Below are positions 1-64,000 of a DNA stretch of 64,000 bases, piece by piece (position 1 is the first letter of the stretch; each line of letters begins with the position of its first letter). The position numbers and the translations under genes were made by a program. Below the pieces are notes generated by a model. That model saw only the letters and a program-made list of their open reading frames with translations. It was not told the origin of the DNA and did no database searches. The DNA comes from a virus, in IMG/VR virus record IMGVR_UViG_3300007513_000007, positions 116,577 through 180,576 of that record; one strand, given 5' to 3'.

Positions 1-3000
1 GGTATTGAGGTTGCTGTTGATGACAGACGCCGTGAAGTTGGTGTTGAACATGTCTGTCACAACCGCACGGGTTGCCTGATAGTTGACGCAGGAGTTCCCT
101 GTGATGTTCCAGAACTTGAGTTCCCCTGGCTCCAGAGAAGAAGCAAGCACCAAGCCGTTCCGACCTGCATCCTTGCTCTGGTTGCGAAGACTATTATCAG
201 CGATGGTAAACACGTTCATCGCAGTGGGGCCGAACATCCCCTCAATGACAAGATCCCCGACGGCACTGATGTCACCACTTCCCGTAGTGGCCGTATTCCC
301 AGCCGTGCTCTCGATACTGTTGCCGATGAACTGAAACTCTCGTACCGCCGTAGTAGCAAGGCCGGGGCCGACAGCGATGCCCCACTGACCATGACCTCGA
401 ACACGGTTATTGTTGAAGCCCCACTGAGTCACCTGACCAAGACACACCGCATAAATGCCGACTGTTCCTTGGGCGGTGTCAGGCAGCGGGTTGAGGAAAA
501 GGATCTGGTTACGGCTCACGTCCCAGAAGTTGCATAGGAAGTTGTCACCACCCCCTCCTGTAACCAAGTCCACCCCCGTGAAATCATTAGTGGGTTCGTG
601 GGTGATCTGGTTGTCACAGACGGAGAAGTTCCTGAAAATCTGATTCCCGGCCTCCCAGGCAATACCCTTCACCCCTCGATACTGTACGTTGTGAATGGCG
701 TTTCCATCCACCTTCAACCCCACCCAGTCCACCATGTAGTCCTGAAGAAAGCCTCGGTTCCCCAACCGGATGCCATGCTCGGTGTCGATGATGGAGTTCG
801 TGCAGACGCTTACATTGGTGAAGTAAGCACCCCCGCTGCTGTTGTCGTGCTGGATATGGACGCCGCCAATGCTTTGGTTTTCAACGGTGTTTCCTTGGAT
901 AAGGTTCCCGTCTACCTTGCAGCCTTCCAACACGTTGAGGGCGTCTGCAACGAAGTTGATCTGACCGTTATCGCTGATACTCACCTTCACAGTAGCATTG
1001 GTGCTGATGTTGTTGTCGCAGAGCGATGCGTTGTACATCGCTCCATACGCATCAACGCGGATTCCTTCATAGGTGTTCTGTCTGACGCTGTTGCCGTCAA
1101 TGTTGACCAGCGTGCTGGTATCCGGTGTGAGCAGCCGGATACCGTAACCGAGAGACTGACCCTCCACCTTGTTGATCTGATTCCCCACAACACTGATCTG
1201 CGAGATTTGGGACCATGCGTCCAAGTTCAACACAATCCCAGGCGCGTCGAAGTCGTTACCTCCAACCTGAACCAAGTTGTTGGCGACCCGGACATTCTTG
1301 AGAAGGTCCAGTGTCCCGCTTGACCCGCTGATCTTGAGTCCACTACAGCTACCGGACCCTCTCGTCCCGCACCGGAGAATGGTGTTTTCAGAGATGTTCC
1401 ACCCCTGGTCCTTTCCGGCAGTGCCGCCCTCGGACCCAACCCACAACTCGATACCGGCCTGCCCAGCACCCGTGATGGTGTTGCCTGTCATGTTCAGGTT
1501 CTTCCAGGAGTTGCCCTGGGTATGCTTGAGGTAAATCCCAACAGGGAAGTATTGGGCTGCGGCATCCCCCTCACCCAGTTCCGTTAGGGTGTTGTCGGAA
1601 ATCGTTACGCCGTTCCCTCCAATATCCAAGTAAATCCCGTGACACCCCCTCACCAACTCGTTCCCACGAATGTTGTTGTTAGAGATAGAAGCCCCTTGAA
1701 GGCTCGTCAGGTACTGGCCGCCGCTGGTCGTGCCGATAATCGTGATTGCCAGGAAGGGGTTGACGTTGAACAAGCTGCCTGGGTTGACGTCCCCGACACT
1801 GCTGATGATGTTGCCGTCCACTTTGAGGTTCTTCACAACCTGGACGTTCCCGGTCACACCGTTAGTGAAGTTGCAGTAGATGGCGTGTACGTCATTGATG
1901 GGGCGAATCTCGTTGTTCGAGATTGAAACCCCATCGACATCACCCGCGACACCGTTGAAGTCCACGTCAAAGCTGATTTCGCCGTTCTGGCAGTCGTTGT
2001 TTTCAATGACAATGTCTTCGATGTCGATGCCGCCGCTCGCAGCCGCCTTATGCTCAATCTCAATCTCAATCGCGTGGCCGTTGTCGTCGGTGACGTTGTA
2101 GGTCGAGATGAGGCGGTTCCGACAGATCGACCAGTTAGAGATCGGGTTTGTGTTGGTTTCGTGCCGAAGGCTGAAGGTTCCACCGTCACCCACGCCGCCC
2201 CCGCCAGGGGAAGCCGACCTGCCTCCGAAAGCAGTGTTGTCCTCGATGGTGAGCCTATCGACTGCCACCCCTCGCGTCGTGGCTTGGATCGGCCAGAAGC
2301 CTGACGGAATATACGGGAGGTTCCCGCCTCGAAACATCCAAAGGCGGTTGTTTACGATAGAAATGTCTTGGGCGTCGAGAGCGATCCAAGTAGCTGGGGT
2401 AGCGCCGAGGTTTTGCTGGGTCCAGTAGATGCCCCAAGTGTTCGTCGCAATATCGTTGCCCGCGATAGCGATGTTCTGCATTTTGCTTTCGGGGTACGTC
2501 AGGAGGATGCCGGTGTGCAGCCACAACGGTTGTGAGAGGTCTCCGTTGTCCCCACCGATTCGGTTGTCCTTGATCTGCACGCCTGTCAGAATGGGTCGAT
2601 CCGACCCGGCAACAGCCGCCTGAAGATGGACCCCCACGCCTCCCTGGTTTGCCAGGGCACCCGTAACTTCCGGGATGATGTTGTTGCAGATCGACACTTC
2701 TCGCATGGTTGTGTCACCCGTGGGGTGCATCCAAATCCCGTGGTTGTAAGCCTTGTCGAGAATGTTCCCGTCAATCTTGACGCCTCGAACATTTGCTTCT
2801 TCAGCCACTGCCACGCAGATTCCTGCCGTATCGGCAACCCCAGTAGTTTCTGCCATGCGGTTTACGGTGTTCCCGCTGATGCTCAAAAGCTGCATACTGA
2901 GGGCGTCAACTCCGAGGTAGTCCGTGGATTCTGCGAAAATGCCGAAACCTTCCACCGTGTTGATCTGGTTGCCGGTAACGACGGTGTCTCGGAGCGCGGC

Positions 3001-5883
3001 CATGTTCGTGGCCGAGTTCGTGGTCCACGCCCGGAGGTAGATGCCGGTGCTGGCAATCCCACTATGGGCATAAGACATAAGGTGGCTGATGGTGTTGTTT
3101 GCCACCCGCACTTCTTGAAGGTTGTGATTATAGGTGTCGTCCGAGTTTATACATAGGACTTCAATACCCCTGATTCGGCACACGTCACCGGGCACAGCGA
3201 CCGTCACGGGGTCGTTATCAATGATGTTGTCGGAGATGTTGTACCCCCGCCACTCATAGGTCGATGCTCCAGCCCCGGCCCCGGCCTGGGTGATAAGGAC
3301 CCTGATGCCTACGCTGACACCGGCAGCCTTCGAGTACATCTTGTTGATCTGGTTGCCTGTGATGTTCAACTGCTGCGAGTTGAGGGCGCAGACCCCGATT
3401 GTGCCCTCATCGCTCCCCGTTATCCCAACCACACCGCTCAAGGACCGTTGAATACCCATCTCACGAATACTGTTGTTCGACACCACCACCTGCTTGGCGT
3501 TGAGGATGCCGATGCCCATAGACGCTTGATCAGTAAGCGGGACGGTGAAGGCAGGTGTCCAGATGGCACCGCCGCAACATTCGATGGTGTTGCCGGTGAT
3601 GACATAGTTCTCTGGGGATCCATTGGAGGAGAAGGGCGATGACCCTTCCACCAGGATGCCGTGAGCACAGGAACTGATGTTGTTCCCGGCGATATTCACT
3701 TGCTGGGCTACCAGGGAACCACCAAGGGACTTTCCACAGAGGATTCCTACTGCGGGACTCTCTCCGGGGGCCGCACTGCTGATGAACCCGTTGATGGTGT
3801 TGTCGCGGATTCCAACCTGAAGGTAGTAGCCTCCAACACGGATAGCGGCGTTCATCATGCCCAGGAGTTGGTTTTCATTGATGTCGAATATCCCGGAGCG
3901 GTTGTCGCTCCCTGTCTCGACAAGCACGCCGTATGCCCCGCCTGTGTTACCCGCGAGGGCGAGCGCACCACCCATATGGAAACTGTTCCGAGAGACCTTC
4001 AGGCGAGTGTATTCGCCGTAAAGGATGACACCGCCCATAGCCGGAACGCCCGTGGCAAGATTCCCGGCGTTGTCGGTGATAGCCACGTCTTTCGCGGCAA
4101 GGCTCCCTGTGTGCATCACAAGGAATCCAGGGCACTCCTCAATGGTGTTCCCGGATACCACCAGCCCTTCAACACTGCTCCCGAAGTAAATGCCGCCCCC
4201 CGAACCTGCCGTCAGAGGAGCGTGGACAGTCGTATTGGACCAGTTGGAGAAGCTGTTGCCGGTGATATTCACACTCGAAGCAGCGTGCGACCCCGCGAAG
4301 GGAACGTAGGCAATAGCCCAGCCGTCTGCGGGTGAGGCGTGTGCCGTGTCCAGTGTGCCGTGTCGCTGGATGACGTTGCCCGAGATGAAATGCTCCCGCA
4401 AGGGAGCCGAGTTCAAGGAGGTGTCAAAGAGGACTCCTGAACCGGCAGTCGAGTCCGAAATAATGACGTTGTTATTGATATGAACCCTGTCGGATGCGGA
4501 AGTTCCTGCCGGGTTCCAGAAACGGATCCCGTAGTCACCGTTTTCATTGATGTCGATGTGGTTGTCTTGGATCCAGACTTCTTCACAAGCACCAAGGTCG
4601 AAGCCTCGGCTTGCCTTGATGTTGTTGTTCTCGAACCAAAGGTCGGCAGCGACACCGACCCCCGGCGAGAACTGGACACCAGTGGATGCTGCGGCTGTCG
4701 GCAGGGCCACCACGGTACAGCCTCGAACCCGTCCACTGTTTACATCTTGTCCCGCGATCCCGGTGGTGAGGTAGTTGGAAAAAACGCAATCCTCAATCAG
4801 AAGGTTGGGGTAGCCGCCGCCGCTGGAAAGCAGGTTTACGGGAGTCCCCCACCCGTCCGCGCCGTCGGCGGTAAAGCGGACCCGAGAAATCTTGATGTTC
4901 TCTTGCTTTGTGGTCGAGTTGCTGAAGATGGCAGAGTTGTTCGCAGCGTTTGAGGAAAGGATCTCCAGATCCTTGAACTCGACGTTGTCCTGATCCGTGA
5001 TGTCGAACAACACAGTCGAGGAGGATCCCGGCGCATGTCGAATGACGGCCTCTCCGTCCCCCTCGAAGACAACATGGTGGCGAGGGACCGTGAGGGTGTT
5101 GTAGATGACGTGGCGACCTCGAATGAGGATCCGGGTCTTTGTCTCCTGATCCGCGAGGCCGTTGTTGTGATAATACTCCATCCAGAACAGGGCAGCGTCG
5201 AGAGTAACGAAGCACGATTCGGACCAGCTTTGGACGTTCTCCCCTTCCCTGCTGGAATACGCCAGCTTCCGGTCCAGGTCAGCCACGAAGAACCGGGCAT
5301 CCTGGTAGGTATCAACAGTCGCTCCGGTTGTTGATACCTTGGCAAGCATGACGTGCTCAACACCGCCCGCATCAATAGGGGGTGGTGGAGCCAGCTTCGA
5401 CACCATCTGCTCGTAAGTCGCGCTCGAACTGTCACAATCAACGTAGATGTAGCTGATCTGGTTAGCAGGAAGGGTGATGGTCGCGCCGCCCAACTCGATG
5501 ACGTGGGCGTTGATAAGAACTGTGGTGGGATCAACCAGCGTGAGAGTGAGATTCGGTCCAGGAAGAGTAGGGTTGTAGGGGGTGCCGCCAGCCAGGGCGA
5601 GTTCTTGGAAGAACCCTCCAGCCACCATTCCGTTCATGCGGCCTGCACCAGCACCAGCACAGATTTCCTGTAGAGCGCCCTCAACCTCGTCGGAGGTGTA
5701 GCAGTGGCCTGCGTCGTCAATACCGATGGTCACAGCCATATGGGCACGGCTGGGGTCCACGACGTGAACGCGAAGCGGGTCTACATCCCGTTCCGGGTAA
5801 CGAAGAGAGTTGTCCTCGACGGTCCCCTCGGGAGCCAGACCAGCGCCAACGCCGATAGTACCTGGGTCTACTCTACGGGGCAT
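1..5883 (-). CDS. Giant right-handed parallel beta-helix tail appendage protein, C-terminus outside window
   Basis: The frame stays open from the ATG at 5883 to the left edge: at least 1961 codons and no stop. I translated most of it by hand. Residues 1-240 are an N-terminal region with a fibre-like segment (YIYVDCDSSATY near 146). From about residue 247 to the edge the protein is a long series of rungs carrying an (S/T/A)-x-N-(N/T/Q/S)-(I/V/L) motif every 35-60 residues, for example SGNTIEEC, TGNQINKM, ANNTISHL, SGNTVNRM, DGNIISSV; I count at least 25. This is the pattern of pectate-lyase-like or spike beta-helices (family knowledge). I infer a tail spike or appendage; enzymatic residues cannot be assigned. 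The start has GGAG seven bases upstream, and only four bases separate it from the stop of the preceding gene, so the two are co-transcribed. The 3' end is not in the window. Confidence 0.85.
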   Translation of the reverse strand, partial: MPRRVDPGTIGVGAGLAPEGTVEDNSLRYPERDVDPLRVHVVDPSRAHMAVTIGIDDAGHCYTSDEVEGALQEICAGAGAGRMNGMVAGGFFQELALAGGTPYNPTLPGPNLTLTLVDPTTVLINAHVIELGGATITLPANQISYIYVDCDSSSATYEQMVSKLAPPPPIDAGGVEHVMLAKVSTTGATVDTYQDARFFVADLDRKLAYSSREGENVQSWSESCFVTLDAALFWMEYYHNNGLADQETKTRILIRGRHVIYNTLTVPRHHVVFEGDGEAVIRHAPGSSSTVLFDITDQDNVEFKDLEILSSNAANNSAIFSNSTTKQENIKISRVRFTADGADGWGTPVNLLSSGGGYPNLLIEDCVFSNYLTTGIAGQDVNSGRVRGCTVVALPTAAASTGVQFSPGVGVAADLWFENNNIKASRGFDLGACEEVWIQDNHIDINENGDYGIRFWNPAGTSASDRVHINNNVIISDSTAGSGVLFDTSLNSAPLREHFISGNVIQRHGTLDTAHASPADGWAIAYVPFAGSHAASSVNITGNSFSNWSNTTVHAPLTAGSGGGIYFGSSVEGLVVSGNTIEECPGFLVMHTGSLAAKDVAITDNAGNLATGVPAMGGVILYGEYTRLKVSRNSFHMGGALALAGNTGGAYGVLVETGSDNRSGIFDINENQLLGMMNAAIRVGGYYLQVGIRDNTINGFISSAAPGESPAVGILCGKSLGGSLVAQQVNIAGNNISSCAHGILVEGSSPFSSNGSPENYVITGNTIECCGGAIWTPAFTVPLTDQASMGIGILNAKQVVVSNNSIREMGIQRSLSGVVGITGSDEGTIGVCALNSQQLNITGNQINKMYSKAAGVSVGIRVLITQAGAGAGASTYEWRGYNISDNIIDNDPVTVAVPGDVCRIRGIEVLCINSDDTYNHNLQEVRVANNTISHLMSYAHSGIASTGIYLRAWTTNSATNMAALRDTVVTGNQINTVEGFGIFAESTDYLGVDALSMQLLSISGNTVNRMAETTGVADTAGICVAVAEEANVRGVKIDGNILDKAYNHGIWMHPTGDTTMREVSICNNIIPEVTGALANQGGVGVHLQAAVAGSDRPILTGVQIKDNRIGGDNGDLSQPLWLHTGILLTYPESKMQNIAIAGNDIATNTWGIYWTQQNLGATPATWIALDAQDISIVNNRLWMFRGGNLPYIPSGFWPIQATTRGVAVDRLTIEDNTAFGGRSASPGGGGVGDGGTFSLRHETNTNPISNWSICRNRLISTYNVTDDNGHAIEIEIEHKAAASGGIDIEDIVIENNDCQNGEISFDVDFNGVAGDVDGVSISNNEIRPINDVHAIYCNFTNGVTGNVQVVKNLKVDGNIISSVGDVNPGSLFNVNPFLAITIIGTTSGGQYLTSLQGASISNNNIRGNELVRGCHGIYLDIGGNGVTISDNTLTELGEGDAAAQYFPVGIYLKHTQGNSWKNLNMTGNTITGAGQAGIELWVGSEGGTAGKDQGWNISENTILRCGTRGSGSCSGLKISGSSGTLDLLKNVRVANNLVQVGGNDFDAPGIVLNLDAWSQISQISVVGNQINKVEGQSLGYGIRLLTPDTSTLVNIDGNSVRQNTYEGIRVDAYGAMYNASLCDNNISTNATVKVSISDNGQINFVADALNVLEGCKVDGNLIQGNTVENQSIGGVHIQHDNSSGGAYFTNVSVCTNSIIDTEHGIRLGNRGFLQDYMVDWVGLKVDGNAIHNVQYRGVKGIAWEAGNQIFRNFSVCDNQITHEPTNDFTGVDLVTGGGGDNFLCNFWDVSRNQILFLNPLPDTAQGTVGIYAVCLGQVTQWGFNNNRVRGHGQWGIAVGPGLATTAVREFQFIGNSIESTAGNTATTGSGDISAVGDLVIEGMFGPTAMNVFTIADNSLRNQSKDAGRNGLVLASSLEPGELKFWNITGNSCVNYQATRAVVTDMFNTNFTASVINSNLNT

Positions 5884-5887
5884 CTCT

Positions 5888-8800
5888 TTACTCCGAGGCC
5901 AAAATGGTCATGCCCTGTGTGCGGTAAACGCCAACACAGGTGCGGTTGTCTGTTTCGGTGAAACGAATGGTGTTGTTCTCATCAAGCACGGCGTATCGAG
6001 TAACAACCAAGAGAAGGACTTCGTTCTCCCTCCACATGGTGGCTCCTGGAACGCCGTCCAAACCACTCTTCACCCGTGCCAGGAAGGGGAAGCTCACTTT
6101 GTGGGTAGAAACCCCGGACAAAGGCTGGGTCATCGCCGTTGGACGGTAAGAGCCGGTATCCGACACCTTGTAGTGGGACCGGAACTCGGTATCCATGTCA
6201 GGCATCCTGAAAGTGAACTCCTGCGTTCCGTCAACGGCCACCATTTGATGCAGGTTCAAAAGGCCCACGTCGGCATCGAAGTCCATCACTGAAATATCGG
6301 CAGTTGCCTGAAGCACCCATTCACCGGGGAAGTCCGCTGCGGGGGTGTCGTTGTTTACCGGAATCTGATCCGAGGGGTTCAGGTAAGGGAATGGAACATC
6401 CACGGAACCCACTGAAACGGTGTTGGTCCAAAGGTCACGGGACATCACCAAAGGTTCAACCGTGATGTCTTCAGGGAGGCTTGTGAGGCCCGCCTTACTG
6501 CCTGCCGTCTGTTCGGCCATTGTTCGGTAGTACACGGCAAGCTGGTATCCGTAAGCGGCACCAGAGTTGGGAAGGGGGTCTTGGGGGAACCAGCTAACTT
6601 GGCAGAGCGTGGAACCGGCATTGGTGAACGGAACCGAAGGAGCAGGTCCCGTGGTGTCCAACACGACCCTGCGTAGCGAGGAACCATAAGTAGTGTTGCC
6701 GTTGTCCGGGTTGCAAGGGGTCCCTGCGATCAAATCACTGACGGTTACCTCCGTGTTCTTTGACCCGTACATGCGCCGAGGAACGTAGACTGTAGCGGGG
6801 TCAGCAGACACCAAGACATCTGTGTAGGCGCTCGCTGCTGCTCCGTTATTGCAAGCATATTCCCAGTTCACTTCGCGGTGAGAGGGACGGAACAACGGAG
6901 GCAGTTGTTCCTGCCAGTCTGGAGGCCGTTCCGTGACGGGTCCGGTCTCGATGGCGGGTCCGTATTCGTAGACGCCAACCGAGGTAGGTGCGTCTGGAAT
7001 CACGGAATCATCGTTGATGTCCAACCACGGGGTGTCTGAAGTTCCAACCCCCACAGGATACGCCACCTCAAGCTCTACAAAGATACGTCGAGGACTCCCG
7101 TCATCAGTAGCCGAGCCAAGGTTTGCTACCATCTGTACATGGGCCGGGTCCCGTGCCGGGTTCCCCCCGCCATCAGCAGAAGTAGGGTTGGGGTCCAGGG
7201 TGATCTGGATGTAGTCCGTCCCAAGACCCGTGACCGTCTTGATCTGGACCTCCTGGCTTGTGGCTGCGCTCGATAGTCCGTCATCGTGCCTAATGGTCTT
7301 GATTCCGGTGATCATCGTCCCGGAGGGGAAGAAGTTGGAGACATGGCCTCCTGTACCGCCGTGGTAAGTGGCGGTGGCTTCATCCCAGGTCCCATCCCCA
7401 GTGGCGTTCAGGTCACCCAAGTCAATATGGATGACATCGTTCTCGCCCCAGCCATTGGGCTGGCTTACTGCGTCTGCTTTGACCACAAAGTGGCCCGGTT
7501 GGGTGATCGTCGTGAACGTGGGAGATACCGGAATCACGCGGTATTCAACCACCGGCTGGTCCGCGAATCTTCGACGGACATGGTCGAAGTTGGCGATGAA
7601 GTTTCCTCGGTTCGTGTCGCCTGATTCAGTGGGATGGCCTCCCTCTGCGTCGGAACGACCAACCTCGTTGCAGACCATGTATTTCCAGCTAACGTCGCCG
7701 GAACCCCCGCCCATCGCGCCTGACTTGTCGCCTGAATCAATCGCCCAAGTGCCCAAGCTGTTGTCGAGGAGCCGGTTCATCTGGCGCTCAAGTTCAGCTT
7801 TGAGGTCCAGGCCAGCCGGGTAGGTGTTCTTCCTCAAATCAAGGAAGTCGGTGTAGACAATGACATCATGAAAGAAGCCATCGGGACGATCTGACTCGTC
7901 AGCTTCGATGGTTCCAATCACAGGGTTTACAAAGACTGGGTGGGTGTACGGTAGAGCGCCGTTGGTGTTGTCCAGAGGATCAAACCCGACCATCCCGAGG
8001 GCTGCGCCGTCGTAGGCGTCGTTTCGCCTGAACACGAATCCAATAGGGATGGCGTATACATAGCCGTCCACAGTGCCCAGATCAGCCGCAGCGGTGCTGC
8101 TTCCGTCACCTGCTACCCAAAGGCCAGGGTCGCGGATGTCGTAGGCCACCGCGCTGCTGTTATCGATCACCGAAGTCATGTCGGCTTTCACGAACGGGTA
8201 GAGGGCTACACCTGCTGCTTGTGTCCCTTGAGCGAGCACGTTGGGGTTAGAGAAACCGTCCTGCTGCGTCTTGAAGTTGATAGCATCCGACACCCCGGAA
8301 GCCCTGATGCGGTACTGCCACTGAACCCTCGCGGCGGTTTCTGTCCCGATAGTAGGGTCAGCAATCCGGTCAGCGAGGTTCGTGGATACAGGAGATTGGA
8401 CGTTTCCGTGTCGATACAGGCTGGCCTGTGTGGGCTTGTTGGGGGTGTCCGCACCTCCCGCAAAAGTGGTCGGGCCTGCAAAGCCGTTTACGGTCATGCA
8501 ACCGGCATTTGTGAGGACGAGGCTCAGGGTGACAGCATTTCCGGCTGCTCCTGCCAAAGCATCCACCACTCGAAGGTCTACCTCTGCGGGATTAGAAACA
8601 TCGACCTGTGCCGTGCAAGTACCCGCAAAGCCGTTTACCGGGTCCAGGATGGCGTCTCGCATGTTGGCGGCGGCGTCGTTGGCGTTGGCACCCAGATTGA
8701 ACTCATTGAGTCCTGGAGCGCCTGCTGTTGCCGTAAGGGCCAAACCGTTGATGACCACCTGATCACCGGCAACCATGTCGGCCCAGGTCACAACCTCAAC

Positions 8801-9277
8801 GGTCGCAGAGGCACGAGGGGAATGGGAGACAAGGCATCGCCAGACCTCAAGGAATACAAAATCGGTGCGCTTGATGCTGGGGCCTGTGCCGTCGTAGACG
8901 GTGGCCGCGCTCAAATCAATGCGGTTTTGGTCAGGAAGTGCAGTGTTTGCGTACTCCACCACAATGGGAGCACCGGCTACCAGAGCCGTTCTCTTGCCCA
9001 TCCAAAGCGAGTTCGCGTGGAAGTTAGGGTTGGAGGTGGGAAGGAATCCCATGCCTTCCTGGAAGGTAGGCGCGACTGGCCCCCGCAACCACCCAGACGG
9101 GACAGTGCGCTGTTGTACCAAAGACCGCAGTTGGCGGCCCACTTCTTGGGATAGGTTCAGTTCAGCATCGAGGACAGGCTTACCAGATTGGTAGACCGCC
9201 TCATCCCACGAATGCTCCCCAGGAGGGAGGTATCGTGAAACTGAAGTACCTGTGAAGTATTTATCTCTAATGGCCAT
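5888..9277 (-). CDS. Virion appendage/baseplate-associated protein, 1129 aa, with an inserted paralogous domain
   Basis: No named family recognised with certainty. The N-terminus (PGEHSWDEAVYQSGKPVLDAE, residues 19-39) and the segments VFLEVWR (141-147) and ADRIADPTIGTETAARVQW (near 305-323) look like a conserved core seen in large phage tail regions; this is from memory, not a search. Residues about 165-275 form a separate domain (VAGDQVVINGLALTATAGAPG, then NMRDAI and GTCTAQV) that recurs near the C-terminus of the protein at 12211-18033. It sits between the EVWR segment and the LYRHGN segment (about 287-292), so it looks like a domain insertion. The start is ATG; the upstream Shine-Dalgarno match is poor (GGAG 12 bases away), so initiation may be weak. 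The TAA stop lies four bases before the beta-helix gene. A structural role is inferred from its place between fibre genes and the beta-helix protein. Confidence 0.85.
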   Translation of the reverse strand: MAIRDKYFTGTSVSRYLPPGEHSWDEAVYQSGKPVLDAELNLSQEVGRQLRSLVQQRTVPSGWLRGPVAPTFQEGMGFLPTSNPNFHANSLWMGKRTALVAGAPIVVEYANTALPDQNRIDLSAATVYDGTGPSIKRTDFVFLEVWRCLVSHSPRASATVEVVTWADMVAGDQVVINGLALTATAGAPGLNEFNLGANANDAAANMRDAILDPVNGFAGTCTAQVDVSNPAEVDLRVVDALAGAAGNAVTLSLVLTNAGCMTVNGFAGPTTFAGGADTPNKPTQASLYRHGNVQSPVSTNLADRIADPTIGTETAARVQWQYRIRASGVSDAINFKTQQDGFSNPNVLAQGTQAAGVALYPFVKADMTSVIDNSSAVAYDIRDPGLWVAGDGSSTAAADLGTVDGYVYAIPIGFVFRRNDAYDGAALGMVGFDPLDNTNGALPYTHPVFVNPVIGTIEADESDRPDGFFHDVIVYTDFLDLRKNTYPAGLDLKAELERQMNRLLDNSLGTWAIDSGDKSGAMGGGSGDVSWKYMVCNEVGRSDAEGGHPTESGDTNRGNFIANFDHVRRRFADQPVVEYRVIPVSPTFTTITQPGHFVVKADAVSQPNGWGENDVIHIDLGDLNATGDGTWDEATATYHGGTGGHVSNFFPSGTMITGIKTIRHDDGLSSAATSQEVQIKTVTGLGTDYIQITLDPNPTSADGGGNPARDPAHVQMVANLGSATDDGSPRRIFVELEVAYPVGVGTSDTPWLDINDDSVIPDAPTSVGVYEYGPAIETGPVTERPPDWQEQLPPLFRPSHREVNWEYACNNGAAASAYTDVLVSADPATVYVPRRMYGSKNTEVTVSDLIAGTPCNPDNGNTTYGSSLRRVVLDTTGPAPSVPFTNAGSTLCQVSWFPQDPLPNSGAAYGYQLAVYYRTMAEQTAGSKAGLTSLPEDITVEPLVMSRDLWTNTVSVGSVDVPFPYLNPSDQIPVNNDTPAADFPGEWVLQATADISVMDFDADVGLLNLHQMVAVDGTQEFTFRMPDMDTEFRSHYKVSDTGSYRPTAMTQPLSGVSTHKVSFPFLARVKSGLDGVPGATMWRENEVLLLVVTRYAVLDENNTIRFTETDNRTCVGVYRTQGMTILASE

Positions 9278-9357
9278 CCGGGTTTCCCGCTCCGACGAGG
9301 GAGTACCTTACCTACGGCATCGAGGCATATAGCCGGGACACCGAAACGTATTCCTAA

Positions 9358-9543
9358 TCATTTTCGCACCGCCGACCCCGGCGAGATGCGTGTGTAAGAG
9401 GCACTTCTTCGCGTGCCTCGGCTTCCTGGCGCTGCTTTCGCAGCAAAAGTCTTTGGCAAACTCTTCGAGGATGTCGGCTTTTTCATGGTCGCATGACCAG
9501 CCGGTTTCTTCGAGGCTGTTTTCTTGCGGCACCCGCATCCCAT
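9358..9543 (-). CDS. Small basic Lys/Arg/Ser/Ala-rich protein, 61 aa
   Basis: Short but well supported by translation signals: a perfect GGAGGT lies six bases before the ATG at 9543. The product starts MGCGCRKK and is rich in Lys, Arg, Ala, Ser and Pro with almost no acidic residues, like a histone-H1-type tail or a nucleic-acid-binding peptide. The CGC motif at residues 3-5 could be a disulfide or metal site. No family recognised. It stands alone between the 1129-aa gene (80 bases downstream) and the divergent plus gene at 9655, so it may start its own transcript. A 151-codon ORF in another frame covers the same bases, but it has no comparable ribosome site and is rejected. Confidence 0.6.
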   Translation of the reverse strand: MGCGCRKKTASKKPAGHATMKKPTSSKSLPKTFAAKAAPGSRGTRRSASYTRISPGSAVRK

Positions 9544-9590
9544 AGAGCCACCTCCGCTTCACAGTCTCGATAGGCATGGAACCGAAGATG

Positions 9591-9619
9591 GGGGGTTCCC
9601 AGGTTGAGGAGTTATCGTA
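9591..9619 (+). promoter_or_regulatory. Plus-strand promoter-like element, copy 1 (GGGGGTTCC-N15-TCGTA)
   Basis: GGGGGTTCC at 9591-9599 and TCGTA at 9615-9619 are separated by exactly 15 bases. The same arrangement occurs at 11294 and 29053, always on the plus strand and always outside genes. The element ends 35 bases before the start codon of the plus gene at 9655. It does not resemble a sigma70 promoter. The layout (GG..CC box, about 16 bases, CGT box) is reminiscent of ECF-type sigma promoters; that is an inference. Confidence 0.6.
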
Positions 9620-9622
9620 GAA

Positions 9623-9636
9623 CACCTGTACAGGTG
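9623..9636. promoter_or_regulatory. Perfect 14-bp palindrome, candidate operator
   Basis: CACCTGTACAGGTG is a perfect inverted repeat with no spacer. It starts three bases after the TCGTA box of promoter-like copy 1, where transcription would be expected to begin, and 19 bases before the start codon at 9655. Its position fits a repressor site or a dimeric activator site. The other two copies of the promoter-like element do not carry this palindrome. Confidence 0.4.
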
Positions 9637-9654
9637 AAGGCGAAAGAGGTGCCC

Positions 9655-10554
9655 ATGACTGCCCCAAAACTGACAGAAGAAGAGGCTCGCGCTGAACTCC
9701 TGCGCCCCGCAACGGGGAAGTGTGTGGTGGTAGTAAAGGGCCGCAAAGTCCCCAGAGACACAACGGGAATAGTTTTTTGGGAGGGGGAAGGAGGTCTACA
9801 CAACCAAGGTGCTCGCATCGGATTCAAAGACGCAGCGGGAACTGCCCACTGGACCGCAGCCCACAACGTGGTGGTGGTGGTTCCAGGGTTCGACCCGACC
9901 ATCGCCTCCAATGACAAGCCCCCTGCGGGCCACACCTGGAACGAGCTTCTGCAAGCGCACACGCCTGAAGTGCCCTCCAAGGGTCAGCAGGTACGCATCA
10001 AAGAAACCTCCGAAGAGGGCGAAGTTTTTTGGGTGAAGGGTCATCGGCTTGGAGTCCGTGTGGGTTCAGGAAAAGACGATGTTCGTTGGGCTGACGCTTC
10101 CGAGGTGGAGGTTGTAAAGGATAAGCTCCAGATTCTTCAGGACTTCGCTAACGGCATCGGCACTCCCCCTCCCTTGGGCCAAGGGGTGTCTCCTCTGCCG
10201 CCCACCGTGGTGCCTGTGATCCCGCACCAGCCGCAACCCCCTTCTCCCCGCCCTACAGGACCGTCCAACTGGAATGGCGGGTTCGGTGTACCAGAGGTGG
10301 AGCCTCCAGAGGGCTGGCCTGCTCTCCCTTCCCCTTATTCCGAGATCCGTGAAGTACGGGTGTCTATCCGGGAAGACTCGGAAGGTATTTATGAGGGGGT
10401 GTATGAGGCATACGACGCCAATGGAGATTTTCTCCTCCTCATCACGGATGAGATCGCCTCCCTGCTGCAACGTCGGTACTACGTCGCTTGCTACAAAGTA
10501 GGCGGGGGAGGGCTGCTCCAGGAGTACACCACGTCCGTTGCTTCAGGTCGTTAG
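9655..10554 (+). CDS. Plus-strand protein with two SH3/KOW-like repeats and a proline-rich linker, 299 aa
   Basis: I chose the ATG at 9655 because AGAGGT precedes it by a normal distance; an in-frame start at 9604 would lie inside the promoter-like element. Two similar small beta-rich modules lie at about residues 20-77 and 108-155. Each has a GxVFW strand (GIVFWEGEGG, GEVFWVKGH), then a glycine-flanked strand and a W(T/A)xAxxVxVV end, like SH3 or KOW folds. A proline-rich linker follows (170-225), then a C-terminal domain (228-299) with a Gly-Tyr-rich core (GIYEGVYEAYDANG). Function unknown. It is one of only five plus-strand genes and is probably expressed separately from the late operon. 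Its TAG stop overlaps the TAA stop of the facing minus gene by two bases, and no terminator lies between them. Confidence 0.8.
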   Translation: MTAPKLTEEEARAELLRPATGKCVVVVKGRKVPRDTTGIVFWEGEGGLHNQGARIGFKDAAGTAHWTAAHNVVVVVPGFDPTIASNDKPPAGHTWNELLQAHTPEVPSKGQQVRIKETSEEGEVFWVKGHRLGVRVGSGKDDVRWADASEVEVVKDKLQILQDFANGIGTPPPLGQGVSPLPPTVVPVIPHQPQPPSPRPTGPSNWNGGFGVPEVEPPEGWPALPSPYSEIREVRVSIREDSEGIYEGVYEAYDANGDFLLLITDEIASLLQRRYYVACYKVGGGGLLQEYTTSVASGR

Positions 10555-11189
10555 AACGTGATTCGCCAAGTGATGGTGAGCCGTGCCGTGCTGGGCTTGG
10601 AGATAACCCCAAAGGTCAGGTAGTTGATCAACACGTCGTAGTCACGCAAGTCCCGTGACAGTTCCCGTGCCGGGTAAATGTCCGGGTTGGGGTAAGTGAC
10701 CAGGGGATTGTCCGAACGGGTAGACATGATCCCCATTTCATTCAAAGGCCCTACCGCCTCTGCCTCATCGTAGGTGCAGGTGAAGTCCACAACATTGGTG
10801 GGGATTTCGGAAGCGCCGCCGTCAGCGTTCCTGAATGTAGTCGAACTCCACGCCTTCCTCTGAATCTCTGCGTTGAGGGAACGCTGATCTGGGCTTGGGG
10901 CGTCCGGGGAAAGCAATGACCCCAAAGCCCCCGTCCCAACAGCCAGCATATTCGCGCCGTTGTTAGGCTCTGAAGGGTCCTTGAAGTAGCGTGCGGCTTG
11001 GATTCCAGCGTCTGCCGTGATGACGTTGTTGTAGTGCTCGTCGTGGAGAACTTCCCCGGTAACGGAGTCCACCATCTTGACGAAGACTTCCCCTTTGGGG
11101 AGGGTCATCGCAGCAGCATGTTCGATGGAGAATCCCATGTTTACCCGACCTCGTGGAGATTGAAACCTGTCTTTCATCATTGAACTCAT
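10551..11189 (-). CDS. Putative virion structural protein, 212 aa
   Basis: The frame is open upstream as far as 11552, but that stretch contains the strong terminator and reads as non-coding. The ATG at 11189 has GGAGG nine bases upstream and begins MSSMMKDRFQ. The body has the shape of a common phage minor structural family: an N-terminal strand (VFVKMVDSVTGEVLHDE), a 'LAVGTGALGSLLSPDAP' loop, a 'SLNAEIQRKAW' helix, a Glu-rich strand and a C-terminal strand ending TARLTITWRITF. This likeness is from family memory, not a search. Length suits a small fibre or decoration protein. It follows the 402-base non-coding gap and the terminator at 11535, so it probably has its own promoter; I could not identify one with confidence. 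Confidence 0.75.
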   Translation of the reverse strand: MSSMMKDRFQSPRGRVNMGFSIEHAAAMTLPKGEVFVKMVDSVTGEVLHDEHYNNVITADAGIQAARYFKDPSEPNNGANMLAVGTGALGSLLSPDAPSPDQRSLNAEIQRKAWSSTTFRNADGGASEIPTNVVDFTCTYDEAEAVGPLNEMGIMSTRSDNPLVTYPNPDIYPARELSRDLRDYDVLINYLTFGVISKPSTARLTITWRITF

Positions 11190-11293
11190 GCTGTCCTGCC
11201 TCCGTGTCCTCCACTCTACCGAAGGCCAGCGAGTACATGGTGTCGAACGTCTGGAGCCATAGCCAAACCATCGAAACAGGAAACTTGAGAAAA

Positions 11294-11322
11294 GGGGGTT
11301 CCCGTTGGACACCTCTCCCGTA
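11294..11322 (+). promoter_or_regulatory. Plus-strand promoter-like element, copy 2 (GGGGGTTCC-N15-CCGTA)
   Basis: GGGGGTTCC at 11294-11302 and CCGTA at 11318-11322, with the same 15-base spacer as copies at 9591 and 29053. It points right, into a non-coding stretch that ends at a strong hairpin (11535-11568). No plausible plus-strand gene lies downstream: beyond the hairpin the plus strand is antisense to the membrane-protein gene. Confidence 0.5.
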
Positions 11323-11328
11323 AGGAGT

Positions 11329-11570
11329 TCATCGAGGGGAAGGCCGCTCAAACCAACAGGCCCTCTCCTCCCCCTCCAACTATGAGGACCAACTCGATGG
11401 ATTGTATTTAGGGGCTTTTGTCGCCATTGTCCCGACCCAAGGTGACCTCCGGTGTGCGAGGTAGGCCACACCCCTGACGCAGCGGCAGGCCGAAGAGGTC
11501 CGCTGAAACCCCCCACAACCCCAACAAGGACGAAGAAACCCCCCGCCCACAAAGGGTCGGGGGGTTTCCT
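11329..11570 (+). ncRNA. Candidate small RNA between promoter-like copy 2 and the bidirectional terminator
   Basis: This is an inference from layout. A transcript starting about seven bases after the CCGTA box would be roughly 240 nt long and end at the 11-bp hairpin at 11535-11568. The stretch has no ORF with a ribosome site: the only ATG frames are a few codons long, for example the one at about 11390 that ends within nine codons. It can form local stems such as GGCC pairs near 11343-11370. It would be transcribed divergently from the minus gene at 10551-11189 and could act on that gene or elsewhere. It could instead be only an untranslated leader. Confidence 0.3.
11535..11568. terminator. 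Strong rho-independent-type hairpin, probably bidirectional
   Basis: An 11-bp perfect stem (GAAACCCCCCG at 11535-11545 with CGGGGGGTTTC at 11558-11568) closes a 12-base loop with a further CCC/GGG pairing. It lies 24 bases past the TAA of the membrane-protein gene (11592), where it would end that minus-strand transcript. The stem ends in TTT on both strands; the following U-tracts are short (TTTCTTCG on minus, TTTCCTGTTG on plus). It would equally end a plus transcript from 11329. Confidence 0.75.
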
Positions 11571-11591
11571 GTTGTGTCGAACTGGGAAGGG

Positions 11592-12125
11592 CTATTCAGA
11601 CTTGCCCTTGAGCATATGCTTGAACATAAGCTCCCAGCCACCGATTGCAACTACCCCCGCCAGGACACCCTGTACAAGTGCATCCATAAGGGCCACGCCA
11701 CTCGCGAGGCCGACACCCAAGGTGCTGGCCACTGCAAGGCCCATAGCCACCCAAGGAATCGCCTTGGCACCAACCTTGTCCTTCAAGCCGAACTTGTTGG
11801 CCAGCATGACAAGGAGCATCATCAGGAATCCCAGTGCAAGGGACCAGTCTTTGTCTTGGACCGCTTTGACAAGAAGGCTGATGTCATCGGCTGCTTCGTC
11901 CAGGGTCTCTGGAACAGCTTCGGCTTCCTCGGCCTTGTCGTCGCCGTCTTCTGCCTTCTCCTCTCCTTCAGAGGCAGCAGCATCTTCAGAAGCGGGTGCC
12001 GCCTCTTCCGCAGCCTCGGCTGCTTCCGCTGCTTCAGCAGCCTCGGCTGCTGGTTCCTCTGCAAAAGCAGTAGTGGGGACCGTCAAGCCGAACATCAGCA
12101 CGATCAGGGTTAGAAAATGTCGCAT
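11592..12125 (-). CDS. Signal-peptide membrane protein with Glu/Ala-rich stalk, possible holin, 177 aa
   Basis: The start is the ATG at 12125, with GGAGGA six bases upstream; the longer frame to 12299 lies inside the neighbouring gene. Residues 1-22 are a typical signal peptide (MRHFLTLIVLMFGL, cleavage after AFA). Residues 23-80 are an acidic Glu/Ala low-complexity stalk with AAE repeats. After a short amphipathic helix (78-92), three hydrophobic segments follow at about 94-112, 122-142 and 146-166, with small-residue packing (GLAVASTLGVGLASG), and a basic end (KHMLKGKSE). Size and multiple hydrophobic segments fit a holin, and the place at the end of a tail operon agrees. A signal peptide plus acidic stalk is unusual for holins, so an envelope or exclusion protein is also possible. 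No endolysin is seen nearby. A terminator follows the stop. Confidence 0.75.
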   Translation of the reverse strand: MRHFLTLIVLMFGLTVPTTAFAEEPAAEAAEAAEAAEAAEEAAPASEDAAASEGEEKAEDGDDKAEEAEAVPETLDEAADDISLLVKAVQDKDWSLALGFLMMLLVMLANKFGLKDKVGAKAIPWVAMGLAVASTLGVGLASGVALMDALVQGVLAGVVAIGGWELMFKHMLKGKSE

Positions 12126-12210
12126 ATGTTTCCTCCATGAAAAATGGTCAACCCGACTGGGATGATAGGGAAATAACCGTCGGTAGTTGAAAATGCACCT
12201 TGTAGGGCGC

Positions 12211-15200
12211 TTACGGGGCGCTTGCGGCCTCAATGGTGAATACCGTAACAGTGGGGCTGGGGAGGGGAAGCCCTCCAGACAGCACAAGCTGGTAACCATC
12301 CAACTGGGAACCGCCAGCCAACACAGACCTCTTGACGAGGGTTCCGGTGCGCGGGTTGGGTCGGAAAGCCACCTCGTTGCTCAACGTAAAGGTAAGGGAG
12401 CGGGACGAGGAGATGTTTACCTGATTGGTCGTGGGGAGTGTTTCCACTTGAGCGTGGCACAGGCCGAGGAAGCTATTGGCGGTGTCGTTGATCGCATCTC
12501 GAATGTTCGCCACTGTTTCAGCATCGGTAGCACCAATCTGGAACTCATCCGCTCCTGGAGCGCCTGCTGAAGCAGTAAGGGGAAGGCCGCCAATGGTGAT
12601 GGTGTCTCCCGCGAGGATAGAGGCGTTGTCCAAGACGATGACCTCTCCAAACCATGTCTTGGCTCCCCACGGTCCCAAGCGGGAGGTGCCCGTATCCGAC
12701 CCGTAGTCCACCAAACGTGCCACGCACTTCCCAACACCAAACGTGCCAGGGACGCCATCCGGGTTGTCCGTCACGGGGATCGGGTTGGTTGGAGGTACGT
12801 TGTCCCCCATCCAGCCTGGGTCGAAACTGTCTGTGCGAGGTGTCACGTCCTGCATGACAATGCGGAACTCTTGATTCAGGCCCATTCCTGGGGGCGGCTT
12901 TCCTGAAGGGCCTCTCGCATTGGGGTAAAGAACCGCTGTTCCGGGTCCAAGCACGCCGCCTTGAATCACGCCGCCTGAAGCAAGCAACACCGAAGACTGG
13001 TCGAAGTAGGTGGATGACTTCTTGAAGGTCGGGGAGGATTTACCCCAAGGACCTGCGGGACCCTCTGGCACTGTGAAGCTGTTGCCGTAGTCTGTTCCGT
13101 CAACCTCGATGCCTGCGAATCCTTGAGCGATTCCGGGACCATCGCACAGCGAGGAAATCCAGATGCTCTCCCCGTCCTCAACCTCACAGAAAGACATGTC
13201 CGTGTAGAGGGAGGTGGCCGTCTCCTTGAACTTCACCACCCGGTGAGGGTCGTTGGTGATGAGTGTTTCGGCGTCGTCCAGGACATCAAGAGGGTCGTTG
13301 ATCCGGGACCCAGCAAGAACTTCCCGGATTGATTCAGTATGTCGCCCCGTCGGTACAGGAGGCGTTCCTTCATTGAGGAGCGTGACTGACTGCTCTATCG
13401 GCTGCGAACAGAGGTATGTCTCCGTCACAGGCTGACTTGCAACAAAGGTGATGGTTACGGGATAGCTGGAAGAGGGAAGGGGAGCTACAAAAGTGATGGT
13501 CTGGGTTGCTTTGTCAAAGGCCCAGTCTGCTATGGGAATCACCACCCCATCCACCTGAACCACAAAGACCCGATCTGCCTGCATGGCGCTGGCACGGACG
13601 CTCACTGTGGTGTGCGAAGATGAGTTGATCGTCACTACTTCAGGGGTGGTGTCGTACAACCACTCGCCTGAAGTAAGGCGGTGATACCGATTCAGGATCA
13701 TGTTTTGAGGGGCAATCCCAAAACCGTCAGGGGCACCTCTCAAGCGGTAACGGACAGAACGCCATCTCTGCGACGTGATGGAATACGGGTTGATGGACCC
13801 CCACCGAATGGACCCCTTCTCCTTCTCCAAGGTGGGGATGTCCGGGGTCTCTACGGAGATCCAAGCCGCACTTGGATCAGTGGTTTCGGTAGCGAAGTCG
13901 CCCGTGTACCAAGGTGGAGGGGAAAGATCAGGCCGGTAAACGCAGACGCCCCACTCTGGGTCGTAGTACATCCGCGCCCGGATATAGTCCTGCTTCCAGT
14001 CCATAGGGACGATCTGGGCACTGGGATCCGTGTTTGCGACAGAGAGGGAGTCCAGGCGAGGAAGGCGGTAGCCATCGAGCTTGTCCGGGTCAGCCCCTAC
14101 GAGCAAACCAAGGGTACGAACGATAGCTCCGTTCGCCCCTGCGGCTGCTGTCACAAGAGTACGCAGCGGGACTACGCTGAAGGAATCCCACACCGAAAGG
14201 GAGGTTGCAGCCTCGATAACGCCGAACCTGCCGTAGAAGGTGTTCTGTTTATCGGAGGGCACCTCCAGGAAGGAGTCGAGGGGCGCTGATCCCTGGACCT
14301 CGTCGTCCACTACAAGCACAGCGATGTTAGCTGTGGGGTCGCACACCAGTCGGTAGTCATGGAACCGCTGGTCGTCCCATCCGACACTCCAAGCATCCAC
14401 AATCACAGAGGGGTCACCGGGGACCTCTGGCAGCTTGATTAGCCCCACCTTGCCGTCGGGGAGCCAATCCACTTGTATGTTGATCGCTGTCGTGGCACTG
14501 AAGGGGACGACCACCCCAAACGTGGGGCCAGCACGACCATCGGCTGCTTCAGAGGACCGGATCTTTATGCGAGCATCCGCAATCACCCCGTCCAAAAGAA
14601 GAGGGTCGCTTGAGGGCAGCGTTTTACCTTGAGACCAGAGGGAGCCGCCCACGCCGCCCTGGGAAACCACCAAGCGGTTCCCGAACACGGCCACCGTATT
14701 GGTATCCGTGTTGTTCCAGCTTGCGGGACTCCAGTTCGCATCAACGGGCTTCAGCAAACCGGACAGGCTGCAAGCGGGAAGGTTCAGCAGCTTCCTGTAT
14801 ACAGGCGTCCCATCGGATTCGGTGACGTTCTCCCCTTGGAGGTATGAGATGGTGCTAACTCTTGAAACACGTTCCGTATCCTCGATGATCAGCGAGGCGC
14901 TGGCAGAACCTTGGATGTGGCTTTCCACCTTGAAGGTGGCCTCCACCTCGGTCCTTGTCTTGGGCGTGAGGAACGGGACGGCCCTGTTGTACGAAAACGT
15001 GAGGTTATTCCCATGATTCAGGGCGTTAGTAGCCTGCGAGTTGGACTTCAACAGCAGTGTGTCCCCTGTTGAATCAACCTCCGCATAGCCAAACCCACCG
15101 GAGATGAACCAAGGAGTGGGGCCGGTTTGTGGAACTCGGTTCATCTCCGTGAGGACCGTGATTCCGTGGGATGTCTCGACAAGGTACTTGGGAATCACCG

Positions 15201-18033
15201 AGTAGTGGACCACCTCCCAAGCCGAGATATTAGTTGCCCTCCTCGACAAAGAACCCCAGAACACGGAGCCGTTCTCTGGCCCCTTTGGAATAGCTGGGAT
15301 CACAAGGGAAGTGGAAGCAGGGAACGCAGTCGCCACAACCTCGGAGACCAAAGTCCCTGACACAGAGCCGCCGATGGATACCGTTGTGACCCCTCCAGGG
15401 AAATCGGTCAACATCCGAACAGAGACAAGCTCCTCACCCCACGGGACATCGAAGAGAAGGTAAACGGTGTCGTTGCCGAACAGGTCCACCCGTGCGGGCA
15501 AGGATTCGTTCAGGACAAGGGTTATTGTCCCGTCCTCATTCAAGTAGGTCCCGCACGATGCGACTGTGTAAACCCCGGCTTGGGGACCCGTCGGAATACG
15601 AATCGCGCTTCCGGCTTTGACCCCGGAAAGGAGGGTGTTGTAGGGGAGCTTGATGGTGGTCGCGGTTGTGGCAATCCCGTCCAGGCCGGGGCCAACCTTC
15701 CAAGCGGATTCCAGATCGGGCCGTGCAGCGTTTTCGAGAAGCCCCAGCGACCGGACGCCGTCAACCTTGAGGAATCCCACAAAAGGCATCTTCAGGCCGT
15801 CATGGACCCCTATCCCCACACCCGAAAAGACCCCATCGTAGGTGCCGGTGTCTTTCAGTTGGACGCGAACGCTGTACTCAACAGCACACGCCAAGGACAA
15901 ATCGACGTTTCTCTCGTAAAGAGCGGGGGTGCCGTCCTTGTAGGTTCCAGATACAGCATCTACGAGGATGTAGTCGTCCTCATTCCCGACATATCCGGCG
16001 TCAGTCCCAGTGAGCGCCCAAGGAGCCGCTGAATCATCGGCGGGGGGCACCCTTCCGTGGTAGGTGACCACCTCCTCTTGAGAGGATGCTTTCATCCCCC
16101 CCACAGAAAGTTCGTGAGGGTTTTGGTTGGTCAAAAGGGTCGTTGGCTGGTTCAGAAGGGCAGAATAGCCCCCCAGTTGGAAACCCATGTACCGGTGGCC
16201 GATATGTTTCGGGCTTTTCTGGGGCTTCGGACCAAGGAGCGTCCCCATCGGGAAGCGGTGGTAGAGGGAGGCTCCCTTTGAAGATGCCGGAACAGGTGAG
16301 TGCGCTCCCGGCGTGTGTCCTACTGACCGGTCCCATTTGTTCAGGGTCAGACCTCTGGTGTTGAGGCCCTCCATCACCATTGGAGGGTTTGAGAACCAGA
16401 TGTAGTCGAGTTCAACCGACATGTCCCCCGGAGCCGCCAGCGGGATCGGAATGGTGGGGTAGATTTCGCCAACCCAAGGGTTTACGTCCCGAACCTCAAT
16501 CCCGACCCCATCCAACCGGACTTCAACATCATCCCGAGTCGCGGGGGTTGCATCACCCCACCCTCGAACCAACGGCCCTCGGGCTGTCTGAATCACGTCA
16601 CGGGTAAGAACAACGGATCCCAGGAAGGCGTCCTTCAGTTCATGGATAAAGTTCCAAGTCGAACTGAAAACGGTGGAGGAAGCACTAATCTCTACCTGCT
16701 TGACGACGAAAAGCTGGACTTCGTGAGGGGCCAGCAACAAAGCCTGTGCCCCTACGGGAATAGTCGTAGGAGTCACGGCCCCGATGGGGAAGGTGAGGAG
16801 AGGTACTCCGTTGAACAGGACCGAGTAGAAGCCCCCGTACTGATTCCTGACCAGGGTTAGGGTCTCGGCAGAGTTCGCCCCCCACTCCGCAGGAACAGTT
16901 CCCACAACCCCCAGAGGTGTCGAAATGTCGATCACCTTGGTGCCTGCGATGTCGCCCAACGTCAGGATGACCTGACGGCTTCCGTCATTCACCGTGAAGC
17001 TAAATAGGGACGACCCGGTAACCGGAGGGTGAATGTGGGCGCTTCCGCACTGGAAAACGATGTCTGCCCTGTAAGTGGTCCCGTCAATAAGCCTCCCAGA
17101 AGTGTCTCCAAAGGACCACCCGTAAGTGACCCCCACTGCCTTGCTCAAAACAAGCTGGTTGGACACGATCTCGGAGGTTCCAGTGCCGACCTCAACGCCG
17201 TCGAAGGACGTGGCTGCACTGGGAAGCTCTTTGCCCTGGTAGTCAAATGCTTCAGCAGGGCCAACCGTCAGGTCGTACTCCACCTTCGTCATCGGTGAGA
17301 CGTCGAGAAAGACCTTGCTTGGGAGAGCCGCTACCTGTTCTGCCGAATGGATGACCGGAGCCACGGGGTAGTCCCCCACAACAGAATACGAAGCGACCGC
17401 ATCCACTCCAGGAGAGAACGATGATTCAGGGAGGAGGGCCTGGGGCAGCCCTCTTGAATCAAAGAACTCCAGGAGAACAGTACGGCCATCGTCACCGGGA
17501 GGAGCCGGGATAAGAGCATTGACCGTGTACTTGTCTCCGTAAGCAGAGAAAGAAGCCGAGTTGGTCGGGGGCGGCCCGACGATATTTCCAGCCAAATCAC
17601 GAGGGCCGGTTGGGCCGGGGTCTACGGTGACGACGTAAAGACCGCCCAGTGTGGACCCGGTGTGGTAGACGATGACGGACGTGTAACCGTCGTGTGATCC
17701 AGGCGTTCCGGGAGACACCTGCACTACCGTGAGGGGAACCCCGTAAGTAGCGGTGAGGACGTAGTTGGCGGCGTCCGTAAGATGGCTGTCGTGAGCCATC
17801 TCCTCGCTGAAGAGAACCTCTACGGAATACCCGTCAATAGGGTTGGCCCCCGTCACCCGAGGAGGCGTGATGTCTACCGAACCATACGAGGAAAGACCGT
17901 AGGCGGCCCCGCCATAACCCCCACCCGGTGGGACCGGGAGCCTTGGGTGGGCTGCACTACCGTAGGGTGAGAATCCGTAGGCGTTGCCTCCGTACCCAAA
18001 TCCCCCCATCAATCCCGGTAGAAATACAGCCAC
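12211..18033 (-). CDS. Large tail fibre/appendage protein, 1940 aa, Gly/Tyr-rich N-terminus and Ig-like domain
   Basis: The start is GTG at 18033 with AGGGTGG upstream, 13 bases from the stop of the preceding gene. Residues 1-52 are Gly/Tyr-rich with two copies of a AYGxSxYGS motif (AYGFSPYGS at 18-26, AYGLSSYGS at 44-52), a type of N-terminus I associate with virion attachment segments. Residues about 52-165 resemble an Ig-like Big_5/SbsA domain (ITPPRVTGANP, VEVLFSEEM, RDLAGNIV). The long middle holds several jelly-roll-like segments (for example TEVEATFKVES, YRLVCDPTANIAVLVVDD), suggesting LamG-like carbohydrate-binding folds; this is tentative. Residues about 1805-1905 carry the AGDTITIGGLPLTASAGAPG domain that also occurs inside the 1129-aa protein at 5888-9277. 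Likely a host-recognition appendage. Confidence 0.8.
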   Translation of the reverse strand: MAVFLPGLMGGFGYGGNAYGFSPYGSAAHPRLPVPPGGGYGGAAYGLSSYGSVDITPPRVTGANPIDGYSVEVLFSEEMAHDSHLTDAANYVLTATYGVPLTVVQVSPGTPGSHDGYTSVIVYHTGSTLGGLYVVTVDPGPTGPRDLAGNIVGPPPTNSASFSAYGDKYTVNALIPAPPGDDGRTVLLEFFDSRGLPQALLPESSFSPGVDAVASYSVVGDYPVAPVIHSAEQVAALPSKVFLDVSPMTKVEYDLTVGPAEAFDYQGKELPSAATSFDGVEVGTGTSEIVSNQLVLSKAVGVTYGWSFGDTSGRLIDGTTYRADIVFQCGSAHIHPPVTGSSLFSFTVNDGSRQVILTLGDIAGTKVIDISTPLGVVGTVPAEWGANSAETLTLVRNQYGGFYSVLFNGVPLLTFPIGAVTPTTIPVGAQALLLAPHEVQLFVVKQVEISASSTVFSSTWNFIHELKDAFLGSVVLTRDVIQTARGPLVRGWGDATPATRDDVEVRLDGVGIEVRDVNPWVGEIYPTIPIPLAAPGDMSVELDYIWFSNPPMVMEGLNTRGLTLNKWDRSVGHTPGAHSPVPASSKGASLYHRFPMGTLLGPKPQKSPKHIGHRYMGFQLGGYSALLNQPTTLLTNQNPHELSVGGMKASSQEEVVTYHGRVPPADDSAAPWALTGTDAGYVGNEDDYILVDAVSGTYKDGTPALYERNVDLSLACAVEYSVRVQLKDTGTYDGVFSGVGIGVHDGLKMPFVGFLKVDGVRSLGLLENAARPDLESAWKVGPGLDGIATTATTIKLPYNTLLSGVKAGSAIRIPTGPQAGVYTVASCGTYLNEDGTITLVLNESLPARVDLFGNDTVYLLFDVPWGEELVSVRMLTDFPGGVTTVSIGGSVSGTLVSEVVATAFPASTSLVIPAIPKGPENGSVFWGSLSRRATNISAWEVVHYSVIPKYLVETSHGITVLTEMNRVPQTGPTPWFISGGFGYAEVDSTGDTLLLKSNSQATNALNHGNNLTFSYNRAVPFLTPKTRTEVEATFKVESHIQGSASASLIIEDTERVSRVSTISYLQGENVTESDGTPVYRKLLNLPACSLSGLLKPVDANWSPASWNNTDTNTVAVFGNRLVVSQGGVGGSLWSQGKTLPSSDPLLLDGVIADARIKIRSSEAADGRAGPTFGVVVPFSATTAINIQVDWLPDGKVGLIKLPEVPGDPSVIVDAWSVGWDDQRFHDYRLVCDPTANIAVLVVDDEVQGSAPLDSFLEVPSDKQNTFYGRFGVIEAATSLSVWDSFSVVPLRTLVTAAAGANGAIVRTLGLLVGADPDKLDGYRLPRLDSLSVANTDPSAQIVPMDWKQDYIRARMYYDPEWGVCVYRPDLSPPPWYTGDFATETTDPSAAWISVETPDIPTLEKEKGSIRWGSINPYSITSQRWRSVRYRLRGAPDGFGIAPQNMILNRYHRLTSGEWLYDTTPEVVTINSSSHTTVSVRASAMQADRVFVVQVDGVVIPIADWAFDKATQTITFVAPLPSSSYPVTITFVASQPVTETYLCSQPIEQSVTLLNEGTPPVPTGRHTESIREVLAGSRINDPLDVLDDAETLITNDPHRVVKFKETATSLYTDMSFCEVEDGESIWISSLCDGPGIAQGFAGIEVDGTDYGNSFTVPEGPAGPWGKSSPTFKKSSTYFDQSSVLLASGGVIQGGVLGPGTAVLYPNARGPSGKPPPGMGLNQEFRIVMQDVTPRTDSFDPGWMGDNVPPTNPIPVTDNPDGVPGTFGVGKCVARLVDYGSDTGTSRLGPWGAKTWFGEVIVLDNASILAGDTITIGGLPLTASAGAPGADEFQIGATDAETVANIRDAINDTANSFLGLCHAQVETLPTTNQVNISSSRSLTFTLSNEVAFRPNPRTGTLVKRSVLAGGSQLDGYQLVLSGGLPLPSPTVTVFTIEAASAP

Positions 18034-18046
18034 ACAGCCACCCTAC

Positions 18047-18805
18047 TTATGCGGGCACAAGAGCGCGTTGGTCTGTTCCAAAAGCGGCACTTCCGATAAG
18101 GATGGGTGTATCGCCGTTGCTGAAGGTCAAGTCCAGGACGAGGTTGGCGATGCCCATAGGCTTGAACACAGCAGTGGAGGGGTTGCCTGCACCAAAGAAG
18201 TTGGCGAGCTTTAGGGGTTGGGAAATGGTAACCCCGTTCTCGAAGCCGGAAAGACCCACGGCATTAGCCGGAAAGACCGTGCCTTCGCAGTCAACCATCT
18301 TCAGGGCAACAGTAGGGAAGCCCAGGCCCGTGTGGATTGCACCGATGTTGAACGTCCCGAACACTGGATCAGCCCCGAACCAAGTGACTTGAATATGGTT
18401 GAAGTCCACAACGAAAGGCCACACGATCCGAATACCGGCAGCACCATCCGGGGCGAGGAGCTTCACAATCTGCTCGCCCATGAGAGTGCCATCAGTCTCT
18501 TTGGTGGGCGACAGTGACTCTGTCACGTTGAAGGTGCCCGAGGTCACCTGCACCCAGGCATCCCGCGCCCCAACGGACGAGATATGAGGGGGTGCCAGCA
18601 TAGCCGTGGAACTTGCGTTCAGGCCCTTGCTGTCAGTCATCTTGAAGGACTGGTTACCTGCATCATCCGTCGATAGTGACAGCGTAGGGCGAAGCTGCCC
18701 TTTATTCTGGTAGTCCTTCGGAGTGACGCCTGTCTTGAAGGCAAGTTCGTCGTAAAGGATAACGGAGTTGTAGAAAGGGGAGCCGCAGCCGCCAAGGAGT
18801 GACAT
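18047..18805 (-). CDS. Probable fibre-associated structural protein, 252 aa
   Basis: ATG at 18805 with GAGGTG four bases upstream. The product begins MSLLGGCGSPFYN and is mostly beta-strand-like, with no signal peptide, membrane segment or coiled coil. I do not recognise a family. It is the second gene of a run of five fibre genes (12211 to 27407) with gaps of 2-13 bases or overlaps, so it is most likely part of the same appendage or a chaperone for it. Confidence 0.75.
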   Translation of the reverse strand: MSLLGGCGSPFYNSVILYDELAFKTGVTPKDYQNKGQLRPTLSLSTDDAGNQSFKMTDSKGLNASSTAMLAPPHISSVGARDAWVQVTSGTFNVTESLSPTKETDGTLMGEQIVKLLAPDGAAGIRIVWPFVVDFNHIQVTWFGADPVFGTFNIGAIHTGLGFPTVALKMVDCEGTVFPANAVGLSGFENGVTISQPLKLANFFGAGNPSTAVFKPMGIANLVLDLTFSNGDTPILIGSAAFGTDQRALVPA

Positions 18806-18817
18806 AGTTCACCTCAT

Positions 18818-19660
18818 TTAGCTCAAGGGGTTGTTTGCGTAGACGACCACAATCGAAAAGGCGGGGACAGCCCCGAAGGTGGTGTTGCTCATCACCACCT
18901 CGATAGGCACTTTGTTTCCCGTGTCGTTCAAGGTCCACTGGGGGTGTAGGAGAATCTCCGCTGGGATTTCGACCCCTGGTTGAGAGGTCCAATCAAGAAG
19001 GCTTCCCGCCGCACCGCCCTGGAAATGAACCTGAAGGGTGGGGGCAGAACCGTTCTCGTCCGGGGTGCGCTGGTCAGCGGTGCCGTCGAACTCAAACCTC
19101 ACCTCGGACACCCTGGCCGTCGCATTGAGGGTGGTGGTGGAAGTCCGGGTCACACCGTCGAAATCCACGTCGATCTTCAGCGTTTCGTAGGAGGCCGTGA
19201 TTTGAGTAAGGTTGGTGGCGATGTCGGCTGCGTTGGTCGAGATGCCCGCAGCGTTCGTGTTCGCTGTCGTCTGGTTGGCCGTGATGTTCGTAACATTCGT
19301 GGAGATATTCCCCGTATTCGTGCCAATAGCGGTGCCGTTAGTCGTGATGCTCGTGGTGTTCGCGGTGATGTCGCTCGCGTTATTGCCAATGCTCGTGGCA
19401 TTAGCCGAGATGTTTCCTTCGTTGGTCGTCGCTTTGGAGGCTGTGGTGTCGAACTCCGACCGGATCACAACGCTATTCGCGTTGGCTGACGTCCCGGCAA
19501 AGAGCGGCCTCAACTCCGAGAGGTCCTTTTTGGCGCACTGGATGTTCCCGCTGTCGTCCGTGTAAATCACCGACGGGTCCAGAAGACCATTCGGGTGGGT
19601 CTTGGGCATCGTGATGAGTGTGGCCCAAGTTTGGGGAGCTACGGTAGTGAAGTCAGCCAT
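18818..19660 (-). CDS. Tail fibre protein with asparagine-rich heptad coil, 280 aa
   Basis: Residues about 60-170 repeat an N-x-x-x-I-x-x-N pattern with seven-residue spacing (NISANATSIGNNASDI, NTTSITTNGTAI, NISTNVTNITAN). Such Asn/Thr-rich heptads form trimeric coiled stalks in phage fibres and bacterial adhesins. A beta-rich C-terminal domain (about 170-280) follows and ends in a hydrophobic strand (AFSIVVVYANNPLS). The segment VIYTDDSGNIQCAKKDL near residue 31 looks like a fibre attachment strand. Two bases separate its ATG from the stop of the 190-aa gene upstream. A trimeric fibre segment is inferred. Confidence 0.8.
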   Translation of the reverse strand: MADFTTVAPQTWATLITMPKTHPNGLLDPSVIYTDDSGNIQCAKKDLSELRPLFAGTSANANSVVIRSEFDTTASKATTNEGNISANATSIGNNASDITANTTSITTNGTAIGTNTGNISTNVTNITANQTTANTNAAGISTNAADIATNLTQITASYETLKIDVDFDGVTRTSTTTLNATARVSEVRFEFDGTADQRTPDENGSAPTLQVHFQGGAAGSLLDWTSQPGVEIPAEILLHPQWTLNDTGNKVPIEVVMSNTTFGAVPAFSIVVVYANNPLS

Positions 19661-19662
19661 TG

Positions 19663-20235
19663 TTAGGTCCTCGGAGTTTCTACATATCGGATGACCAGTT
19701 GGCCTGTCCCTTGAGTCATGGCTACGGCCAGATTGGCCTCGATGGTCAGGTAAATGCGGGTAGCCCCGGCCAGTTCAGCCCAGTCATTCACCCAATACAT
19801 CCCGCTGGTGACTGGCGTGTTGTCCGCGTGGTCCTGGAAGCGTTCCCACGCACCAACCGGAGGACCCACAGGGAACACTCCAGAGTTGTCCTCGGTCCCA
19901 ATGCTCATCTTCGTTACGATGTTCCAGGCTACGTCGATGTAAACGCCAGCCCCCATAACAATAGCGTTGAGGGGAAGAATCGTAGAGGTTTGGATCTGGG
20001 CATACCTGGGAGCACCAGCAGCGGTAACCTGGGCGTTGTAGTCGCTGAAGCTGAACGGAGTAGCGATGACCTGCTGGGTGGTCGCAATAGAGCCACCAAC
20101 GGGAGCATCCCACACCGCATTTCCTGAAGCATCGGAAGTCAGAACATGGCCTGCACTGGCCCCGGAAACCACCTTGAGAGTATTAGTCTCAACTTCACCG
20201 AGGCTCTGGATCGAATCTACTTTCTTATTGGCCAT
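19663..20235 (-). CDS. Small fibre-tip protein with shared C-terminal domain, 190 aa
   Basis: Residues 29-45 are a GHVLTSDASGNAVWDAP motif, a short module frequent in phage fibres; four variants occur in the neighbouring 1450-aa protein. Residues about 52-190 form a beta-sandwich-like domain (AIVMGAGVYIDVAWNIVTKM, IYLTIEANLAVA, GQLVIRYVET) that corresponds in strand order to the C-terminal domains of the proteins at 20245, 27532 and 28203. It is therefore a minimal fibre: short linker plus tip domain. It may cap or share a fibre with the 1450-aa protein encoded just upstream (9 bases). Confidence 0.8.
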   Translation of the reverse strand: MANKKVDSIQSLGEVETNTLKVVSGASAGHVLTSDASGNAVWDAPVGGSIATTQQVIATPFSFSDYNAQVTAAGAPRYAQIQTSTILPLNAIVMGAGVYIDVAWNIVTKMSIGTEDNSGVFPVGPPVGAWERFQDHADNTPVTSGMYWVNDWAELAGATRIYLTIEANLAVAMTQGTGQLVIRYVETPRT

Positions 20236-20244
20236 AGGTAACCT

Positions 20245-23200
20245 CTACGCTTTGTGGAGCATGACGCAGACAAAGCCCGCACCGGTTGTGGAAGCAGAAG
20301 CGCCCGTAGTTACTGTAAGAATCACGTCGGGAGGAATGGGTCCTGCCGTCACAGGCTCCACTGGCTCCGTCGAGTAGCCCGAAGCAGTGTTGGTGGAATC
20401 GGTGTCTCCCGATGCGAAGTACGCATTTACGGATCCGGTGTTACCAACCTCAATAGTGCTGGGGTCGTTGTTGAAGACAGTCGTGTACCGGACCCAAACC
20501 TTGAGGATCACGTCCCCGGCTGCAAGGTCTGTAACTACGTTCACCGTTCCCGAAGTGTGGTCGAAGTCCACCCGCTTGATTTCGACACCGCCTTGCGGAG
20601 CGGGGTCTTGCCAACTGACGCCCCCAGCATTGTGGGTGCCGTCTGTGGTCAGAACCTGTCCGGCAGTTCCATCTACCGTAGGAAGGAACCAATGGGCACC
20701 CCCAAGGTCAGACCCGTTGATGATGATTTCAGGCGCACCCGCTGCGGTCGCATCCAGTTGTAGTACGTCGTCGCCAAACCCGCTCCTGAGCAGGAGCGTG
20801 GGGGTCGTAGCCATCCCGCCCATGCGGCTCAAGAAGTGGAAGCCTGCTACCCCTGCTTGCTTGAACTCCAAGGTAGCGTGCGTCTCCAAGCCCGGACCAC
20901 CCTGCGGGCCGCCGTCCACGACAAGTGAGGCGATGCTGCCAGCGACATACCCAGACGCATCAATCGTGGCCGCCGTAGTGTGCAAGCCTACTGCGGGAGC
21001 GTCTACCTCATAGGTAAGGGTCAGGTTGTTGTGGCCTGCGTCGTCCTGGAAAGTGATTCCAGGAAGGGAGGCAACGCCGTCTCCAAAGAGGCCGAGTTGG
21101 CACAAGAGGGTGCTGTTGCTCTGGAACTTGAGAAGTGCTGTGTCGGCTGCGGCCCCACCGTGATCCAAAGTAACAGTGGCGTCGTGCCCTGGTGCGGCTC
21201 CCGTAGTGAGAGTCAAGCCAGCGTCTCCCGCACCACCACCATCCAAGGTCAGGACCACCTTGTTGTCAGTGGCAAGGTCGGTGAGAGTGGCTTCGCTGTT
21301 CTGAAGCAGCTTGCCGGTAGCGGAATCAAAGCGAGCCAACGCGGTGTCCGTCGCGGCTACGGGGCCTACAACATCACCAGTTCCCCCACTTGAAAACAGC
21401 GTCCAGGCTGTGCCCGAACCGGCTGACGTGTTTTGGTAAAGGCTTGCCGTCGCACCCGTGTCTCGGACGAACAATGATCCCGCGTCTGCCGACACGGATC
21501 CATTGGGGTCTGCGGTGCCCGCGAAGAGGCCGAAGGATTCCCCTCCCGCTCCCGCTTGGGAAAGGTTTAGGATTTGGGCATCCACGCCCGCGTCCACCTG
21601 GATTATCGGTGCCACCGTGTTGGTTCCACCGATGGTGATTTGGTCTTCCGCATCAAGAGTGAGGAGGGCGTTCCCCGTCGCATTAGCAGCACTAACCAGA
21701 AGCGTTCGATCTGCGGCGTCGTCCGCATTCATCCGAATCTGCGTGTTGGACCCTCCCATGAAGGATGCACCTGCACTGGAGGCGATGCCAATAGACACCG
21801 CTTCAACCGTAAAGGCGAGAAGCTCGGTGCCTATTCCGAACAGGACCGTCCCGTCGCCCGCAGCAGCACCGCTGACGTTGAGGCCCCCACCCGCAGTGGA
21901 AAGGGTGAGGTCGATGTCAGTACCCGTCGAAGTGGTGATGGTATGCCCAGCATCGTAGGCATCTTGAAGGGTGCCCCCACCACCGCCAGCGGCCCAGGAA
22001 ACATTCCCCGCACCATCAGTCTGAAGAACATCATTTGGGTTTCCGTCAGCACTGGGAAGGGAAAACGCACCATTGATGGTGAGGACTCCCGGAGTTCCTG
22101 CTGCTTCAGTGCCGAAAGAGAACCTTTCGTTGCCCGCAGAATCCTGAATCACGAGGACATCGGATGTTCCGAGAAGTCCGAACGCGCCCTTGGAGGGTCC
22201 CGCAGCAGAGAAGGTTATGCCTGCCAAGTCAGCCACGGCCCCGCCGTGGTCCAAGTTCAACAGGGCGCTTGCTCCTGCGCCCGCAGCAGCCCCATTGAAG
22301 GTCATCTCGATGTCGCCGTTTACGGATTCCGTGTGATCGAGGAGAATGACCTCACTGTTCTTGATTAGCTTCCCGGTGGCAGCGTTGAAACGAGCCAGGG
22401 CATGGTCTGTGGCTGAAACAGGACCTACAACGTCTCCGGTTCCAGCAATCGTGGCCCAAGCGACAGCACCTGCACCATCAGTCTGGAGAACTTGATTTAG
22501 AGTTCCGTCTGCACTGGGAAGGGTGAACTCACTGCCGCCCGCATGGTCGCCAAGGGTAAGGGCACCCGAGGTCGAGACAGACATGACAGTGAGGTTAGTG
22601 CCCAGTTCTTTGAATCGAAGATTGCCTGAAGTGACAGGATTGATGGTCTCTACCGCCCACCGGGCATTAGACGCATCCTCAAACATAAGGATGGAGGGGT
22701 CGGTGGAGTGGCCAGACTTCAGCGTGAGAGATGCCGTATGGCCCGCCCCGAGCGAAGACGCATCAAGAGCGAGATCCCCGTCTACAAGTGTGGCATTAGG
22801 GGCATTGTAGATGTTGGTGTCCGTGGTCATCAAGGCAAGCTGTGTTGCCACTGTGCTCGCTGCTGAGGAGGTGACCGTGCCGCCTCCAGCAGGGGCAGCC
22901 CAAGTTACGCCTCCAGCCCCATCGGTTTGGAGAACCTGTCCTGCCGTACCGTCCACGTCAGGAAGGACGTACTCGTGGGGGCTGATTCCAATGGTCAAGG
23001 CCCCCGTGCTGCTAACCAAGAGCACGTCGTTGATACCGCCGTTCTTGAAGCGGAAGGGCCTGCCCGCAATCGACCCGTCTACACCGAGGTCCCATTGAGG
23101 AAGGCTGGCGAGGTCGAACCCGACATTGACCAAATCAGACGCCGCAGTGGCATCCATCCGAATCTGGGCAGAGGTGGGTGAAGCGAGTGTGGAGGCATCA

Positions 23201-24597
23201 ACCTTGAGGGTTACGGCAGGGTCAGCCTTGTCGCTGATGCTCACAAGGGTGTTGGAGATCAGCTTGCCGGTAGCATCAGAGAAATGCGGAACCTGGGTTG
23301 CCACAGTTCCAGCCGCCCCGGATGTTACATCACCCCCCAGGCTGCCTCCGATGATTCCGTTTCCGGTTGCGTTCACCACCAGTGCCGTGTTCGCCACAAT
23401 CGTGGCGTCGAAAGGCATCTGGACGCCTCCGACTGTGATGGCATTTACAGTCGGGTTGGGGTAGGTCCCAGCAAGGTCACCCCCGGCCCCACCGGAAGGG
23501 GGCGAACTGCCATACAAGGCACCCGGCCCGGTGGTGTTTGACGTGTAGGTGCCGCCAACATTGTCGAAGCTCGTAAGGGTGACGTTATCAACGAGGAAAT
23601 CAGTGTTGTTCAGCGGTGCTGCTGCGCCAAAGGACGCACTGATAGTGAACCCGCAGTTGAAGAAGCCGATAGGGTCCTGGACATTGGCAAGAGTGGTAGC
23701 GCCACCCCCGGCATCAAAGGTGAAGTCCGTTCCCGTGAACAAGCACCCGGAGATATGGCCGTAACCGGCCATGTTGATGTCTCCCCCAAACTCCGAGTTC
23801 ACAAGGCGCTTGATCCCAACGGTCTGTCCTGCGCCGCCATCAAGGACGGGGTCGGCTCCCGAGAAAGAAGCAAGGATGGAATCCACCACTTCGATGCGAA
23901 GCTGGCCACCCCCGGCCCAGCCGGTAGCGTCAAAGAAGCCGCCTGTTCCACCAGCCCCCTGTAGCCCACAATCAATAAGGTGAACCTCATACGAGGAGGG
24001 CTGCGTGCTTTGGAACGTGATGGTGTCGGTAAACCGGAACCGCTCGAACGAGATGGTAAAAATGGCGTTCGTGGAAGGAGCAACAGCAGCATTCAGGGAG
24101 ATGGTGCGCGGCGTAGCTGAAGCAGTGTCCGTAAGGTAAACCTCTCCGTCACCGACAAGGGAGATGGAACGCTTGTCTGGGAAGACGAGGTTCTCGTCAT
24201 AGAAGCCGCCACTGATGATAACCGTGACGCCTTGGAGTTCCTCAACCGGAACCGCAGGAGTGCCGATAGCCGTCAAAGCATCCTGGATGGTGGTGTAAGG
24301 GGCAGCGATAGAGCCATCGCTTCCTCCAAGAGCGTAGGACGAATCAACGTACAGCCGTCCGCGCAAGGGGTTGACGGTCGCACCGCCGCCCCCGCTGCCA
24401 AGCTCCACCCATGTCGGCCCTGTGGGGTCTGTCAGAACGAAGAAGGTATAAGGAGTACCAGCGCCAACGCGAGCCATCTTTCCGGTGTCTGCCCCGGTAT
24501 AAACCGCCGCATCCCGATCAACCGTGGAAGTGTACTCCCACGCCACGAGAGTGTGGATTCCTTGCGCTGTTGTTTGATCACCGTGAAATGCACTCAT
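20245..24597 (-). CDS. Long tail fibre, 1450 aa: beta-helix head, repeated GQVLQTDG modules, shared C-terminal tip domain
   Basis: The ATG at 24597 overlaps the upstream stop (ATGA), indicating translational coupling. Residues about 82-350 resemble a pectate-lyase-superfamily beta-helix (RLYVDSSYA, then YTTIQDALTAIG, GVTVIISGGFYDENLVF, SISLVGDGEVYL). The middle is modular: four LP(S/T/D)xDGxxxxVLxTDGxG..W modules, such as GTAGQVLQTDGAGGVTWAAP, and repeated 'GTGDVVGPVSATDHALARF..ATGKL' segments. The last 115 residues (about 1336-1450) are the tip domain shared with the proteins at 19663, 27532 and 28203 (VILKVWVRYTTVF; ILTVTTGASA; GFVCVMLHKA). I infer a receptor-binding fibre; no catalytic residues can be assigned to the helix domain. 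Confidence 0.85.
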   Translation of the reverse strand: MSAFHGDQTTAQGIHTLVAWEYTSTVDRDAAVYTGADTGKMARVGAGTPYTFFVLTDPTGPTWVELGSGGGGATVNPLRGRLYVDSSYALGGSDGSIAAPYTTIQDALTAIGTPAVPVEELQGVTVIISGGFYDENLVFPDKRSISLVGDGEVYLTDTASATPRTISLNAAVAPSTNAIFTISFERFRFTDTITFQSTQPSSYEVHLIDCGLQGAGGTGGFFDATGWAGGGQLRIEVVDSILASFSGADPVLDGGAGQTVGIKRLVNSEFGGDINMAGYGHISGCLFTGTDFTFDAGGGATTLANVQDPIGFFNCGFTISASFGAAAPLNNTDFLVDNVTLTSFDNVGGTYTSNTTGPGALYGSSPPSGGAGGDLAGTYPNPTVNAITVGGVQMPFDATIVANTALVVNATGNGIIGGSLGGDVTSGAAGTVATQVPHFSDATGKLISNTLVSISDKADPAVTLKVDASTLASPTSAQIRMDATAASDLVNVGFDLASLPQWDLGVDGSIAGRPFRFKNGGINDVLLVSSTGALTIGISPHEYVLPDVDGTAGQVLQTDGAGGVTWAAPAGGGTVTSSAASTVATQLALMTTDTNIYNAPNATLVDGDLALDASSLGAGHTASLTLKSGHSTDPSILMFEDASNARWAVETINPVTSGNLRFKELGTNLTVMSVSTSGALTLGDHAGGSEFTLPSADGTLNQVLQTDGAGAVAWATIAGTGDVVGPVSATDHALARFNAATGKLIKNSEVILLDHTESVNGDIEMTFNGAAAGAGASALLNLDHGGAVADLAGITFSAAGPSKGAFGLLGTSDVLVIQDSAGNERFSFGTEAAGTPGVLTINGAFSLPSADGNPNDVLQTDGAGNVSWAAGGGGGTLQDAYDAGHTITTSTGTDIDLTLSTAGGGLNVSGAAAGDGTVLFGIGTELLAFTVEAVSIGIASSAGASFMGGSNTQIRMNADDAADRTLLVSAANATGNALLTLDAEDQITIGGTNTVAPIIQVDAGVDAQILNLSQAGAGGESFGLFAGTADPNGSVSADAGSLFVRDTGATASLYQNTSAGSGTAWTLFSSGGTGDVVGPVAATDTALARFDSATGKLLQNSEATLTDLATDNKVVLTLDGGGAGDAGLTLTTGAAPGHDATVTLDHGGAAADTALLKFQSNSTLLCQLGLFGDGVASLPGITFQDDAGHNNLTLTYEVDAPAVGLHTTAATIDASGYVAGSIASLVVDGGPQGGPGLETHATLEFKQAGVAGFHFLSRMGGMATTPTLLLRSGFGDDVLQLDATAAGAPEIIINGSDLGGAHWFLPTVDGTAGQVLTTDGTHNAGGVSWQDPAPQGGVEIKRVDFDHTSGTVNVVTDLAAGDVILKVWVRYTTVFNNDPSTIEVGNTGSVNAYFASGDTDSTNTASGYSTEPVEPVTAGPIPPDVILTVTTGASASTTGAGFVCVMLHKA

Positions 24598-27407
24598 GTC
24601 ACCACCATATGGCCGTCGCCGTTGGTTACCAGATACCCGTCAGCATCGACCAGAGGGGTCGCTTTGACAAAGGCAGCAGGGGTCGCGGCGAAAAGGATCT
24701 GTCCCTCATCATCGGGAACAGGCAAACCACCGGGACCGCCGCCTAAAAGATCCGTGATCACCCCTGCTTCATCAACGTAGTAGGGATTGTTGATGAGGGG
24801 TGCCCCTGGATCAGTCCCGTCAGAAACAAAGATGCCGCCCTTTGCAGGCCCCGTTGGCGGGACGGGGGCATTATCGAAAATGATTCCAGTAGGATCAATG
24901 AGGCCCGGAACCGTCAGCTTTCCGGTGTCCGCGTTGTAGATCATGGGGCCGATGGCTGGGCCAGGAAGGGGGCCGAAGGTGATCTCGTTGTGGTCTGTGA
25001 CCCGGATTTCCATATGGTCAACCCAGGCACCACCCACAGGAACCTGACCCTCGAAGCCTCCCAACTCCAAGTCGATGCCTGCCCCGCCACCGCCATCCGA
25101 ACTCACCCAAAAGATGTCTGTGATGGGACCCTTCGTGGTGGTCGTAAGCTGAATCACGCCACCACCTGCGTCAGTGGCGGTCACACGGCCAGTAGTGTTG
25201 AACTTCGACAACACAGTTGCAAAGTTGTCTCCCGGTGCAAAGCTGACGGTAAAGCCGCCTGCTTCAGTGCCGAAGGTGATGTCTCCACCAGTAACCAGAG
25301 GGTCTACACAAGCACCGAGTGCCGTGAGTGTGGCAGCGGTAGCCGTTTCCGGGCGTCCGAAGAAGATGGATCCGGGACTCCCCGTGATCGAACCACCCGG
25401 ACCAATAAAGACCGACCCCGCATCCGTAACGGCAACGGGTTCAGAAGTGTCTCCCCCCAGAATGTAAACGTCACCAGCATGAGGCGGCGTGACCTTGAGG
25501 CCCTCCAAGCCCTGGCCGCCAGCAACAATGACCTTTCCGATGCGGTCACCGCCGTCAGAAGGACTGGTCCCCACAAACAGGTTGTAGTTTCGCCAGGGGT
25601 TTTCCTCAATGGAGGCGGCACGCAGGAAAGTGGTGGACCCGTAAAGGGCGTCCCCCGGCCAGATTTGCCACCCCATCGTGATTTCAGCACCGATGCCGAA
25701 CGGGTTGGGGTTGAGGTTGATTTCAGGCTTACCCACACCGCCAATCTCAACGGTTCCGGTGACTTGGAGGGAGCCTTGGGTGCTTCCCGGCACGGGGGCT
25801 GGGCTTGGAACCGCCGCATCTACGATTTGCACGGCCCCTGCGTCTGCGACGATGGTCCTGCCGCTGCCGCCTGCACCAAGGCCGCCGTCGTAAGCGTCGT
25901 CCAGGGTACGCACTTGGCTGGCGTAGTCGTAAATCTGATCCAGGGCGTTCTGGACATCGGTAGCCGTGATGTCGGGTGCCGCAGGCAAAAGTGTCGGGTC
26001 ATAGCCGATGGTGTCTGACGGAGTAGAGGCCACCAAGGAAGTGGGCAGTCCGTCGGGAAAGGTGATCGTGCCGTGTTCCGTGCTTCCGATGGAGAAGGTA
26101 GTGGTTCCGATAATGGCGGCTGTACGGAACGTGATGGCTGAATCAAGGATAGACCACCGGACCTGAAGGGACGTTCCCACAGGTGGGGACGTTCCACCCG
26201 CCCCGCCCGGATTCACGTCAATAGACTCGGTCGCTCCAGAGATGCGGCTGTAGGAAACAAAGAGTTGCCCTACGTCTTGGATGCGGGCACCGAACGTGCC
26301 GTCCATGACCAGGGTTGAATCAGCGAGGTCAAGGACCCCGTCCGTAGACCCAACCATAATCCCGGAACGTCCTTGGAAGAAGCACTCCCGAACTCGAAGC
26401 TCGGAATCCATTCCTCCAAGCAGGTAGCAGTCAACCCCAGCCCCCGAGTTCATGGTGAAGTGGCAATCTACAAACTCTGAGGTGCCTGTCCCGCCAGAAC
26501 TATGGGTAAAGGCTGGGCCTTGGGAGGGGTCAAGCCCCTCTACTTCAAAGCTGCAACGGTAAGAGGAAACGCCACCTCCACCCGTTACGGTGATAGCCGC
26601 AAAGGTTGCGGGGTGCTGCTGGAGGAAGGTGAGGTTGTGAAGCAGCACCCTTTGGGTGGACGCCGTAGTGGTCAGGGTGTGGCCTGACAGGGCCTCGTTT
26701 CGGATACGAACAATGTTCGAGGGACTGCTTGAGGAGGAACCGGGCCACCCAAAAACGTGAACCGACTCGTGAAGAGTAAGGCTCTCGTCGTAGGTTCCAG
26801 GTCGAACCAAAACAACCCAAGGTTCCATTGCTGTGGGGCCTTGGGTCACCGCGTAGTCGATGGCAGCCTGGATAGTGGTGTAGTCACCACCTCCAGAGCC
26901 ATCGACGTACACGACGTGACCAGAGGTGTAAGACGGCTTGATGAGGTTGAGGAGGGCGAGCAGGTTGTTGTTCTGCTCGTCCGTCCATCCAACCGGGTCG
27001 ATGTCTACAGGGATGGGGGTAGCAGCACCCCCGTACTGTTCCCCTGCCGCAACAAGCAGGAGGTCTTCCGTATCAAGGGTGACCTTGACCCGGAGCCTGA
27101 TGAACTGCTCGTTCTCTGTCGGCAGCCCTTGATCCAGCACAAGCCGAATCAGGTAAGGGCCTCCGTGAGTGATCGTGAAATCACCCGGAGCGGCTGTTGT
27201 CGGATCCCCCGTAAAGGAGGCCGTAGAGCCATGCGGCTGATACGCGATAGACCACGCATAAGTCGTGGACGGCGTAACCCCCGTAGACACCGACACGCAG
27301 GTAACCGTGTCGGATACCCAAAGGTCGTTGCTACTAACTCCCGTGAATGGTCCTGGAGGTCCCCCCGAAGGTCGGGTGATGGTGGCCTCGATAATCGCTA
27401 CCGCCAT
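24594..27407 (-). CDS. Tail fibre/spike protein, 937 aa: PKD/Ig-like N-terminus plus pectate-lyase-like beta-helix
   Basis: Residues 45-155 are a PKD/Ig-like module (TTYAWSIAYQPHGSTASF, GPYLIRLVLDQG, LLLVAAGE, VGWTDEQNNNLLAL). Its near copy is the N-terminus of the 261-aa protein at 28203, so it is probably the virion attachment domain. Residues about 165-430 begin with GDYTTIQAAIDYAV and WVVLVRPGTYDESLTL, typical of pectate-lyase-like helices in phage spikes. A later domain (about 725-800, GGFTVSFAPGDNFATVLSKF) resembles the flagellar-hook-like module seen in the gp25-like and giant proteins. The C-terminus ends on GDGHMVVT. The ATG at 27407 lies just inside a possible 30-codon ORF. Depolymerase activity is possible but not shown. 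Confidence 0.85.
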   Translation of the reverse strand: MAVAIIEATITRPSGGPPGPFTGVSSNDLWVSDTVTCVSVSTGVTPSTTYAWSIAYQPHGSTASFTGDPTTAAPGDFTITHGGPYLIRLVLDQGLPTENEQFIRLRVKVTLDTEDLLLVAAGEQYGGAATPIPVDIDPVGWTDEQNNNLLALLNLIKPSYTSGHVVYVDGSGGGDYTTIQAAIDYAVTQGPTAMEPWVVLVRPGTYDESLTLHESVHVFGWPGSSSSSPSNIVRIRNEALSGHTLTTTASTQRVLLHNLTFLQQHPATFAAITVTGGGGVSSYRCSFEVEGLDPSQGPAFTHSSGGTGTSEFVDCHFTMNSGAGVDCYLLGGMDSELRVRECFFQGRSGIMVGSTDGVLDLADSTLVMDGTFGARIQDVGQLFVSYSRISGATESIDVNPGGAGGTSPPVGTSLQVRWSILDSAITFRTAAIIGTTTFSIGSTEHGTITFPDGLPTSLVASTPSDTIGYDPTLLPAAPDITATDVQNALDQIYDYASQVRTLDDAYDGGLGAGGSGRTIVADAGAVQIVDAAVPSPAPVPGSTQGSLQVTGTVEIGGVGKPEINLNPNPFGIGAEITMGWQIWPGDALYGSTTFLRAASIEENPWRNYNLFVGTSPSDGGDRIGKVIVAGGQGLEGLKVTPPHAGDVYILGGDTSEPVAVTDAGSVFIGPGGSITGSPGSIFFGRPETATAATLTALGACVDPLVTGGDITFGTEAGGFTVSFAPGDNFATVLSKFNTTGRVTATDAGGGVIQLTTTTKGPITDIFWVSSDGGGGAGIDLELGGFEGQVPVGGAWVDHMEIRVTDHNEITFGPLPGPAIGPMIYNADTGKLTVPGLIDPTGIIFDNAPVPPTGPAKGGIFVSDGTDPGAPLINNPYYVDEAGVITDLLGGGPGGLPVPDDEGQILFAATPAAFVKATPLVDADGYLVTNGDGHMVVT

Positions 27408-27490
27408 CTCGACACCTCACCGGAGATCCCCGAGGGCCATGAACACACTGCTGCCGGAAGTTGGAGCTTCTGAAATAGCAGTGCGTTCAT
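27398..27490 (-). CDS. Possible leader peptide, 30 aa, overlapping the next gene's start
   Basis: A short ORF starts with ATG at 27490 behind GAGGTG (three to five bases upstream) and begins MNALLFQKLQ. It ends at a TAG inside the first codons of the 937-aa fibre gene, in a different frame. The good ribosome site and the overlapping stop fit a coupling leader for that gene. It could equally be chance in a 124-base gap that otherwise holds nothing I recognise. Confidence 0.25.
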   Translation of the reverse strand: MNALLFQKLQLPAAVCSWPSGISGEVSRWR

Positions 27491-27531
27491 GGTCACCTCA
27501 TTGGGACACCCCATCAGGAAGGGAGGGAGGA

Positions 27532-28107
27532 TCAGGTAGCGGGTTCCGAGTAGCTGATAAGCACGTTGGCAGCACCAGCACTCAAAGTAGCGGCACCGCA
27601 GTTCACCGTCACAGTGAGCGGCCCGCCAGAAGAGTTCATATGGACCGTAGACACGACGTAGTCGGCTGCTGCTGTCGTGTCGCTGTCTGCGGCATCCAAG
27701 AAGTTGGCTCCGACACCCGTAAGCTCTGCCGTAAGAGGCATCGCGGTGGGCGTTCCAGTGTTCTCGAACTGGGTCGTGACGTTGACACGAACATCGAGGA
27801 TGATGGCGTTGTTAGGGACGGTGGCGGTGCTTGCTACACCAGTGCCCTGGTTACCGAATGCGACTGGAATCATGATCCATGACTGCTCCGATCCGGCTCC
27901 GGGAGGAAGATCGGAAAGCCGTGCCGCGTCATCCGCACCAACAGGTGCGCCAACGCGAACAGGGACGAGTGTTCCACCGGCATCTTTGACATCGACGGCT
28001 GTACCCGTGATGTTGTCGAGGTGGATGCCTTGAAGGCCAGAACTGGAATCCTGGAAGATCCAGAACGTATCTTCGATAGTACCGAGAAGTTTGCGAACGA
28101 CGGACAT
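27532..28107 (-). CDS. Short tail fibre with shared C-terminal tip domain, 191 aa
   Basis: The N-terminal 70 residues (VRKLLGTIEDTFWIFQD, then GIHLDNITGTAVDVKDAGG and GAPVGADDAARLSDL) look like a fibre linker that ends in a conserved fibre-type ARLSDLP segment. Residues 77-191 are the tip domain shared with the proteins at 19663, 20245 and 28203 (AIILDVRVNVTTQFEN, PLTVTVNCGAATL, NVLISYSEPAT). AGGAG precedes the ATG at a normal distance, and a run of nine C lies just upstream of it on the coding strand. It belongs to the same fibre cluster; whether it is an alternative tip or a separate fibre is open. Confidence 0.8.
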   Translation of the reverse strand: MSVVRKLLGTIEDTFWIFQDSSSGLQGIHLDNITGTAVDVKDAGGTLVPVRVGAPVGADDAARLSDLPPGAGSEQSWIMIPVAFGNQGTGVASTATVPNNAIILDVRVNVTTQFENTGTPTAMPLTAELTGVGANFLDAADSDTTAAADYVVSTVHMNSSGGPLTVTVNCGAATLSAGAANVLISYSEPAT

Positions 28108-28121
28108 GAGAGTCTCCTTGC

Positions 28122-28130
28122 GGGGGGGGG
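28122..28130. repeat. G9/C9 homopolymer in the leader of the 191-aa fibre gene
   Basis: Nine consecutive G on the plus strand (C9 on the coding strand) lie 14 bases before the ATG at 28107, immediately upstream of the ribosome site. Homopolymers of this length slip during replication, so leader length may vary between isolates. The rest of the 95-base gap (28108-28202) holds only a weak 6-bp hairpin at 28151-28165. Confidence 0.6.
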
Positions 28131-28202
28131 TTAGTCAAAAAGCTCCGCTTGAGGCACTCTGCCTCGTCAATCTATGGCTGCAATAGAGAAGCCACCGGAA
28201 AC

Positions 28203-28988
28203 CTATGCTCGTCGGATGAGAGCCTGTATCGTGCCGACGCCCTGCGTCTCCCCACCACCGGGAGCGATGCTCACCCACAACTCCCCGAAGACGCCGAAAA
28301 TGTCTCCTGGCGAATAGGCGAGCGTGTAGGTGGTGTTGGTTACGTCAACATCCACAATCGGGAAATACTTTTCCGGGGCTGCGTCTGTTCCCACGGAAAC
28401 TGTGGAAGCTGCATCCAGGAACGGCGTGGAGAAGCTCAACCAGATTTCGAGGACTGAATCCCCTGCATCCAATGTAGTGACAGACACAGGAGAGCCAGCG
28501 TTCCACTGGAAAGTAGAAGCCACAGTCTCCACGGTTCCCGTAGGGATGAGTGCTTCAAGCTGTGTGAGGTTGTAGTTCTGCTCGTTGGCCCACCCTTCAA
28601 CATCGACATCCACCGGGATGATTCCAGTAGAGTCCCGCCGCTCTCCTGCGGCTACCAGCTTTAGGGAGGCACGGGTCGTCAGTGCCCGAAGTCGAACGTA
28701 CTGCGTCCCCTCGGATGCTGTGCCTGCGTTCACCACCAGTCGGATCAGGTAGGCTCCCGGCATATCGCAGTTGAAGAATCCTGGAGCCGGGTCAGCAGCG
28801 TTGCCGGAAAACGTCGCCATCGACCCCTCGGGGGCATAAACGATAGTCCAAGCATAGGTAGCTGCCGCGTCGATAGAACTGACGTAGACGTTGTCCCCGG
28901 CCCCTGCAAAGGACAGGTCATCACGGCTGTGCTCATCCACGTCAGTGGCGTGGTCGGCGTTCAGCCAGCTTCGGATTCGTGCTGCCAT
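28203..28988 (-). CDS. Short fibre joining the shared N-terminal and the shared C-terminal domains, 261 aa
   Basis: The ATG at 28988 has GGAG eight bases upstream and is preferred to an adjacent TTG. Residues 43-148 match the N-terminal module of the 937-aa spike point by point (TYAWTIVYAPEGSMATF, GAYLIRLVVNAGTASEG, LVAAGE, EGWANEQNYNLTQLEALI). Residues 155-261 match the tip domain of the proteins at 27532, 20245 and 19663 (VLEIWLSFSTPFLDAASTVS, LWVSIAPGGG, IQALIRRA). This protein is thus the shortest complete attachment-plus-tip fibre in the cluster, and it shows that the two domains work as exchangeable ends. It is the first fibre gene transcribed after the plus-strand island at 29102-30454. 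Confidence 0.85.
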   Translation of the reverse strand: MAARIRSWLNADHATDVDEHSRDDLSFAGAGDNVYVSSIDAAATYAWTIVYAPEGSMATFSGNAADPAPGFFNCDMPGAYLIRLVVNAGTASEGTQYVRLRALTTRASLKLVAAGERRDSTGIIPVDVDVEGWANEQNYNLTQLEALIPTGTVETVASTFQWNAGSPVSVTTLDAGDSVLEIWLSFSTPFLDAASTVSVGTDAAPEKYFPIVDVDVTNTTYTLAYSPGDIFGVFGELWVSIAPGGGETQGVGTIQALIRRA

Positions 28989-29052
28989 CAAGAAGTCTCC
29001 AAAGGAACCCTACCGGCCTGCGGGCATAGGCAAGACACCGGGCGAAGATTTA

Positions 29053-29081
29053 GGGGGTTCCGGTATACCCTCCGAACCGTA
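29053..29081 (+). promoter_or_regulatory. Plus-strand promoter-like element, copy 3 (GGGGGTTCC-N15-CCGTA)
   Basis: GGGGGTTCC at 29053-29061 and CCGTA at 29077-29081 (continuing TAGAG) have the same 15-base spacer as copies at 9591 and 11294. It ends 20 bases before the first plus gene of the four-gene island (29102), leaving a very short leader that holds the ribosome site. Confidence 0.6.
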
Positions 29082-29101
29082 TAGAGAGCATAGGAGGAGT
29101 C

Positions 29102-29326
29102 ATGGCTTCGCAGGCATGTAAATCTTGGAAGGATGGGACGAAGCGTTTTATCCCTCGCTCTCGCGGTCGAGTAGGCCATCAGCGTCAGTTCGGTACTCAT
29201 ATGTCTCGGGCGGCTATGGCTGCCGAAGCGCGTACCGCAGAACGCTCCGCTCGTCGGGCGGGTAAGGTCGCCATCGAGGAAGGGCTGGCAGATTGGGAAG
29301 ATGAAGAAGCCACACCTAACTATTGA
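29102..29326 (+). CDS. Small charged protein of unknown function, 74 aa
   Basis: ATG at 29102 with a strong AGGAGG five bases upstream. The N-terminal two thirds are very basic (WKDGTKRFIPRSRGRVGHQR; AEARTAERSARRAGK) and the last 15 residues acidic (IEEGLADWEDEEATPNY). No family recognised. It is the first gene of a four-gene plus-strand island and overlaps the HNH gene by 26 bases, so the two are probably translationally coupled. It may help, regulate or inhibit the nuclease, but this is only inferred from position. Confidence 0.7.
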   Translation: MASQACKSWKDGTKRFIPRSRGRVGHQRQFGTHMSRAAMAAEARTAERSARRAGKVAIEEGLADWEDEEATPNY

Positions 29327-29738
29327 ACTGGTCCCCCGAGGACAATGGGGGGCTAACCTCCGGTCAGAGCTTCCGAAGGCTGAATGGGACCGTCTACGCA
29401 AGGCGACGTACAAGGCAGCCCACTACCGCTGCGAGATATGCGGAGGTAAGGGTCCCAAGTGGCCCGTCGAGTGCCACGAACGGTGGGACTACAACGAGGA
29501 AACCAAAGTCCAGAAGCTGGTTGGCTTGATTGCCTTGTGTCCCAAGTGCCATGAGGTAAAGCATATCGGAAGAGCGGGGGCTGTCGGAAGAGCACCACAG
29601 GCCGTTGAACACCTCATGGAGATCAACGGCTGGAGTGCTGACGACGCGATGGCCTATGTAGACGGTTGCTTTGAAGTGTGGGCACGACGGTCCCAAGAAG
29701 ACTGGAGCCTTGATTTATCATGGTTGGAGGGTAGCTAA
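29301..29738 (+). CDS. HNH endonuclease, 145 aa
   Basis: The HNH/zinc signature is complete: C44xxC47 (CEIC), then ECHERWDYN with His59, then C80xxCH (LCPKCHEVKH) with H84 and H88. Between them is the family's typical VQKLVGLIAL strand. These residues form a beta-beta-alpha-metal DNA-nicking site in HNH enzymes (family knowledge). There is no DNA-binding repeat domain, so it is the small free-standing phage type. In phages such enzymes act in DNA packaging when next to terminase genes, or as homing or competition nucleases elsewhere. Here it lies in a plus-strand island inside a minus-strand tail operon, far from any terminase, which favours a homing or moron role. The start ATG overlaps the preceding gene and has only a weak GGGAAG ribosome site, consistent with coupling. 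Confidence 0.88.
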   Translation: MKKPHLTIELVPRGQWGANLRSELPKAEWDRLRKATYKAAHYRCEICGGKGPKWPVECHERWDYNEETKVQKLVGLIALCPKCHEVKHIGRAGAVGRAPQAVEHLMEINGWSADDAMAYVDGCFEVWARRSQEDWSLDLSWLEGS

Positions 29739-29740
29739 AC

Positions 29741-29765
29741 CACTTTTCCGGGTAGTATGAAAGTG
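29741..29765. other. Short inverted repeat in the gap before the 68-aa gene
   Basis: CACTTT (29741-29746) and AAAGTG (29760-29765) are separated by 13 bases, followed by a GCCC-ATAA-GGGC mini-hairpin (29766-29777). The 70-base gap 29739-29808 has no recognisable promoter. The repeat could be an operator or an RNA processing site between the HNH gene and the next two plus genes, or chance. Confidence 0.25.
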
Positions 29766-29808
29766 CCCATAAGGGCGACACACACACTACACAGAAAAGG
29801 AGGAAGCT

Positions 29809-30015
29809 ATGCCTTCCCAAACACCAGACGGAACCGCTATTTCAGCCAACCCCTACCAGATGCGGTTCGACCTCCTCCATCTTGCCAAGGACATCCTTGA
29901 GCAGAACGCCCATATGGCCCGAGAGGACAAGTCCAAGGAGCGCAAGACCTACTACACCCTCGATGAAGTCATCGAGACTGCACAAACTCTGAACAAGTTC
30001 GTGTCCAACAAGTAG
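29809..30015 (+). CDS. Small helical protein, 68 aa, resembling conserved small proteins of T4-type phages
   Basis: ATG at 29809 with a strong AGGAGG five bases upstream. The product has an NPYQMRFDLLHLAKDILEQ helix, a charged loop, then YTLDEVIETAQTLNKFV. This plan (NPY..R..LL..AK..L, then Y(S/T).(D/E)E.I..A..L..FV) recalls small conserved proteins of T4-like cyanophages; I state this from memory and have not searched. Probably cytoplasmic and all-helical. Function unknown. It is transcribed with, or just after, the HNH gene. Confidence 0.75.
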   Translation: MPSQTPDGTAISANPYQMRFDLLHLAKDILEQNAHMAREDKSKERKTYYTLDEVIETAQTLNKFVSNK

Positions 30016-30031
30016 GGCGCAGGGGGCGGGA

Positions 30032-30454
30032 GTGTCGGCAAGGTACGCCCAAATCGCCGCGATTATGGACGATAGCCATAACGTGGCCTGCATTTTGAGG
30101 GAACTCGAAAGGCGACAGGTCTCCGAACTGATACTCCCGCCTCTACCCACAAAACAGGGAACAGCCGCGTATGTCGCGATCACTCCAGGGAAGAAGATGC
30201 GACAACCCTGGAATGGGGGTGAACTGGTGGATGCAGATTCCTCTTGGCCGTTGTGCATGGCGATGGAGGTATGGGATAGCGGCGACGGGTGGATGATCAC
30301 CGTGCGCGGAGGTGATGAGGTAGGTCCTTTTGACACAGAGGACGACGCCCACCAGGAAGCGAAAAACCTCCTTGAAGAAGGGGGTGCCTTGTTGCTTCAG
30401 GACTCACCTTGGGACAAAGAGGACCAAAACAGGTTCCCGTTGTCACAGCCCTAA
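30032..30454 (+). CDS. Unknown protein, 140 aa, GTG start
   Basis: GTG at 30032 with AGGGGGCGGGA upstream, 16 bases after the previous stop; a later ATG at 30065 lacks a ribosome site. The first 50 residues are probably helical (IAAIMDDSHNVACILRELER). The middle is beta-rich with many Trp (PWNGG, SSWPL, MEVWDSGDGWMITVRGG). Then GPFDTEDDAHQEAKNLLEEGG forms the strand-helix ending seen in many small phage proteins. No function can be given. It closes the plus-strand island: its TAA stop shares two bases with the TAG stop of the facing baseplate gene, with no terminator between. Confidence 0.7.
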   Translation: MSARYAQIAAIMDDSHNVACILRELERRQVSELILPPLPTKQGTAAYVAITPGKKMRQPWNGGELVDADSSWPLCMAMEVWDSGDGWMITVRGGDEVGPFDTEDDAHQEAKNLLEEGGALLLQDSPWDKEDQNRFPLSQP

Positions 30455-31818
30455 ATGTAGAACTGGTTGGAAACATCCTCTCCGACAACAGGACGAGGCT
30501 TCTGAACGCCCAAACGGTCAACCGTAACCGTGTACGCCTGTGCATCGGAAACTTCCGGGATTCGTCTGTCCAGCTTCAAGGTGCTGGGGGAGATTCGCGC
30601 CTTCGAGCCAGAGGGCCACACTTGATGAGGAACCCCTCCGATGTAGAGGGTACGCCGTTTCCCTATGGGGCCACCCCTGCTCCCGAGTACATCCTGTAAA
30701 CGGTAGCTTCCCTGGTAAGGGCCTGCGTGGATGGTAAGAACCTCCCCGTCCACGCACTTGCCCCAGTCAGCAGTAACGTCAGACACCGTGTTCTTGTCGA
30801 GAACGCGCAGTTTGCCTTCCAGGCCCGTAGGAAAGGTCCTGTACCAAAAAGCGGTGGGCTGCACCTCTACCAGAGGAAACGCCTGCACCGAAGCTACCTG
30901 ATACCTGCCTTTGTTTTCCCCGGACTCGATATGGAACACCGCTCCGGGCCGAATCCCCTCGAAAGAAACCGAGGTGTCGGTGAAAAAGAAACGATTGGAG
31001 AGGACGGTCCCAGTCCCTGAAATGCGCTTGGCACCCAGGCACCACTTCCGCATGTCGTCGTAGTAGTAAGAATCGAGGTCGAGCGAAAGCCCGTTCTCGT
31101 CCGAGGCTATGACCCCAAACGCATCCGTGAAGAGGTAGCTGAACGAGTAAAAGACATGGGCTGGCTTCAAGGCGTAGAGAACTAACTTGGCGTTGTACTC
31201 GTAAAGGAAAGGGTCCAGAGGGAAGCTGTTGTCATTGTCGATCAACACCTCAACCTCGAACTGCTCCTCCAAAGTAAAACCGCCCGTAGGGTCCCGTGGC
31301 GGCGTGTACAGGTACTTTTCGATGATCCGGGCAGTCACGTTTGGATCAATCGCCTCCAGGCCCCCCTTCATGGACTTCTTGGTTGCACCCGCAATCAGCA
31401 GCGAAGCGATCTTCTTCAGGAAGGTCCGGTAAGGAACGTCACCTTCAATCTCGGGAATATCCTTCGTGCGAACAGTCGTGGCTCCCCCCTGCGGAAAAAC
31501 CATCTCCCCAAGGATTTGCCAGAGGACTTCCGGGCGAGTGAAGTCCCACACTACATCCTTGTACTCTTCATTCATCTCGATCTGAAGCGCCGCCAGTTCC
31601 TTTGCCATCGCCTGGAACTGGAGGGTGTACCAAGGCCCGTTAGTGTTGGATACATAGTTGGACGGGAGGATAGCTCTGAAAGTTGCCATGAGGTGCTGGG
31701 TCAGCACGTTGATGTCACGCTCAAATCCCTGGCCTGTCAGCGGGTAAGGGGCTGGGTTTTGAGCCAGGGCAAAAGGAAGATCCGATACCGGGCGATCTCC
31801 ATCATCGTCATCAGACAT
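30451..31818 (-). CDS. Probable baseplate wedge protein at the gpI/gp7 position, 455 aa
   Basis: Acidic start (MSDDDDGDRP), then a helical region with FERDINVLTQHLMATFRAIL, AKELAALQIEMNEEY and ILGEMVFPQGG, followed by beta-rich domains. One (ENKGRYQVASVQAFPLVEV) is a barrel-like module of a kind repeated in the giant protein. The gene follows gp25-like and gp6/J-like genes in the order W-J-I known from P2 and from many contractile tails, so it probably links the wedge to the fibres encoded next. Sequence likeness to gpI itself is not evident, so the call rests mainly on order. It overlaps the J-like gene by eight bases. Confidence 0.6.
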   Translation of the reverse strand: MSDDDDGDRPVSDLPFALAQNPAPYPLTGQGFERDINVLTQHLMATFRAILPSNYVSNTNGPWYTLQFQAMAKELAALQIEMNEEYKDVVWDFTRPEVLWQILGEMVFPQGGATTVRTKDIPEIEGDVPYRTFLKKIASLLIAGATKKSMKGGLEAIDPNVTARIIEKYLYTPPRDPTGGFTLEEQFEVEVLIDNDNSFPLDPFLYEYNAKLVLYALKPAHVFYSFSYLFTDAFGVIASDENGLSLDLDSYYYDDMRKWCLGAKRISGTGTVLSNRFFFTDTSVSFEGIRPGAVFHIESGENKGRYQVASVQAFPLVEVQPTAFWYRTFPTGLEGKLRVLDKNTVSDVTADWGKCVDGEVLTIHAGPYQGSYRLQDVLGSRGGPIGKRRTLYIGGVPHQVWPSGSKARISPSTLKLDRRIPEVSDAQAYTVTVDRLGVQKPRPVVGEDVSNQFYI

Positions 31819-34800
31819 TTTGATCCTCGTCGTAAGTCAGCGTGAGTTCCCCCTGCGAGATGACTGATGTTGGGTTGACCACAATGTTCTTGGGACCCGA
31901 ATCAGGACCAACAATGTAGGTGACAGCATAGGCGTGCTCGGTAGGAGACTCCCCAACAGGAAGGGAGACAAGAAGCCGGTTGGCAGTAAGCTCCACACGG
32001 CGAGCAACTCTTGAATCAGCCGTGGCATACCCTTGCGCGGAAAGGGTTGCATCATCCGAGTAGCCTTGGATGGAGCGCCCCTCGGATCCGATGAGGTACG
32101 CCTGTCCTGAAGCAAGGCCCAAGGTGCTCAACGACTCGGAGCTTTGAAGCAAGCTGATTTCCACCTCGTCCTGGAAGACGCCCTTGAAATCACCCTCGGC
32201 CCCTCCCCCGTCAACCGTGGCCGCCTCCAGTTCTTGGACAACGATGTAGACAACGGACACGTTGGTAGTAAGGGATTGCAGAAGCACAGAATCACTCGAA
32301 GCGTCTGTGGACAAGGCATCTCTTACCACCTGGGACCCCTCCTGACGGAGAAGGGTGGTGAGAGGAACCACAACATATGAAACCCCGGACGTGTTCTCGA
32401 TAAGCTGAATCACGTCCGATTGACGAAGGGGGTTTCCGAGGCGCATGTTGCCGAAAAGGTTGGCGAAGTTCGTTCTCAAGAGAGAGTCAACTTGAGTCCG
32501 GTCCTGTCCTTTCTGAAGGATGACCGAGGCGCTTACGTCAACTGGAACAGGGATGGCTTCTTTTGCCAGGACATCAGCGGTGGCGTGCTTGGAGAAATCC
32601 AAATCCTGCTGTGCCGAAGACACGATGAGGTTGGTGGTGTAGGACACCGTGAAGTTCTCATCATGCGAATACGAGAGCGAAACCGTAGAGCCAGAAGGGA
32701 TGGCACTGTTACTGGTTCGCCGGATACCCAAAGCCTGCGTTTGAGTCCCCGGATCGATGGAGTAGTCAGAAACTCCACTGGGGTCGTCAGGTCCCCGGTA
32801 GATGATGCTCCCGTCTTCGTTGGTGACCACAAGGGTGAAGTAAAGGGCACCCAGCTTTGTGACGTACTCGACATACTGGCCTGTCATGACATGCGTCTCA
32901 TCCGTCACGTCTGTCAGGTCACCCGAAGGGATGAAGTTGCCAGAGCCGTCCTCGTACCCTGTGATGGAGAGGTACGCTTGGGCCAAGGACGAACGGCCTG
33001 TGAAAAGAGGCGCATCCGGGCGAACCAGCTTGTAGGATTCTTCAGGAAGGGTTCCGCTTACCGTCCCAACCACCGAGGTTATGCTTCTCACAGGTTGTCG
33101 AAGCAGAACAAAATCGTTCGCGGAAGCCTTTCGGTAGGCTCCAAGGACAACATCAGTCAGGTCGAGTGCGGGTTGAACAACATCGGTTGAGAGTTGGATG
33201 GTGTCGTAGGAGACGACCTCCACACCCGTTAGATCAAACACCTCCCCTGTTGAGATGTTCCGTAGCTCATACCCCAAATCAGGGTAGTCCAGCATCGCCG
33301 CTATGGGGGAGGAAGACGAAAGCGACGGATCCACAGCCCGGAAGGTGTAGTCGGAGGAGCTTCCGAGAACTTCAAACTGAATGTCCTGGAAAATCTCGAA
33401 AGAGAAGGCAAAGATGTCGGTGACGCTGGCGGTGTTCTCGCCCTGGACCCAAACATCCACCTTCCCCCCGTGATGCTTTCCGTCTGTTCCTATGTCTCGC
33501 TGCATCAGAGGGTCGCCTGCGGCTACCACCTCTGCCTTCAGAACACCTGCGGTGTCCGCTGCGGTCTGGAGGTAGCCCTGCGCGGTTCCTGAATCAACAG
33601 AGGCGAGGGCCGACAGAACTCGGGTTGTGAAGGCAAGGTTTGACTCCAAGTCCTCACCTCCGAACGCCGCTCCAGAGTTCGTGCATCCGATCTGCTGGTC
33701 TGCCGTAAGGTTGGTGACGAGTTGGTTGATCTGTCCCGCACCCACGTTTCCATTAGAACCCACCTGGGAGCATCGCACCGGCACCTCAATCTCGTACCGC
33801 CCCTTGGTGGGGTTGTAGGTGCTGGCAAGGTTTCCGAGGTCGATGGTTCCAGAACGGGTCGTTGCAAAGGTGGATGCACCACCCATGACCTGTGTTCCGA
33901 TAGGAATGACCACCGAGGTAGTTGGTCGAGCCTTGACGTAAAAGGTGACCTCTGTGCGAGCCGCCTTACCAGTACGTCTTTTCATCCCGTAGTTCGACCC
34001 GTAAGCATCAAAAGTGCTGTCGATCAGGTCTTGTACCTGTACATCGGTGGTGTAGTACAAAGCCTGCTTCAAGCCCCTCTTGTACCCAGAGTGTGGGACC
34101 GGGATGGAAGTGCCTACCCCTTGAGGGTCGTCTACCTGGAGCATGAGAAGGGGGGTTCGGGCACGATGGTAGAAGTCCAACAAGAACCGCATACGCTCTG
34201 CTTCAGAAGCAAACGGGTCGATCACCGTGTCACGGAGAACGGAGCCTGCTTCCACACGGAGTTGGGGGTTGGTCCTGAAAATGTTGGTGATGAAGTCCGT
34301 GATGATGTTCTTCTTGGAAGGCGCGGGCAGGCTGATCATCGCCCCCGTCACCTTCAAGGGTCGTCCCACAACCTCTTCGGAAAGAGTGGACTCGTACTGT
34401 AGGTTGCGGAGAGGGTCGTAGTAGACGGCACTTACCGCGTAGTAGAGCGGATCTTCAAAGGGGATAGCGGAGAAAGCAGCGATTCGTACTGTCGCAGGGT
34501 CACTGGTGGGGCTGCCTGATCGACTATGGTTGAACGAATATCGAGTGGCCTCACGAATGGTGGAGTAGGTTCCGGTGAACAGGATGTCGCGAGCTATCTC
34601 GGGAACCTCAACCGTTTCGTCGTAGTCAAGTTGTTCAACTGTGCCGTCCTTATCAACCTGAACGCTAACGGTCTGGACATAGAGGGGGTCAGCCACAGGG
34701 GTTCCGTTATTATCCACCGCGATCTTCGAGTTCACCGTGAAAGACGCAAAGGCATCCTCCTCTTCTTCCACAACCCCGTCGGCTACAAGGTCTACGTTGA

Positions 34801-35293
34801 TGCGGCTGTACCCCGTGCCGCCCCCGCCAGGGGAAGCCGAGGCATAGAAGTTCATCCCCTGGAAACCCACAACGTCTTCGTCCACCTCTGCCGAAATCTC
34901 AACGTAGTAGTTGTTCTGGGTGATCCTTATGTTGGTGGGGGAAGAAGCAACCACACCAACATCCCTGTCCGAAGACAGCGTGATCAAGGCTTCGATTTCA
35001 GTCGTCACGGAGCCGTTCGAGAGGATTCCTCGAATCAAGACGGTGTTCACCCCGCTCCTCAACAACAAACCATCCGGCTCATAAGAGGGGTTAGGGATAG
35101 TCCACTGGTGACCTGTCAGAAGCACAAGGGAAGGGTCAGACGAATAGCCGCTCCCGTTGACAGACACCTGAACATCAACGGTTGTGGTGGGCATCGTGCC
35201 CCGGAGGAACTGCCGGTCAATGGTGGTCGAGTACCGAAGGCTCTCCGCAGGCACCCCATCAGGGCCAACAATCAATGGTTTTGTTTGTGCCAT
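31811..35293 (-). CDS. Baseplate wedge protein, gp6/gpJ family, with a long N-terminal extension, 1160 aa
   Basis: Forms the ring of the baseplate that closes the wedges around the hub (family knowledge). The core begins near residue 325 with IITDFITNIFRTNPQLRVEA and AGSVLRDTVIDPFASEAERM, the usual start of gp6/J proteins. It continues with the core motifs IPIGTQVMGGASTFATT (464-480) and GSNGNVGAGQINQLV (512-526), then GGEDLESNLAFTTRVL (545-560) and a helical segment to about 590. The first 325 residues are an extra beta-rich region with Ig-like strands (VDVQVSVNGSGY; VNTVLIRGILSNGSV), absent from short J proteins. Residues beyond about 800 add more beta domains. The ATG overlaps the stop of the gp25-like gene by one base (TGATG), and the stop overlaps the next gene by eight. 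Confidence 0.9.
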   Translation of the reverse strand: MAQTKPLIVGPDGVPAESLRYSTTIDRQFLRGTMPTTTVDVQVSVNGSGYSSDPSLVLLTGHQWTIPNPSYEPDGLLLRSGVNTVLIRGILSNGSVTTEIEALITLSSDRDVGVVASSPTNIRITQNNYYVEISAEVDEDVVGFQGMNFYASASPGGGGTGYSRINVDLVADGVVEEEEDAFASFTVNSKIAVDNNGTPVADPLYVQTVSVQVDKDGTVEQLDYDETVEVPEIARDILFTGTYSTIREATRYSFNHSRSGSPTSDPATVRIAAFSAIPFEDPLYYAVSAVYYDPLRNLQYESTLSEEVVGRPLKVTGAMISLPAPSKKNIITDFITNIFRTNPQLRVEAGSVLRDTVIDPFASEAERMRFLLDFYHRARTPLLMLQVDDPQGVGTSIPVPHSGYKRGLKQALYYTTDVQVQDLIDSTFDAYGSNYGMKRRTGKAARTEVTFYVKARPTTSVVIPIGTQVMGGASTFATTRSGTIDLGNLASTYNPTKGRYEIEVPVRCSQVGSNGNVGAGQINQLVTNLTADQQIGCTNSGAAFGGEDLESNLAFTTRVLSALASVDSGTAQGYLQTAADTAGVLKAEVVAAGDPLMQRDIGTDGKHHGGKVDVWVQGENTASVTDIFAFSFEIFQDIQFEVLGSSSDYTFRAVDPSLSSSSPIAAMLDYPDLGYELRNISTGEVFDLTGVEVVSYDTIQLSTDVVQPALDLTDVVLGAYRKASANDFVLLRQPVRSITSVVGTVSGTLPEESYKLVRPDAPLFTGRSSLAQAYLSITGYEDGSGNFIPSGDLTDVTDETHVMTGQYVEYVTKLGALYFTLVVTNEDGSIIYRGPDDPSGVSDYSIDPGTQTQALGIRRTSNSAIPSGSTVSLSYSHDENFTVSYTTNLIVSSAQQDLDFSKHATADVLAKEAIPVPVDVSASVILQKGQDRTQVDSLLRTNFANLFGNMRLGNPLRQSDVIQLIENTSGVSYVVVPLTTLLRQEGSQVVRDALSTDASSDSVLLQSLTTNVSVVYIVVQELEAATVDGGGAEGDFKGVFQDEVEISLLQSSESLSTLGLASGQAYLIGSEGRSIQGYSDDATLSAQGYATADSRVARRVELTANRLLVSLPVGESPTEHAYAVTYIVGPDSGPKNIVVNPTSVISQGELTLTYDEDQNV

Positions 35294-36492
35294 CAGTACC
35301 CCTGATCCTCGCCAAGACCCGCAGCGTTGAGGCCAAGGGTCTGTCCATTAGTACCCGCCAAGGCCACCGCTCCGGGCGCGGTGTAGGCTATCGAGAGCCG
35401 AATGGGCCTACCCGAAGCGTTTTGAACGATGACGCTAACCAAAAAGGTGGTTGGATCATCCCCTTCTGCCACGTCAACGCTAACAACGCTGTACAACTGT
35501 TCCTGAAGGGTGAGGTTTTGATACTCGCGCAACTGCGACTGGACGCTCTTGACTTTCGCAAGACCCTTCTGGACGGATGCCTTGATTGTAAGGGCTGCGT
35601 CCCCAAACCTCTTCTGCCCGATGCTGTCCATAAGCCGGGTCCCATAGTTGGGGTGGAAAGGGTTTGATGCGAGAGAGGTGAGCAACATCTTCAAACAACT
35701 CTGGTAGAGGATGTCCTCGTTGTAGATGAGGACAGGCTGCCCCAAGGCATTGAAGCGGTAGTCATTCTCTACATACGTTGCGTTGCAGCGAGGGCACCTT
35801 TCTGGGGTTGAGACATAGCTGATTTTGAAGGTGCAGTGCCCTTTGATGGGGACTTGGAACACGGGGTATCTGCTAACCGCTGTGAGTGCGTTAGCCAGTT
35901 GAGGGCTGGGGTAGGTTTCCCGCTGCGTATGCAGCTTCCAGGGCGGGTAAAGCATCTTGCCTCGCGCACCTTTTTGAATCTCCCATCCCAAGGCATCCGC
36001 ACCATCCCCTCCCACACGGAGGAATGATTCCGCTCCAATGGAGGCACTATCCAACAACCTTACAGCACCGTTGTAAGAGCCGACGGCCACTACCTCATCT
36101 ACATTGGCAGATCGGATAGCCTTCAGAACATCCTTCAAAGATACGTTGTCTCCTTCAGGAAGGCGCACTTCAAAAGACCCTTTGCTTGCCGTGATGGTAA
36201 GCAGGTTTGCATCCGGTCCTGACAAGTTGGAGCAGGTCTGGATTTGGAAGGGGGCGCTCCTGCTTCCAGTGAGAAGGGCTTGGCTGTAAAAGCCAGTGTT
36301 GGGGATGTAGTATTTGTCATCCACAAGGATCTGGACTGAATCCTGGCTTGCCACAGGCGCTTTCGTCCCTAATGAGCGCCTGTCACGAGACAGGTAGGTA
36401 GGCTCTTCAAGGATTAGATGGCTGCATGGCCAGCCGATTCGGAACTCGTAGGACACTGGACCTCCGACGGTCGTCGCCAATAGGCAGGGCAC
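35293..36492 (-). CDS. gp25-like baseplate wedge protein fused to an N-terminal extension with a Cys cluster, 399 aa
   Basis: Residues about 258-372 are the gp25/gpW fold: LYQSCLKMLLTSLASNPFHP, YGTRLMDSIGQKRF, SVQKGLAKVKSVQSQLRE, YSVVSVDVAEGDD and the IVQNASGRPIRLSI strand. gp25 joins sheath, hub and wedge in contractile systems. Family members are usually about 100-150 residues, so the first 255 residues are extra. They hold a hook-like module (SFEVRLPEGDN, ADALGWEIQ; 103-172) and a C220-C233-x-x-C236 cluster (CPRCNATY) that could bind zinc. The start is GTG at 36492, six bases from the upstream stop; an alternative GTG at codon 14 (VSYEFRIGWP) lies behind a good GGAGGT and may be the true start. 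Confidence 0.85.
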   Translation of the reverse strand: MPCLLATTVGGPVSYEFRIGWPCSHLILEEPTYLSRDRRSLGTKAPVASQDSVQILVDDKYYIPNTGFYSQALLTGSRSAPFQIQTCSNLSGPDANLLTITASKGSFEVRLPEGDNVSLKDVLKAIRSANVDEVVAVGSYNGAVRLLDSASIGAESFLRVGGDGADALGWEIQKGARGKMLYPPWKLHTQRETYPSPQLANALTAVSRYPVFQVPIKGHCTFKISYVSTPERCPRCNATYVENDYRFNALGQPVLIYNEDILYQSCLKMLLTSLASNPFHPNYGTRLMDSIGQKRFGDAALTIKASVQKGLAKVKSVQSQLREYQNLTLQEQLYSVVSVDVAEGDDPTTFLVSVIVQNASGRPIRLSIAYTAPGAVALAGTNGQTLGLNAAGLGEDQGY

Positions 36493-36495
36493 CGC

Positions 36496-37347
36496 CTACA
36501 AGCTGTTATCCCCTTCCCCATCGGCGTCGTCCAAAAGCGTCGGGTGAAAGGCAAGACCTTCCGTATTGACGGAATCTTCGTTGGCCGTCACGATGTTTGT
36601 GGAATCATCTTCGTCCATCGTGAAGAAGATGCTATCCATACGGGCAACCAACTGCGCTGTTGTGGCGGTGGGGTCAAACAAGACCTCGGAAAAGGGTAGG
36701 TTCCCCACAGCGGTGGCTTGGCCGCCCGCCTGGGAAAGCCATTCAAGCTCCTCCTGCAACTGCTCGACCAAATCACACTGCTTGAGTATCCGTCGCTCAA
36801 GGTCCGTGAACCGATAGGCAAGCTCCTGTTTGTAAGGCGCACGCAACCTGTGCATGGTGGTGACGTCACCGGGATCTTCGGGAGCAGAAGGACCACCCTT
36901 CCGACCCCACTTGTAAAGATCAACAGTCGAATCACCTTGCTGGGGTTTGGATGCGTCAAAGGGACCCCACGCAAAAGTGCCGGTTTCCAGGCTCACCAGA
37001 CCACCACCCGGCTGATTCCTGACGATCAACTCATCTTTGGTCGAGAGGCCCGTCCGGGGGTTGAGGAACATGGAGATGTCAAACGGGTTGCCCCCCAAGG
37101 AAACGTAAGCCAGCATCAGCTTACCTATTGCCGACTGGTTGGAACTCACGGATAGAAGGCGGCGTTGGTTAGTGGCGTGGCCTGCCTCATCCTTGTTCCA
37201 GAACAAGTTCACTTCTCCGATCCGCTCTATCTGTGAACGGATCGCCCTTTCACGGGAAGACAGTTGACGCCGACCCTCCAACGCGAAGGCACGGCACGTC
37301 ACCCACTGGGTACGCCTAAAGGATGCTCCGAAGGCCCAGAACCCCAT
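36496..37347 (-). CDS. Structural protein of the baseplate operon, 283 aa
   Basis: I do not recognise the family. The first 50 residues are basic (RRTQWVTCRAFALEGRRQL; RERAIRSQIERIGEVNLFW). A middle region (KLMLAYVSLGGNPFDISMF; PGGGLVSLETGTFAWGPFD) is followed by a long helix (RFTDLERRILKQCDLVEQLQ) that may form a coiled coil, and an acidic tail (DDADGEGDNSL). Its ATG overlaps the upstream stop by one base and its stop lies three bases before the gp25-like start. It is therefore very likely a baseplate component made in step with gp25, perhaps a wedge connector. Confidence 0.75.
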   Translation of the reverse strand: MGFWAFGASFRRTQWVTCRAFALEGRRQLSSRERAIRSQIERIGEVNLFWNKDEAGHATNQRRLLSVSSNQSAIGKLMLAYVSLGGNPFDISMFLNPRTGLSTKDELIVRNQPGGGLVSLETGTFAWGPFDASKPQQGDSTVDLYKWGRKGGPSAPEDPGDVTTMHRLRAPYKQELAYRFTDLERRILKQCDLVEQLQEELEWLSQAGGQATAVGNLPFSEVLFDPTATTAQLVARMDSIFFTMDEDDSTNIVTANEDSVNTEGLAFHPTLLDDADGEGDNSL

Positions 37348-40088
37348 CAGTCATCTCCCCCGCCACCCATGATGGCAGCGAGAAGCTCCAGGAGGATCAA
37401 CGGAAGGCCACCAGCCGCAATAACCATCCCTCCCCCGTAAGCACTTCTGTCGTCCTCTGGCTTATCCGTAGCCATCACAAGGCCCTGAAGCAGCCCGTCA
37501 GTCCCGTTCTCTACCAGGATCAGCCCCGAGCAGGAGGGGAGGGCGAACATATCGATCATCCTCAAGAGGGACCGGATGTACTGGATGAGCATTTGAAGCT
37601 GGTAGATGCGCTTCTGGATGCCTTCGATATACCGGATGATTTCATCAACCAGTCCCTGGAGGCCATCCAGGATAGCCATGAGGAACCTTTCAATCTTGTC
37701 CAGAATCTCGTTCACAGGCGCGAGAGCTTTGTCGAAGGGGCGTACCGCAATCCAGCCTCCTGCGCTGCTGGGCATCATCCGGCCTTGCATGAACAAGATA
37801 GTCTCTGCGCTGTACATGACCTCATCTGGGAGCACGTTACAGATGTAGTCAGCCTTGACGCCGCTGGGAGTGCCTCCGTAAACCACGGGGATGGTTGAAG
37901 GCGCACTGGACGCCATAGCGTTGAGTGTTTGGTTGGGGTCTGGAATAAAGAGAGGACCCGGATCAAACTCCAACTCAGTGCCGTCAGCAACTCCCGGCGA
38001 AGATGTAAGCGTTCTGGGACGGTCAGTAGAGGACCATGCTTCCATCCGGTTCGGGTTGTCTGGACCCCAAGGAATCGCCGCCAGATTCCCGGCAACGCCT
38101 TTGGCGGCCTCTGTGAACGCCTCCTTTGCCACGTCGTTGGTTTTCCTCTGATACCCCACGCTCTCCAAGATGGTGTTGGAGGGGTATTTGGAGTCAATAT
38201 CTGACCACTTGAACTCAAGCAGGTCCTTGGCCAAGTCCTCAACCACGCTGATAAAGTTTTCAGAGGGGTTGATCCTACGGTAAGCCGCACCTGCCCACGC
38301 AATAGCGTTGCGAAGCACTTGTGCGCGGAAGCCTTTAGGATTCTTTCCCCTGTACAGAGGCATCAGGTAGTTCTTATTTTCTGTGAGCTTCGGCCCAAAC
38401 CCGCACTTTTGCTGCACCTGCATGGCAGCATTGCCCAGGGGGTTGATGGCTGCGTATCTGCTTGCGTCATTGAAAGCGTAGGCCGAGTCCGCAGTGAACT
38501 CACCCTTCTCCATGCCAGGGAAGTTGCTTACCAACTGGGCCGTCACGAAAGCGGCGGTGAGGGCTTCGATGTAGGCCATCGAACTGTCGGTTGGAAAGGT
38601 AAGCTCTACGGGGGCCGATACGGGGCCGATGTCCAGAGAAGATGCCCCATCTGGGTTAGGTTCTGGGGCCGATCCTTGGTCTCCTGGGTCCGAGGGAGGT
38701 GCCCACCTACCGGGGCCATACGGGGCAAAGGAGGTAGGCGTATCTGCCCTTGCAAGAGCGTCCTGTGAAAAGTTCCACAACCGATAGTCCTGCTCACCCA
38801 TCTTCGTGGGGGCGACCATAGGCGACGAAGGACTACCCAAATCCTGGTAAACGGACTTGCCCAAAGCACGCACACGAACGTAGTAGGTCGGGTTCTCTGC
38901 ATCTACCAACTTCACCGTCCCGTCGGAGTTGGTCTCTACGGTTGCGTGAACGGGCATCTCGGATTTCTTCAACATGATGGTGAAGGTGCCGCCGCCAAGG
39001 ATTTTACTGATAGCTGTGTTGCTGACGAGCCAAGCCTTCCCGAAATAAGTCTTCTCCCCGTCCTTCATCACGCAAGGGGGGATCCACGGATCGTTCGGAC
39101 TCATCGTAAAAAACATGCAGGTCGGGGAACCCCCCATCCACGGGGACCCGTCCGGGTCTACGAAGGTGCCGTAAGTGGAGGTGGTATCCGTGCCCTGGTA
39201 CTCGGTATAGCCGCCCGCCTGAACGAGATCCCCAAACCCAACAGTGTCCATCGGGCTGTAGCAACGGAGAAGCCCTCCAGAAGCCGGGTCAAGAGAGTTT
39301 GCGAACCACCAACCATCCCCTGTTGCCTTGGGGTAGCAGCCCAAGGCGGTGAACCCGTCCCGGAAAGTGCTCACTTCGACAAGGAAGGCGCGTGGGGCAG
39401 CGTAGCTTGTGCCCGGTAGGCCGCCCGTAGGGGTAGGCAACGACCAAGATATAACAGCCTCTTCAGGAACCGACCCGCTTCCCGCCAGTGCGTCACCGAG
39501 CGCCTTGAAAGCGGCCATTCCAGCCCCCTCCGTACCATAAGACACTGTGGGGGTGGAGCATCTGGGCAAAGGGTTAGTCTTCGTGGCGGGCATCCCTTTG
39601 AAGAAGTTGATGATCTTCATGATGAGCCGGATCAGGTCATCAATGTCCTGTCCAGAAATGTAGAAGAAGGCAGCCACCGCCGCCGAAGACGAGGACCAGT
39701 CGGGACGGTCAGGGTCTGACCGGTCCACCAGTCGGCTAATCATCCTGGTCTGGTATGCCGTGAAACCGCCCCTCAAGTCCTTGAAGCGGTTGCTGAACTT
39801 GAACAGGTGATGGTCTCCGTGGATATACAAGCCCAGTTGTCGAAGATCATTGATGATGTTCCTGATCTCTTCGATGATGGCTTCGATGATGGCGCGGATG
39901 GGGTCCAGCAAGCCAATCAAGAACGCCTTGATGATGTTCAGGATGAACTGGACAATGTTCAGGATGAGCAGCAGGGCTTCGAGAACCGAATCAATGGCCT
40001 CGATGATGGGCCGGATGGGTTCCAGTAGCTTGCTCAAATCAGGCTGTACTGTAAGCCACCCCGCCTCTCCGCTGCCGCCTTCAGACAT
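37347..40088 (-). CDS. Baseplate/tail structural protein with amphipathic helices at both ends, 913 aa
   Basis: Family not recognised. Residues about 18-85 are nearly continuous amphipathic or hydrophobic helix with Ile/Leu in 3-4 and 11-residue spacing (IRPIIEAIDSVLEALLLIL; DPIRAIIEAIIEEIRNII). A mirror-like region lies at about 790-855 (NEILDKIERFLMAILDGL; IIRYIEGIQKRIYQLQMLI). The last residues are hydrophobic (VIAAGGLPLILLELLAAIMG) with a GGGGDD end. Between them is a globular beta/alpha body (about 110-780). There is no signal peptide. The helices may form a trimeric or hexameric coiled bundle, or contact membrane during injection; neither is shown. Gap to the upstream gene is three bases, overlap with the downstream gene one base. 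Confidence 0.8.
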   Translation of the reverse strand: MSEGGSGEAGWLTVQPDLSKLLEPIRPIIEAIDSVLEALLLILNIVQFILNIIKAFLIGLLDPIRAIIEAIIEEIRNIINDLRQLGLYIHGDHHLFKFSNRFKDLRGGFTAYQTRMISRLVDRSDPDRPDWSSSSAAVAAFFYISGQDIDDLIRLIMKIINFFKGMPATKTNPLPRCSTPTVSYGTEGAGMAAFKALGDALAGSGSVPEEAVISWSLPTPTGGLPGTSYAAPRAFLVEVSTFRDGFTALGCYPKATGDGWWFANSLDPASGGLLRCYSPMDTVGFGDLVQAGGYTEYQGTDTTSTYGTFVDPDGSPWMGGSPTCMFFTMSPNDPWIPPCVMKDGEKTYFGKAWLVSNTAISKILGGGTFTIMLKKSEMPVHATVETNSDGTVKLVDAENPTYYVRVRALGKSVYQDLGSPSSPMVAPTKMGEQDYRLWNFSQDALARADTPTSFAPYGPGRWAPPSDPGDQGSAPEPNPDGASSLDIGPVSAPVELTFPTDSSMAYIEALTAAFVTAQLVSNFPGMEKGEFTADSAYAFNDASRYAAINPLGNAAMQVQQKCGFGPKLTENKNYLMPLYRGKNPKGFRAQVLRNAIAWAGAAYRRINPSENFISVVEDLAKDLLEFKWSDIDSKYPSNTILESVGYQRKTNDVAKEAFTEAAKGVAGNLAAIPWGPDNPNRMEAWSSTDRPRTLTSSPGVADGTELEFDPGPLFIPDPNQTLNAMASSAPSTIPVVYGGTPSGVKADYICNVLPDEVMYSAETILFMQGRMMPSSAGGWIAVRPFDKALAPVNEILDKIERFLMAILDGLQGLVDEIIRYIEGIQKRIYQLQMLIQYIRSLLRMIDMFALPSCSGLILVENGTDGLLQGLVMATDKPEDDRSAYGGGMVIAAGGLPLILLELLAAIMGGGGDD

Positions 40089-40091
40089 AAC

Positions 40092-40328
40092 TCACGCCCC
40101 GCCGCCGTTCTTCAGCCTTTGGAGAGCGATATGTAGCTGGGCCATCTCGGCATGGTCTCGCTCGACCTGCTGCTCAAGAAGCACAGCGACCTTTCCGAGA
40201 GCTTCTTTCTGCCTCTCCAGAATAGGGCTTTTGACTTCTTTTTCCTCAACATCAGTCCAACCCCCGACGTTGATGCCTTTCGAGCGCAGTTGCTCTCGCA
40301 TCCTTTTGATGTCGTCTTCTACTGACAT
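40092..40328 (-). CDS. Small charged helical protein, 78 aa
   Basis: ATG at 40328 with GGAG seven bases upstream. The product is almost entirely helical and charged (DDIKRMREQLRSKGINVGGW; ERQKEALGKVAVLLEQQVER) with a coiled-coil-like second half and a Gly/Ala end. Family unknown. Its place between the giant gene (41 bases) and the 913-aa gene (3 bases) suggests a small assembly or clamp protein of the baseplate. The 41-base gap upstream (40329-40369) shows only the ribosome site. Confidence 0.75.
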   Translation of the reverse strand: MSVEDDIKRMREQLRSKGINVGGWTDVEEKEVKSPILERQKEALGKVAVLLEQQVERDHAEMAQLHIALQRLKNGGGA

Positions 40329-40369
40329 TGGCGTCTCCTACCCGAAAGGCCCTACATACACTTTACCGG

Positions 40370-43300
40370 TCACTTGTTCTTGAGGGCTTTCTTCTGCTTC
40401 ACAAGGATCTTCTCTTTCACCAACTTCCGGCCAAGCCGCCTTTCAGCCCTGTCTGCGATTTGAATAGACCCATCCCCCCAATCAGCCCGGAACTGAATCC
40501 AGGAGTACCGGATTCCCCGAAAGTCATCATCATTGGAGAGGACGTCGTCCAAGAGGTCCGGGAGGACCGGGCGGCCTTCCCCGGTAGAGAAGCTGGCATA
40601 GAAATCAGGGCCACCGGTCGGCTCTGAATCAAGTCGCATATCCATGATCCAGAACCTACGGTCCAGCAACGAAAGGCAATCTTGGTTGCTGGCAAAGGGC
40701 TGGTACTCGGTCAGCCCTGTCAGGCTCTTGTACAAAGCGTTGTAGATAAGACCCACTCCGTCAGAGGTGTCTCCCGGAGTTCCCAAATCATCAATGTGTT
40801 CGTCCCGCTGGAAAACGTAGTAGGAGCCGCCTCGGTAGTTGTCCCACCACTCGTGGATTTCTTCGATCCACGACAGCATACGTTCCCGCATGAACAAAAC
40901 GAGTTCGGCAGCCTCATCCGAAAATACGGGGGAGGGCCGGATGATCTTGTATCCAAAGGGGGCGATGCTGTTGTAACGATTGTAGACCCCTCCAGGGAAA
41001 TCGTAAGGGCGCTTGGCAAAGGAGGGGTCAGCCGGGTCCTCGACGTAGGAGGTGTGCCGCAACATTTGCTGCCCCTCTTCTCCTGGAACGGGTCCGGGTT
41101 CGCCTATCGACCCTTTGACTTGGGGGAGGACAACGTATCCGTTTGCAGGCGGGTCAGACCCAAAGATCACGTCGCTTGACGAGTCATCGCCACCACCTGC
41201 AAACCGGCAAGTACCGTCCACCTGCAAACGGCCTGTAGTAGAGTCCTCGTCCCCCAATACCCGGTAGAATCCCCGGTTATCATCAAGGATGGCAGGTCCC
41301 CCCTGCATCCAAGAGCCATCCAGCCGCTCCTCAATACTCGTATCCCCCATCGGGCGCTTTGCATACTCGGCGGGGTCGTACAAGCTGGTACGCCTCAAAG
41401 GATCTTGCCCTGCGGGGTCGATGATAAGGTAGTCACCCTTTTGGACTCCCAGCGCCTCCCATGCGCCAGCCCCTGAAACATCAGAGTCTCGGAGGGTGTT
41501 TTCCCTATCCACGAAGCCACCCGTAGTGTTTACATCGGCGGGGTTGTAAACCACCTCCCTTTCGTAAACCACCTCATCAGTCAGGTACTCCAGAAGTTGC
41601 TCGTTAGACTGTTCATGAGGAACCGGAGCTTGTTGGAGGTAGACCTCAAAGTACGATCCGATGTCCGGGGCTGCGTCACCCCCGGACATGCCGGGATACT
41701 TCAGAATCAAGGAGTTGGACGTGAGGACCCTGTCGATCTCGACAGTCTCCAGCAGGCTTCCATCAGAGTCGATGACGCGAAGCATGTCTCCAGGATGGAT
41801 GTTTACGGCAGGGTCGTTGAAGTCGCCCACGTTCGTAGCTGTTCCGTCAGCCCACACACTTGTATCAGCAGTGTAGGTGCGTGTGGCAGCATCATAAGAA
41901 CTGACCGCACCCCGGCGAATCTCATACACCAACTTCAAACGGTCAATATCAGCAACAACCCTGTCTTGGATTTCATGCCACCTGCGAATACGCCGCACAA
42001 AGAACGAGGCTCTCTCCGAAGGCATAAACGCTGAAGTAAAGTCGCTGCTGTTCCGTGGGCCAATGTTCTCGTAGTCCGTGATGGTGTGGTCAGCGTCCAC
42101 AACGTGAGGGAAGGACTGAAGCAGGCTCTTGGCTGTTCTCGGGAAGGACGGCTCCAGGATAAGCCCCGCCACCCCGGAGAAGCCCTTATGGTCCTCTCCG
42201 TCATCGGCCAAGTCATCCCCTGTCCAGAAGAAAAGCCCAGGAAGCACACAGGTGAGGTTGTGGTCGTAAGTGTAGACCGCAGCAGGGTCCACCACCAAAG
42301 CACCGGTCAAATCAAACTGAATCTCGTTCCATTGAGGATCTACCGCATTGTTCTGGATATGGCTGATGTCAATGTAGGTGGCGACCCCTTCAATCTCATT
42401 GTCGGCTGCCTCATTGCGCCACAAAACCGGGGCCTTCAGGTCGGCCTGGAATGTCGCCGGATCAACAGGAACAGGAACCCGGACACCCAACACGGTGTCA
42501 ACGATGGCCCCCGTGTGGACAATCTCACTCAAGTCAGAGTCCCACAGCACCACCCGGCCCGTGTTCTCGGGGGAGACATTGGCGGGATCGGGAAGGTTGT
42601 TGGTGTTCCGCATGGAAATCCACCGGAATCCCGCACAAACATTCGCACCGTGCTTGTCGGCAGGGGCACCTTGGAAGTTGTTATCTGGCAGCGACCTGAC
42701 AACCCCGTGGGAGTCTGTGTAAGTACCGAAGGAGCCGATGGGAAGGTACTGCATCCCCGAGAGCTTCTGGCCCACTGCAAGCACGTCCTCAAACATGTCC
42801 CAGCTATTGGTAGGGGAGAGAGGGTCAAGCATGTCCCCCTGCGCGTTTTCGGGGGGATTCAAGACGCCGTACTGGAGGTGGAACTCGGAGTTACCGTCGG
42901 CATCCGTGAAGACCCCTGTGTACTGGACCTTGTACACGCAATCCTTGTCGATCTCATAGCCTGCCGGGAGCAGGACAGAATAAGCCGACTTGAGGACCAG
43001 ATAAAGCTGCCCCGACGCCGGGAACGCATGGCCTGTTGGGGAGTAGTACACCGATGGGAGGGCACCCTTCACAGTGATGGTGAAGGTGCTCCCTGCTGAA
43101 TCGTGGTCCCACTTGAGGACCGTAGGGAAGGGAAGCTCCAACCAGCCTTCCTGACCGGCATAGACCCCCTTTGACAGACCTCGGAGGCTGGGAGTTCCTG
43201 CGGCATTGTCTGGCTCGAAGGCGTAGCGAACGACGTAGGTGCCGCTCCTGGTACAACCAAAAAGACGGTTAGTGCCCGAGTCCCAAACGCCAGGGACTAC

Positions 43301-46300
43301 AACAATATCCCCTGATTGAACCTCTCCCACAGACCCAGCCAAAATACTCGCGCCTGTGTTTAGGATGTAAGACCTTGCCCCTTGGTAAGCCGCGTCTGTG
43401 AAGTCGTGCTCATAGTCGTAGAACGAACCCTCGCCCAGACAAATCTGGTAGTTCCCTGCACCTGTGGGGTCGTCAGTGGACAGGTCGGAGGACGGGGCAG
43501 CCGACAAGAGGATGTTCTCGATTCGAGCGGTGGCGGGCACGACTTGATCGACAATGGACTGGTTGCCCCACTCAAAGGGCATCACCCGCACACGCCCGAC
43601 CCCAACGCCTGCCCCTACGAAGGTTCCTACATAGGTTGTTCCCGCAGAAACGATGTTGTTGGGGTCTGGGCCGACTCGGCTACGGAACTTGAACCGAACA
43701 TTGTCGTTGGTCTCCTGGACCTCGTTGACGGAACTGGCGAACTGGGAACCCGGCTTCCCCATCTGGGTCTCGATGACGTTTAGGTTCAACCCCATGTCTA
43801 CGGTGGGGTTGTTGTTCGCAGGGCGGGAATCAACAGGAAGGGCCGTGGCAAAGGAGAGGCTCTCCTGAAAAGTTAGGCGATCCCCTCGGATATAAGCGTC
43901 CCTCGAACCGTAGTTGGACCCCGGAGCAGCGGGAGGGTTGAAGTAGTTCGAGGTCTGCGTGGTCATGTAGGTGTCCACGCTGATGTTGAAGTCGTAGTAG
44001 TTGTTATTGACCAGAGGACCGGCTGGCGACCCCAAGGTGGCCCCAAGCAAGGAGGCGTTCGACTCGAACATGATCTTGAACGACCCGTCCAGGTTCCAGC
44101 CGATGCCTGCCATGATCAAGTTGAGAGCACCTGCGCCCGGAATCCAAACACCATAAGCGGCAAAGGCCGACGGGTTGCGGAAAGCGAGCTTGCAGATCGT
44201 CGGGTCACCCGCAAAGTTGGGGTCCGGGTTGTAGAAGGTAACTACACAGGTGTTGAGGCCCGCCCAAGTAGCCCACGAATCTACAATCAGCTTCTGAAGG
44301 CCGCCCGTAGTGGCCGGGTAGGGGGTATCGGAGCCGTCATCCAAGACATACCTGTTGGCGGGGTTCCCCAGCCATGCTGAAGACACGTCAAACGTGATGA
44401 GGTACACCCCTGCGCTGAAAACCTCGGTGACCTGACACCCAGAGGTAGCGGCACCCGCGCCCACGTCCCAGGCCGTGTTGAAGCCGAAAACATTCTCGGC
44501 CATGTACCTGTGAGGCACTGCGAGAGGTGCGGTGAGGGCTGGGCGGCTTGCCGTCACAAAACGGGGCGGCTCGAAGTACGGGTTCGACCCTACAAGGTTA
44601 GCGGCTCCTCGAACAGCACCCACAGTGATGATGCCCTGGCCGCCTGCGGGAAGGCCGGAACTCTCCTGTGGGTCGCCAGCACCTCCGTCATCCGGGCACT
44701 CCACAAAGACAAGATCATACGGACGCAGGGAGCCAGTCAAAGTGCCTTGGACATAGGGCGTCGTGCCAGTCCAGGGCATCCAGTCTGTGTCCGAGTAAAG
44801 GGAACCTGCATAGTTAGGAGGCCCAAGAGCACCGTCGCTCCACTCTCCGATAGAGCCGTCGCTGATGAGGAACTCATCCGGGTAGACGGCCCCCCAATAC
44901 TGGTTCGGCACCTGCCCCATCCAGGTAGCTGCCGGGATGGGGTAGGTTCCAGGAGGGGCTTCTGCTTCAGCGAAGAACTCGATGCTTTGCCACACCTCGT
45001 AGAGAGCCGAAAGCTCCGTCACCGTTGTTGAGAGATAGGGGATTTGCACATCCCCTGAATCATCACGGGCCTCGCCCTTGAGGCACGGAAGCTCCAGAGG
45101 AGTTTCAGAGGTGTTGATGAACGACACCTCTGATTCAAGACAAGAAAGAGGTTTGGGAGGCTGCTGCCCCATCATCTCCTTCAAGGGGAATCCGAAGATG
45201 TCTTCAGAAGACGGGAAGCTCAAATCACGGTACTGGCTCTTCAGCCGTGCAACGGACAGATCAAACCCCATCCGGTAAGCAGACATAGCTTTTGACGAGA
45301 GGGCCATGTCCTCGATGCCAGGAGGGTCGCTCGCTGCGCTGGCCTCGTCCATTGGAAGGGCAGACCCTACAAAAGCCGTGTCGCCATACTTGGCCTCGAA
45401 GTCGCCCTCATCACTCTTCTGGATGGAGGTTCCAGCGATTGCGGTTCCATCCTGCTTGCCCAAAATAAGGATAGCGCCCCCAATCACCTCGGCCACAAAA
45501 ACAGGCGCTTTGATAGGGCTGGGCGGCGTCAGGCCAAAGAGGCTCGGGTAAGTGACAGACGTATCAAAGAGGTCGAATACCTCACCTGTCGGGATTCCGA
45601 AGCGGAGGCGCTGTCCTGCTTCAAAACCAGGAGTGGAGAGTTCAAGGCTTCCCGTTGAGAGGTCGCTCAAGCCCCCCTCAAGCTGCGTTGCAAGCTGGGC
45701 AAAGTCGGGAAAGCCCGTATTCGAGTCGATGGGGAAATCCACGAAGTCAAGAGGCGTGCAAACAAGTGTTGCAGAGCCAACTGTGGTCCCTGTCAGACCC
45801 GCAGCCGAGATGGCGTCATCGAGGTCAGGGTCGCCTTCTGGGTAGTAGGCCCAGATCCGGGCGCGAGGGTAACGGTCATTAGGAACGACCGAGACAATCC
45901 CCTCTATTGTCCCGATAGCAGGGTTTGCTATCGGCCCGATAGAACGGCCAAAGGTGCTGGCGACCTGTGCTGTAACCTCACCCGGATTGGGGCCGGGAAC
46001 ATCCTCCATGCGGGCGAAGCCGTACACTCCTGGCTCATTCGCTTCGGAGTTGGCCCCGATCCCTGGGAGCAACCGAGTGAACGCCTTGGTGCGTTGCGGG
46101 TACAGGCGAGAAAAGCGGTTCTTCTCCCACATTTTCTCGAACTTTGCGATCAACTCAATCTTCGGGAAGGGCGGGAACAGCGAGAACGAGATGGCCGTCT
46201 TCATCCTGATCATCAGGATGTCGTCCATGTCATTCTTCACCCGGCTCCGCTGAAGCTCCATGAACAACATGAGTCCAAAGGGATCAGGAGGGATGCCGCC

Positions 46301-49300
46301 CGTCTTTCCGGGATACACCAAAGAGGTGGGGTCAAGCGGGAAGGCCGTGGGAGGCAAGTAGAGGGCGTCCTCTTCCGTGTAGTAGGCCCCACCCAAGCCT
46401 GAAGCCCAGGATTCAATAAGGTCCCGCCAAATCAGCCGTGGGTTGAGGAACCCTGTGATTTCGTCTTCGTAGCCTGGGAGAGCGTAGCGGACTCCCCGGC
46501 CAACGAAGAACCGGAACTTCCCATCCCGATCCCCGATGATCCTGCCGTCAATGTTCTCGTGAATCTGCTCCAAGGCAACAACAATGTTGTTGTAGAAGGA
46601 GAGATAGACTCGCGCACCCCGATCCTGGTCGAAAAGGTCTTGGACCTCGCTCCGAAGCCCCAAGATGCCTTGCTTCTCGATGTCGGCTGATCCAGGAAAA
46701 GCCTCCGGGGGGCCTCCAGTCTGAGGTCCTGACTCAACTACCTTTTTGACAGCAATCCCCTGGACCTCGGAAAGATACTCCTCCACCGGAAGGGTGCTTG
46801 CATAGAAAGAATCCGGGTTTCGGAAGCAATACTTGGCAAGGAAAGTTGATCCCAGGATGCCGTTTTCGCCCGAGGGGACGACCATAGAAAGGTGCTTGGA
46901 TTTATAGGAAGGGGCCAGAACGGCGTCATCTTCGATGACGGGATGCACCACCTCTTGTTTGGTGTATTGGAGAAGGAGCCGCTCACCACCCTTCAAGGCT
47001 CGTTGCTCTGGACGCATGAGGGAAACACCCCCGGTAGATGCGTCAATCATGTAGTGGATGCCCGCCACCAGTTCCTTACCCGGTAGCTCGTTACCGCTTG
47101 AATCAGTGGACCCAAGCAGAAACAGGGCAAAGCCTTCCGGGCGAATGAAAGGGGAAACCCCCTTGAACTCATACGGGTTGGGGCCGTACACCGGACGCAC
47201 CGAAATACGAACCGCATCCACCCCAAAGACCATCTTCTTGGGGAGGGGGGTGGCGAAGCTGACAAGGGTGTACCTGCCGTCTTCCGATAGCGTGGAGTTG
47301 TCGATCAGAAGCGGATAGCCTCCCAACTCCATTAGATGGCGAGTGGCCGTGTAAGTCCGAAGGTCGCCCTTGAAAATAAGCTGCGTGGCGAACTTGTCAG
47401 CGGGTGCGTACTCCGCATCCACCGACATCATAAACCCCGTGTAGCCCCCACCAGGGATGGCGGCCCCTGCGGGGTCAATGACCACTGCCACAGGGTCGGC
47501 TGTCAGGAGTGTTGGGAGGTCTTTCCCCGGTGCGTATGTACCAACCGCAGTAGAGGTGGGGGGCCAGATGCCCACTACAGTGACGTCCAGTTGAGGGTCG
47601 TAGGAAGTCCCCGTGATGTAGAAGGGGGACGGACCCAGAATCATCAACTGGCCTGTCTGAAGGGTGTCGCGCCTATCTCCTTCCAGGGTGAAGTCACTCT
47701 GATCCTTGTCGATCATGAAGGGGGGACGCCAAACCGGTCGGAGGGAGGTGTCATAGGCCATCTCCCCACCAAATGCTTCGTAGACCCCGTAGTTGATCCT
47801 CACGCTATCCGCAGCGTCCACAGGGGACTGGAAAGCAATGGTGGCCGTCGCATTGTCAATCGTGCAGGTGACCGCGCCGCCGAAGTTCTGGAGTTCAACC
47901 CCAGCCCAAACCATTGGATCAACCGTGTCCGCGATTGTACGTCCCGTCGGGTTGAACGTAAAAGTGGAGTCATCCACTCGCGTACACTCTTCCAACTGGA
48001 CGTACAGGGGGAGTTTCTCCGTTACCTCAACGTAGTTTCCGTCCTCATCTTCTTTCCGTACACCTGCCATGTCGGACTGAAAGTAGTGAGCCTCAACAAT
48101 CTGGCCCTCTCGTAGCGGGCTGTTGAAAAAGATAGACCCACCAATAGGGTTCATCCGTACATCAAGGGACCCTTCAGTGACCATCTGCTCCACGAAGTAG
48201 AGGGTGTCCCCCGACCACGCCAAGGTAGCGGCCTGGGAGAGAACCAGCGCCCCTGTGGACGGGTTGGCGAGAGCGGTGTTTGCGGGAGCGTATTCCGGGA
48301 GAGCCTGATCGTAGTAAACCACCGCAGCGGCATTATCCGCGAGGGTGTCTTCTCCAAACTGGATGTCTCCAATAACAGGGACGACGTTTACAGTGTCGCC
48401 CGCGATAGGAGTGGGGAGAGGCGCTCCAATCGTAAGAAGACCGTCGCCCGAAGCAGGGTAGTCAGTGGTGTAAGCCCGACCCTCAACTCGAATCGAGAAG
48501 TCTTCAGCCAAAAAGAACGGATCGGAAGTATCGGGGACTCGAAGTCCTGATTCAGCGATGACACCGATTTCGATGCCAGTGGTGATGTACTGAATCTGGT
48601 CTTGGGTCGAGGGGGAGAAATCCAGTCCAGCCCGAACCCATACAAGACGATTGTTCTCCCTCGCCTTGCCTACAACGGCAGTGTAGTCAGGCTCATTCGC
48701 GACCACCTCGCCAATAGCGGAGAGGACCTTGATCTCAAAAGGTTCGTTGAGCAGGTGGTTGAAGGGATCCAACACCACGTCTGCCACGACAGCAGGATCG
48801 TACACGTCACGGGTTTGCCCCTCATAGATTCGCCATTCCGCATAGCTATGGCTGGGGGTCAGGGGACCTGCGGAGGCGGGGAAGCCTGGAGTGACCACCA
48901 GGGAACCAGTAGGGGTATCCACAGCGGTTATCGTGTAGATGCCTTCTGCATCCCCCGTAAGGATATGAAGCAGAAATCCTGGCTCTGGAGGCCCTTCGGG
49001 AACCTGAACAGGGTCATGCCAGTTTGAGATGTTGTTGTCGCTGAACGCAGGGCTGGCCACCGTAAACTGGCCCGCGCCTCCTGAAGCAATCTGGACCCCG
49101 ACGACGCTTACCAGAGGGGCAAGCCCCGGACCCCCATTGCCGGGAAGAAGGAAATCCTCTTTCCACACAAGCTCCTCGAAGCCCTGGCTGGGCTGCTTCA
49201 AGTACAACCCGTACCCTGAATCAACAGGCTCCATAGCCGCCGACGAGATGGTGTCGGGGAGGGCGTACTGGGCTGCCAAGGGCAGGTTATCGGCGGGAGC

Positions 49301-51907
49301 CAAAATCCGAGTAGCTGACTGTTCCGCTACATCAACCCACTGAATCCGATCCTCTTGGAACTCGTAGTAAATGCCATCGTAGTTCCTCAAATCACGAACG
49401 AAGAGGCCCTCTGTCCGACGGAAATGGACATCAACATCGAACCCCGGCAAGTCCACAAGCGGGTGGTTCATGACGTTGTAGAACGGGGTGGCGGGGATGT
49501 TCTCTGTGAGAATCTTCCCAGTCTCCCCGCCAAAACGCCACACCGAACGGTTGTCTGGGTTGTTGTTCTTCCGAGAAAAGTTCTCCGGGCTTCTATGAAG
49601 GCCAAAGGACATTCCGTTATCTGGAAGCCATAGCTGGTCATGCGCGGCAGAGAGCCGCCAACCAGGAAGCAAGCCCAAAGCAGCGTGGCCCCGAAGGTCA
49701 TCAACCGTCAGCTTGGTGTTGAGCCAGCTAATCTCGATAGTTGATTGGGCCTTGATGTAGACCCTTCCCCGCTCCACTCCAACCTCGTAGTCAGTGACGG
49801 GAACGCCGCCCGCTGCTTGGATGGCGTGATCGAGAGAGTCCCGAACCTTATCCGCAGTCTGGGGGCCGACCCCCATATCATTGATCCAATCCACCGTGAT
49901 GCTGTCATTGAGCGCAAAGCGAATACCCTCATCCCCATCGGGAAAGATAAAAGGCTCACGGACCCTCGTCCAAACCACAGGCTCGTTGCTGTAAGTGCAA
50001 GGGGTCACCTCCGCTTGGATAAAATAGAAGGACTGCCCTATGAAAACCGACCTCTTTATCTGAACCTCGGAAGCTGACACGGCTGAAGCAGGAGCCGAGG
50101 TGCTCCATTGGCGAGCGACCTCGGCCCGCTTGAAAGGGACAGTGACGTGAAGAGGGGAGAGGTCGGCTGCATACTCGACAACCTTCGTGTTCTCCCAAGC
50201 CTGCTTCCCGCAGAAGAAGAAGGAATCCCCATGCCCATCCACCTGACGTACCAGGGCGCTCCCGTTAGGGCGCGTGTCCGGTTGGAGGGGTGCGGTATAG
50301 TTGGGAATGGTCCCGCTACCGTCCGGGACCCAACTGACCCCAGAGCCGCCCGGTAGCGGAAAGGGTCTGCTCAACGGCAGAAACACCTTGCCCGAAGCAG
50401 GGATGCCTGTCGCCACCGTATCCCCTGTCAACTCGGTGCCGTCTTCCTTCACGCACACAACAGGTGCCTTGATGGGCACTGGTTGTGTGTTCATCGCAAT
50501 ACCGTCGTAGTAAACCCGTGCTCCCAGGTAAGGAAGCTCGTAGTCTGCCGCATCCCCACTGGCAGTGGAGGCTCCGGGTGTGGCCCGGTCAATATCCGCT
50601 TGGCTGAACACCAAACGGCCAGTCGTCCTTGACCATGCGACCTCCCCTTGGGCAACCGCAGCGGATGCGGGAAGATCGCTGTCGGCGTCATATGCCGCAG
50701 GAGTGAGGTACTGGCGTGATCCAAAGCGGACAAGAGGGCGGTCGGTAGGGCCGGGGACGGGGGCGAGGGCTGCCTCCGTGGTAGCCATGTCTCGCAGAGA
50801 TCCCAAATCCCCATCGTTGGAGGGGGTGAACTGTTCTGGGGAGTACCAGACATCAAGCCCTGCCCGCAGCGCGATGTAGTCGGGAGAGAAGATCATGATG
50901 CCGTTCTTCTGCCCTACGACAGCGTCCACACCAAGGGCTGCCCAATCGGGGCCTGCCGAAATAACCGCGTCCGCAACGACCAGGACCTCTGGGTTGTGGG
51001 CTACCGCATTGAAATCCATCCCTACCCGAATCAGGGAGTAGGTGTCTTGGGTCGCCCCCACGGGGAGGGAATCCCCTGCTTCAAACCGAGTGGGTCGCGG
51101 GAAAAGCTGGTACGAACCATCGCTCTTCAACTTGCCAAGGTTGCGGGGGAGGGAACCCTTCAGAGGCTCCCACCGCCCCACCTTGCCGTTCCAGCCAAAC
51201 CGATTCAGATACGGGTCGTTTCGGGTCCACCAGAACGTAGGAGGGGATACCCGATAATAAACGGCGATGATCCGATCTCCGCGTTCGACAGAGAAACCCC
51301 CGCCCAGCCCCGTTGAAAGGGCGTCGGAACTGAAGGTCACAACCCCAGTGGCAGGGTTCTGGTCATCAATCCCGGTGAGGACGTTGCCCCCGTCAGGGTT
51401 GAAAAGTGTGGACTTCGGCCCGAACCCGACAGGGAGAGGGCTATCCCCCCGCTGAACTACAACCGCGTCTATCGCATGAAGACTCCGTTGGAACTCGTCT
51501 TGGATAAGAAGCGACCCGGACCCGTCCTCGTAAGTGATCGAAGGATCAAGAAGATTTACGACTGAAAGGCTTCCGGGCAGCGGAGAGCAGAAGCCGGGAT
51601 CTCCAGAAACATCCCAAGTACCAAGGGCCGTGTCCTCGGAGATGAGAGAAAAGTTGCTCGTGTTCGCTGACCAAAGGAGGTACTCCTCTTTGCCTGATTC
51701 GGGGCGAAGCAGGACGGCTGCCCGGTACATATCGGCAAAGGGGGCAACCGGACGTTGGTGTACCGGAAGGAAGTAGTTGAAAGCGGAAGGGTCCGCGAGG
51801 GGGACATGGCAGCGGTCCACCCCAGAGACGGCCTCCCCAGTGGTGGTTGCATTTGCAGGAGCACTTCGCGCAGGACGAAGCACATAGCCATCTATCTCAA
51901 GACCCAT
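40370..51907 (-). CDS. Giant virion protein, 3845 aa
   Basis: One uninterrupted frame of 3846 codons. I start it at the ATG at 51907 (MGLEIDGYVLRPAR), four bases after the upstream stop. The frame continues 27 codons upstream inside the neighbouring gene, in a hydrophobic stretch without merit. No enzyme motif is recognised. Many beta-rich modules of 80-120 residues seem to repeat loosely, such as barrel-like GIYTITAVDTPTGSLVVTP segments. At about 665-745 a module (SITVDWINDMG; VRDSLDHAIQAAGG; AALGLLPGW) resembles the hook-like module of the gp25-like protein. A helical, basic segment lies near 1900 (KIELIAKFEKMWEKNRF). The last 22 residues are Lys/Arg-rich (RRLGRKLVKEKILVKQKK). Its place between spike and wedge genes suggests a large baseplate or appendage scaffold; the function is unknown. 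Confidence 0.85.
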   Translation of the reverse strand: MGLEIDGYVLRPARSAPANATTTGEAVSGVDRCHVPLADPSAFNYFLPVHQRPVAPFADMYRAAVLLRPESGKEEYLLWSANTSNFSLISEDTALGTWDVSGDPGFCSPLPGSLSVVNLLDPSITYEDGSGSLLIQDEFQRSLHAIDAVVVQRGDSPLPVGFGPKSTLFNPDGGNVLTGIDDQNPATGVVTFSSDALSTGLGGGFSVERGDRIIAVYYRVSPPTFWWTRNDPYLNRFGWNGKVGRWEPLKGSLPRNLGKLKSDGSYQLFPRPTRFEAGDSLPVGATQDTYSLIRVGMDFNAVAHNPEVLVVADAVISAGPDWAALGVDAVVGQKNGIMIFSPDYIALRAGLDVWYSPEQFTPSNDGDLGSLRDMATTEAALAPVPGPTDRPLVRFGSRQYLTPAAYDADSDLPASAAVAQGEVAWSRTTGRLVFSQADIDRATPGASTASGDAADYELPYLGARVYYDGIAMNTQPVPIKAPVVCVKEDGTELTGDTVATGIPASGKVFLPLSRPFPLPGGSGVSWVPDGSGTIPNYTAPLQPDTRPNGSALVRQVDGHGDSFFFCGKQAWENTKVVEYAADLSPLHVTVPFKRAEVARQWSTSAPASAVSASEVQIKRSVFIGQSFYFIQAEVTPCTYSNEPVVWTRVREPFIFPDGDEGIRFALNDSITVDWINDMGVGPQTADKVRDSLDHAIQAAGGVPVTDYEVGVERGRVYIKAQSTIEISWLNTKLTVDDLRGHAALGLLPGWRLSAAHDQLWLPDNGMSFGLHRSPENFSRKNNNPDNRSVWRFGGETGKILTENIPATPFYNVMNHPLVDLPGFDVDVHFRRTEGLFVRDLRNYDGIYYEFQEDRIQWVDVAEQSATRILAPADNLPLAAQYALPDTISSAAMEPVDSGYGLYLKQPSQGFEELVWKEDFLLPGNGGPGLAPLVSVVGVQIASGGAGQFTVASPAFSDNNISNWHDPVQVPEGPPEPGFLLHILTGDAEGIYTITAVDTPTGSLVVTPGFPASAGPLTPSHSYAEWRIYEGQTRDVYDPAVVADVVLDPFNHLLNEPFEIKVLSAIGEVVANEPDYTAVVGKARENNRLVWVRAGLDFSPSTQDQIQYITTGIEIGVIAESGLRVPDTSDPFFLAEDFSIRVEGRAYTTDYPASGDGLLTIGAPLPTPIAGDTVNVVPVIGDIQFGEDTLADNAAAVVYYDQALPEYAPANTALANPSTGALVLSQAATLAWSGDTLYFVEQMVTEGSLDVRMNPIGGSIFFNSPLREGQIVEAHYFQSDMAGVRKEDEDGNYVEVTEKLPLYVQLEECTRVDDSTFTFNPTGRTIADTVDPMVWAGVELQNFGGAVTCTIDNATATIAFQSPVDAADSVRINYGVYEAFGGEMAYDTSLRPVWRPPFMIDKDQSDFTLEGDRRDTLQTGQLMILGPSPFYITGTSYDPQLDVTVVGIWPPTSTAVGTYAPGKDLPTLLTADPVAVVIDPAGAAIPGGGYTGFMMSVDAEYAPADKFATQLIFKGDLRTYTATRHLMELGGYPLLIDNSTLSEDGRYTLVSFATPLPKKMVFGVDAVRISVRPVYGPNPYEFKGVSPFIRPEGFALFLLGSTDSSGNELPGKELVAGIHYMIDASTGGVSLMRPEQRALKGGERLLLQYTKQEVVHPVIEDDAVLAPSYKSKHLSMVVPSGENGILGSTFLAKYCFRNPDSFYASTLPVEEYLSEVQGIAVKKVVESGPQTGGPPEAFPGSADIEKQGILGLRSEVQDLFDQDRGARVYLSFYNNIVVALEQIHENIDGRIIGDRDGKFRFFVGRGVRYALPGYEDEITGFLNPRLIWRDLIESWASGLGGAYYTEEDALYLPPTAFPLDPTSLVYPGKTGGIPPDPFGLMLFMELQRSRVKNDMDDILMIRMKTAISFSLFPPFPKIELIAKFEKMWEKNRFSRLYPQRTKAFTRLLPGIGANSEANEPGVYGFARMEDVPGPNPGEVTAQVASTFGRSIGPIANPAIGTIEGIVSVVPNDRYPRARIWAYYPEGDPDLDDAISAAGLTGTTVGSATLVCTPLDFVDFPIDSNTGFPDFAQLATQLEGGLSDLSTGSLELSTPGFEAGQRLRFGIPTGEVFDLFDTSVTYPSLFGLTPPSPIKAPVFVAEVIGGAILILGKQDGTAIAGTSIQKSDEGDFEAKYGDTAFVGSALPMDEASAASDPPGIEDMALSSKAMSAYRMGFDLSVARLKSQYRDLSFPSSEDIFGFPLKEMMGQQPPKPLSCLESEVSFINTSETPLELPCLKGEARDDSGDVQIPYLSTTVTELSALYEVWQSIEFFAEAEAPPGTYPIPAATWMGQVPNQYWGAVYPDEFLISDGSIGEWSDGALGPPNYAGSLYSDTDWMPWTGTTPYVQGTLTGSLRPYDLVFVECPDDGGAGDPQESSGLPAGGQGIITVGAVRGAANLVGSNPYFEPPRFVTASRPALTAPLAVPHRYMAENVFGFNTAWDVGAGAATSGCQVTEVFSAGVYLITFDVSSAWLGNPANRYVLDDGSDTPYPATTGGLQKLIVDSWATWAGLNTCVVTFYNPDPNFAGDPTICKLAFRNPSAFAAYGVWIPGAGALNLIMAGIGWNLDGSFKIMFESNASLLGATLGSPAGPLVNNNYYDFNISVDTYMTTQTSNYFNPPAAPGSNYGSRDAYIRGDRLTFQESLSFATALPVDSRPANNNPTVDMGLNLNVIETQMGKPGSQFASSVNEVQETNDNVRFKFRSRVGPDPNNIVSAGTTYVGTFVGAGVGVGRVRVMPFEWGNQSIVDQVVPATARIENILLSAAPSSDLSTDDPTGAGNYQICLGEGSFYDYEHDFTDAAYQGARSYILNTGASILAGSVGEVQSGDIVVVPGVWDSGTNRLFGCTRSGTYVVRYAFEPDNAAGTPSLRGLSKGVYAGQEGWLELPFPTVLKWDHDSAGSTFTITVKGALPSVYYSPTGHAFPASGQLYLVLKSAYSVLLPAGYEIDKDCVYKVQYTGVFTDADGNSEFHLQYGVLNPPENAQGDMLDPLSPTNSWDMFEDVLAVGQKLSGMQYLPIGSFGTYTDSHGVVRSLPDNNFQGAPADKHGANVCAGFRWISMRNTNNLPDPANVSPENTGRVVLWDSDLSEIVHTGAIVDTVLGVRVPVPVDPATFQADLKAPVLWRNEAADNEIEGVATYIDISHIQNNAVDPQWNEIQFDLTGALVVDPAAVYTYDHNLTCVLPGLFFWTGDDLADDGEDHKGFSGVAGLILEPSFPRTAKSLLQSFPHVVDADHTITDYENIGPRNSSDFTSAFMPSERASFFVRRIRRWHEIQDRVVADIDRLKLVYEIRRGAVSSYDAATRTYTADTSVWADGTATNVGDFNDPAVNIHPGDMLRVIDSDGSLLETVEIDRVLTSNSLILKYPGMSGGDAAPDIGSYFEVYLQQAPVPHEQSNEQLLEYLTDEVVYEREVVYNPADVNTTGGFVDRENTLRDSDVSGAGAWEALGVQKGDYLIIDPAGQDPLRRTSLYDPAEYAKRPMGDTSIEERLDGSWMQGGPAILDDNRGFYRVLGDEDSTTGRLQVDGTCRFAGGGDDSSSDVIFGSDPPANGYVVLPQVKGSIGEPGPVPGEEGQQMLRHTSYVEDPADPSFAKRPYDFPGGVYNRYNSIAPFGYKIIRPSPVFSDEAAELVLFMRERMLSWIEEIHEWWDNYRGGSYYVFQRDEHIDDLGTPGDTSDGVGLIYNALYKSLTGLTEYQPFASNQDCLSLLDRRFWIMDMRLDSEPTGGPDFYASFSTGEGRPVLPDLLDDVLSNDDDFRGIRYSWIQFRADWGDGSIQIADRAERRLGRKLVKEKILVKQKKALKNK

Positions 51908-51911
51908 CTCT

Positions 51912-52484
51912 CTACACCACCACAGTCTTGCTGGTGCCCATCGCAGCCATAGGGGCAGGAGTGCCGACAGAGCCGCCAACACCCACACCAGTCATGGCAA
52001 TAGCGGCAATACCGTTACCGATACCGGCAGCCAATGTACCGGCTTGCAGCCCTACAATCCCCAGGGCACCAAGATTGTTGGTGAGAAGCCCGATGAGAGA
52101 GCCAGCGTTAGCAAAAACCACCTTGGAGGCATCCGCTCCGTTCGTGGCTATTGCCGAGCCTCCTACATATGTCGCAGAGGCGTTGAAGGCATCACAGAAC
52201 CCTAAACCGATGGCATTCCCCATCTTGGCTGCACTCAAACCCAACAGCCCAACCCCCTGAAGGGTTCCAGGCAGCGGCATAACCATGCACTGCATCTTCC
52301 CGTTGACCAGACCCCCTCCAGCGGTCCCTACAACTAAACCCTGGGCCTGTATACCTCCTGTCTTCACCCATTGGCCCACAGCGTTGCCCACCGCCCCAGC
52401 GACTGCCCCCCAGGTAGGCCCATTGAGGTTAGGTGCCCCAGCAGTCATGATTGCTGTGGTCACAGCCGATGAAACGATTGCCAT
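51912..52484 (-). CDS. Gly/Ala-rich protein beside the spike gene, 190 aa
   Basis: The whole protein is small-residue-rich with weakly hydrophobic helices (WGAVAGAVGNAVGQWVK; GSLIGLLTNNLGALGIVGLQAG; IGNGIAAIAMTGVGVGG). One Cys-Met segment (KMQCMVMPLPG) lies in the middle. It has no signal peptide and does not show PAAR-type repeats with metal-binding His/Cys, so I do not call it a spike tip. Its ATG directly follows the spike gene's TAA without a gap, so expression is coupled. It could be a tip-associated or tail-interior protein. Family unknown. Confidence 0.75.
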   Translation of the reverse strand: MAIVSSAVTTAIMTAGAPNLNGPTWGAVAGAVGNAVGQWVKTGGIQAQGLVVGTAGGGLVNGKMQCMVMPLPGTLQGVGLLGLSAAKMGNAIGLGFCDAFNASATYVGGSAIATNGADASKVVFANAGSLIGLLTNNLGALGIVGLQAGTLAAGIGNGIAAIAMTGVGVGGSVGTPAPMAAMGTSKTVVV

Positions 52485-54926
52485 TTACGCTCCGAAGCGA
52501 ACGGTTGAGTAACCTACCGTACCGCTGGAGAGGAACGGCCTCCCTGTAAGACTGTCAATACACCCATCACTGATTCCAGCCCCCATGAATATCCCAGGTG
52601 CGGCCAAGGTTGCGAGGGAGGTGGTGACGGTCGTAGGTGAAGGGGTAGAGGTCTGAACTGGAAGGGTTGAAACGATAGAAGCGCCGCCCGCCACTGCTTT
52701 GAAGGACAGGTTTCCTACAAAAGCAGTGGAAGCCATTCCCGTAGTGGGGGAAACGGTGATGCTGTTATCAACGGGTTCTATGCCTGACCCCAGACGAAGC
52801 CCCGACCCAAAACCCATGCCGGGAAGGGAAGTACCCGTGGCCTGGACCTCGAAAGCCCCCACAAGAGACTCCCACTCTTCCTTGTGAGAGATTCCAGAAG
52901 TGGACGAGGATCCGAACTGGACGGATTTCTCGTGTACAGGCATCGCTCCCAGGATGCCTGTGGCCGGGTTCGCGCTAAAAGTTTCGGTAAGAGAACATCC
53001 GTTGAGGGGGAGGCCATCACGCTTACCGCCATAGCTAACGGAGCAATCCCCGGTGTACATGAAGTTGCCTGATTTGGCATTGACCGCGAACTGATCACCG
53101 GATTTGAACTTGATCGCACTCGTTACGTTGTGAACCTCGGACTCACAGTTATCAACGATGACTTCCGGGGAAGAGATGTTGGTGGTCTTGGCTGATTCAA
53201 TCTTGGTATTGGAGTCTGATTTGACATGGACCGCAGGGTTCTTGGCTGCTGCGGCGGGGGAAGCTGCGCTACCTACGGTGGAAGGTGCTGTTCCGTGGAT
53301 CAAGACGGCGGCTGGAGTCTCCAAGGTGATTCCGAAACCGTCAGCATTTGCCCCATCACCATGCACCAAATCAAGGGACCCTTCATTAGCCTCCAGGGTC
53401 AGACCCGAGCCGCCAGCCGCAATCGTCTGCCCATTTGAATAGAAGGTCTGGGCCGTGTCCGATCCGGCACCGCTGAAGTGGGATCGGAAAGCACCCCCCT
53501 TGGTTATGGCCATCCAAGACGGCTCACCGTCAGGGTCATCAACGCTACGGACAACAACCATCCAGGCCGCCTGTTCTGATTCAGGTTTTCCAGCGGCGCT
53601 GACGAGTCCAGGCGAAACCGTTCCATTTGCATTGTAAATCTGCGGGACCACAGGCAGCCCGTAGAGGGGGGATTCCGTCCCGAAAGGTCTATTCCCAATG
53701 TAAGTGCCGAGAACCATCTCCACGTCAGGCATCTTGGGAGATTGCGCCCAGCCTTGAACATCGCCAGAATCACTATCCACGGAGGGCGGGTTGAGGGGCA
53801 GCCGGTCTACATCAAAACCATCGGTCTGCTCTGTCACCGGAAGAGTGCCGTCATCCTCATAGCTGACTTCAATCCTGTACTCGGAATACCCGTCCCCCGT
53901 AGACATGTAGGGATTGGTTTGGCCGGTCGAGCCAACCTGATTCACAACCGTGCCGTTGTAAATGCTGTCAGACACCCGACCGATGAGGTCACCGGAGGAG
54001 TTGACGAACCCTCCCCGAGCATAAGCCGTGTAAGGGTCCAGCCAAGGATTGAAATGACCCGTAGGAGTGTCCTCCCGCGAAAAGAGCCGCTCCCCTGTCT
54101 GTGCCCTCTGAAAAATGGGGGCGGTCATCAGGCTGTTCATGGGGGCGTAGTCGGTAGGCATGTTCCAGGAAGGAAGGTCTCGGCCATCCGAAAACTTCTG
54201 TGCCCAGCCGCTCCACCATTGCTGCGCGAAAAGCATGTATGCAGGAATCAGGACATCACGCTGCGCGATTCCCGCGTACACCCGGAACCCGGAGCCTGCA
54301 TGAAACTGTTGCTGGGACCGGAGTATAAGGGCTTGGTCTTGGTCCCGAAGATGGATTTCACTGCCTCGACGGTTCGTGAGAACCGCTGATTCAGTAAGAA
54401 TCAAATCAGATCCCTGGGCAGAAGATATGAAGGCGTTGCCCTCCTCCAGCCGGGGACCCTTGAAGCGAATAACAGGGGCGTAGGGACCTGCCGTGAGCTT
54501 GGTGCGAAGAGTTGGCTCGACCTCCTCCCCCGAGAAAAGAGCAACGGGGTTCCAATCAACCCCCATCCGAGGTGCCGAAGGAACCCAGGCAACAATGTAA
54601 GGACGGGTGTTGGAAAGGGTGGAGGGGGCAAACCCGACAATGCACTGGTCGTTTAGCTGGGGCATCACCCCCATAAAAGACCGGCTTCCCGTATGCCCGA
54701 AGGAAATAGGGACATTCCTAAAAGGTTGGGTGTTGGGTCCCTGGATAAGTTGGATGTCTACCGCCATGTTGGCAGCGTTGACGCCTACGACGTAGGCTCT
54801 CCGAAGCACCCCCTCGGTGTAGTTGAGGCTTTCTGCGTCAAGCCTTCGCCGCTGTCTGTTGTTCAGCCGTTGTCTTACCTTCCCCCGGTTTACGCGACCC
54901 GTGGTCTTTCTTCCACCCAATGACAT
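52485..54926 (-). CDS. Baseplate central spike protein with OB-fold-like N-terminus, 813 aa
   Basis: The start is ATG at 54926 with GGGAG overlapping the upstream stop. The basic N-terminus (residues 1-30, RRKT..RQRLNNRQRRR) precedes an OB-fold-like domain (about 35-118: GVLRRAYVVGVNAANMAVDI, VPISFGHTGSRSFMGVMPQL, NDQCIVGFAPS). This is the plan of gp5/gpV-type spikes. Next comes a strand-rich region (GSDLILTESAVLTNRRGSEI; QALILRSQQQF). The C-terminal half has beta-helix-like repeats (HVKSDSNTKIESAKTTNISS; DCSVSYGG). There is no lysozyme domain. Spike proteins form the trimeric needle at the tail end (family knowledge). Its place next to the hub gene supports the call. Confidence 0.75.
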   Translation of the reverse strand: MSLGGRKTTGRVNRGKVRQRLNNRQRRRLDAESLNYTEGVLRRAYVVGVNAANMAVDIQLIQGPNTQPFRNVPISFGHTGSRSFMGVMPQLNDQCIVGFAPSTLSNTRPYIVAWVPSAPRMGVDWNPVALFSGEEVEPTLRTKLTAGPYAPVIRFKGPRLEEGNAFISSAQGSDLILTESAVLTNRRGSEIHLRDQDQALILRSQQQFHAGSGFRVYAGIAQRDVLIPAYMLFAQQWWSGWAQKFSDGRDLPSWNMPTDYAPMNSLMTAPIFQRAQTGERLFSREDTPTGHFNPWLDPYTAYARGGFVNSSGDLIGRVSDSIYNGTVVNQVGSTGQTNPYMSTGDGYSEYRIEVSYEDDGTLPVTEQTDGFDVDRLPLNPPSVDSDSGDVQGWAQSPKMPDVEMVLGTYIGNRPFGTESPLYGLPVVPQIYNANGTVSPGLVSAAGKPESEQAAWMVVVRSVDDPDGEPSWMAITKGGAFRSHFSGAGSDTAQTFYSNGQTIAAGGSGLTLEANEGSLDLVHGDGANADGFGITLETPAAVLIHGTAPSTVGSAASPAAAAKNPAVHVKSDSNTKIESAKTTNISSPEVIVDNCESEVHNVTSAIKFKSGDQFAVNAKSGNFMYTGDCSVSYGGKRDGLPLNGCSLTETFSANPATGILGAMPVHEKSVQFGSSSTSGISHKEEWESLVGAFEVQATGTSLPGMGFGSGLRLGSGIEPVDNSITVSPTTGMASTAFVGNLSFKAVAGGASIVSTLPVQTSTPSPTTVTTSLATLAAPGIFMGAGISDGCIDSLTGRPFLSSGTVGYSTVRFGA

Positions 54927-54935
54927 GCCAACTCC

Positions 54936-57900
54936 CTATTCATCACCCATATCGTACCCAGGCACAGCAGATTTCGTGGAGGTGAACCCTGTTGCTTCAG
55001 GCTCCGGTTCTTCGTTTTCGCCAGCGGTTGTAGCCACCCCTGCGGGTGCCGGGTCGGCCTCTGAAGCAACAGTCGTTTCCTCCCGCTCTTCAGCGGGGGG
55101 AGGATTCCCCTGGAAAGCCCCCTCCATCTCATTCCACCGGTCACGGGCCTTCTTCGCGGCCTCGTCCAGAGCCTCACCCTGTTCTTTCAGGTCTTGCCCA
55201 AGCTCCCTGAAGCTCGTCGCGTAAGTGCCGCCTGCCCCGAAAGTATCACTGATCATTTCCCCGATATTGGTCCTCTCAAGATCCAATACGCGGCCCGCGA
55301 TGGCGTCCTTGGACCTGAGCCATGCCTCGGCATCTATCGCATTCACCGCCATGTCGGTCTTATCTGTCTGGTGGAACTCCAGGGAACCTCCATCATCAGG
55401 AAGCTCCAACCCAGACCCGAAAAGGGACATCAACATCGAACCGTGGTAGCCCCGACATGCACAGATGTTTGCCCCGCCGACACTGATTTCAGCAACCGAC
55501 ACCGGGATATTCATGGCCACCAAGGACTGTGCGTAGGAGTTGGAGTTGGAGGGGTTGTTAGACAACATCCTCTCTGGAGTACCGAACTCCCTGATAAAGT
55601 CAGCCATGCCTTCAGGGTCAAAATCGGTGCCCGAAGTGGTAAGAAGCACAACATTAGAAGCCGCCAACGCATGGGCCGCAAGCTCTCTTGAGGACGTCAA
55701 CCCCAACTGCTGGGCAGTGCCCAAAGCAGATTCGTCAACGTCACTATAATCACCCACTGCCCGCAACGCCCCGATCAACGTAGCGTCAGGGTTGGAGGAG
55801 TACCGCCAAAGAAACTCCTCAATCGCCCTGAAGGAATCATTGTTGGCGGTGTCGCCGTTACCCACAAGAACCGATGATGAGTCATACCCGGCAGCCTGAA
55901 TCAAATCCGAGTAGAGGGTAACATTCAGCCCTCTCCCGTAAGGCTGCGACCCTACTACCTCGAACCCGTTTTGATCCGAGACGGGGAAACAAGGTGCAGG
56001 AAGGATCTTGGGTCCTTCCTGCGCCTCTCGCTGCGCCGCTTCTGAAGTGTAACGAATACCAATAAGGATATTGCTAAAGTCTGGTTTCTCGACCCCGCGA
56101 CCCACCGTCGCGGCAACGGCTTCAGTCATGCCCGTCCAGTCAGGGTAAACCTCTTCAAGCAGCGGAAGGGCTGCCCAGAAATCATCTTTTGCGTCAAACG
56201 CCTCATAGATGACATCATCGTGCCCATAGTTACTGTCCAAGGTCATGCCTCCATTAGCCACCAGGAGGTCGAAATACCGCTCCCCTGCTTGTGCCCAGAA
56301 ATCCGCGACGTGCTTGCCCAACCTGGAGGCGTACCAGAGTATCGCGGCATTCGTGCTGAAACCCGTCGATGACACACCCGCCGTATGAATATGATCTTCT
56401 TCCCAAGTGCTTTTGTCCGGGAGGCCCCAGTCGTTCGCATCGCGCCGATTTCCCCGTTGACGTGAGCAAGCGTCATAGGAGTAGTAGCCCGTAGTAACGG
56501 CCACCCCGTTCCAACTGACCCCCGGTACTGTGACACACCCACAAGTGTATTCGCCTAAAGAACTGTCATAGTTGGGGCCACGAGGGTCTGGACATTCAAC
56601 CTCGACGTACTCACGGCGTGTGATGGTCCATACGTCATCGGTGACGAGGACGCCGTGACCAGCCCACCCACCTGATTCGTAGTCTGCCGTCTCATCGGAC
56701 GACGGTTCATAGGCTTCCGTCACTTCCTGGAGTTCCTGGCATTGCCGACCTGGAACGAAGGCGCTCCAGGGATTCTCTGTCTGGCAAGTTCCCGTCACCC
56801 CCTTGTCGGGGTCCAACATCTGCTCAACCATCTGCTCCAACGTCAAAGTCCCAACAGCGGACCCCTCGGGGAGCGTGTCCCAAGGAGAAGCCCCGCCATA
56901 CGGAGTCGTCGGAATCTTCCACCGCTTTATGGTTTCCTTCACATAGAAAAGAAGGGCACTGAAGGCACCGTCTTCGACTGCCCCGCTCTCAAACCCGGCC
57001 CGAAGATCCCCGGCTTCCCCAAAGAACCAAGTCATCGGATCCATGCTGCCGCCCTCTGATATTTTCGCCGCCTGGGCGAGCAATACCTGACAGAATAACT
57101 GGGATGCAACGCCCGCATCCGCGTTGAAACCCGCCATGTACTGGTTACCGTTCGCAGGTGTTTGTGCAGTGGGGTTGGGCAAGTAGGTGTGGTAGCACCA
57201 GTTCACAAAATGAAGCTGGGAAGTGAGGATGGTCAGGGAAGAAGACGCAGCCTCCCCGTCAAAAGCTGCGACCGTCAGACCTCGCTCCACTTGGGTCGCA
57301 TTTTTCTTTATCACGGAAGGATAGCTGCCCCCGCTGTCCTGAAGGGCATTGACCTCCCCATCCGTATCGGGTTGGGTGGGGTGGGAAACCTCGGTGGTCC
57401 CTGTGTAAATATCCCAACGAAGGAGGTCCGGGCCTTGCATGGAAGGTTCAGGGTGGGAGCTTGAGTAGTATCGGTAGTTGGCTGCGGTAGTTAGTGACGG
57501 TGTCCACCGGGCCTTCTGACACTCTTGGAGCGCGATCCAGTTTTGAAGTTGTTGGTCCCGTGCAAGATCACTGGAGTTTGCCAAACCTACCAAGGTCCCG
57601 AAAGCTCCTGACAAGGAGTTCGCCAGTGCGACGTGGGCCTCCTCGCGGTCGCGGAACCCATACCCCCCTTCCGTGAGGTAAACCTGCGCCTCGCGATACA
57701 TTGGGAGGCTGTTCTCGATTTCAAGTTTGGTGATCTCCTGGTAAGTATCCATGCCAGTACGGAGTTTCCAAGGGCCGTCCCTGCGTAGCTCTCTGTAGTC
57801 CGTGGTTCCGGCGCTCTCGGGGTTCATCTCCAGGAACCCGTGGGCAACACAATATCGGATAACCTGATCAACGGCGTCGTCTGCCGTGCTCATAAAAGGA

Positions 57901-59768
57901 GGCTGTACTATCGACATGTCAGCCGCGTTCGGGTCCAAGGCCATGACTACATTAGGAAACCCAATCGGCTTGATTTGATGGCCGAGGTTTTGAGCCGGGT
58001 CCAAGGTTCCCGTGGTTGAGGTCATGATGGGGGTTGGGGGCAAGTCAGGCCGGTCGAGGCGAATGTCTGATACCGCCACGGGGCGATCTGAAGGAGGGGT
58101 TCCGGGGGGAAACCACTTGCGGCGGCGTGCCGTCCCATTGATAGCGGTCGTACACTGCCCTCCAAACTGGAACTGGTGGCTGAAGGACTCAATGTAGAAA
58201 AAGCACTGGGCATCCTCAATGTAAACCGGGTATCCGGGCCGCAACTCTGGGCGAATAGGGATGGTGATAGAACAGGTGTGGATGCCGATGTTGATCGCGT
58301 CGAGGCGCGAGATCGCAGCCATGTACATCTGCTTGGGGCTGCTCAAATACCCGGCCTCAAAACTATGCTCGCGCCAGCCAAACATCCCCACAAGACGGAA
58401 ATCAATGTAGGTGGCCCCAGGAGCCACCCACCCATCAGTACCGGTGCCTTGGGCGTTGAAGTGGGTGCCCGTGACTTTACAGAAGGTTGCTTCAGGCTCC
58501 TTCGAGGAGGAACTGAACGAGATCAAGTCTCGATTTTTGATCATGTAGGTAGGGTCTTCGGAAGTATCCAGGTTCCAGAACGGAGGCTTGAACACCAAAT
58601 CTCCGTCAACGTCCTGGAAGAACTCAAACCCCGTGATGTCACAGACATTAGTAGCGATCTCCAGCTTGGTCATGTACTCCGTTTCCCAAAGCTGGAGCGC
58701 CCCGAGCGACCCAATATCCATCATGAAGGCTTCTTGCTTCATGACATTGAGGACAATCGCATCCTTGGAACTGTTGCCATCCAGAACCTGGGCAATCGAG
58801 GATATGTCGTTGTACCCCATCTCCCGCATGAACTTCTGCATCTTGTCGGTGACCAACGAATAATCAATGCCGTCGGGGAGGCTGTACAGGCTGCTGGTGC
58901 TCCTGTTGCGGTCATAGAATGCACCGATGTACGCCATTTCGTAGGCGTTGTAGAGCTTCCCGTTCACCCCGTGCATCTTTAGGCTCATGTTGTGGCTCGC
59001 GAGGATCCGCTCCATGTTGTAAGCAGCAAGCTGCTGCATCTGGGTGTCAGATGTCCAAGAGTTAGCCGCATGGTTAGACTCTGGGGCAAGTTGGAAGTCT
59101 GCGCCTCCAGTAGAGCCGTACCCCACCCGAAACAAGGTGTAGATGATGGCGTAGGGGTTGCACTTCGTGAAGGCGTGGCCGGTCATGTACCCGAACACGT
59201 TAGAGGCCCCTCTGGCAACGTCAGAGTTCTGCATGACAGCGCCATTGGTCGCCACCTGCAAGTTAGACCAAAAGTGAAGGAAGTCAGAGCAGGTCAAAGA
59301 GGCGCTGTAGATTCCCCCGTTGTAGTCATGGGAGGCTTCCGTCACGATCCCCCGAAAGACTTGGTAGTACGGGTAGGCCAACGCTTTGGAGGAGTCCACG
59401 CCAGAAACATCAAGCTGCTCTCTCGTTTCACTGTCAGTGCCCGCGAAACCACGCATCGGGAAGTACCCGCGCATGTAAATAGTGACCTCAATACCGGGTC
59501 CGAGAACAAAGGCTCCGTCTTGCGCGAACAACTCGGCAGAGTGTCGAGGTATTGACATGGAGACTGTGGCAGTGGCAACCGGGTTGACGCTGGCATCCAC
59601 CGAAACAGAGGTGACGTACTTTTGTACGTCAACGGACCCGTTGCAGGCAGGGCAACCGGGAATGGTAAGCATCCCGTTGAAGTAAACCCGAACATCAGGC
59701 GTGTGGCGAACCACAGTCCCGGCATTCTGCTGCCACCCTGCGGTGTAGGGGCGATTCTCAATACTCAT
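54936..59768 (-). CDS. Baseplate hub-like protein with a 1060-residue extension, 1610 aa
   Basis: The first 550 residues resemble gp27/gpD-type hubs: strands VTSVSVDASVNPVATATVSM, EVTIYMRGYFP, YYQVFRGIVTEASHDYNGGI, and later RPGYPVYIEDAQCFFYIESF and QCTTAINGTARRRKW, the usual hub domain ending. A CPAC pair at 39-42 is unusual. The remaining 1060 residues are not part of a standard hub. They include a Cys-rich patch (YTCGCVTVPG; YDACSRQRG; CACRGYHG), helical segments (LGKHVADFWAQAGERYFDLL) and a Pro/Glu-rich disordered end (about 1545-1610). I see no clear peptidoglycan-hydrolase motif. The gene overlaps the one before it by four bases (ATGA), and its stop codon overlaps the spike gene's ribosome site. 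Confidence 0.75.
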   Translation of the reverse strand: MSIENRPYTAGWQQNAGTVVRHTPDVRVYFNGMLTIPGCPACNGSVDVQKYVTSVSVDASVNPVATATVSMSIPRHSAELFAQDGAFVLGPGIEVTIYMRGYFPMRGFAGTDSETREQLDVSGVDSSKALAYPYYQVFRGIVTEASHDYNGGIYSASLTCSDFLHFWSNLQVATNGAVMQNSDVARGASNVFGYMTGHAFTKCNPYAIIYTLFRVGYGSTGGADFQLAPESNHAANSWTSDTQMQQLAAYNMERILASHNMSLKMHGVNGKLYNAYEMAYIGAFYDRNRSTSSLYSLPDGIDYSLVTDKMQKFMREMGYNDISSIAQVLDGNSSKDAIVLNVMKQEAFMMDIGSLGALQLWETEYMTKLEIATNVCDITGFEFFQDVDGDLVFKPPFWNLDTSEDPTYMIKNRDLISFSSSSKEPEATFCKVTGTHFNAQGTGTDGWVAPGATYIDFRLVGMFGWREHSFEAGYLSSPKQMYMAAISRLDAINIGIHTCSITIPIRPELRPGYPVYIEDAQCFFYIESFSHQFQFGGQCTTAINGTARRRKWFPPGTPPSDRPVAVSDIRLDRPDLPPTPIMTSTTGTLDPAQNLGHQIKPIGFPNVVMALDPNAADMSIVQPPFMSTADDAVDQVIRYCVAHGFLEMNPESAGTTDYRELRRDGPWKLRTGMDTYQEITKLEIENSLPMYREAQVYLTEGGYGFRDREEAHVALANSLSGAFGTLVGLANSSDLARDQQLQNWIALQECQKARWTPSLTTAANYRYYSSSHPEPSMQGPDLLRWDIYTGTTEVSHPTQPDTDGEVNALQDSGGSYPSVIKKNATQVERGLTVAAFDGEAASSSLTILTSQLHFVNWCYHTYLPNPTAQTPANGNQYMAGFNADAGVASQLFCQVLLAQAAKISEGGSMDPMTWFFGEAGDLRAGFESGAVEDGAFSALLFYVKETIKRWKIPTTPYGGASPWDTLPEGSAVGTLTLEQMVEQMLDPDKGVTGTCQTENPWSAFVPGRQCQELQEVTEAYEPSSDETADYESGGWAGHGVLVTDDVWTITRREYVEVECPDPRGPNYDSSLGEYTCGCVTVPGVSWNGVAVTTGYYSYDACSRQRGNRRDANDWGLPDKSTWEEDHIHTAGVSSTGFSTNAAILWYASRLGKHVADFWAQAGERYFDLLVANGGMTLDSNYGHDDVIYEAFDAKDDFWAALPLLEEVYPDWTGMTEAVAATVGRGVEKPDFSNILIGIRYTSEAAQREAQEGPKILPAPCFPVSDQNGFEVVGSQPYGRGLNVTLYSDLIQAAGYDSSSVLVGNGDTANNDSFRAIEEFLWRYSSNPDATLIGALRAVGDYSDVDESALGTAQQLGLTSSRELAAHALAASNVVLLTTSGTDFDPEGMADFIREFGTPERMLSNNPSNSNSYAQSLVAMNIPVSVAEISVGGANICACRGYHGSMLMSLFGSGLELPDDGGSLEFHQTDKTDMAVNAIDAEAWLRSKDAIAGRVLDLERTNIGEMISDTFGAGGTYATSFRELGQDLKEQGEALDEAAKKARDRWNEMEGAFQGNPPPAEEREETTVASEADPAPAGVATTAGENEEPEPEATGFTSTKSAVPGYDMGDE

Positions 59769-61195
59769 ATTTCACGCAAGGAGTCAAGCCACGCCTGGGT
59801 CGCCGCGTTCGCAGCGTCGTCAACAGCCGCCTCGCCGGTTTCGGGCCATTCGGTGTTGGGAAGCGCCTCCGCTCCAGACACGTCGTACAAGCCCTCTCCT
59901 GGAGTATTAGTGATCCCGCCATCAGGACTCCAGGCTGTGGAGTTGTAGGTGGAGTTATCCACAAAAGACTCGTTGCCGCCTGTGATTGCAAGCCACTCCA
60001 CCCCGTTCGTGGAAAGAACGAGGTCAGCAGAACTCGTCGGGTTGCTGTTGCTGGTGCTGCTTCGCCCCGGATAGTCCGTCGCTTGGGAGGGGGCGGTCAT
60101 GGGGAGCACAACAGCAGGGGAAGTGGCCGTGTCAAACATCTGATCGACAGTAAACTCGATATTGAAGTCCATGCTGTGTTGCTTCTCGTCTGTGAAGCTG
60201 ACCTCAAAGCTCGTCATATGACCGACATAGATCCACTGGTCATAGTGGATAGCAACAGCGCCCACGAACAAGTGAGCTTCGCTTCCCTGGATCGTGTCAT
60301 GGATCAAGCCGTTATTGCGGTAGAACTGGTAAAGGGCGACAAAGTTCTGAAACGCAGCCGAGTCCCGCATGGAAGCAAACTGCACCCCTGTGGCATTCTC
60401 GGTGTAGCCGTCCTCGGCCCCAATCACAGAGGTCGCATCGGTGGCCCGAACAAACTGGTCCCATGCCCGACTGGCGTTGTCAGCACCCGCACCTGCCGAG
60501 GTAGGCTCGGCAGCCATAAAAGCCCCTGTGCTGCCTTGGAATGAGATGGTTGGCTGCTGTTCGCCCCAGCGTTGGAAGATGAACCCATCACGACCTCGAT
60601 CTGTAAAACTCTGGATCTGGTTGTAGGTAGTCACCATTTCCTTCGGATTGATCAGCATCGTAAGCGGCGGCACGGCGAGCAACTGGGCTACCTGCAAAAG
60701 AATGTCGGCAACCGTATACTCGTCACAAAGGGTGGGCACGACTTGCTCACCCTGCCCGGTGGTCTTGAGTTCCTTCCCATAAGCCACTGCTTGCTGAAGC
60801 TGGGCAATGGTCATGTCCATACTGCTTACGGTGCTCGGCTCCACCAAATCCAAGCCGAAGTTAGCTCGGATCGTGTTTGCACTCTCTTGGTGCAGGTGGC
60901 TGTCCGACATGACATAGGCACTCGTATTGAAATCATTGAAATCAGCGGACGCGGTAGTGGCGTCATCCCCCTCTTCGTTGTCAATGGTGACTGCATACTG
61001 GTGGACATGATCCGCAGCGACAGTCTCGCCTGCGGGGGGAAGCAGAAAAAGCGTGAAAGGCGAAAGATCCCGCAGCATGGGATTCGAGCCATCCACAGGC
61101 TGGCTTGTCTGGGTCTCAAACGAGAAGGTTAGACGAGGGCCAGCGGTAAGAGTGGCATAGCGTTCTGCAATCTCTGTATATCCAATAGTAGCCAT
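59765..61195 (-). CDS. Tail tube/baseplate junction protein, 476 aa, paralogous to its neighbour
   Basis: Residues about 178-354 follow a plan shared with the 260-aa protein encoded just upstream: LTMLINPKEMVTTYNQIQSF, FIFQRWGEQQ, FQGSTGAFM, FYRNNGLIHDT and VGHMTSFEVSFTDEKQ, ending in FTVDQMF. Phages with contractile tails often carry such NP..(F/M)..(S/T)Y..(K/Q)I...WG...STG proteins between tape measure and hub. They may be tail-tube initiators analogous to gp48/gp54, an identification I only infer. Residues 1-170 are an extra domain and the last 120 are low-complexity (Ser/Thr/Asn-rich). The ATG overlaps the upstream TAA (TAATG). Confidence 0.7.
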   Translation of the reverse strand: MATIGYTEIAERYATLTAGPRLTFSFETQTSQPVDGSNPMLRDLSPFTLFLLPPAGETVAADHVHQYAVTIDNEEGDDATTASADFNDFNTSAYVMSDSHLHQESANTIRANFGLDLVEPSTVSSMDMTIAQLQQAVAYGKELKTTGQGEQVVPTLCDEYTVADILLQVAQLLAVPPLTMLINPKEMVTTYNQIQSFTDRGRDGFIFQRWGEQQPTISFQGSTGAFMAAEPTSAGAGADNASRAWDQFVRATDATSVIGAEDGYTENATGVQFASMRDSAAFQNFVALYQFYRNNGLIHDTIQGSEAHLFVGAVAIHYDQWIYVGHMTSFEVSFTDEKQHSMDFNIEFTVDQMFDTATSPAVVLPMTAPSQATDYPGRSSTSNSNPTSSADLVLSTNGVEWLAITGGNESFVDNSTYNSTAWSPDGGITNTPGEGLYDVSGAEALPNTEWPETGEAAVDDAANAATQAWLDSLREI

Positions 61196-61977
61196 TATTG
61201 AGGATCTCCCCGGTCACCGGGACTTCCGGCACCCCCAGAGGTTTGGGTGCCGCCTGCACTACTGCCATAGACTCGGTTGCCTGCTTCACCCGCTTGCTGA
61301 AGTCTGGTTGTATTCGGTGCCGCGATGATGGCCGCTGAACCACCCCCTTCAATATCGACGTAACCTTCGTATGGGGACTCCTCTCCTCCATAGGTGCTAC
61401 GCCAAACCTGGACTTCTTCCGCAATCTCCAACGTACACGAAAGCTGGAAAGCGTAAGGAGTGTCTGCGCTCTCGGTAACGGTGAAACTGTTGAACCAGCC
61501 CCGGTACACCCCTCCCGAGAACGTCACTTCAATGATTCCTTGGAAAGCAATCTGACCAGTATCGTCATAGATAGACCCGTTGCTGTGGAACAGGGCCAAC
61601 CAATCTAAATAGGCGTCATATGCAAGGGTTTCACGACGAGAGCCGCCTTGGGAGGTGCCCGTGACGTTGGAGAGTCCAGAATAAAGGCGCATAAAGGTGC
61701 CTGTGCTGGCGTCTATGTTGAGGGTCTGGGCGTCGTCCCCCCAATGCTGCTCAACCCACCCAGTCTTCGTCTGGAGGCGCTCAATCTTCTTGGAGTAGCT
61801 AATCTTGAAAGTGTTGGGGTTTACATGAAGGACAAGACGGTAGCCGTCGGGAAGAACACTGGTTTCCCGATCAGGGCCGAGGATGTCAAAGATGACAGGT
61901 TGAGCACCATCACGACTTTCTATGTCAGAAGCACCCGCTGGGAAGGCACCTGTAAAAATGGGGACGTCAGTAGACAC
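61195..61977 (-). CDS. Tail tube/baseplate junction protein, 260 aa, short paralogue
   Basis: GTG start at 61977 with GAGGTG four bases upstream, placed in the tail of the tape measure gene. Residues 47-192 carry the family core: LVLHVNPNTFKISYSKKIER, GWVEQHWGDD, DASTGTFM, YLDWLALFHSNGSIYDD, and the strand GGVYRGWFNSFTVTESADTP followed by LEIAEEVQVW. The C-terminal 60 residues are Gly/Ser-rich (GSSAGGTQTSGGAGSPG) and probably flexible. Its place immediately after the tape measure gene fits a distal-tube or hub-adaptor role. Confidence 0.7.
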   Translation of the reverse strand: MSTDVPIFTGAFPAGASDIESRDGAQPVIFDILGPDRETSVLPDGYRLVLHVNPNTFKISYSKKIERLQTKTGWVEQHWGDDAQTLNIDASTGTFMRLYSGLSNVTGTSQGGSRRETLAYDAYLDWLALFHSNGSIYDDTGQIAFQGIIEVTFSGGVYRGWFNSFTVTESADTPYAFQLSCTLEIAEEVQVWRSTYGGEESPYEGYVDIEGGGSAAIIAAPNTTRLQQAGEAGNRVYGSSAGGTQTSGGAGSPGDRGDPQ

Positions 61978-61985
61978 GGCTCACC

Positions 61986-64000
61986 TCAAGTGAACTTGCT
62001 GGGGCCGGGACGCCGGGAGATGCCCGCCGCCACAAGACTTTGATCCAGGATTTGACCCATGCGAGCATTCATCTCCTCTGTGCCGTTGATGCTGATGTTG
62101 AAGACCGCTCCCGCACCAGCTTGTCCCCCAAGGGCCTGGGCAACCGCCCCTCCCGGCTTTGCGAACAGGTGCGATACGTCCTTGTCCTGTGGATCGAAAC
62201 TTCGGAAACCGCCCCGCTTCGACCACACGAAGTCGGAGAATGTAGACCTTGCTCTTGAGGCTGAAACACCGTACTGAATCAGGACTTCTTGCCAATCTGG
62301 TGGTAGCTCCCCCGTCGCAGGTGCCGCTCCATGTAGCTCCCTGTACCTTCGCTGTGCCGCCCTCACCGTGGACATCTGTTCGTTGGAGTCCAAGCCTCCA
62401 CGAAGTTGGTCACCCAGTTGGTGTTGGCTCAACCCTGTCCGGGCACCCAGGGCGGCCATGCCCGGACGACCTATCTCTCTACGCAGTTCCGTAAGCAGCC
62501 TGTCCCGTTCGTCATCACGGACTTTCTGCTTCTCACCTTCCGTCTTCAACTCACCTTCGATGGCTGTGTGCTGCTTCTGGATAGCAGACAACTGATCAGC
62601 GGCCAGGGTGTTGCCTTCTGCGAGGGTGATGTCCAATGCTCCTGAATCATAGACATCAGACATGAAGTGGTCGGAAAGCCCCCCGTGCTGGGCAAGGGAG
62701 TCAAGCCTCATATTGGTCATGCTCCTGGTGGTGTGGTTCCGATCAGGCATCGTGTCCCAAAGGGGAGAGTTCACCCACTGCTGACTCGTCATCTCCCCGG
62801 CATCAAAGGAAAGGTTATCCAGCACCCCAGCCGCTTGAGCAACCCGGATTCCTTCGTTCATCTTGCCTTCGTCAAAGAGCGACTGGACCCACGTCATCGG
62901 ATCCTCGCCCATCGCCCGTGTTGTGGCTCGATAGTCCACGCGCTGTTGGGCTTCCTCACGGGTCTTACCCGCAGACAACTCACTCATCATGTCTCGCTCT
63001 GAGTCGATTTGCTGCCGCAGTTGCGCCATCAGTTCTTCACGCTCTACCATGCGTGCTTCAAGTGTGTCTCTCTCGCCGCCTGTAGCAGTGGAGTGCTCTG
63101 TACGGGAAGCACTCTGCAACTCGGACATGTTGGCCAGTTGGGCCTGGAGGTCTTCGATCTTATCCTGGGACTCTTGGACGTTGCGGATCTGCTCGTCATC
63201 CTCGTCCCGCGTCCAAAAGCGGTAAATACTATCCATCCACCCGGCCACGTTGTCGATGGCCACCGTGACGACGTTCTTCAAGGTCTGTACAACACTGGTG
63301 GTCTCCTTGATTTGGGCGGCTGCAAGCCGACGCATCGGATCTTGGGCATCCAAAGCTGCCTTCTCAAAGGATTCCGTGAAGCCGCCTGAAGCAACAAACT
63401 CTCCGAAGCTCTGCCCTGTCCCTGCTTCACCGCCTTGCTTACGGAACTCGTAGCGCAACTCCCGGTCAAGGCGTTGCATCATTTCAAAGTTGTCTCCCTG
63501 CATCCCGGTGATTTCCTCGAAGGCCATCCGATCCATCCCCTCCATCGAAGAGATGCCCTTCGTCCCCAGGATTGAACTCGCCTGTGAAAGCTGCATGGCC
63601 AACTCACCCGCCTTGGACAAGCCTCCCAACCCACTCGCCATCCCCAAGGCACCGCCATCAGCCCCTCGGGCCAACTGCCGGATGTTCTCCATAGAACGCG
63701 CCATAGCCACCGAGTTTGGATCACCCGTGTCACGAAGCTGGCCAACAAGGTCCCCGAACGCCACCTCCCCCATTCGGCCAAGGGCCTGCTCATCCAACAT
63801 GCCACCACCGGTAAGCACGCCCGTGCCCGCCAACCTCTGCAAGCTGGGAGCGAAGTTGCGGGTGAACTCCTCGGCCTGTGCTCTCGCATCCGCAGACATG
63901 ATGCCCCGAGTACGGCCAGTACCCGTGGTCAGCACTGTCTTTGTTCTTTCTTGCATACCCATGTTCCTAAACTGACCTTCAACCTTGAGTTGCTGCTTGG
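61986..64000 (-). CDS. Tail tape measure protein, C-terminal part; gene open at the right edge
   Basis: The TGA stop is at 61986 and no in-frame stop occurs up to 64000. The last 12 in-window codons before the ATG at 63962 read KQQLKVEGQFRN, so the gene probably starts outside the window, although AGGA four bases before that ATG leaves an internal start possible. From the ATG the protein has 658 residues, mostly helical. They include a hydrophobic patch (VVQTLKNVVTVAIDNVAGWM), a coiled coil (about 245-335, DKIEDLQAQLANMSEL; MVEREELMAQLRQQI), and a C-terminal FNISINGTEEMNARMGQI strand-helix ending typical of tape measures. Tape measure length sets tail length (family knowledge). Only the C-terminal part is visible. 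Confidence 0.75.
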   Translation of the reverse strand, partial: KQQLKVEGQFRNMGMQERTKTVLTTGTGRTRGIMSADARAQAEEFTRNFAPSLQRLAGTGVLTGGGMLDEQALGRMGEVAFGDLVGQLRDTGDPNSVAMARSMENIRQLARGADGGALGMASGLGGLSKAGELAMQLSQASSILGTKGISSMEGMDRMAFEEITGMQGDNFEMMQRLDRELRYEFRKQGGEAGTGQSFGEFVASGGFTESFEKAALDAQDPMRRLAAAQIKETTSVVQTLKNVVTVAIDNVAGWMDSIYRFWTRDEDDEQIRNVQESQDKIEDLQAQLANMSELQSASRTEHSTATGGERDTLEARMVEREELMAQLRQQIDSERDMMSELSAGKTREEAQQRVDYRATTRAMGEDPMTWVQSLFDEGKMNEGIRVAQAAGVLDNLSFDAGEMTSQQWVNSPLWDTMPDRNHTTRSMTNMRLDSLAQHGGLSDHFMSDVYDSGALDITLAEGNTLAADQLSAIQKQHTAIEGELKTEGEKQKVRDDERDRLLTELRREIGRPGMAALGARTGLSQHQLGDQLRGGLDSNEQMSTVRAAQRRYRELHGAAPATGELPPDWQEVLIQYGVSASRARSTFSDFVWSKRGGFRSFDPQDKDVSHLFAKPGGAVAQALGGQAGAGAVFNISINGTEEMNARMGQILDQSLVAAGISRRPGPSKFT

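Follow-up and report, generated by a model that had tools for sequence, protein, structure and literature searches.

The sigma factor of phage 7-11, SaPh711_gp47, acts with the host core RNA polymerase at late promoters of the form GTAAtg-(16)-aCTA, with a 16-base spacer, and this small podovirus has eight such promoters, serving late genes only (PMC8948821). The phiEco32 protein gp36 is a phage sigma without region 4 homology that uses a single-element promoter, tAATGTAtA (PMC8948821). Like the promoters of phage 7-11 (PMC8948821), the element studied here (class A) is bipartite and varies in sequence between related phages, with a phage sigma, g111, as a candidate reader; unlike them, it occurs at about 35 sites in a huge phage that has one or two further promoter classes, all known from sequence alone. 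Set side by side by description, gp36 parallels our class B and the degenerate C-terminus of the g111 homologue in phage LR745208, although class B (CGGT-N7-CTAT) is unlike tAATGTAtA. With phiKZ and AR9, which have multisubunit RNA polymerases, the phage shares a genome size above 200 kb; unlike in those phages, no beta-prime homologue was found and the promoters are of a two-box sigma type. Bacterial ECF sigmas (SigH/SigE/SigW type) are similar in that the predicted fold of g111 matches their regions 2 and 4, but the -35 box of class A is GGTTCC and not of the AAC type, g111 has an extra N-terminal domain, and the Pfam scores of its homologues fall under the cut-off. SigW promoters have a CGTA -10 box and a spacing of about 16 bases, to which class A is similar. 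Flagellar sigma28/WhiG promoters have an analogous class in LR745208 and a -10 box, CCG(A)TA, that resembles that of class A, but class A has neither TAAA nor the additional A in its -10 box. To our knowledge, hardly anything is known of how uncultured huge phages specify their promoters, and the present case offers a several-class promoter code and a sigma family below the Pfam cut-off that are readable without experiment.

The window, a 64,000-base stretch comprising bases 116577 to 180576 of a 180,576-base IMG/VR record, contains three exact copies of GGGGGTTCC-N15-YCGTA, compared with 0.01 expected from dinucleotide shuffles (none of 100 shuffles reached three). All three are where a preliminary description had placed them, on the plus strand, in noncoding DNA and with a 15-base spacer. 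Over the whole parent record there are 24 exact copies, split evenly at 12 per strand; the reversed pattern gives 0. The scan beyond the window that had been proposed, with spacers of 14 to 16, returned a spacer of exactly 15 in 24 of 24 copies, within the near-fixed 15 to 17 bases of ECF-type promoters, and no copies with spacers of 10 to 14 or 16 to 20 were present in the record. The motif was picked after being seen and is G-rich, as an artefact of chance or composition might be, but 21 of the exact copies lie in the 116 kb outside the window, where the control gave 0; this bears out the earlier view of a nonchance motif and refutes the artefact reading, the probability of which we put at practically nil.

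Alignment of the 24 copies extended the motif to G-GGGGGTTCC-C-N14-CCGTA-nAGAG-nnCA, with a core form of GGGGGTTCC-N15-CCGTA-nAGAG-nnCA whose -35/-10 geometry resembles that of ECF-type sigma promoters. The A of the CA that follows may be the transcription start, in which case GGGGGTTCC would span roughly positions -37 to -29 and CCGTA roughly -13 to -9. A weight-matrix scan with a cut-off of 11 bits found 35 sites in the record and 0 in the reversed sequence. Among 35 relaxed matches, 29 are noncoding (8.6% at random) and 23 have a same-strand start no more than 60 bases away (2.9% at random), so that the sites are enriched before starts and most lie outside genes. The motif classes were defined and counted on the same data, with reversed-sequence controls and related genomes as checks, and the gene calls come from a home-made prediction on an incomplete parent genome.

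The -10 box, CCGTA, is of the CGTA/CGTC type seen in ECF promoters, and the -35 box, GGGGGTTCC, lacks their AAC motif (GGAAC/TGAAAC). Class A differs from the sigma28-type TAAA-N15-GCCGATAA at both boxes, and its conserved columns have no overlap with TTGACA-N17-TATAAT, in agreement with the initial exclusion of sigma70. Strict sequence and spacing could also be imposed by a regulator at an operator or other protein-binding site, and two of the window sites abut class B sites; class A, however, is directional and nonpalindromic, has a conserved discriminator and CA, and faces either a start or an RNA closed by a terminator about 50 bases downstream, which leaves the operator reading very improbable. 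Class A very probably consists of promoters that depend on an alternative sigma, and the record-wide counts and placement lend good support to the suggestion of a separate ECF-like class with its own regulon. The phage has at least two, and probably three, promoter sets, of which class A is a genome-wide set of about 35 sites.

Two of the window sites directly precede plus-strand genes, as had been noted. The first (9591 to 9619, plus; GGGGGTTCC-N15-TCGTA) lies upstream of a predicted plus-strand gene at 9655 to 10554 (299 aa, no PHROG match), and 6 bases away is a divergent class B promoter, CGGTTCCATGCCTAT, at 9570 to 9584 (minus). A second class B promoter (9329 to 9343, minus) lies 52 bases upstream of the minus-strand gene at 5888 to 9277 (1129 aa). 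All three sites are kept in the relative G001, the class B sites at 58499 and 58735 and the class A site at 58492 (minus), where the boxes are kept and, by eye, only 3 of 15 spacer bases are identical. The last class A site (29053 to 29081, plus) lies upstream of a plus-strand ORF at 29102 to 29326 (74 aa) with an AGGAGG ribosome site, followed by a second ORF at 29301 to 29738 (plus, 145 aa) with an HNH-like look, judged by eye only. It is present with an altered spacer in G001 and in a further relative, G008, and by eye its spacer matches that of G001 at 2 of 15 positions. Divergent from it, 12 bases apart, is a class B promoter at 29026 to 29040 (minus), upstream of the minus-strand gene at 28203 to 28988 and also found in G001 and G008. 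The window thus has two back-to-back pairs of class A (plus) and class B (minus), 9591/9584 and 29053/29040. The preliminary description was right that the element is real, and it lacked nAGAG-nnCA, the class B sites on the minus strand, and the divergence of the two classes at two of three places. Other minus-strand class B promoters in the window lie at 12165 to 12179 (upstream of the gene at 11592 to 12125), 28183 to 28197 (gene at 27532 to 28107; also in G001 and G008), and 36480 to 36494 (gene at 35293 to 36354; also in G001). The window also encodes a giant protein of 3,845 aa (40370 to 51907, minus) that is found group-wide at about 31 to 40%.

The remaining class A site (11294 to 11322, plus) faces a gap that has no ORF, as first described; a strong terminator hairpin, GAAACCCCCCG...CGGGGGGTTTCC, recognized from sequence and fold, closes this gap at 11535 to 11570. 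This site likely drives an RNA of about 250 nt ending in the terminator: the stretch at 11331 to 11575 (plus) contains no predicted gene and folds better than shuffles (z = -2.5, terminator included), and no Rfam family matched this candidate. Further class A sites that have no ORF close by, at record positions 43191 (plus), 85004 (minus), and 86025 (minus), may likewise precede RNAs. Behind the 85004 site is a putative noncoding RNA of about 200 nt with a terminator-like end (about L013:5170-5404, minus; in G001 on L062, at 98729, plus); it is strongly conserved in G001, matched no Rfam family, and has its exact core in only one other IMG/VR contig. The class A leaders at record positions 5098 (plus) and 71427 (minus) share CCCGC.CTGCTTGCAG..., possibly a hairpin ahead of the start codon.

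Class B, CGGT-N7-CTAT, emerged in 17 upstream regions once class A was removed; the record contains 21 copies, 19 of them between genes or immediately upstream of one, compared with 2 copies in the reversed control. Class C, GGGGGT-N17-GGGTA, is based on only eight sites (0 in the control). Beyond base 98000 of the record, class A occurs on the plus strand only (5/0) and class B on the minus strand only (0/8), the strand of the virion genes. Orthologues in at least 3 of 10 relatives were found for 10 of 29 genes after class A, 17 of 23 after class B, and 6 of 7 after class C. The timing of class A likely differs from that of the virion genes, because conservation is lowest among class A genes and the virion genes carry class B, and the three classes may correspond to early-like (A), late (B), and replication-type (C) expression. 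A CobS-like ATPase (L010:17965-19164, minus) and a CobT/VWA protein (L011:1976-3385, plus) lie behind class A promoters, in a dense class A cluster at 37.8 to 47.8 kb.

The phage is huge and myovirus-like. The contig G004, at 99.85% identity over 6.7 kb, extends it upstream and is itself extended by G003; together these overlapping contigs bring the still open genome to at least 255 kb. Its major capsid protein is 88% identical to that of LR745208.1, an uncultured 485-kb phage, 49% to that of Tunturiibacter phage Tunturi_5, and 40% to that of Bacillus phage G. The Moraphages were weighed as its group from the text of the paper describing them alone (PMC12619734). Other genes include a tyrosyl-tRNA synthetase, a DUF5131 protein, and one tRNA-Asn (L012:11753-12706, L011:13561-14442, and L012:18623-18700, in that order, all minus). 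G001 has about 75% nucleotide identity to the phage where alignable, and classes A, B, and C all occur in G001, G005, and G008, several at matching places. At orthologous class A sites in G001 and G008, the boxes are kept and the spacers changed, in two cases to almost unrelated sequence.

The search for a sigma factor or polymerase gene that the preliminary description had called for yielded the former only. Sigma Pfam searches of the record itself gave no match, and the protein g111 (306 aa; record positions 79552 to 80472, outside the window) was detected only via weak matches to Sigma70_r2 (PF04542), below the cut-off, in large relatives (E = 1e-80 to the profile of those relatives). The family, with 26 loci in IMG/VR, matches sigma-H (3mzy) over regions 2 and 4 (E = 2.7e-9), so that g111 has the region 2 and region 4 homology that marks the sigma70 family. 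The AlphaFold model has a mean pLDDT of 80 and a pTM of 0.34, and the top Foldseek ranks are ECF sigmas (E of 1e-3 to 0.1), with TM scores kept low by the loose placement of the domains. By profile and predicted fold, g111 is a divergent ECF-like sigma factor common to related huge phages. A search of 13 records, including this incomplete genome, for RNA polymerase beta-prime (PF00623) gave no hit at E ≤ 1.

The reading we favor, at a probability of roughly 0.45 for the statement as a whole, is that class A sites are genuine promoters, read by g111 on the host core polymerase. A bacterial-type RNA polymerase with this alternative sigma would touch GGGGGTTCC at -35 and CCGTA at -10 and would begin transcription at the A of CA; class A would then drive small early-like genes that are dispersed and poorly conserved, along with several noncoding RNAs, with class B serving virion and other core genes and class C some replication genes. 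Geometry and presence make g111 the leading candidate, if a far from certain one, with a host alternative sigma as its main rival. Against g111, an early class would require the sigma to be present already, and region 4 does not clearly track changes in the class A -35 box: region 4 is 72% identical between G035 and G037, yet their -35 boxes differ, whereas G016 and G036 share a motif at 38% identity, and on realignment these -35 boxes are in the same register. Among the g111 homologues of G034 to G037 and G016, region 2 is 71 to 94% identical and region 4 is 28 to 72% identical; the near-constant region 2 parallels a near-constant class B, and g111 may therefore read class B instead.

That is the role g111 would have if a host alternative sigma read class A, each phage having an early promoter suited to its own host, a possible but doubtful alternative. 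In phiEco32 and 7-11, the host sigma acts early and the phage sigma later (PMC8948821). The low conservation of class A genes fits such an arrangement, and use of a host sigma is plainly to be suspected in LR745208, which has 49 sigma28-type copies of TAAA-N16-CCGATA (also written TAAA-N15-GCCGATA), and in G018, whose motif, CTTGAC..CATACT, is sigma70-like. We take the LR745208 motif to be a perfect flagellar sigma28 consensus. On the other side, the class A -10 boxes across phages resemble variants of one another and not of unrelated host sigmas, and no scanned bacterial genome had several copies of the exact motif: a search of 257 Gb returned seven single matches, all inside predicted genes, and no genome among the GTDB species representatives carried a set. 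This absence argues against a host regulon, although hosts may use a looser consensus.

Another phage protein (a second sigma, an activator, or a polymerase in the missing part of the genome) is an unlikely reader of class A, even though the genome is incomplete, many proteins lack a family match, and in Tunturi_5 a distinct ECF sigma, gp211, exists in addition to gp3. Large proteins have no conserved DxDxD polymerase motif save an isolated DVDGD in g179, and with beta-prime also undetected, a virion RNA polymerase was rejected. A conserved tandem HTH protein, G004_059 (L113:12265-12831, minus), was ruled out by a recognition helix that stays invariant while class A changes. This clade-wide protein combines two HTH domains like those of sigma region 4, lacks region 2, adjoins a KOW/NusG-like gene, and is present in two copies in LR745208.

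Across the wider group, class B is conserved in much of the sampled set, and class A keeps its layout and changes its sequence. Counts of class B against the control were 45/4 in G016, 29/1 in G037, 12/1 in G035, 8/1 in G036, 11/0 in G042, and 21/6 in G046, and were less clear in G047 (17/8). The exact class A motif is absent from LR745208, G016, G017, and G018, which have other motifs in its place. Analogous motifs are GGGGTTCAA..CTCCGTAT in G016 and G036 (few sites in G036, provisional), CGTTAAAA..TTCCGTAAGTA in G037, GGTTGG-N15-CCGT in G035 and GGTTTC-N15-GACGTAAC in G039 (both from few sites and provisional), AACTT-N14-CGTA in G017, and GGTAAC-N16-GTAG in G046; none was obtained for G034. 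Relatives with g111 homologues show the two-box motifs TTCC-, TTGG-, TTAA-, and TCAA-N15-CCGT in near-identical register, a point in favor of g111 as the reader of class A. We tentatively propose, with more doubt than conviction, a conserved late box beside an early code rewritten by lineage at fixed spacing and co-evolving with the g111 family sigma; if so, neighboring huge phages would become transcriptionally private. This natural series of at least eight phages, in which boxes change and geometry holds, makes sigma-promoter co-evolution and the hijacking of host sigmas (sigma28 type, LR745208) directly testable.

In LR745208, neither class A nor class C occurs in promoter position, class B is not above the control, and the record gave no Sigma70_r2 match at E ≤ 1. 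The C-terminus of its g111 homologue is degenerate although the motif there retains a strict -35 box, which also counts against g111 as the reader of class A. These promoters, GATTTCnCTAAAA-N15-GCCGATAGGG, lie mostly 40 to 50 bases before starts and largely in the first 213 kb (examples in LR745208.1, L127 to L136, are at 1609, 2213, 14016, and 464699). Tunturi_5 (L137 to L141), which has a named host and two annotated sigma genes (gp3 and gp211), contains two strong promoter-like motifs, CATCTTTGG-N13-TGTAGGTTG and TGGGTATTAG.
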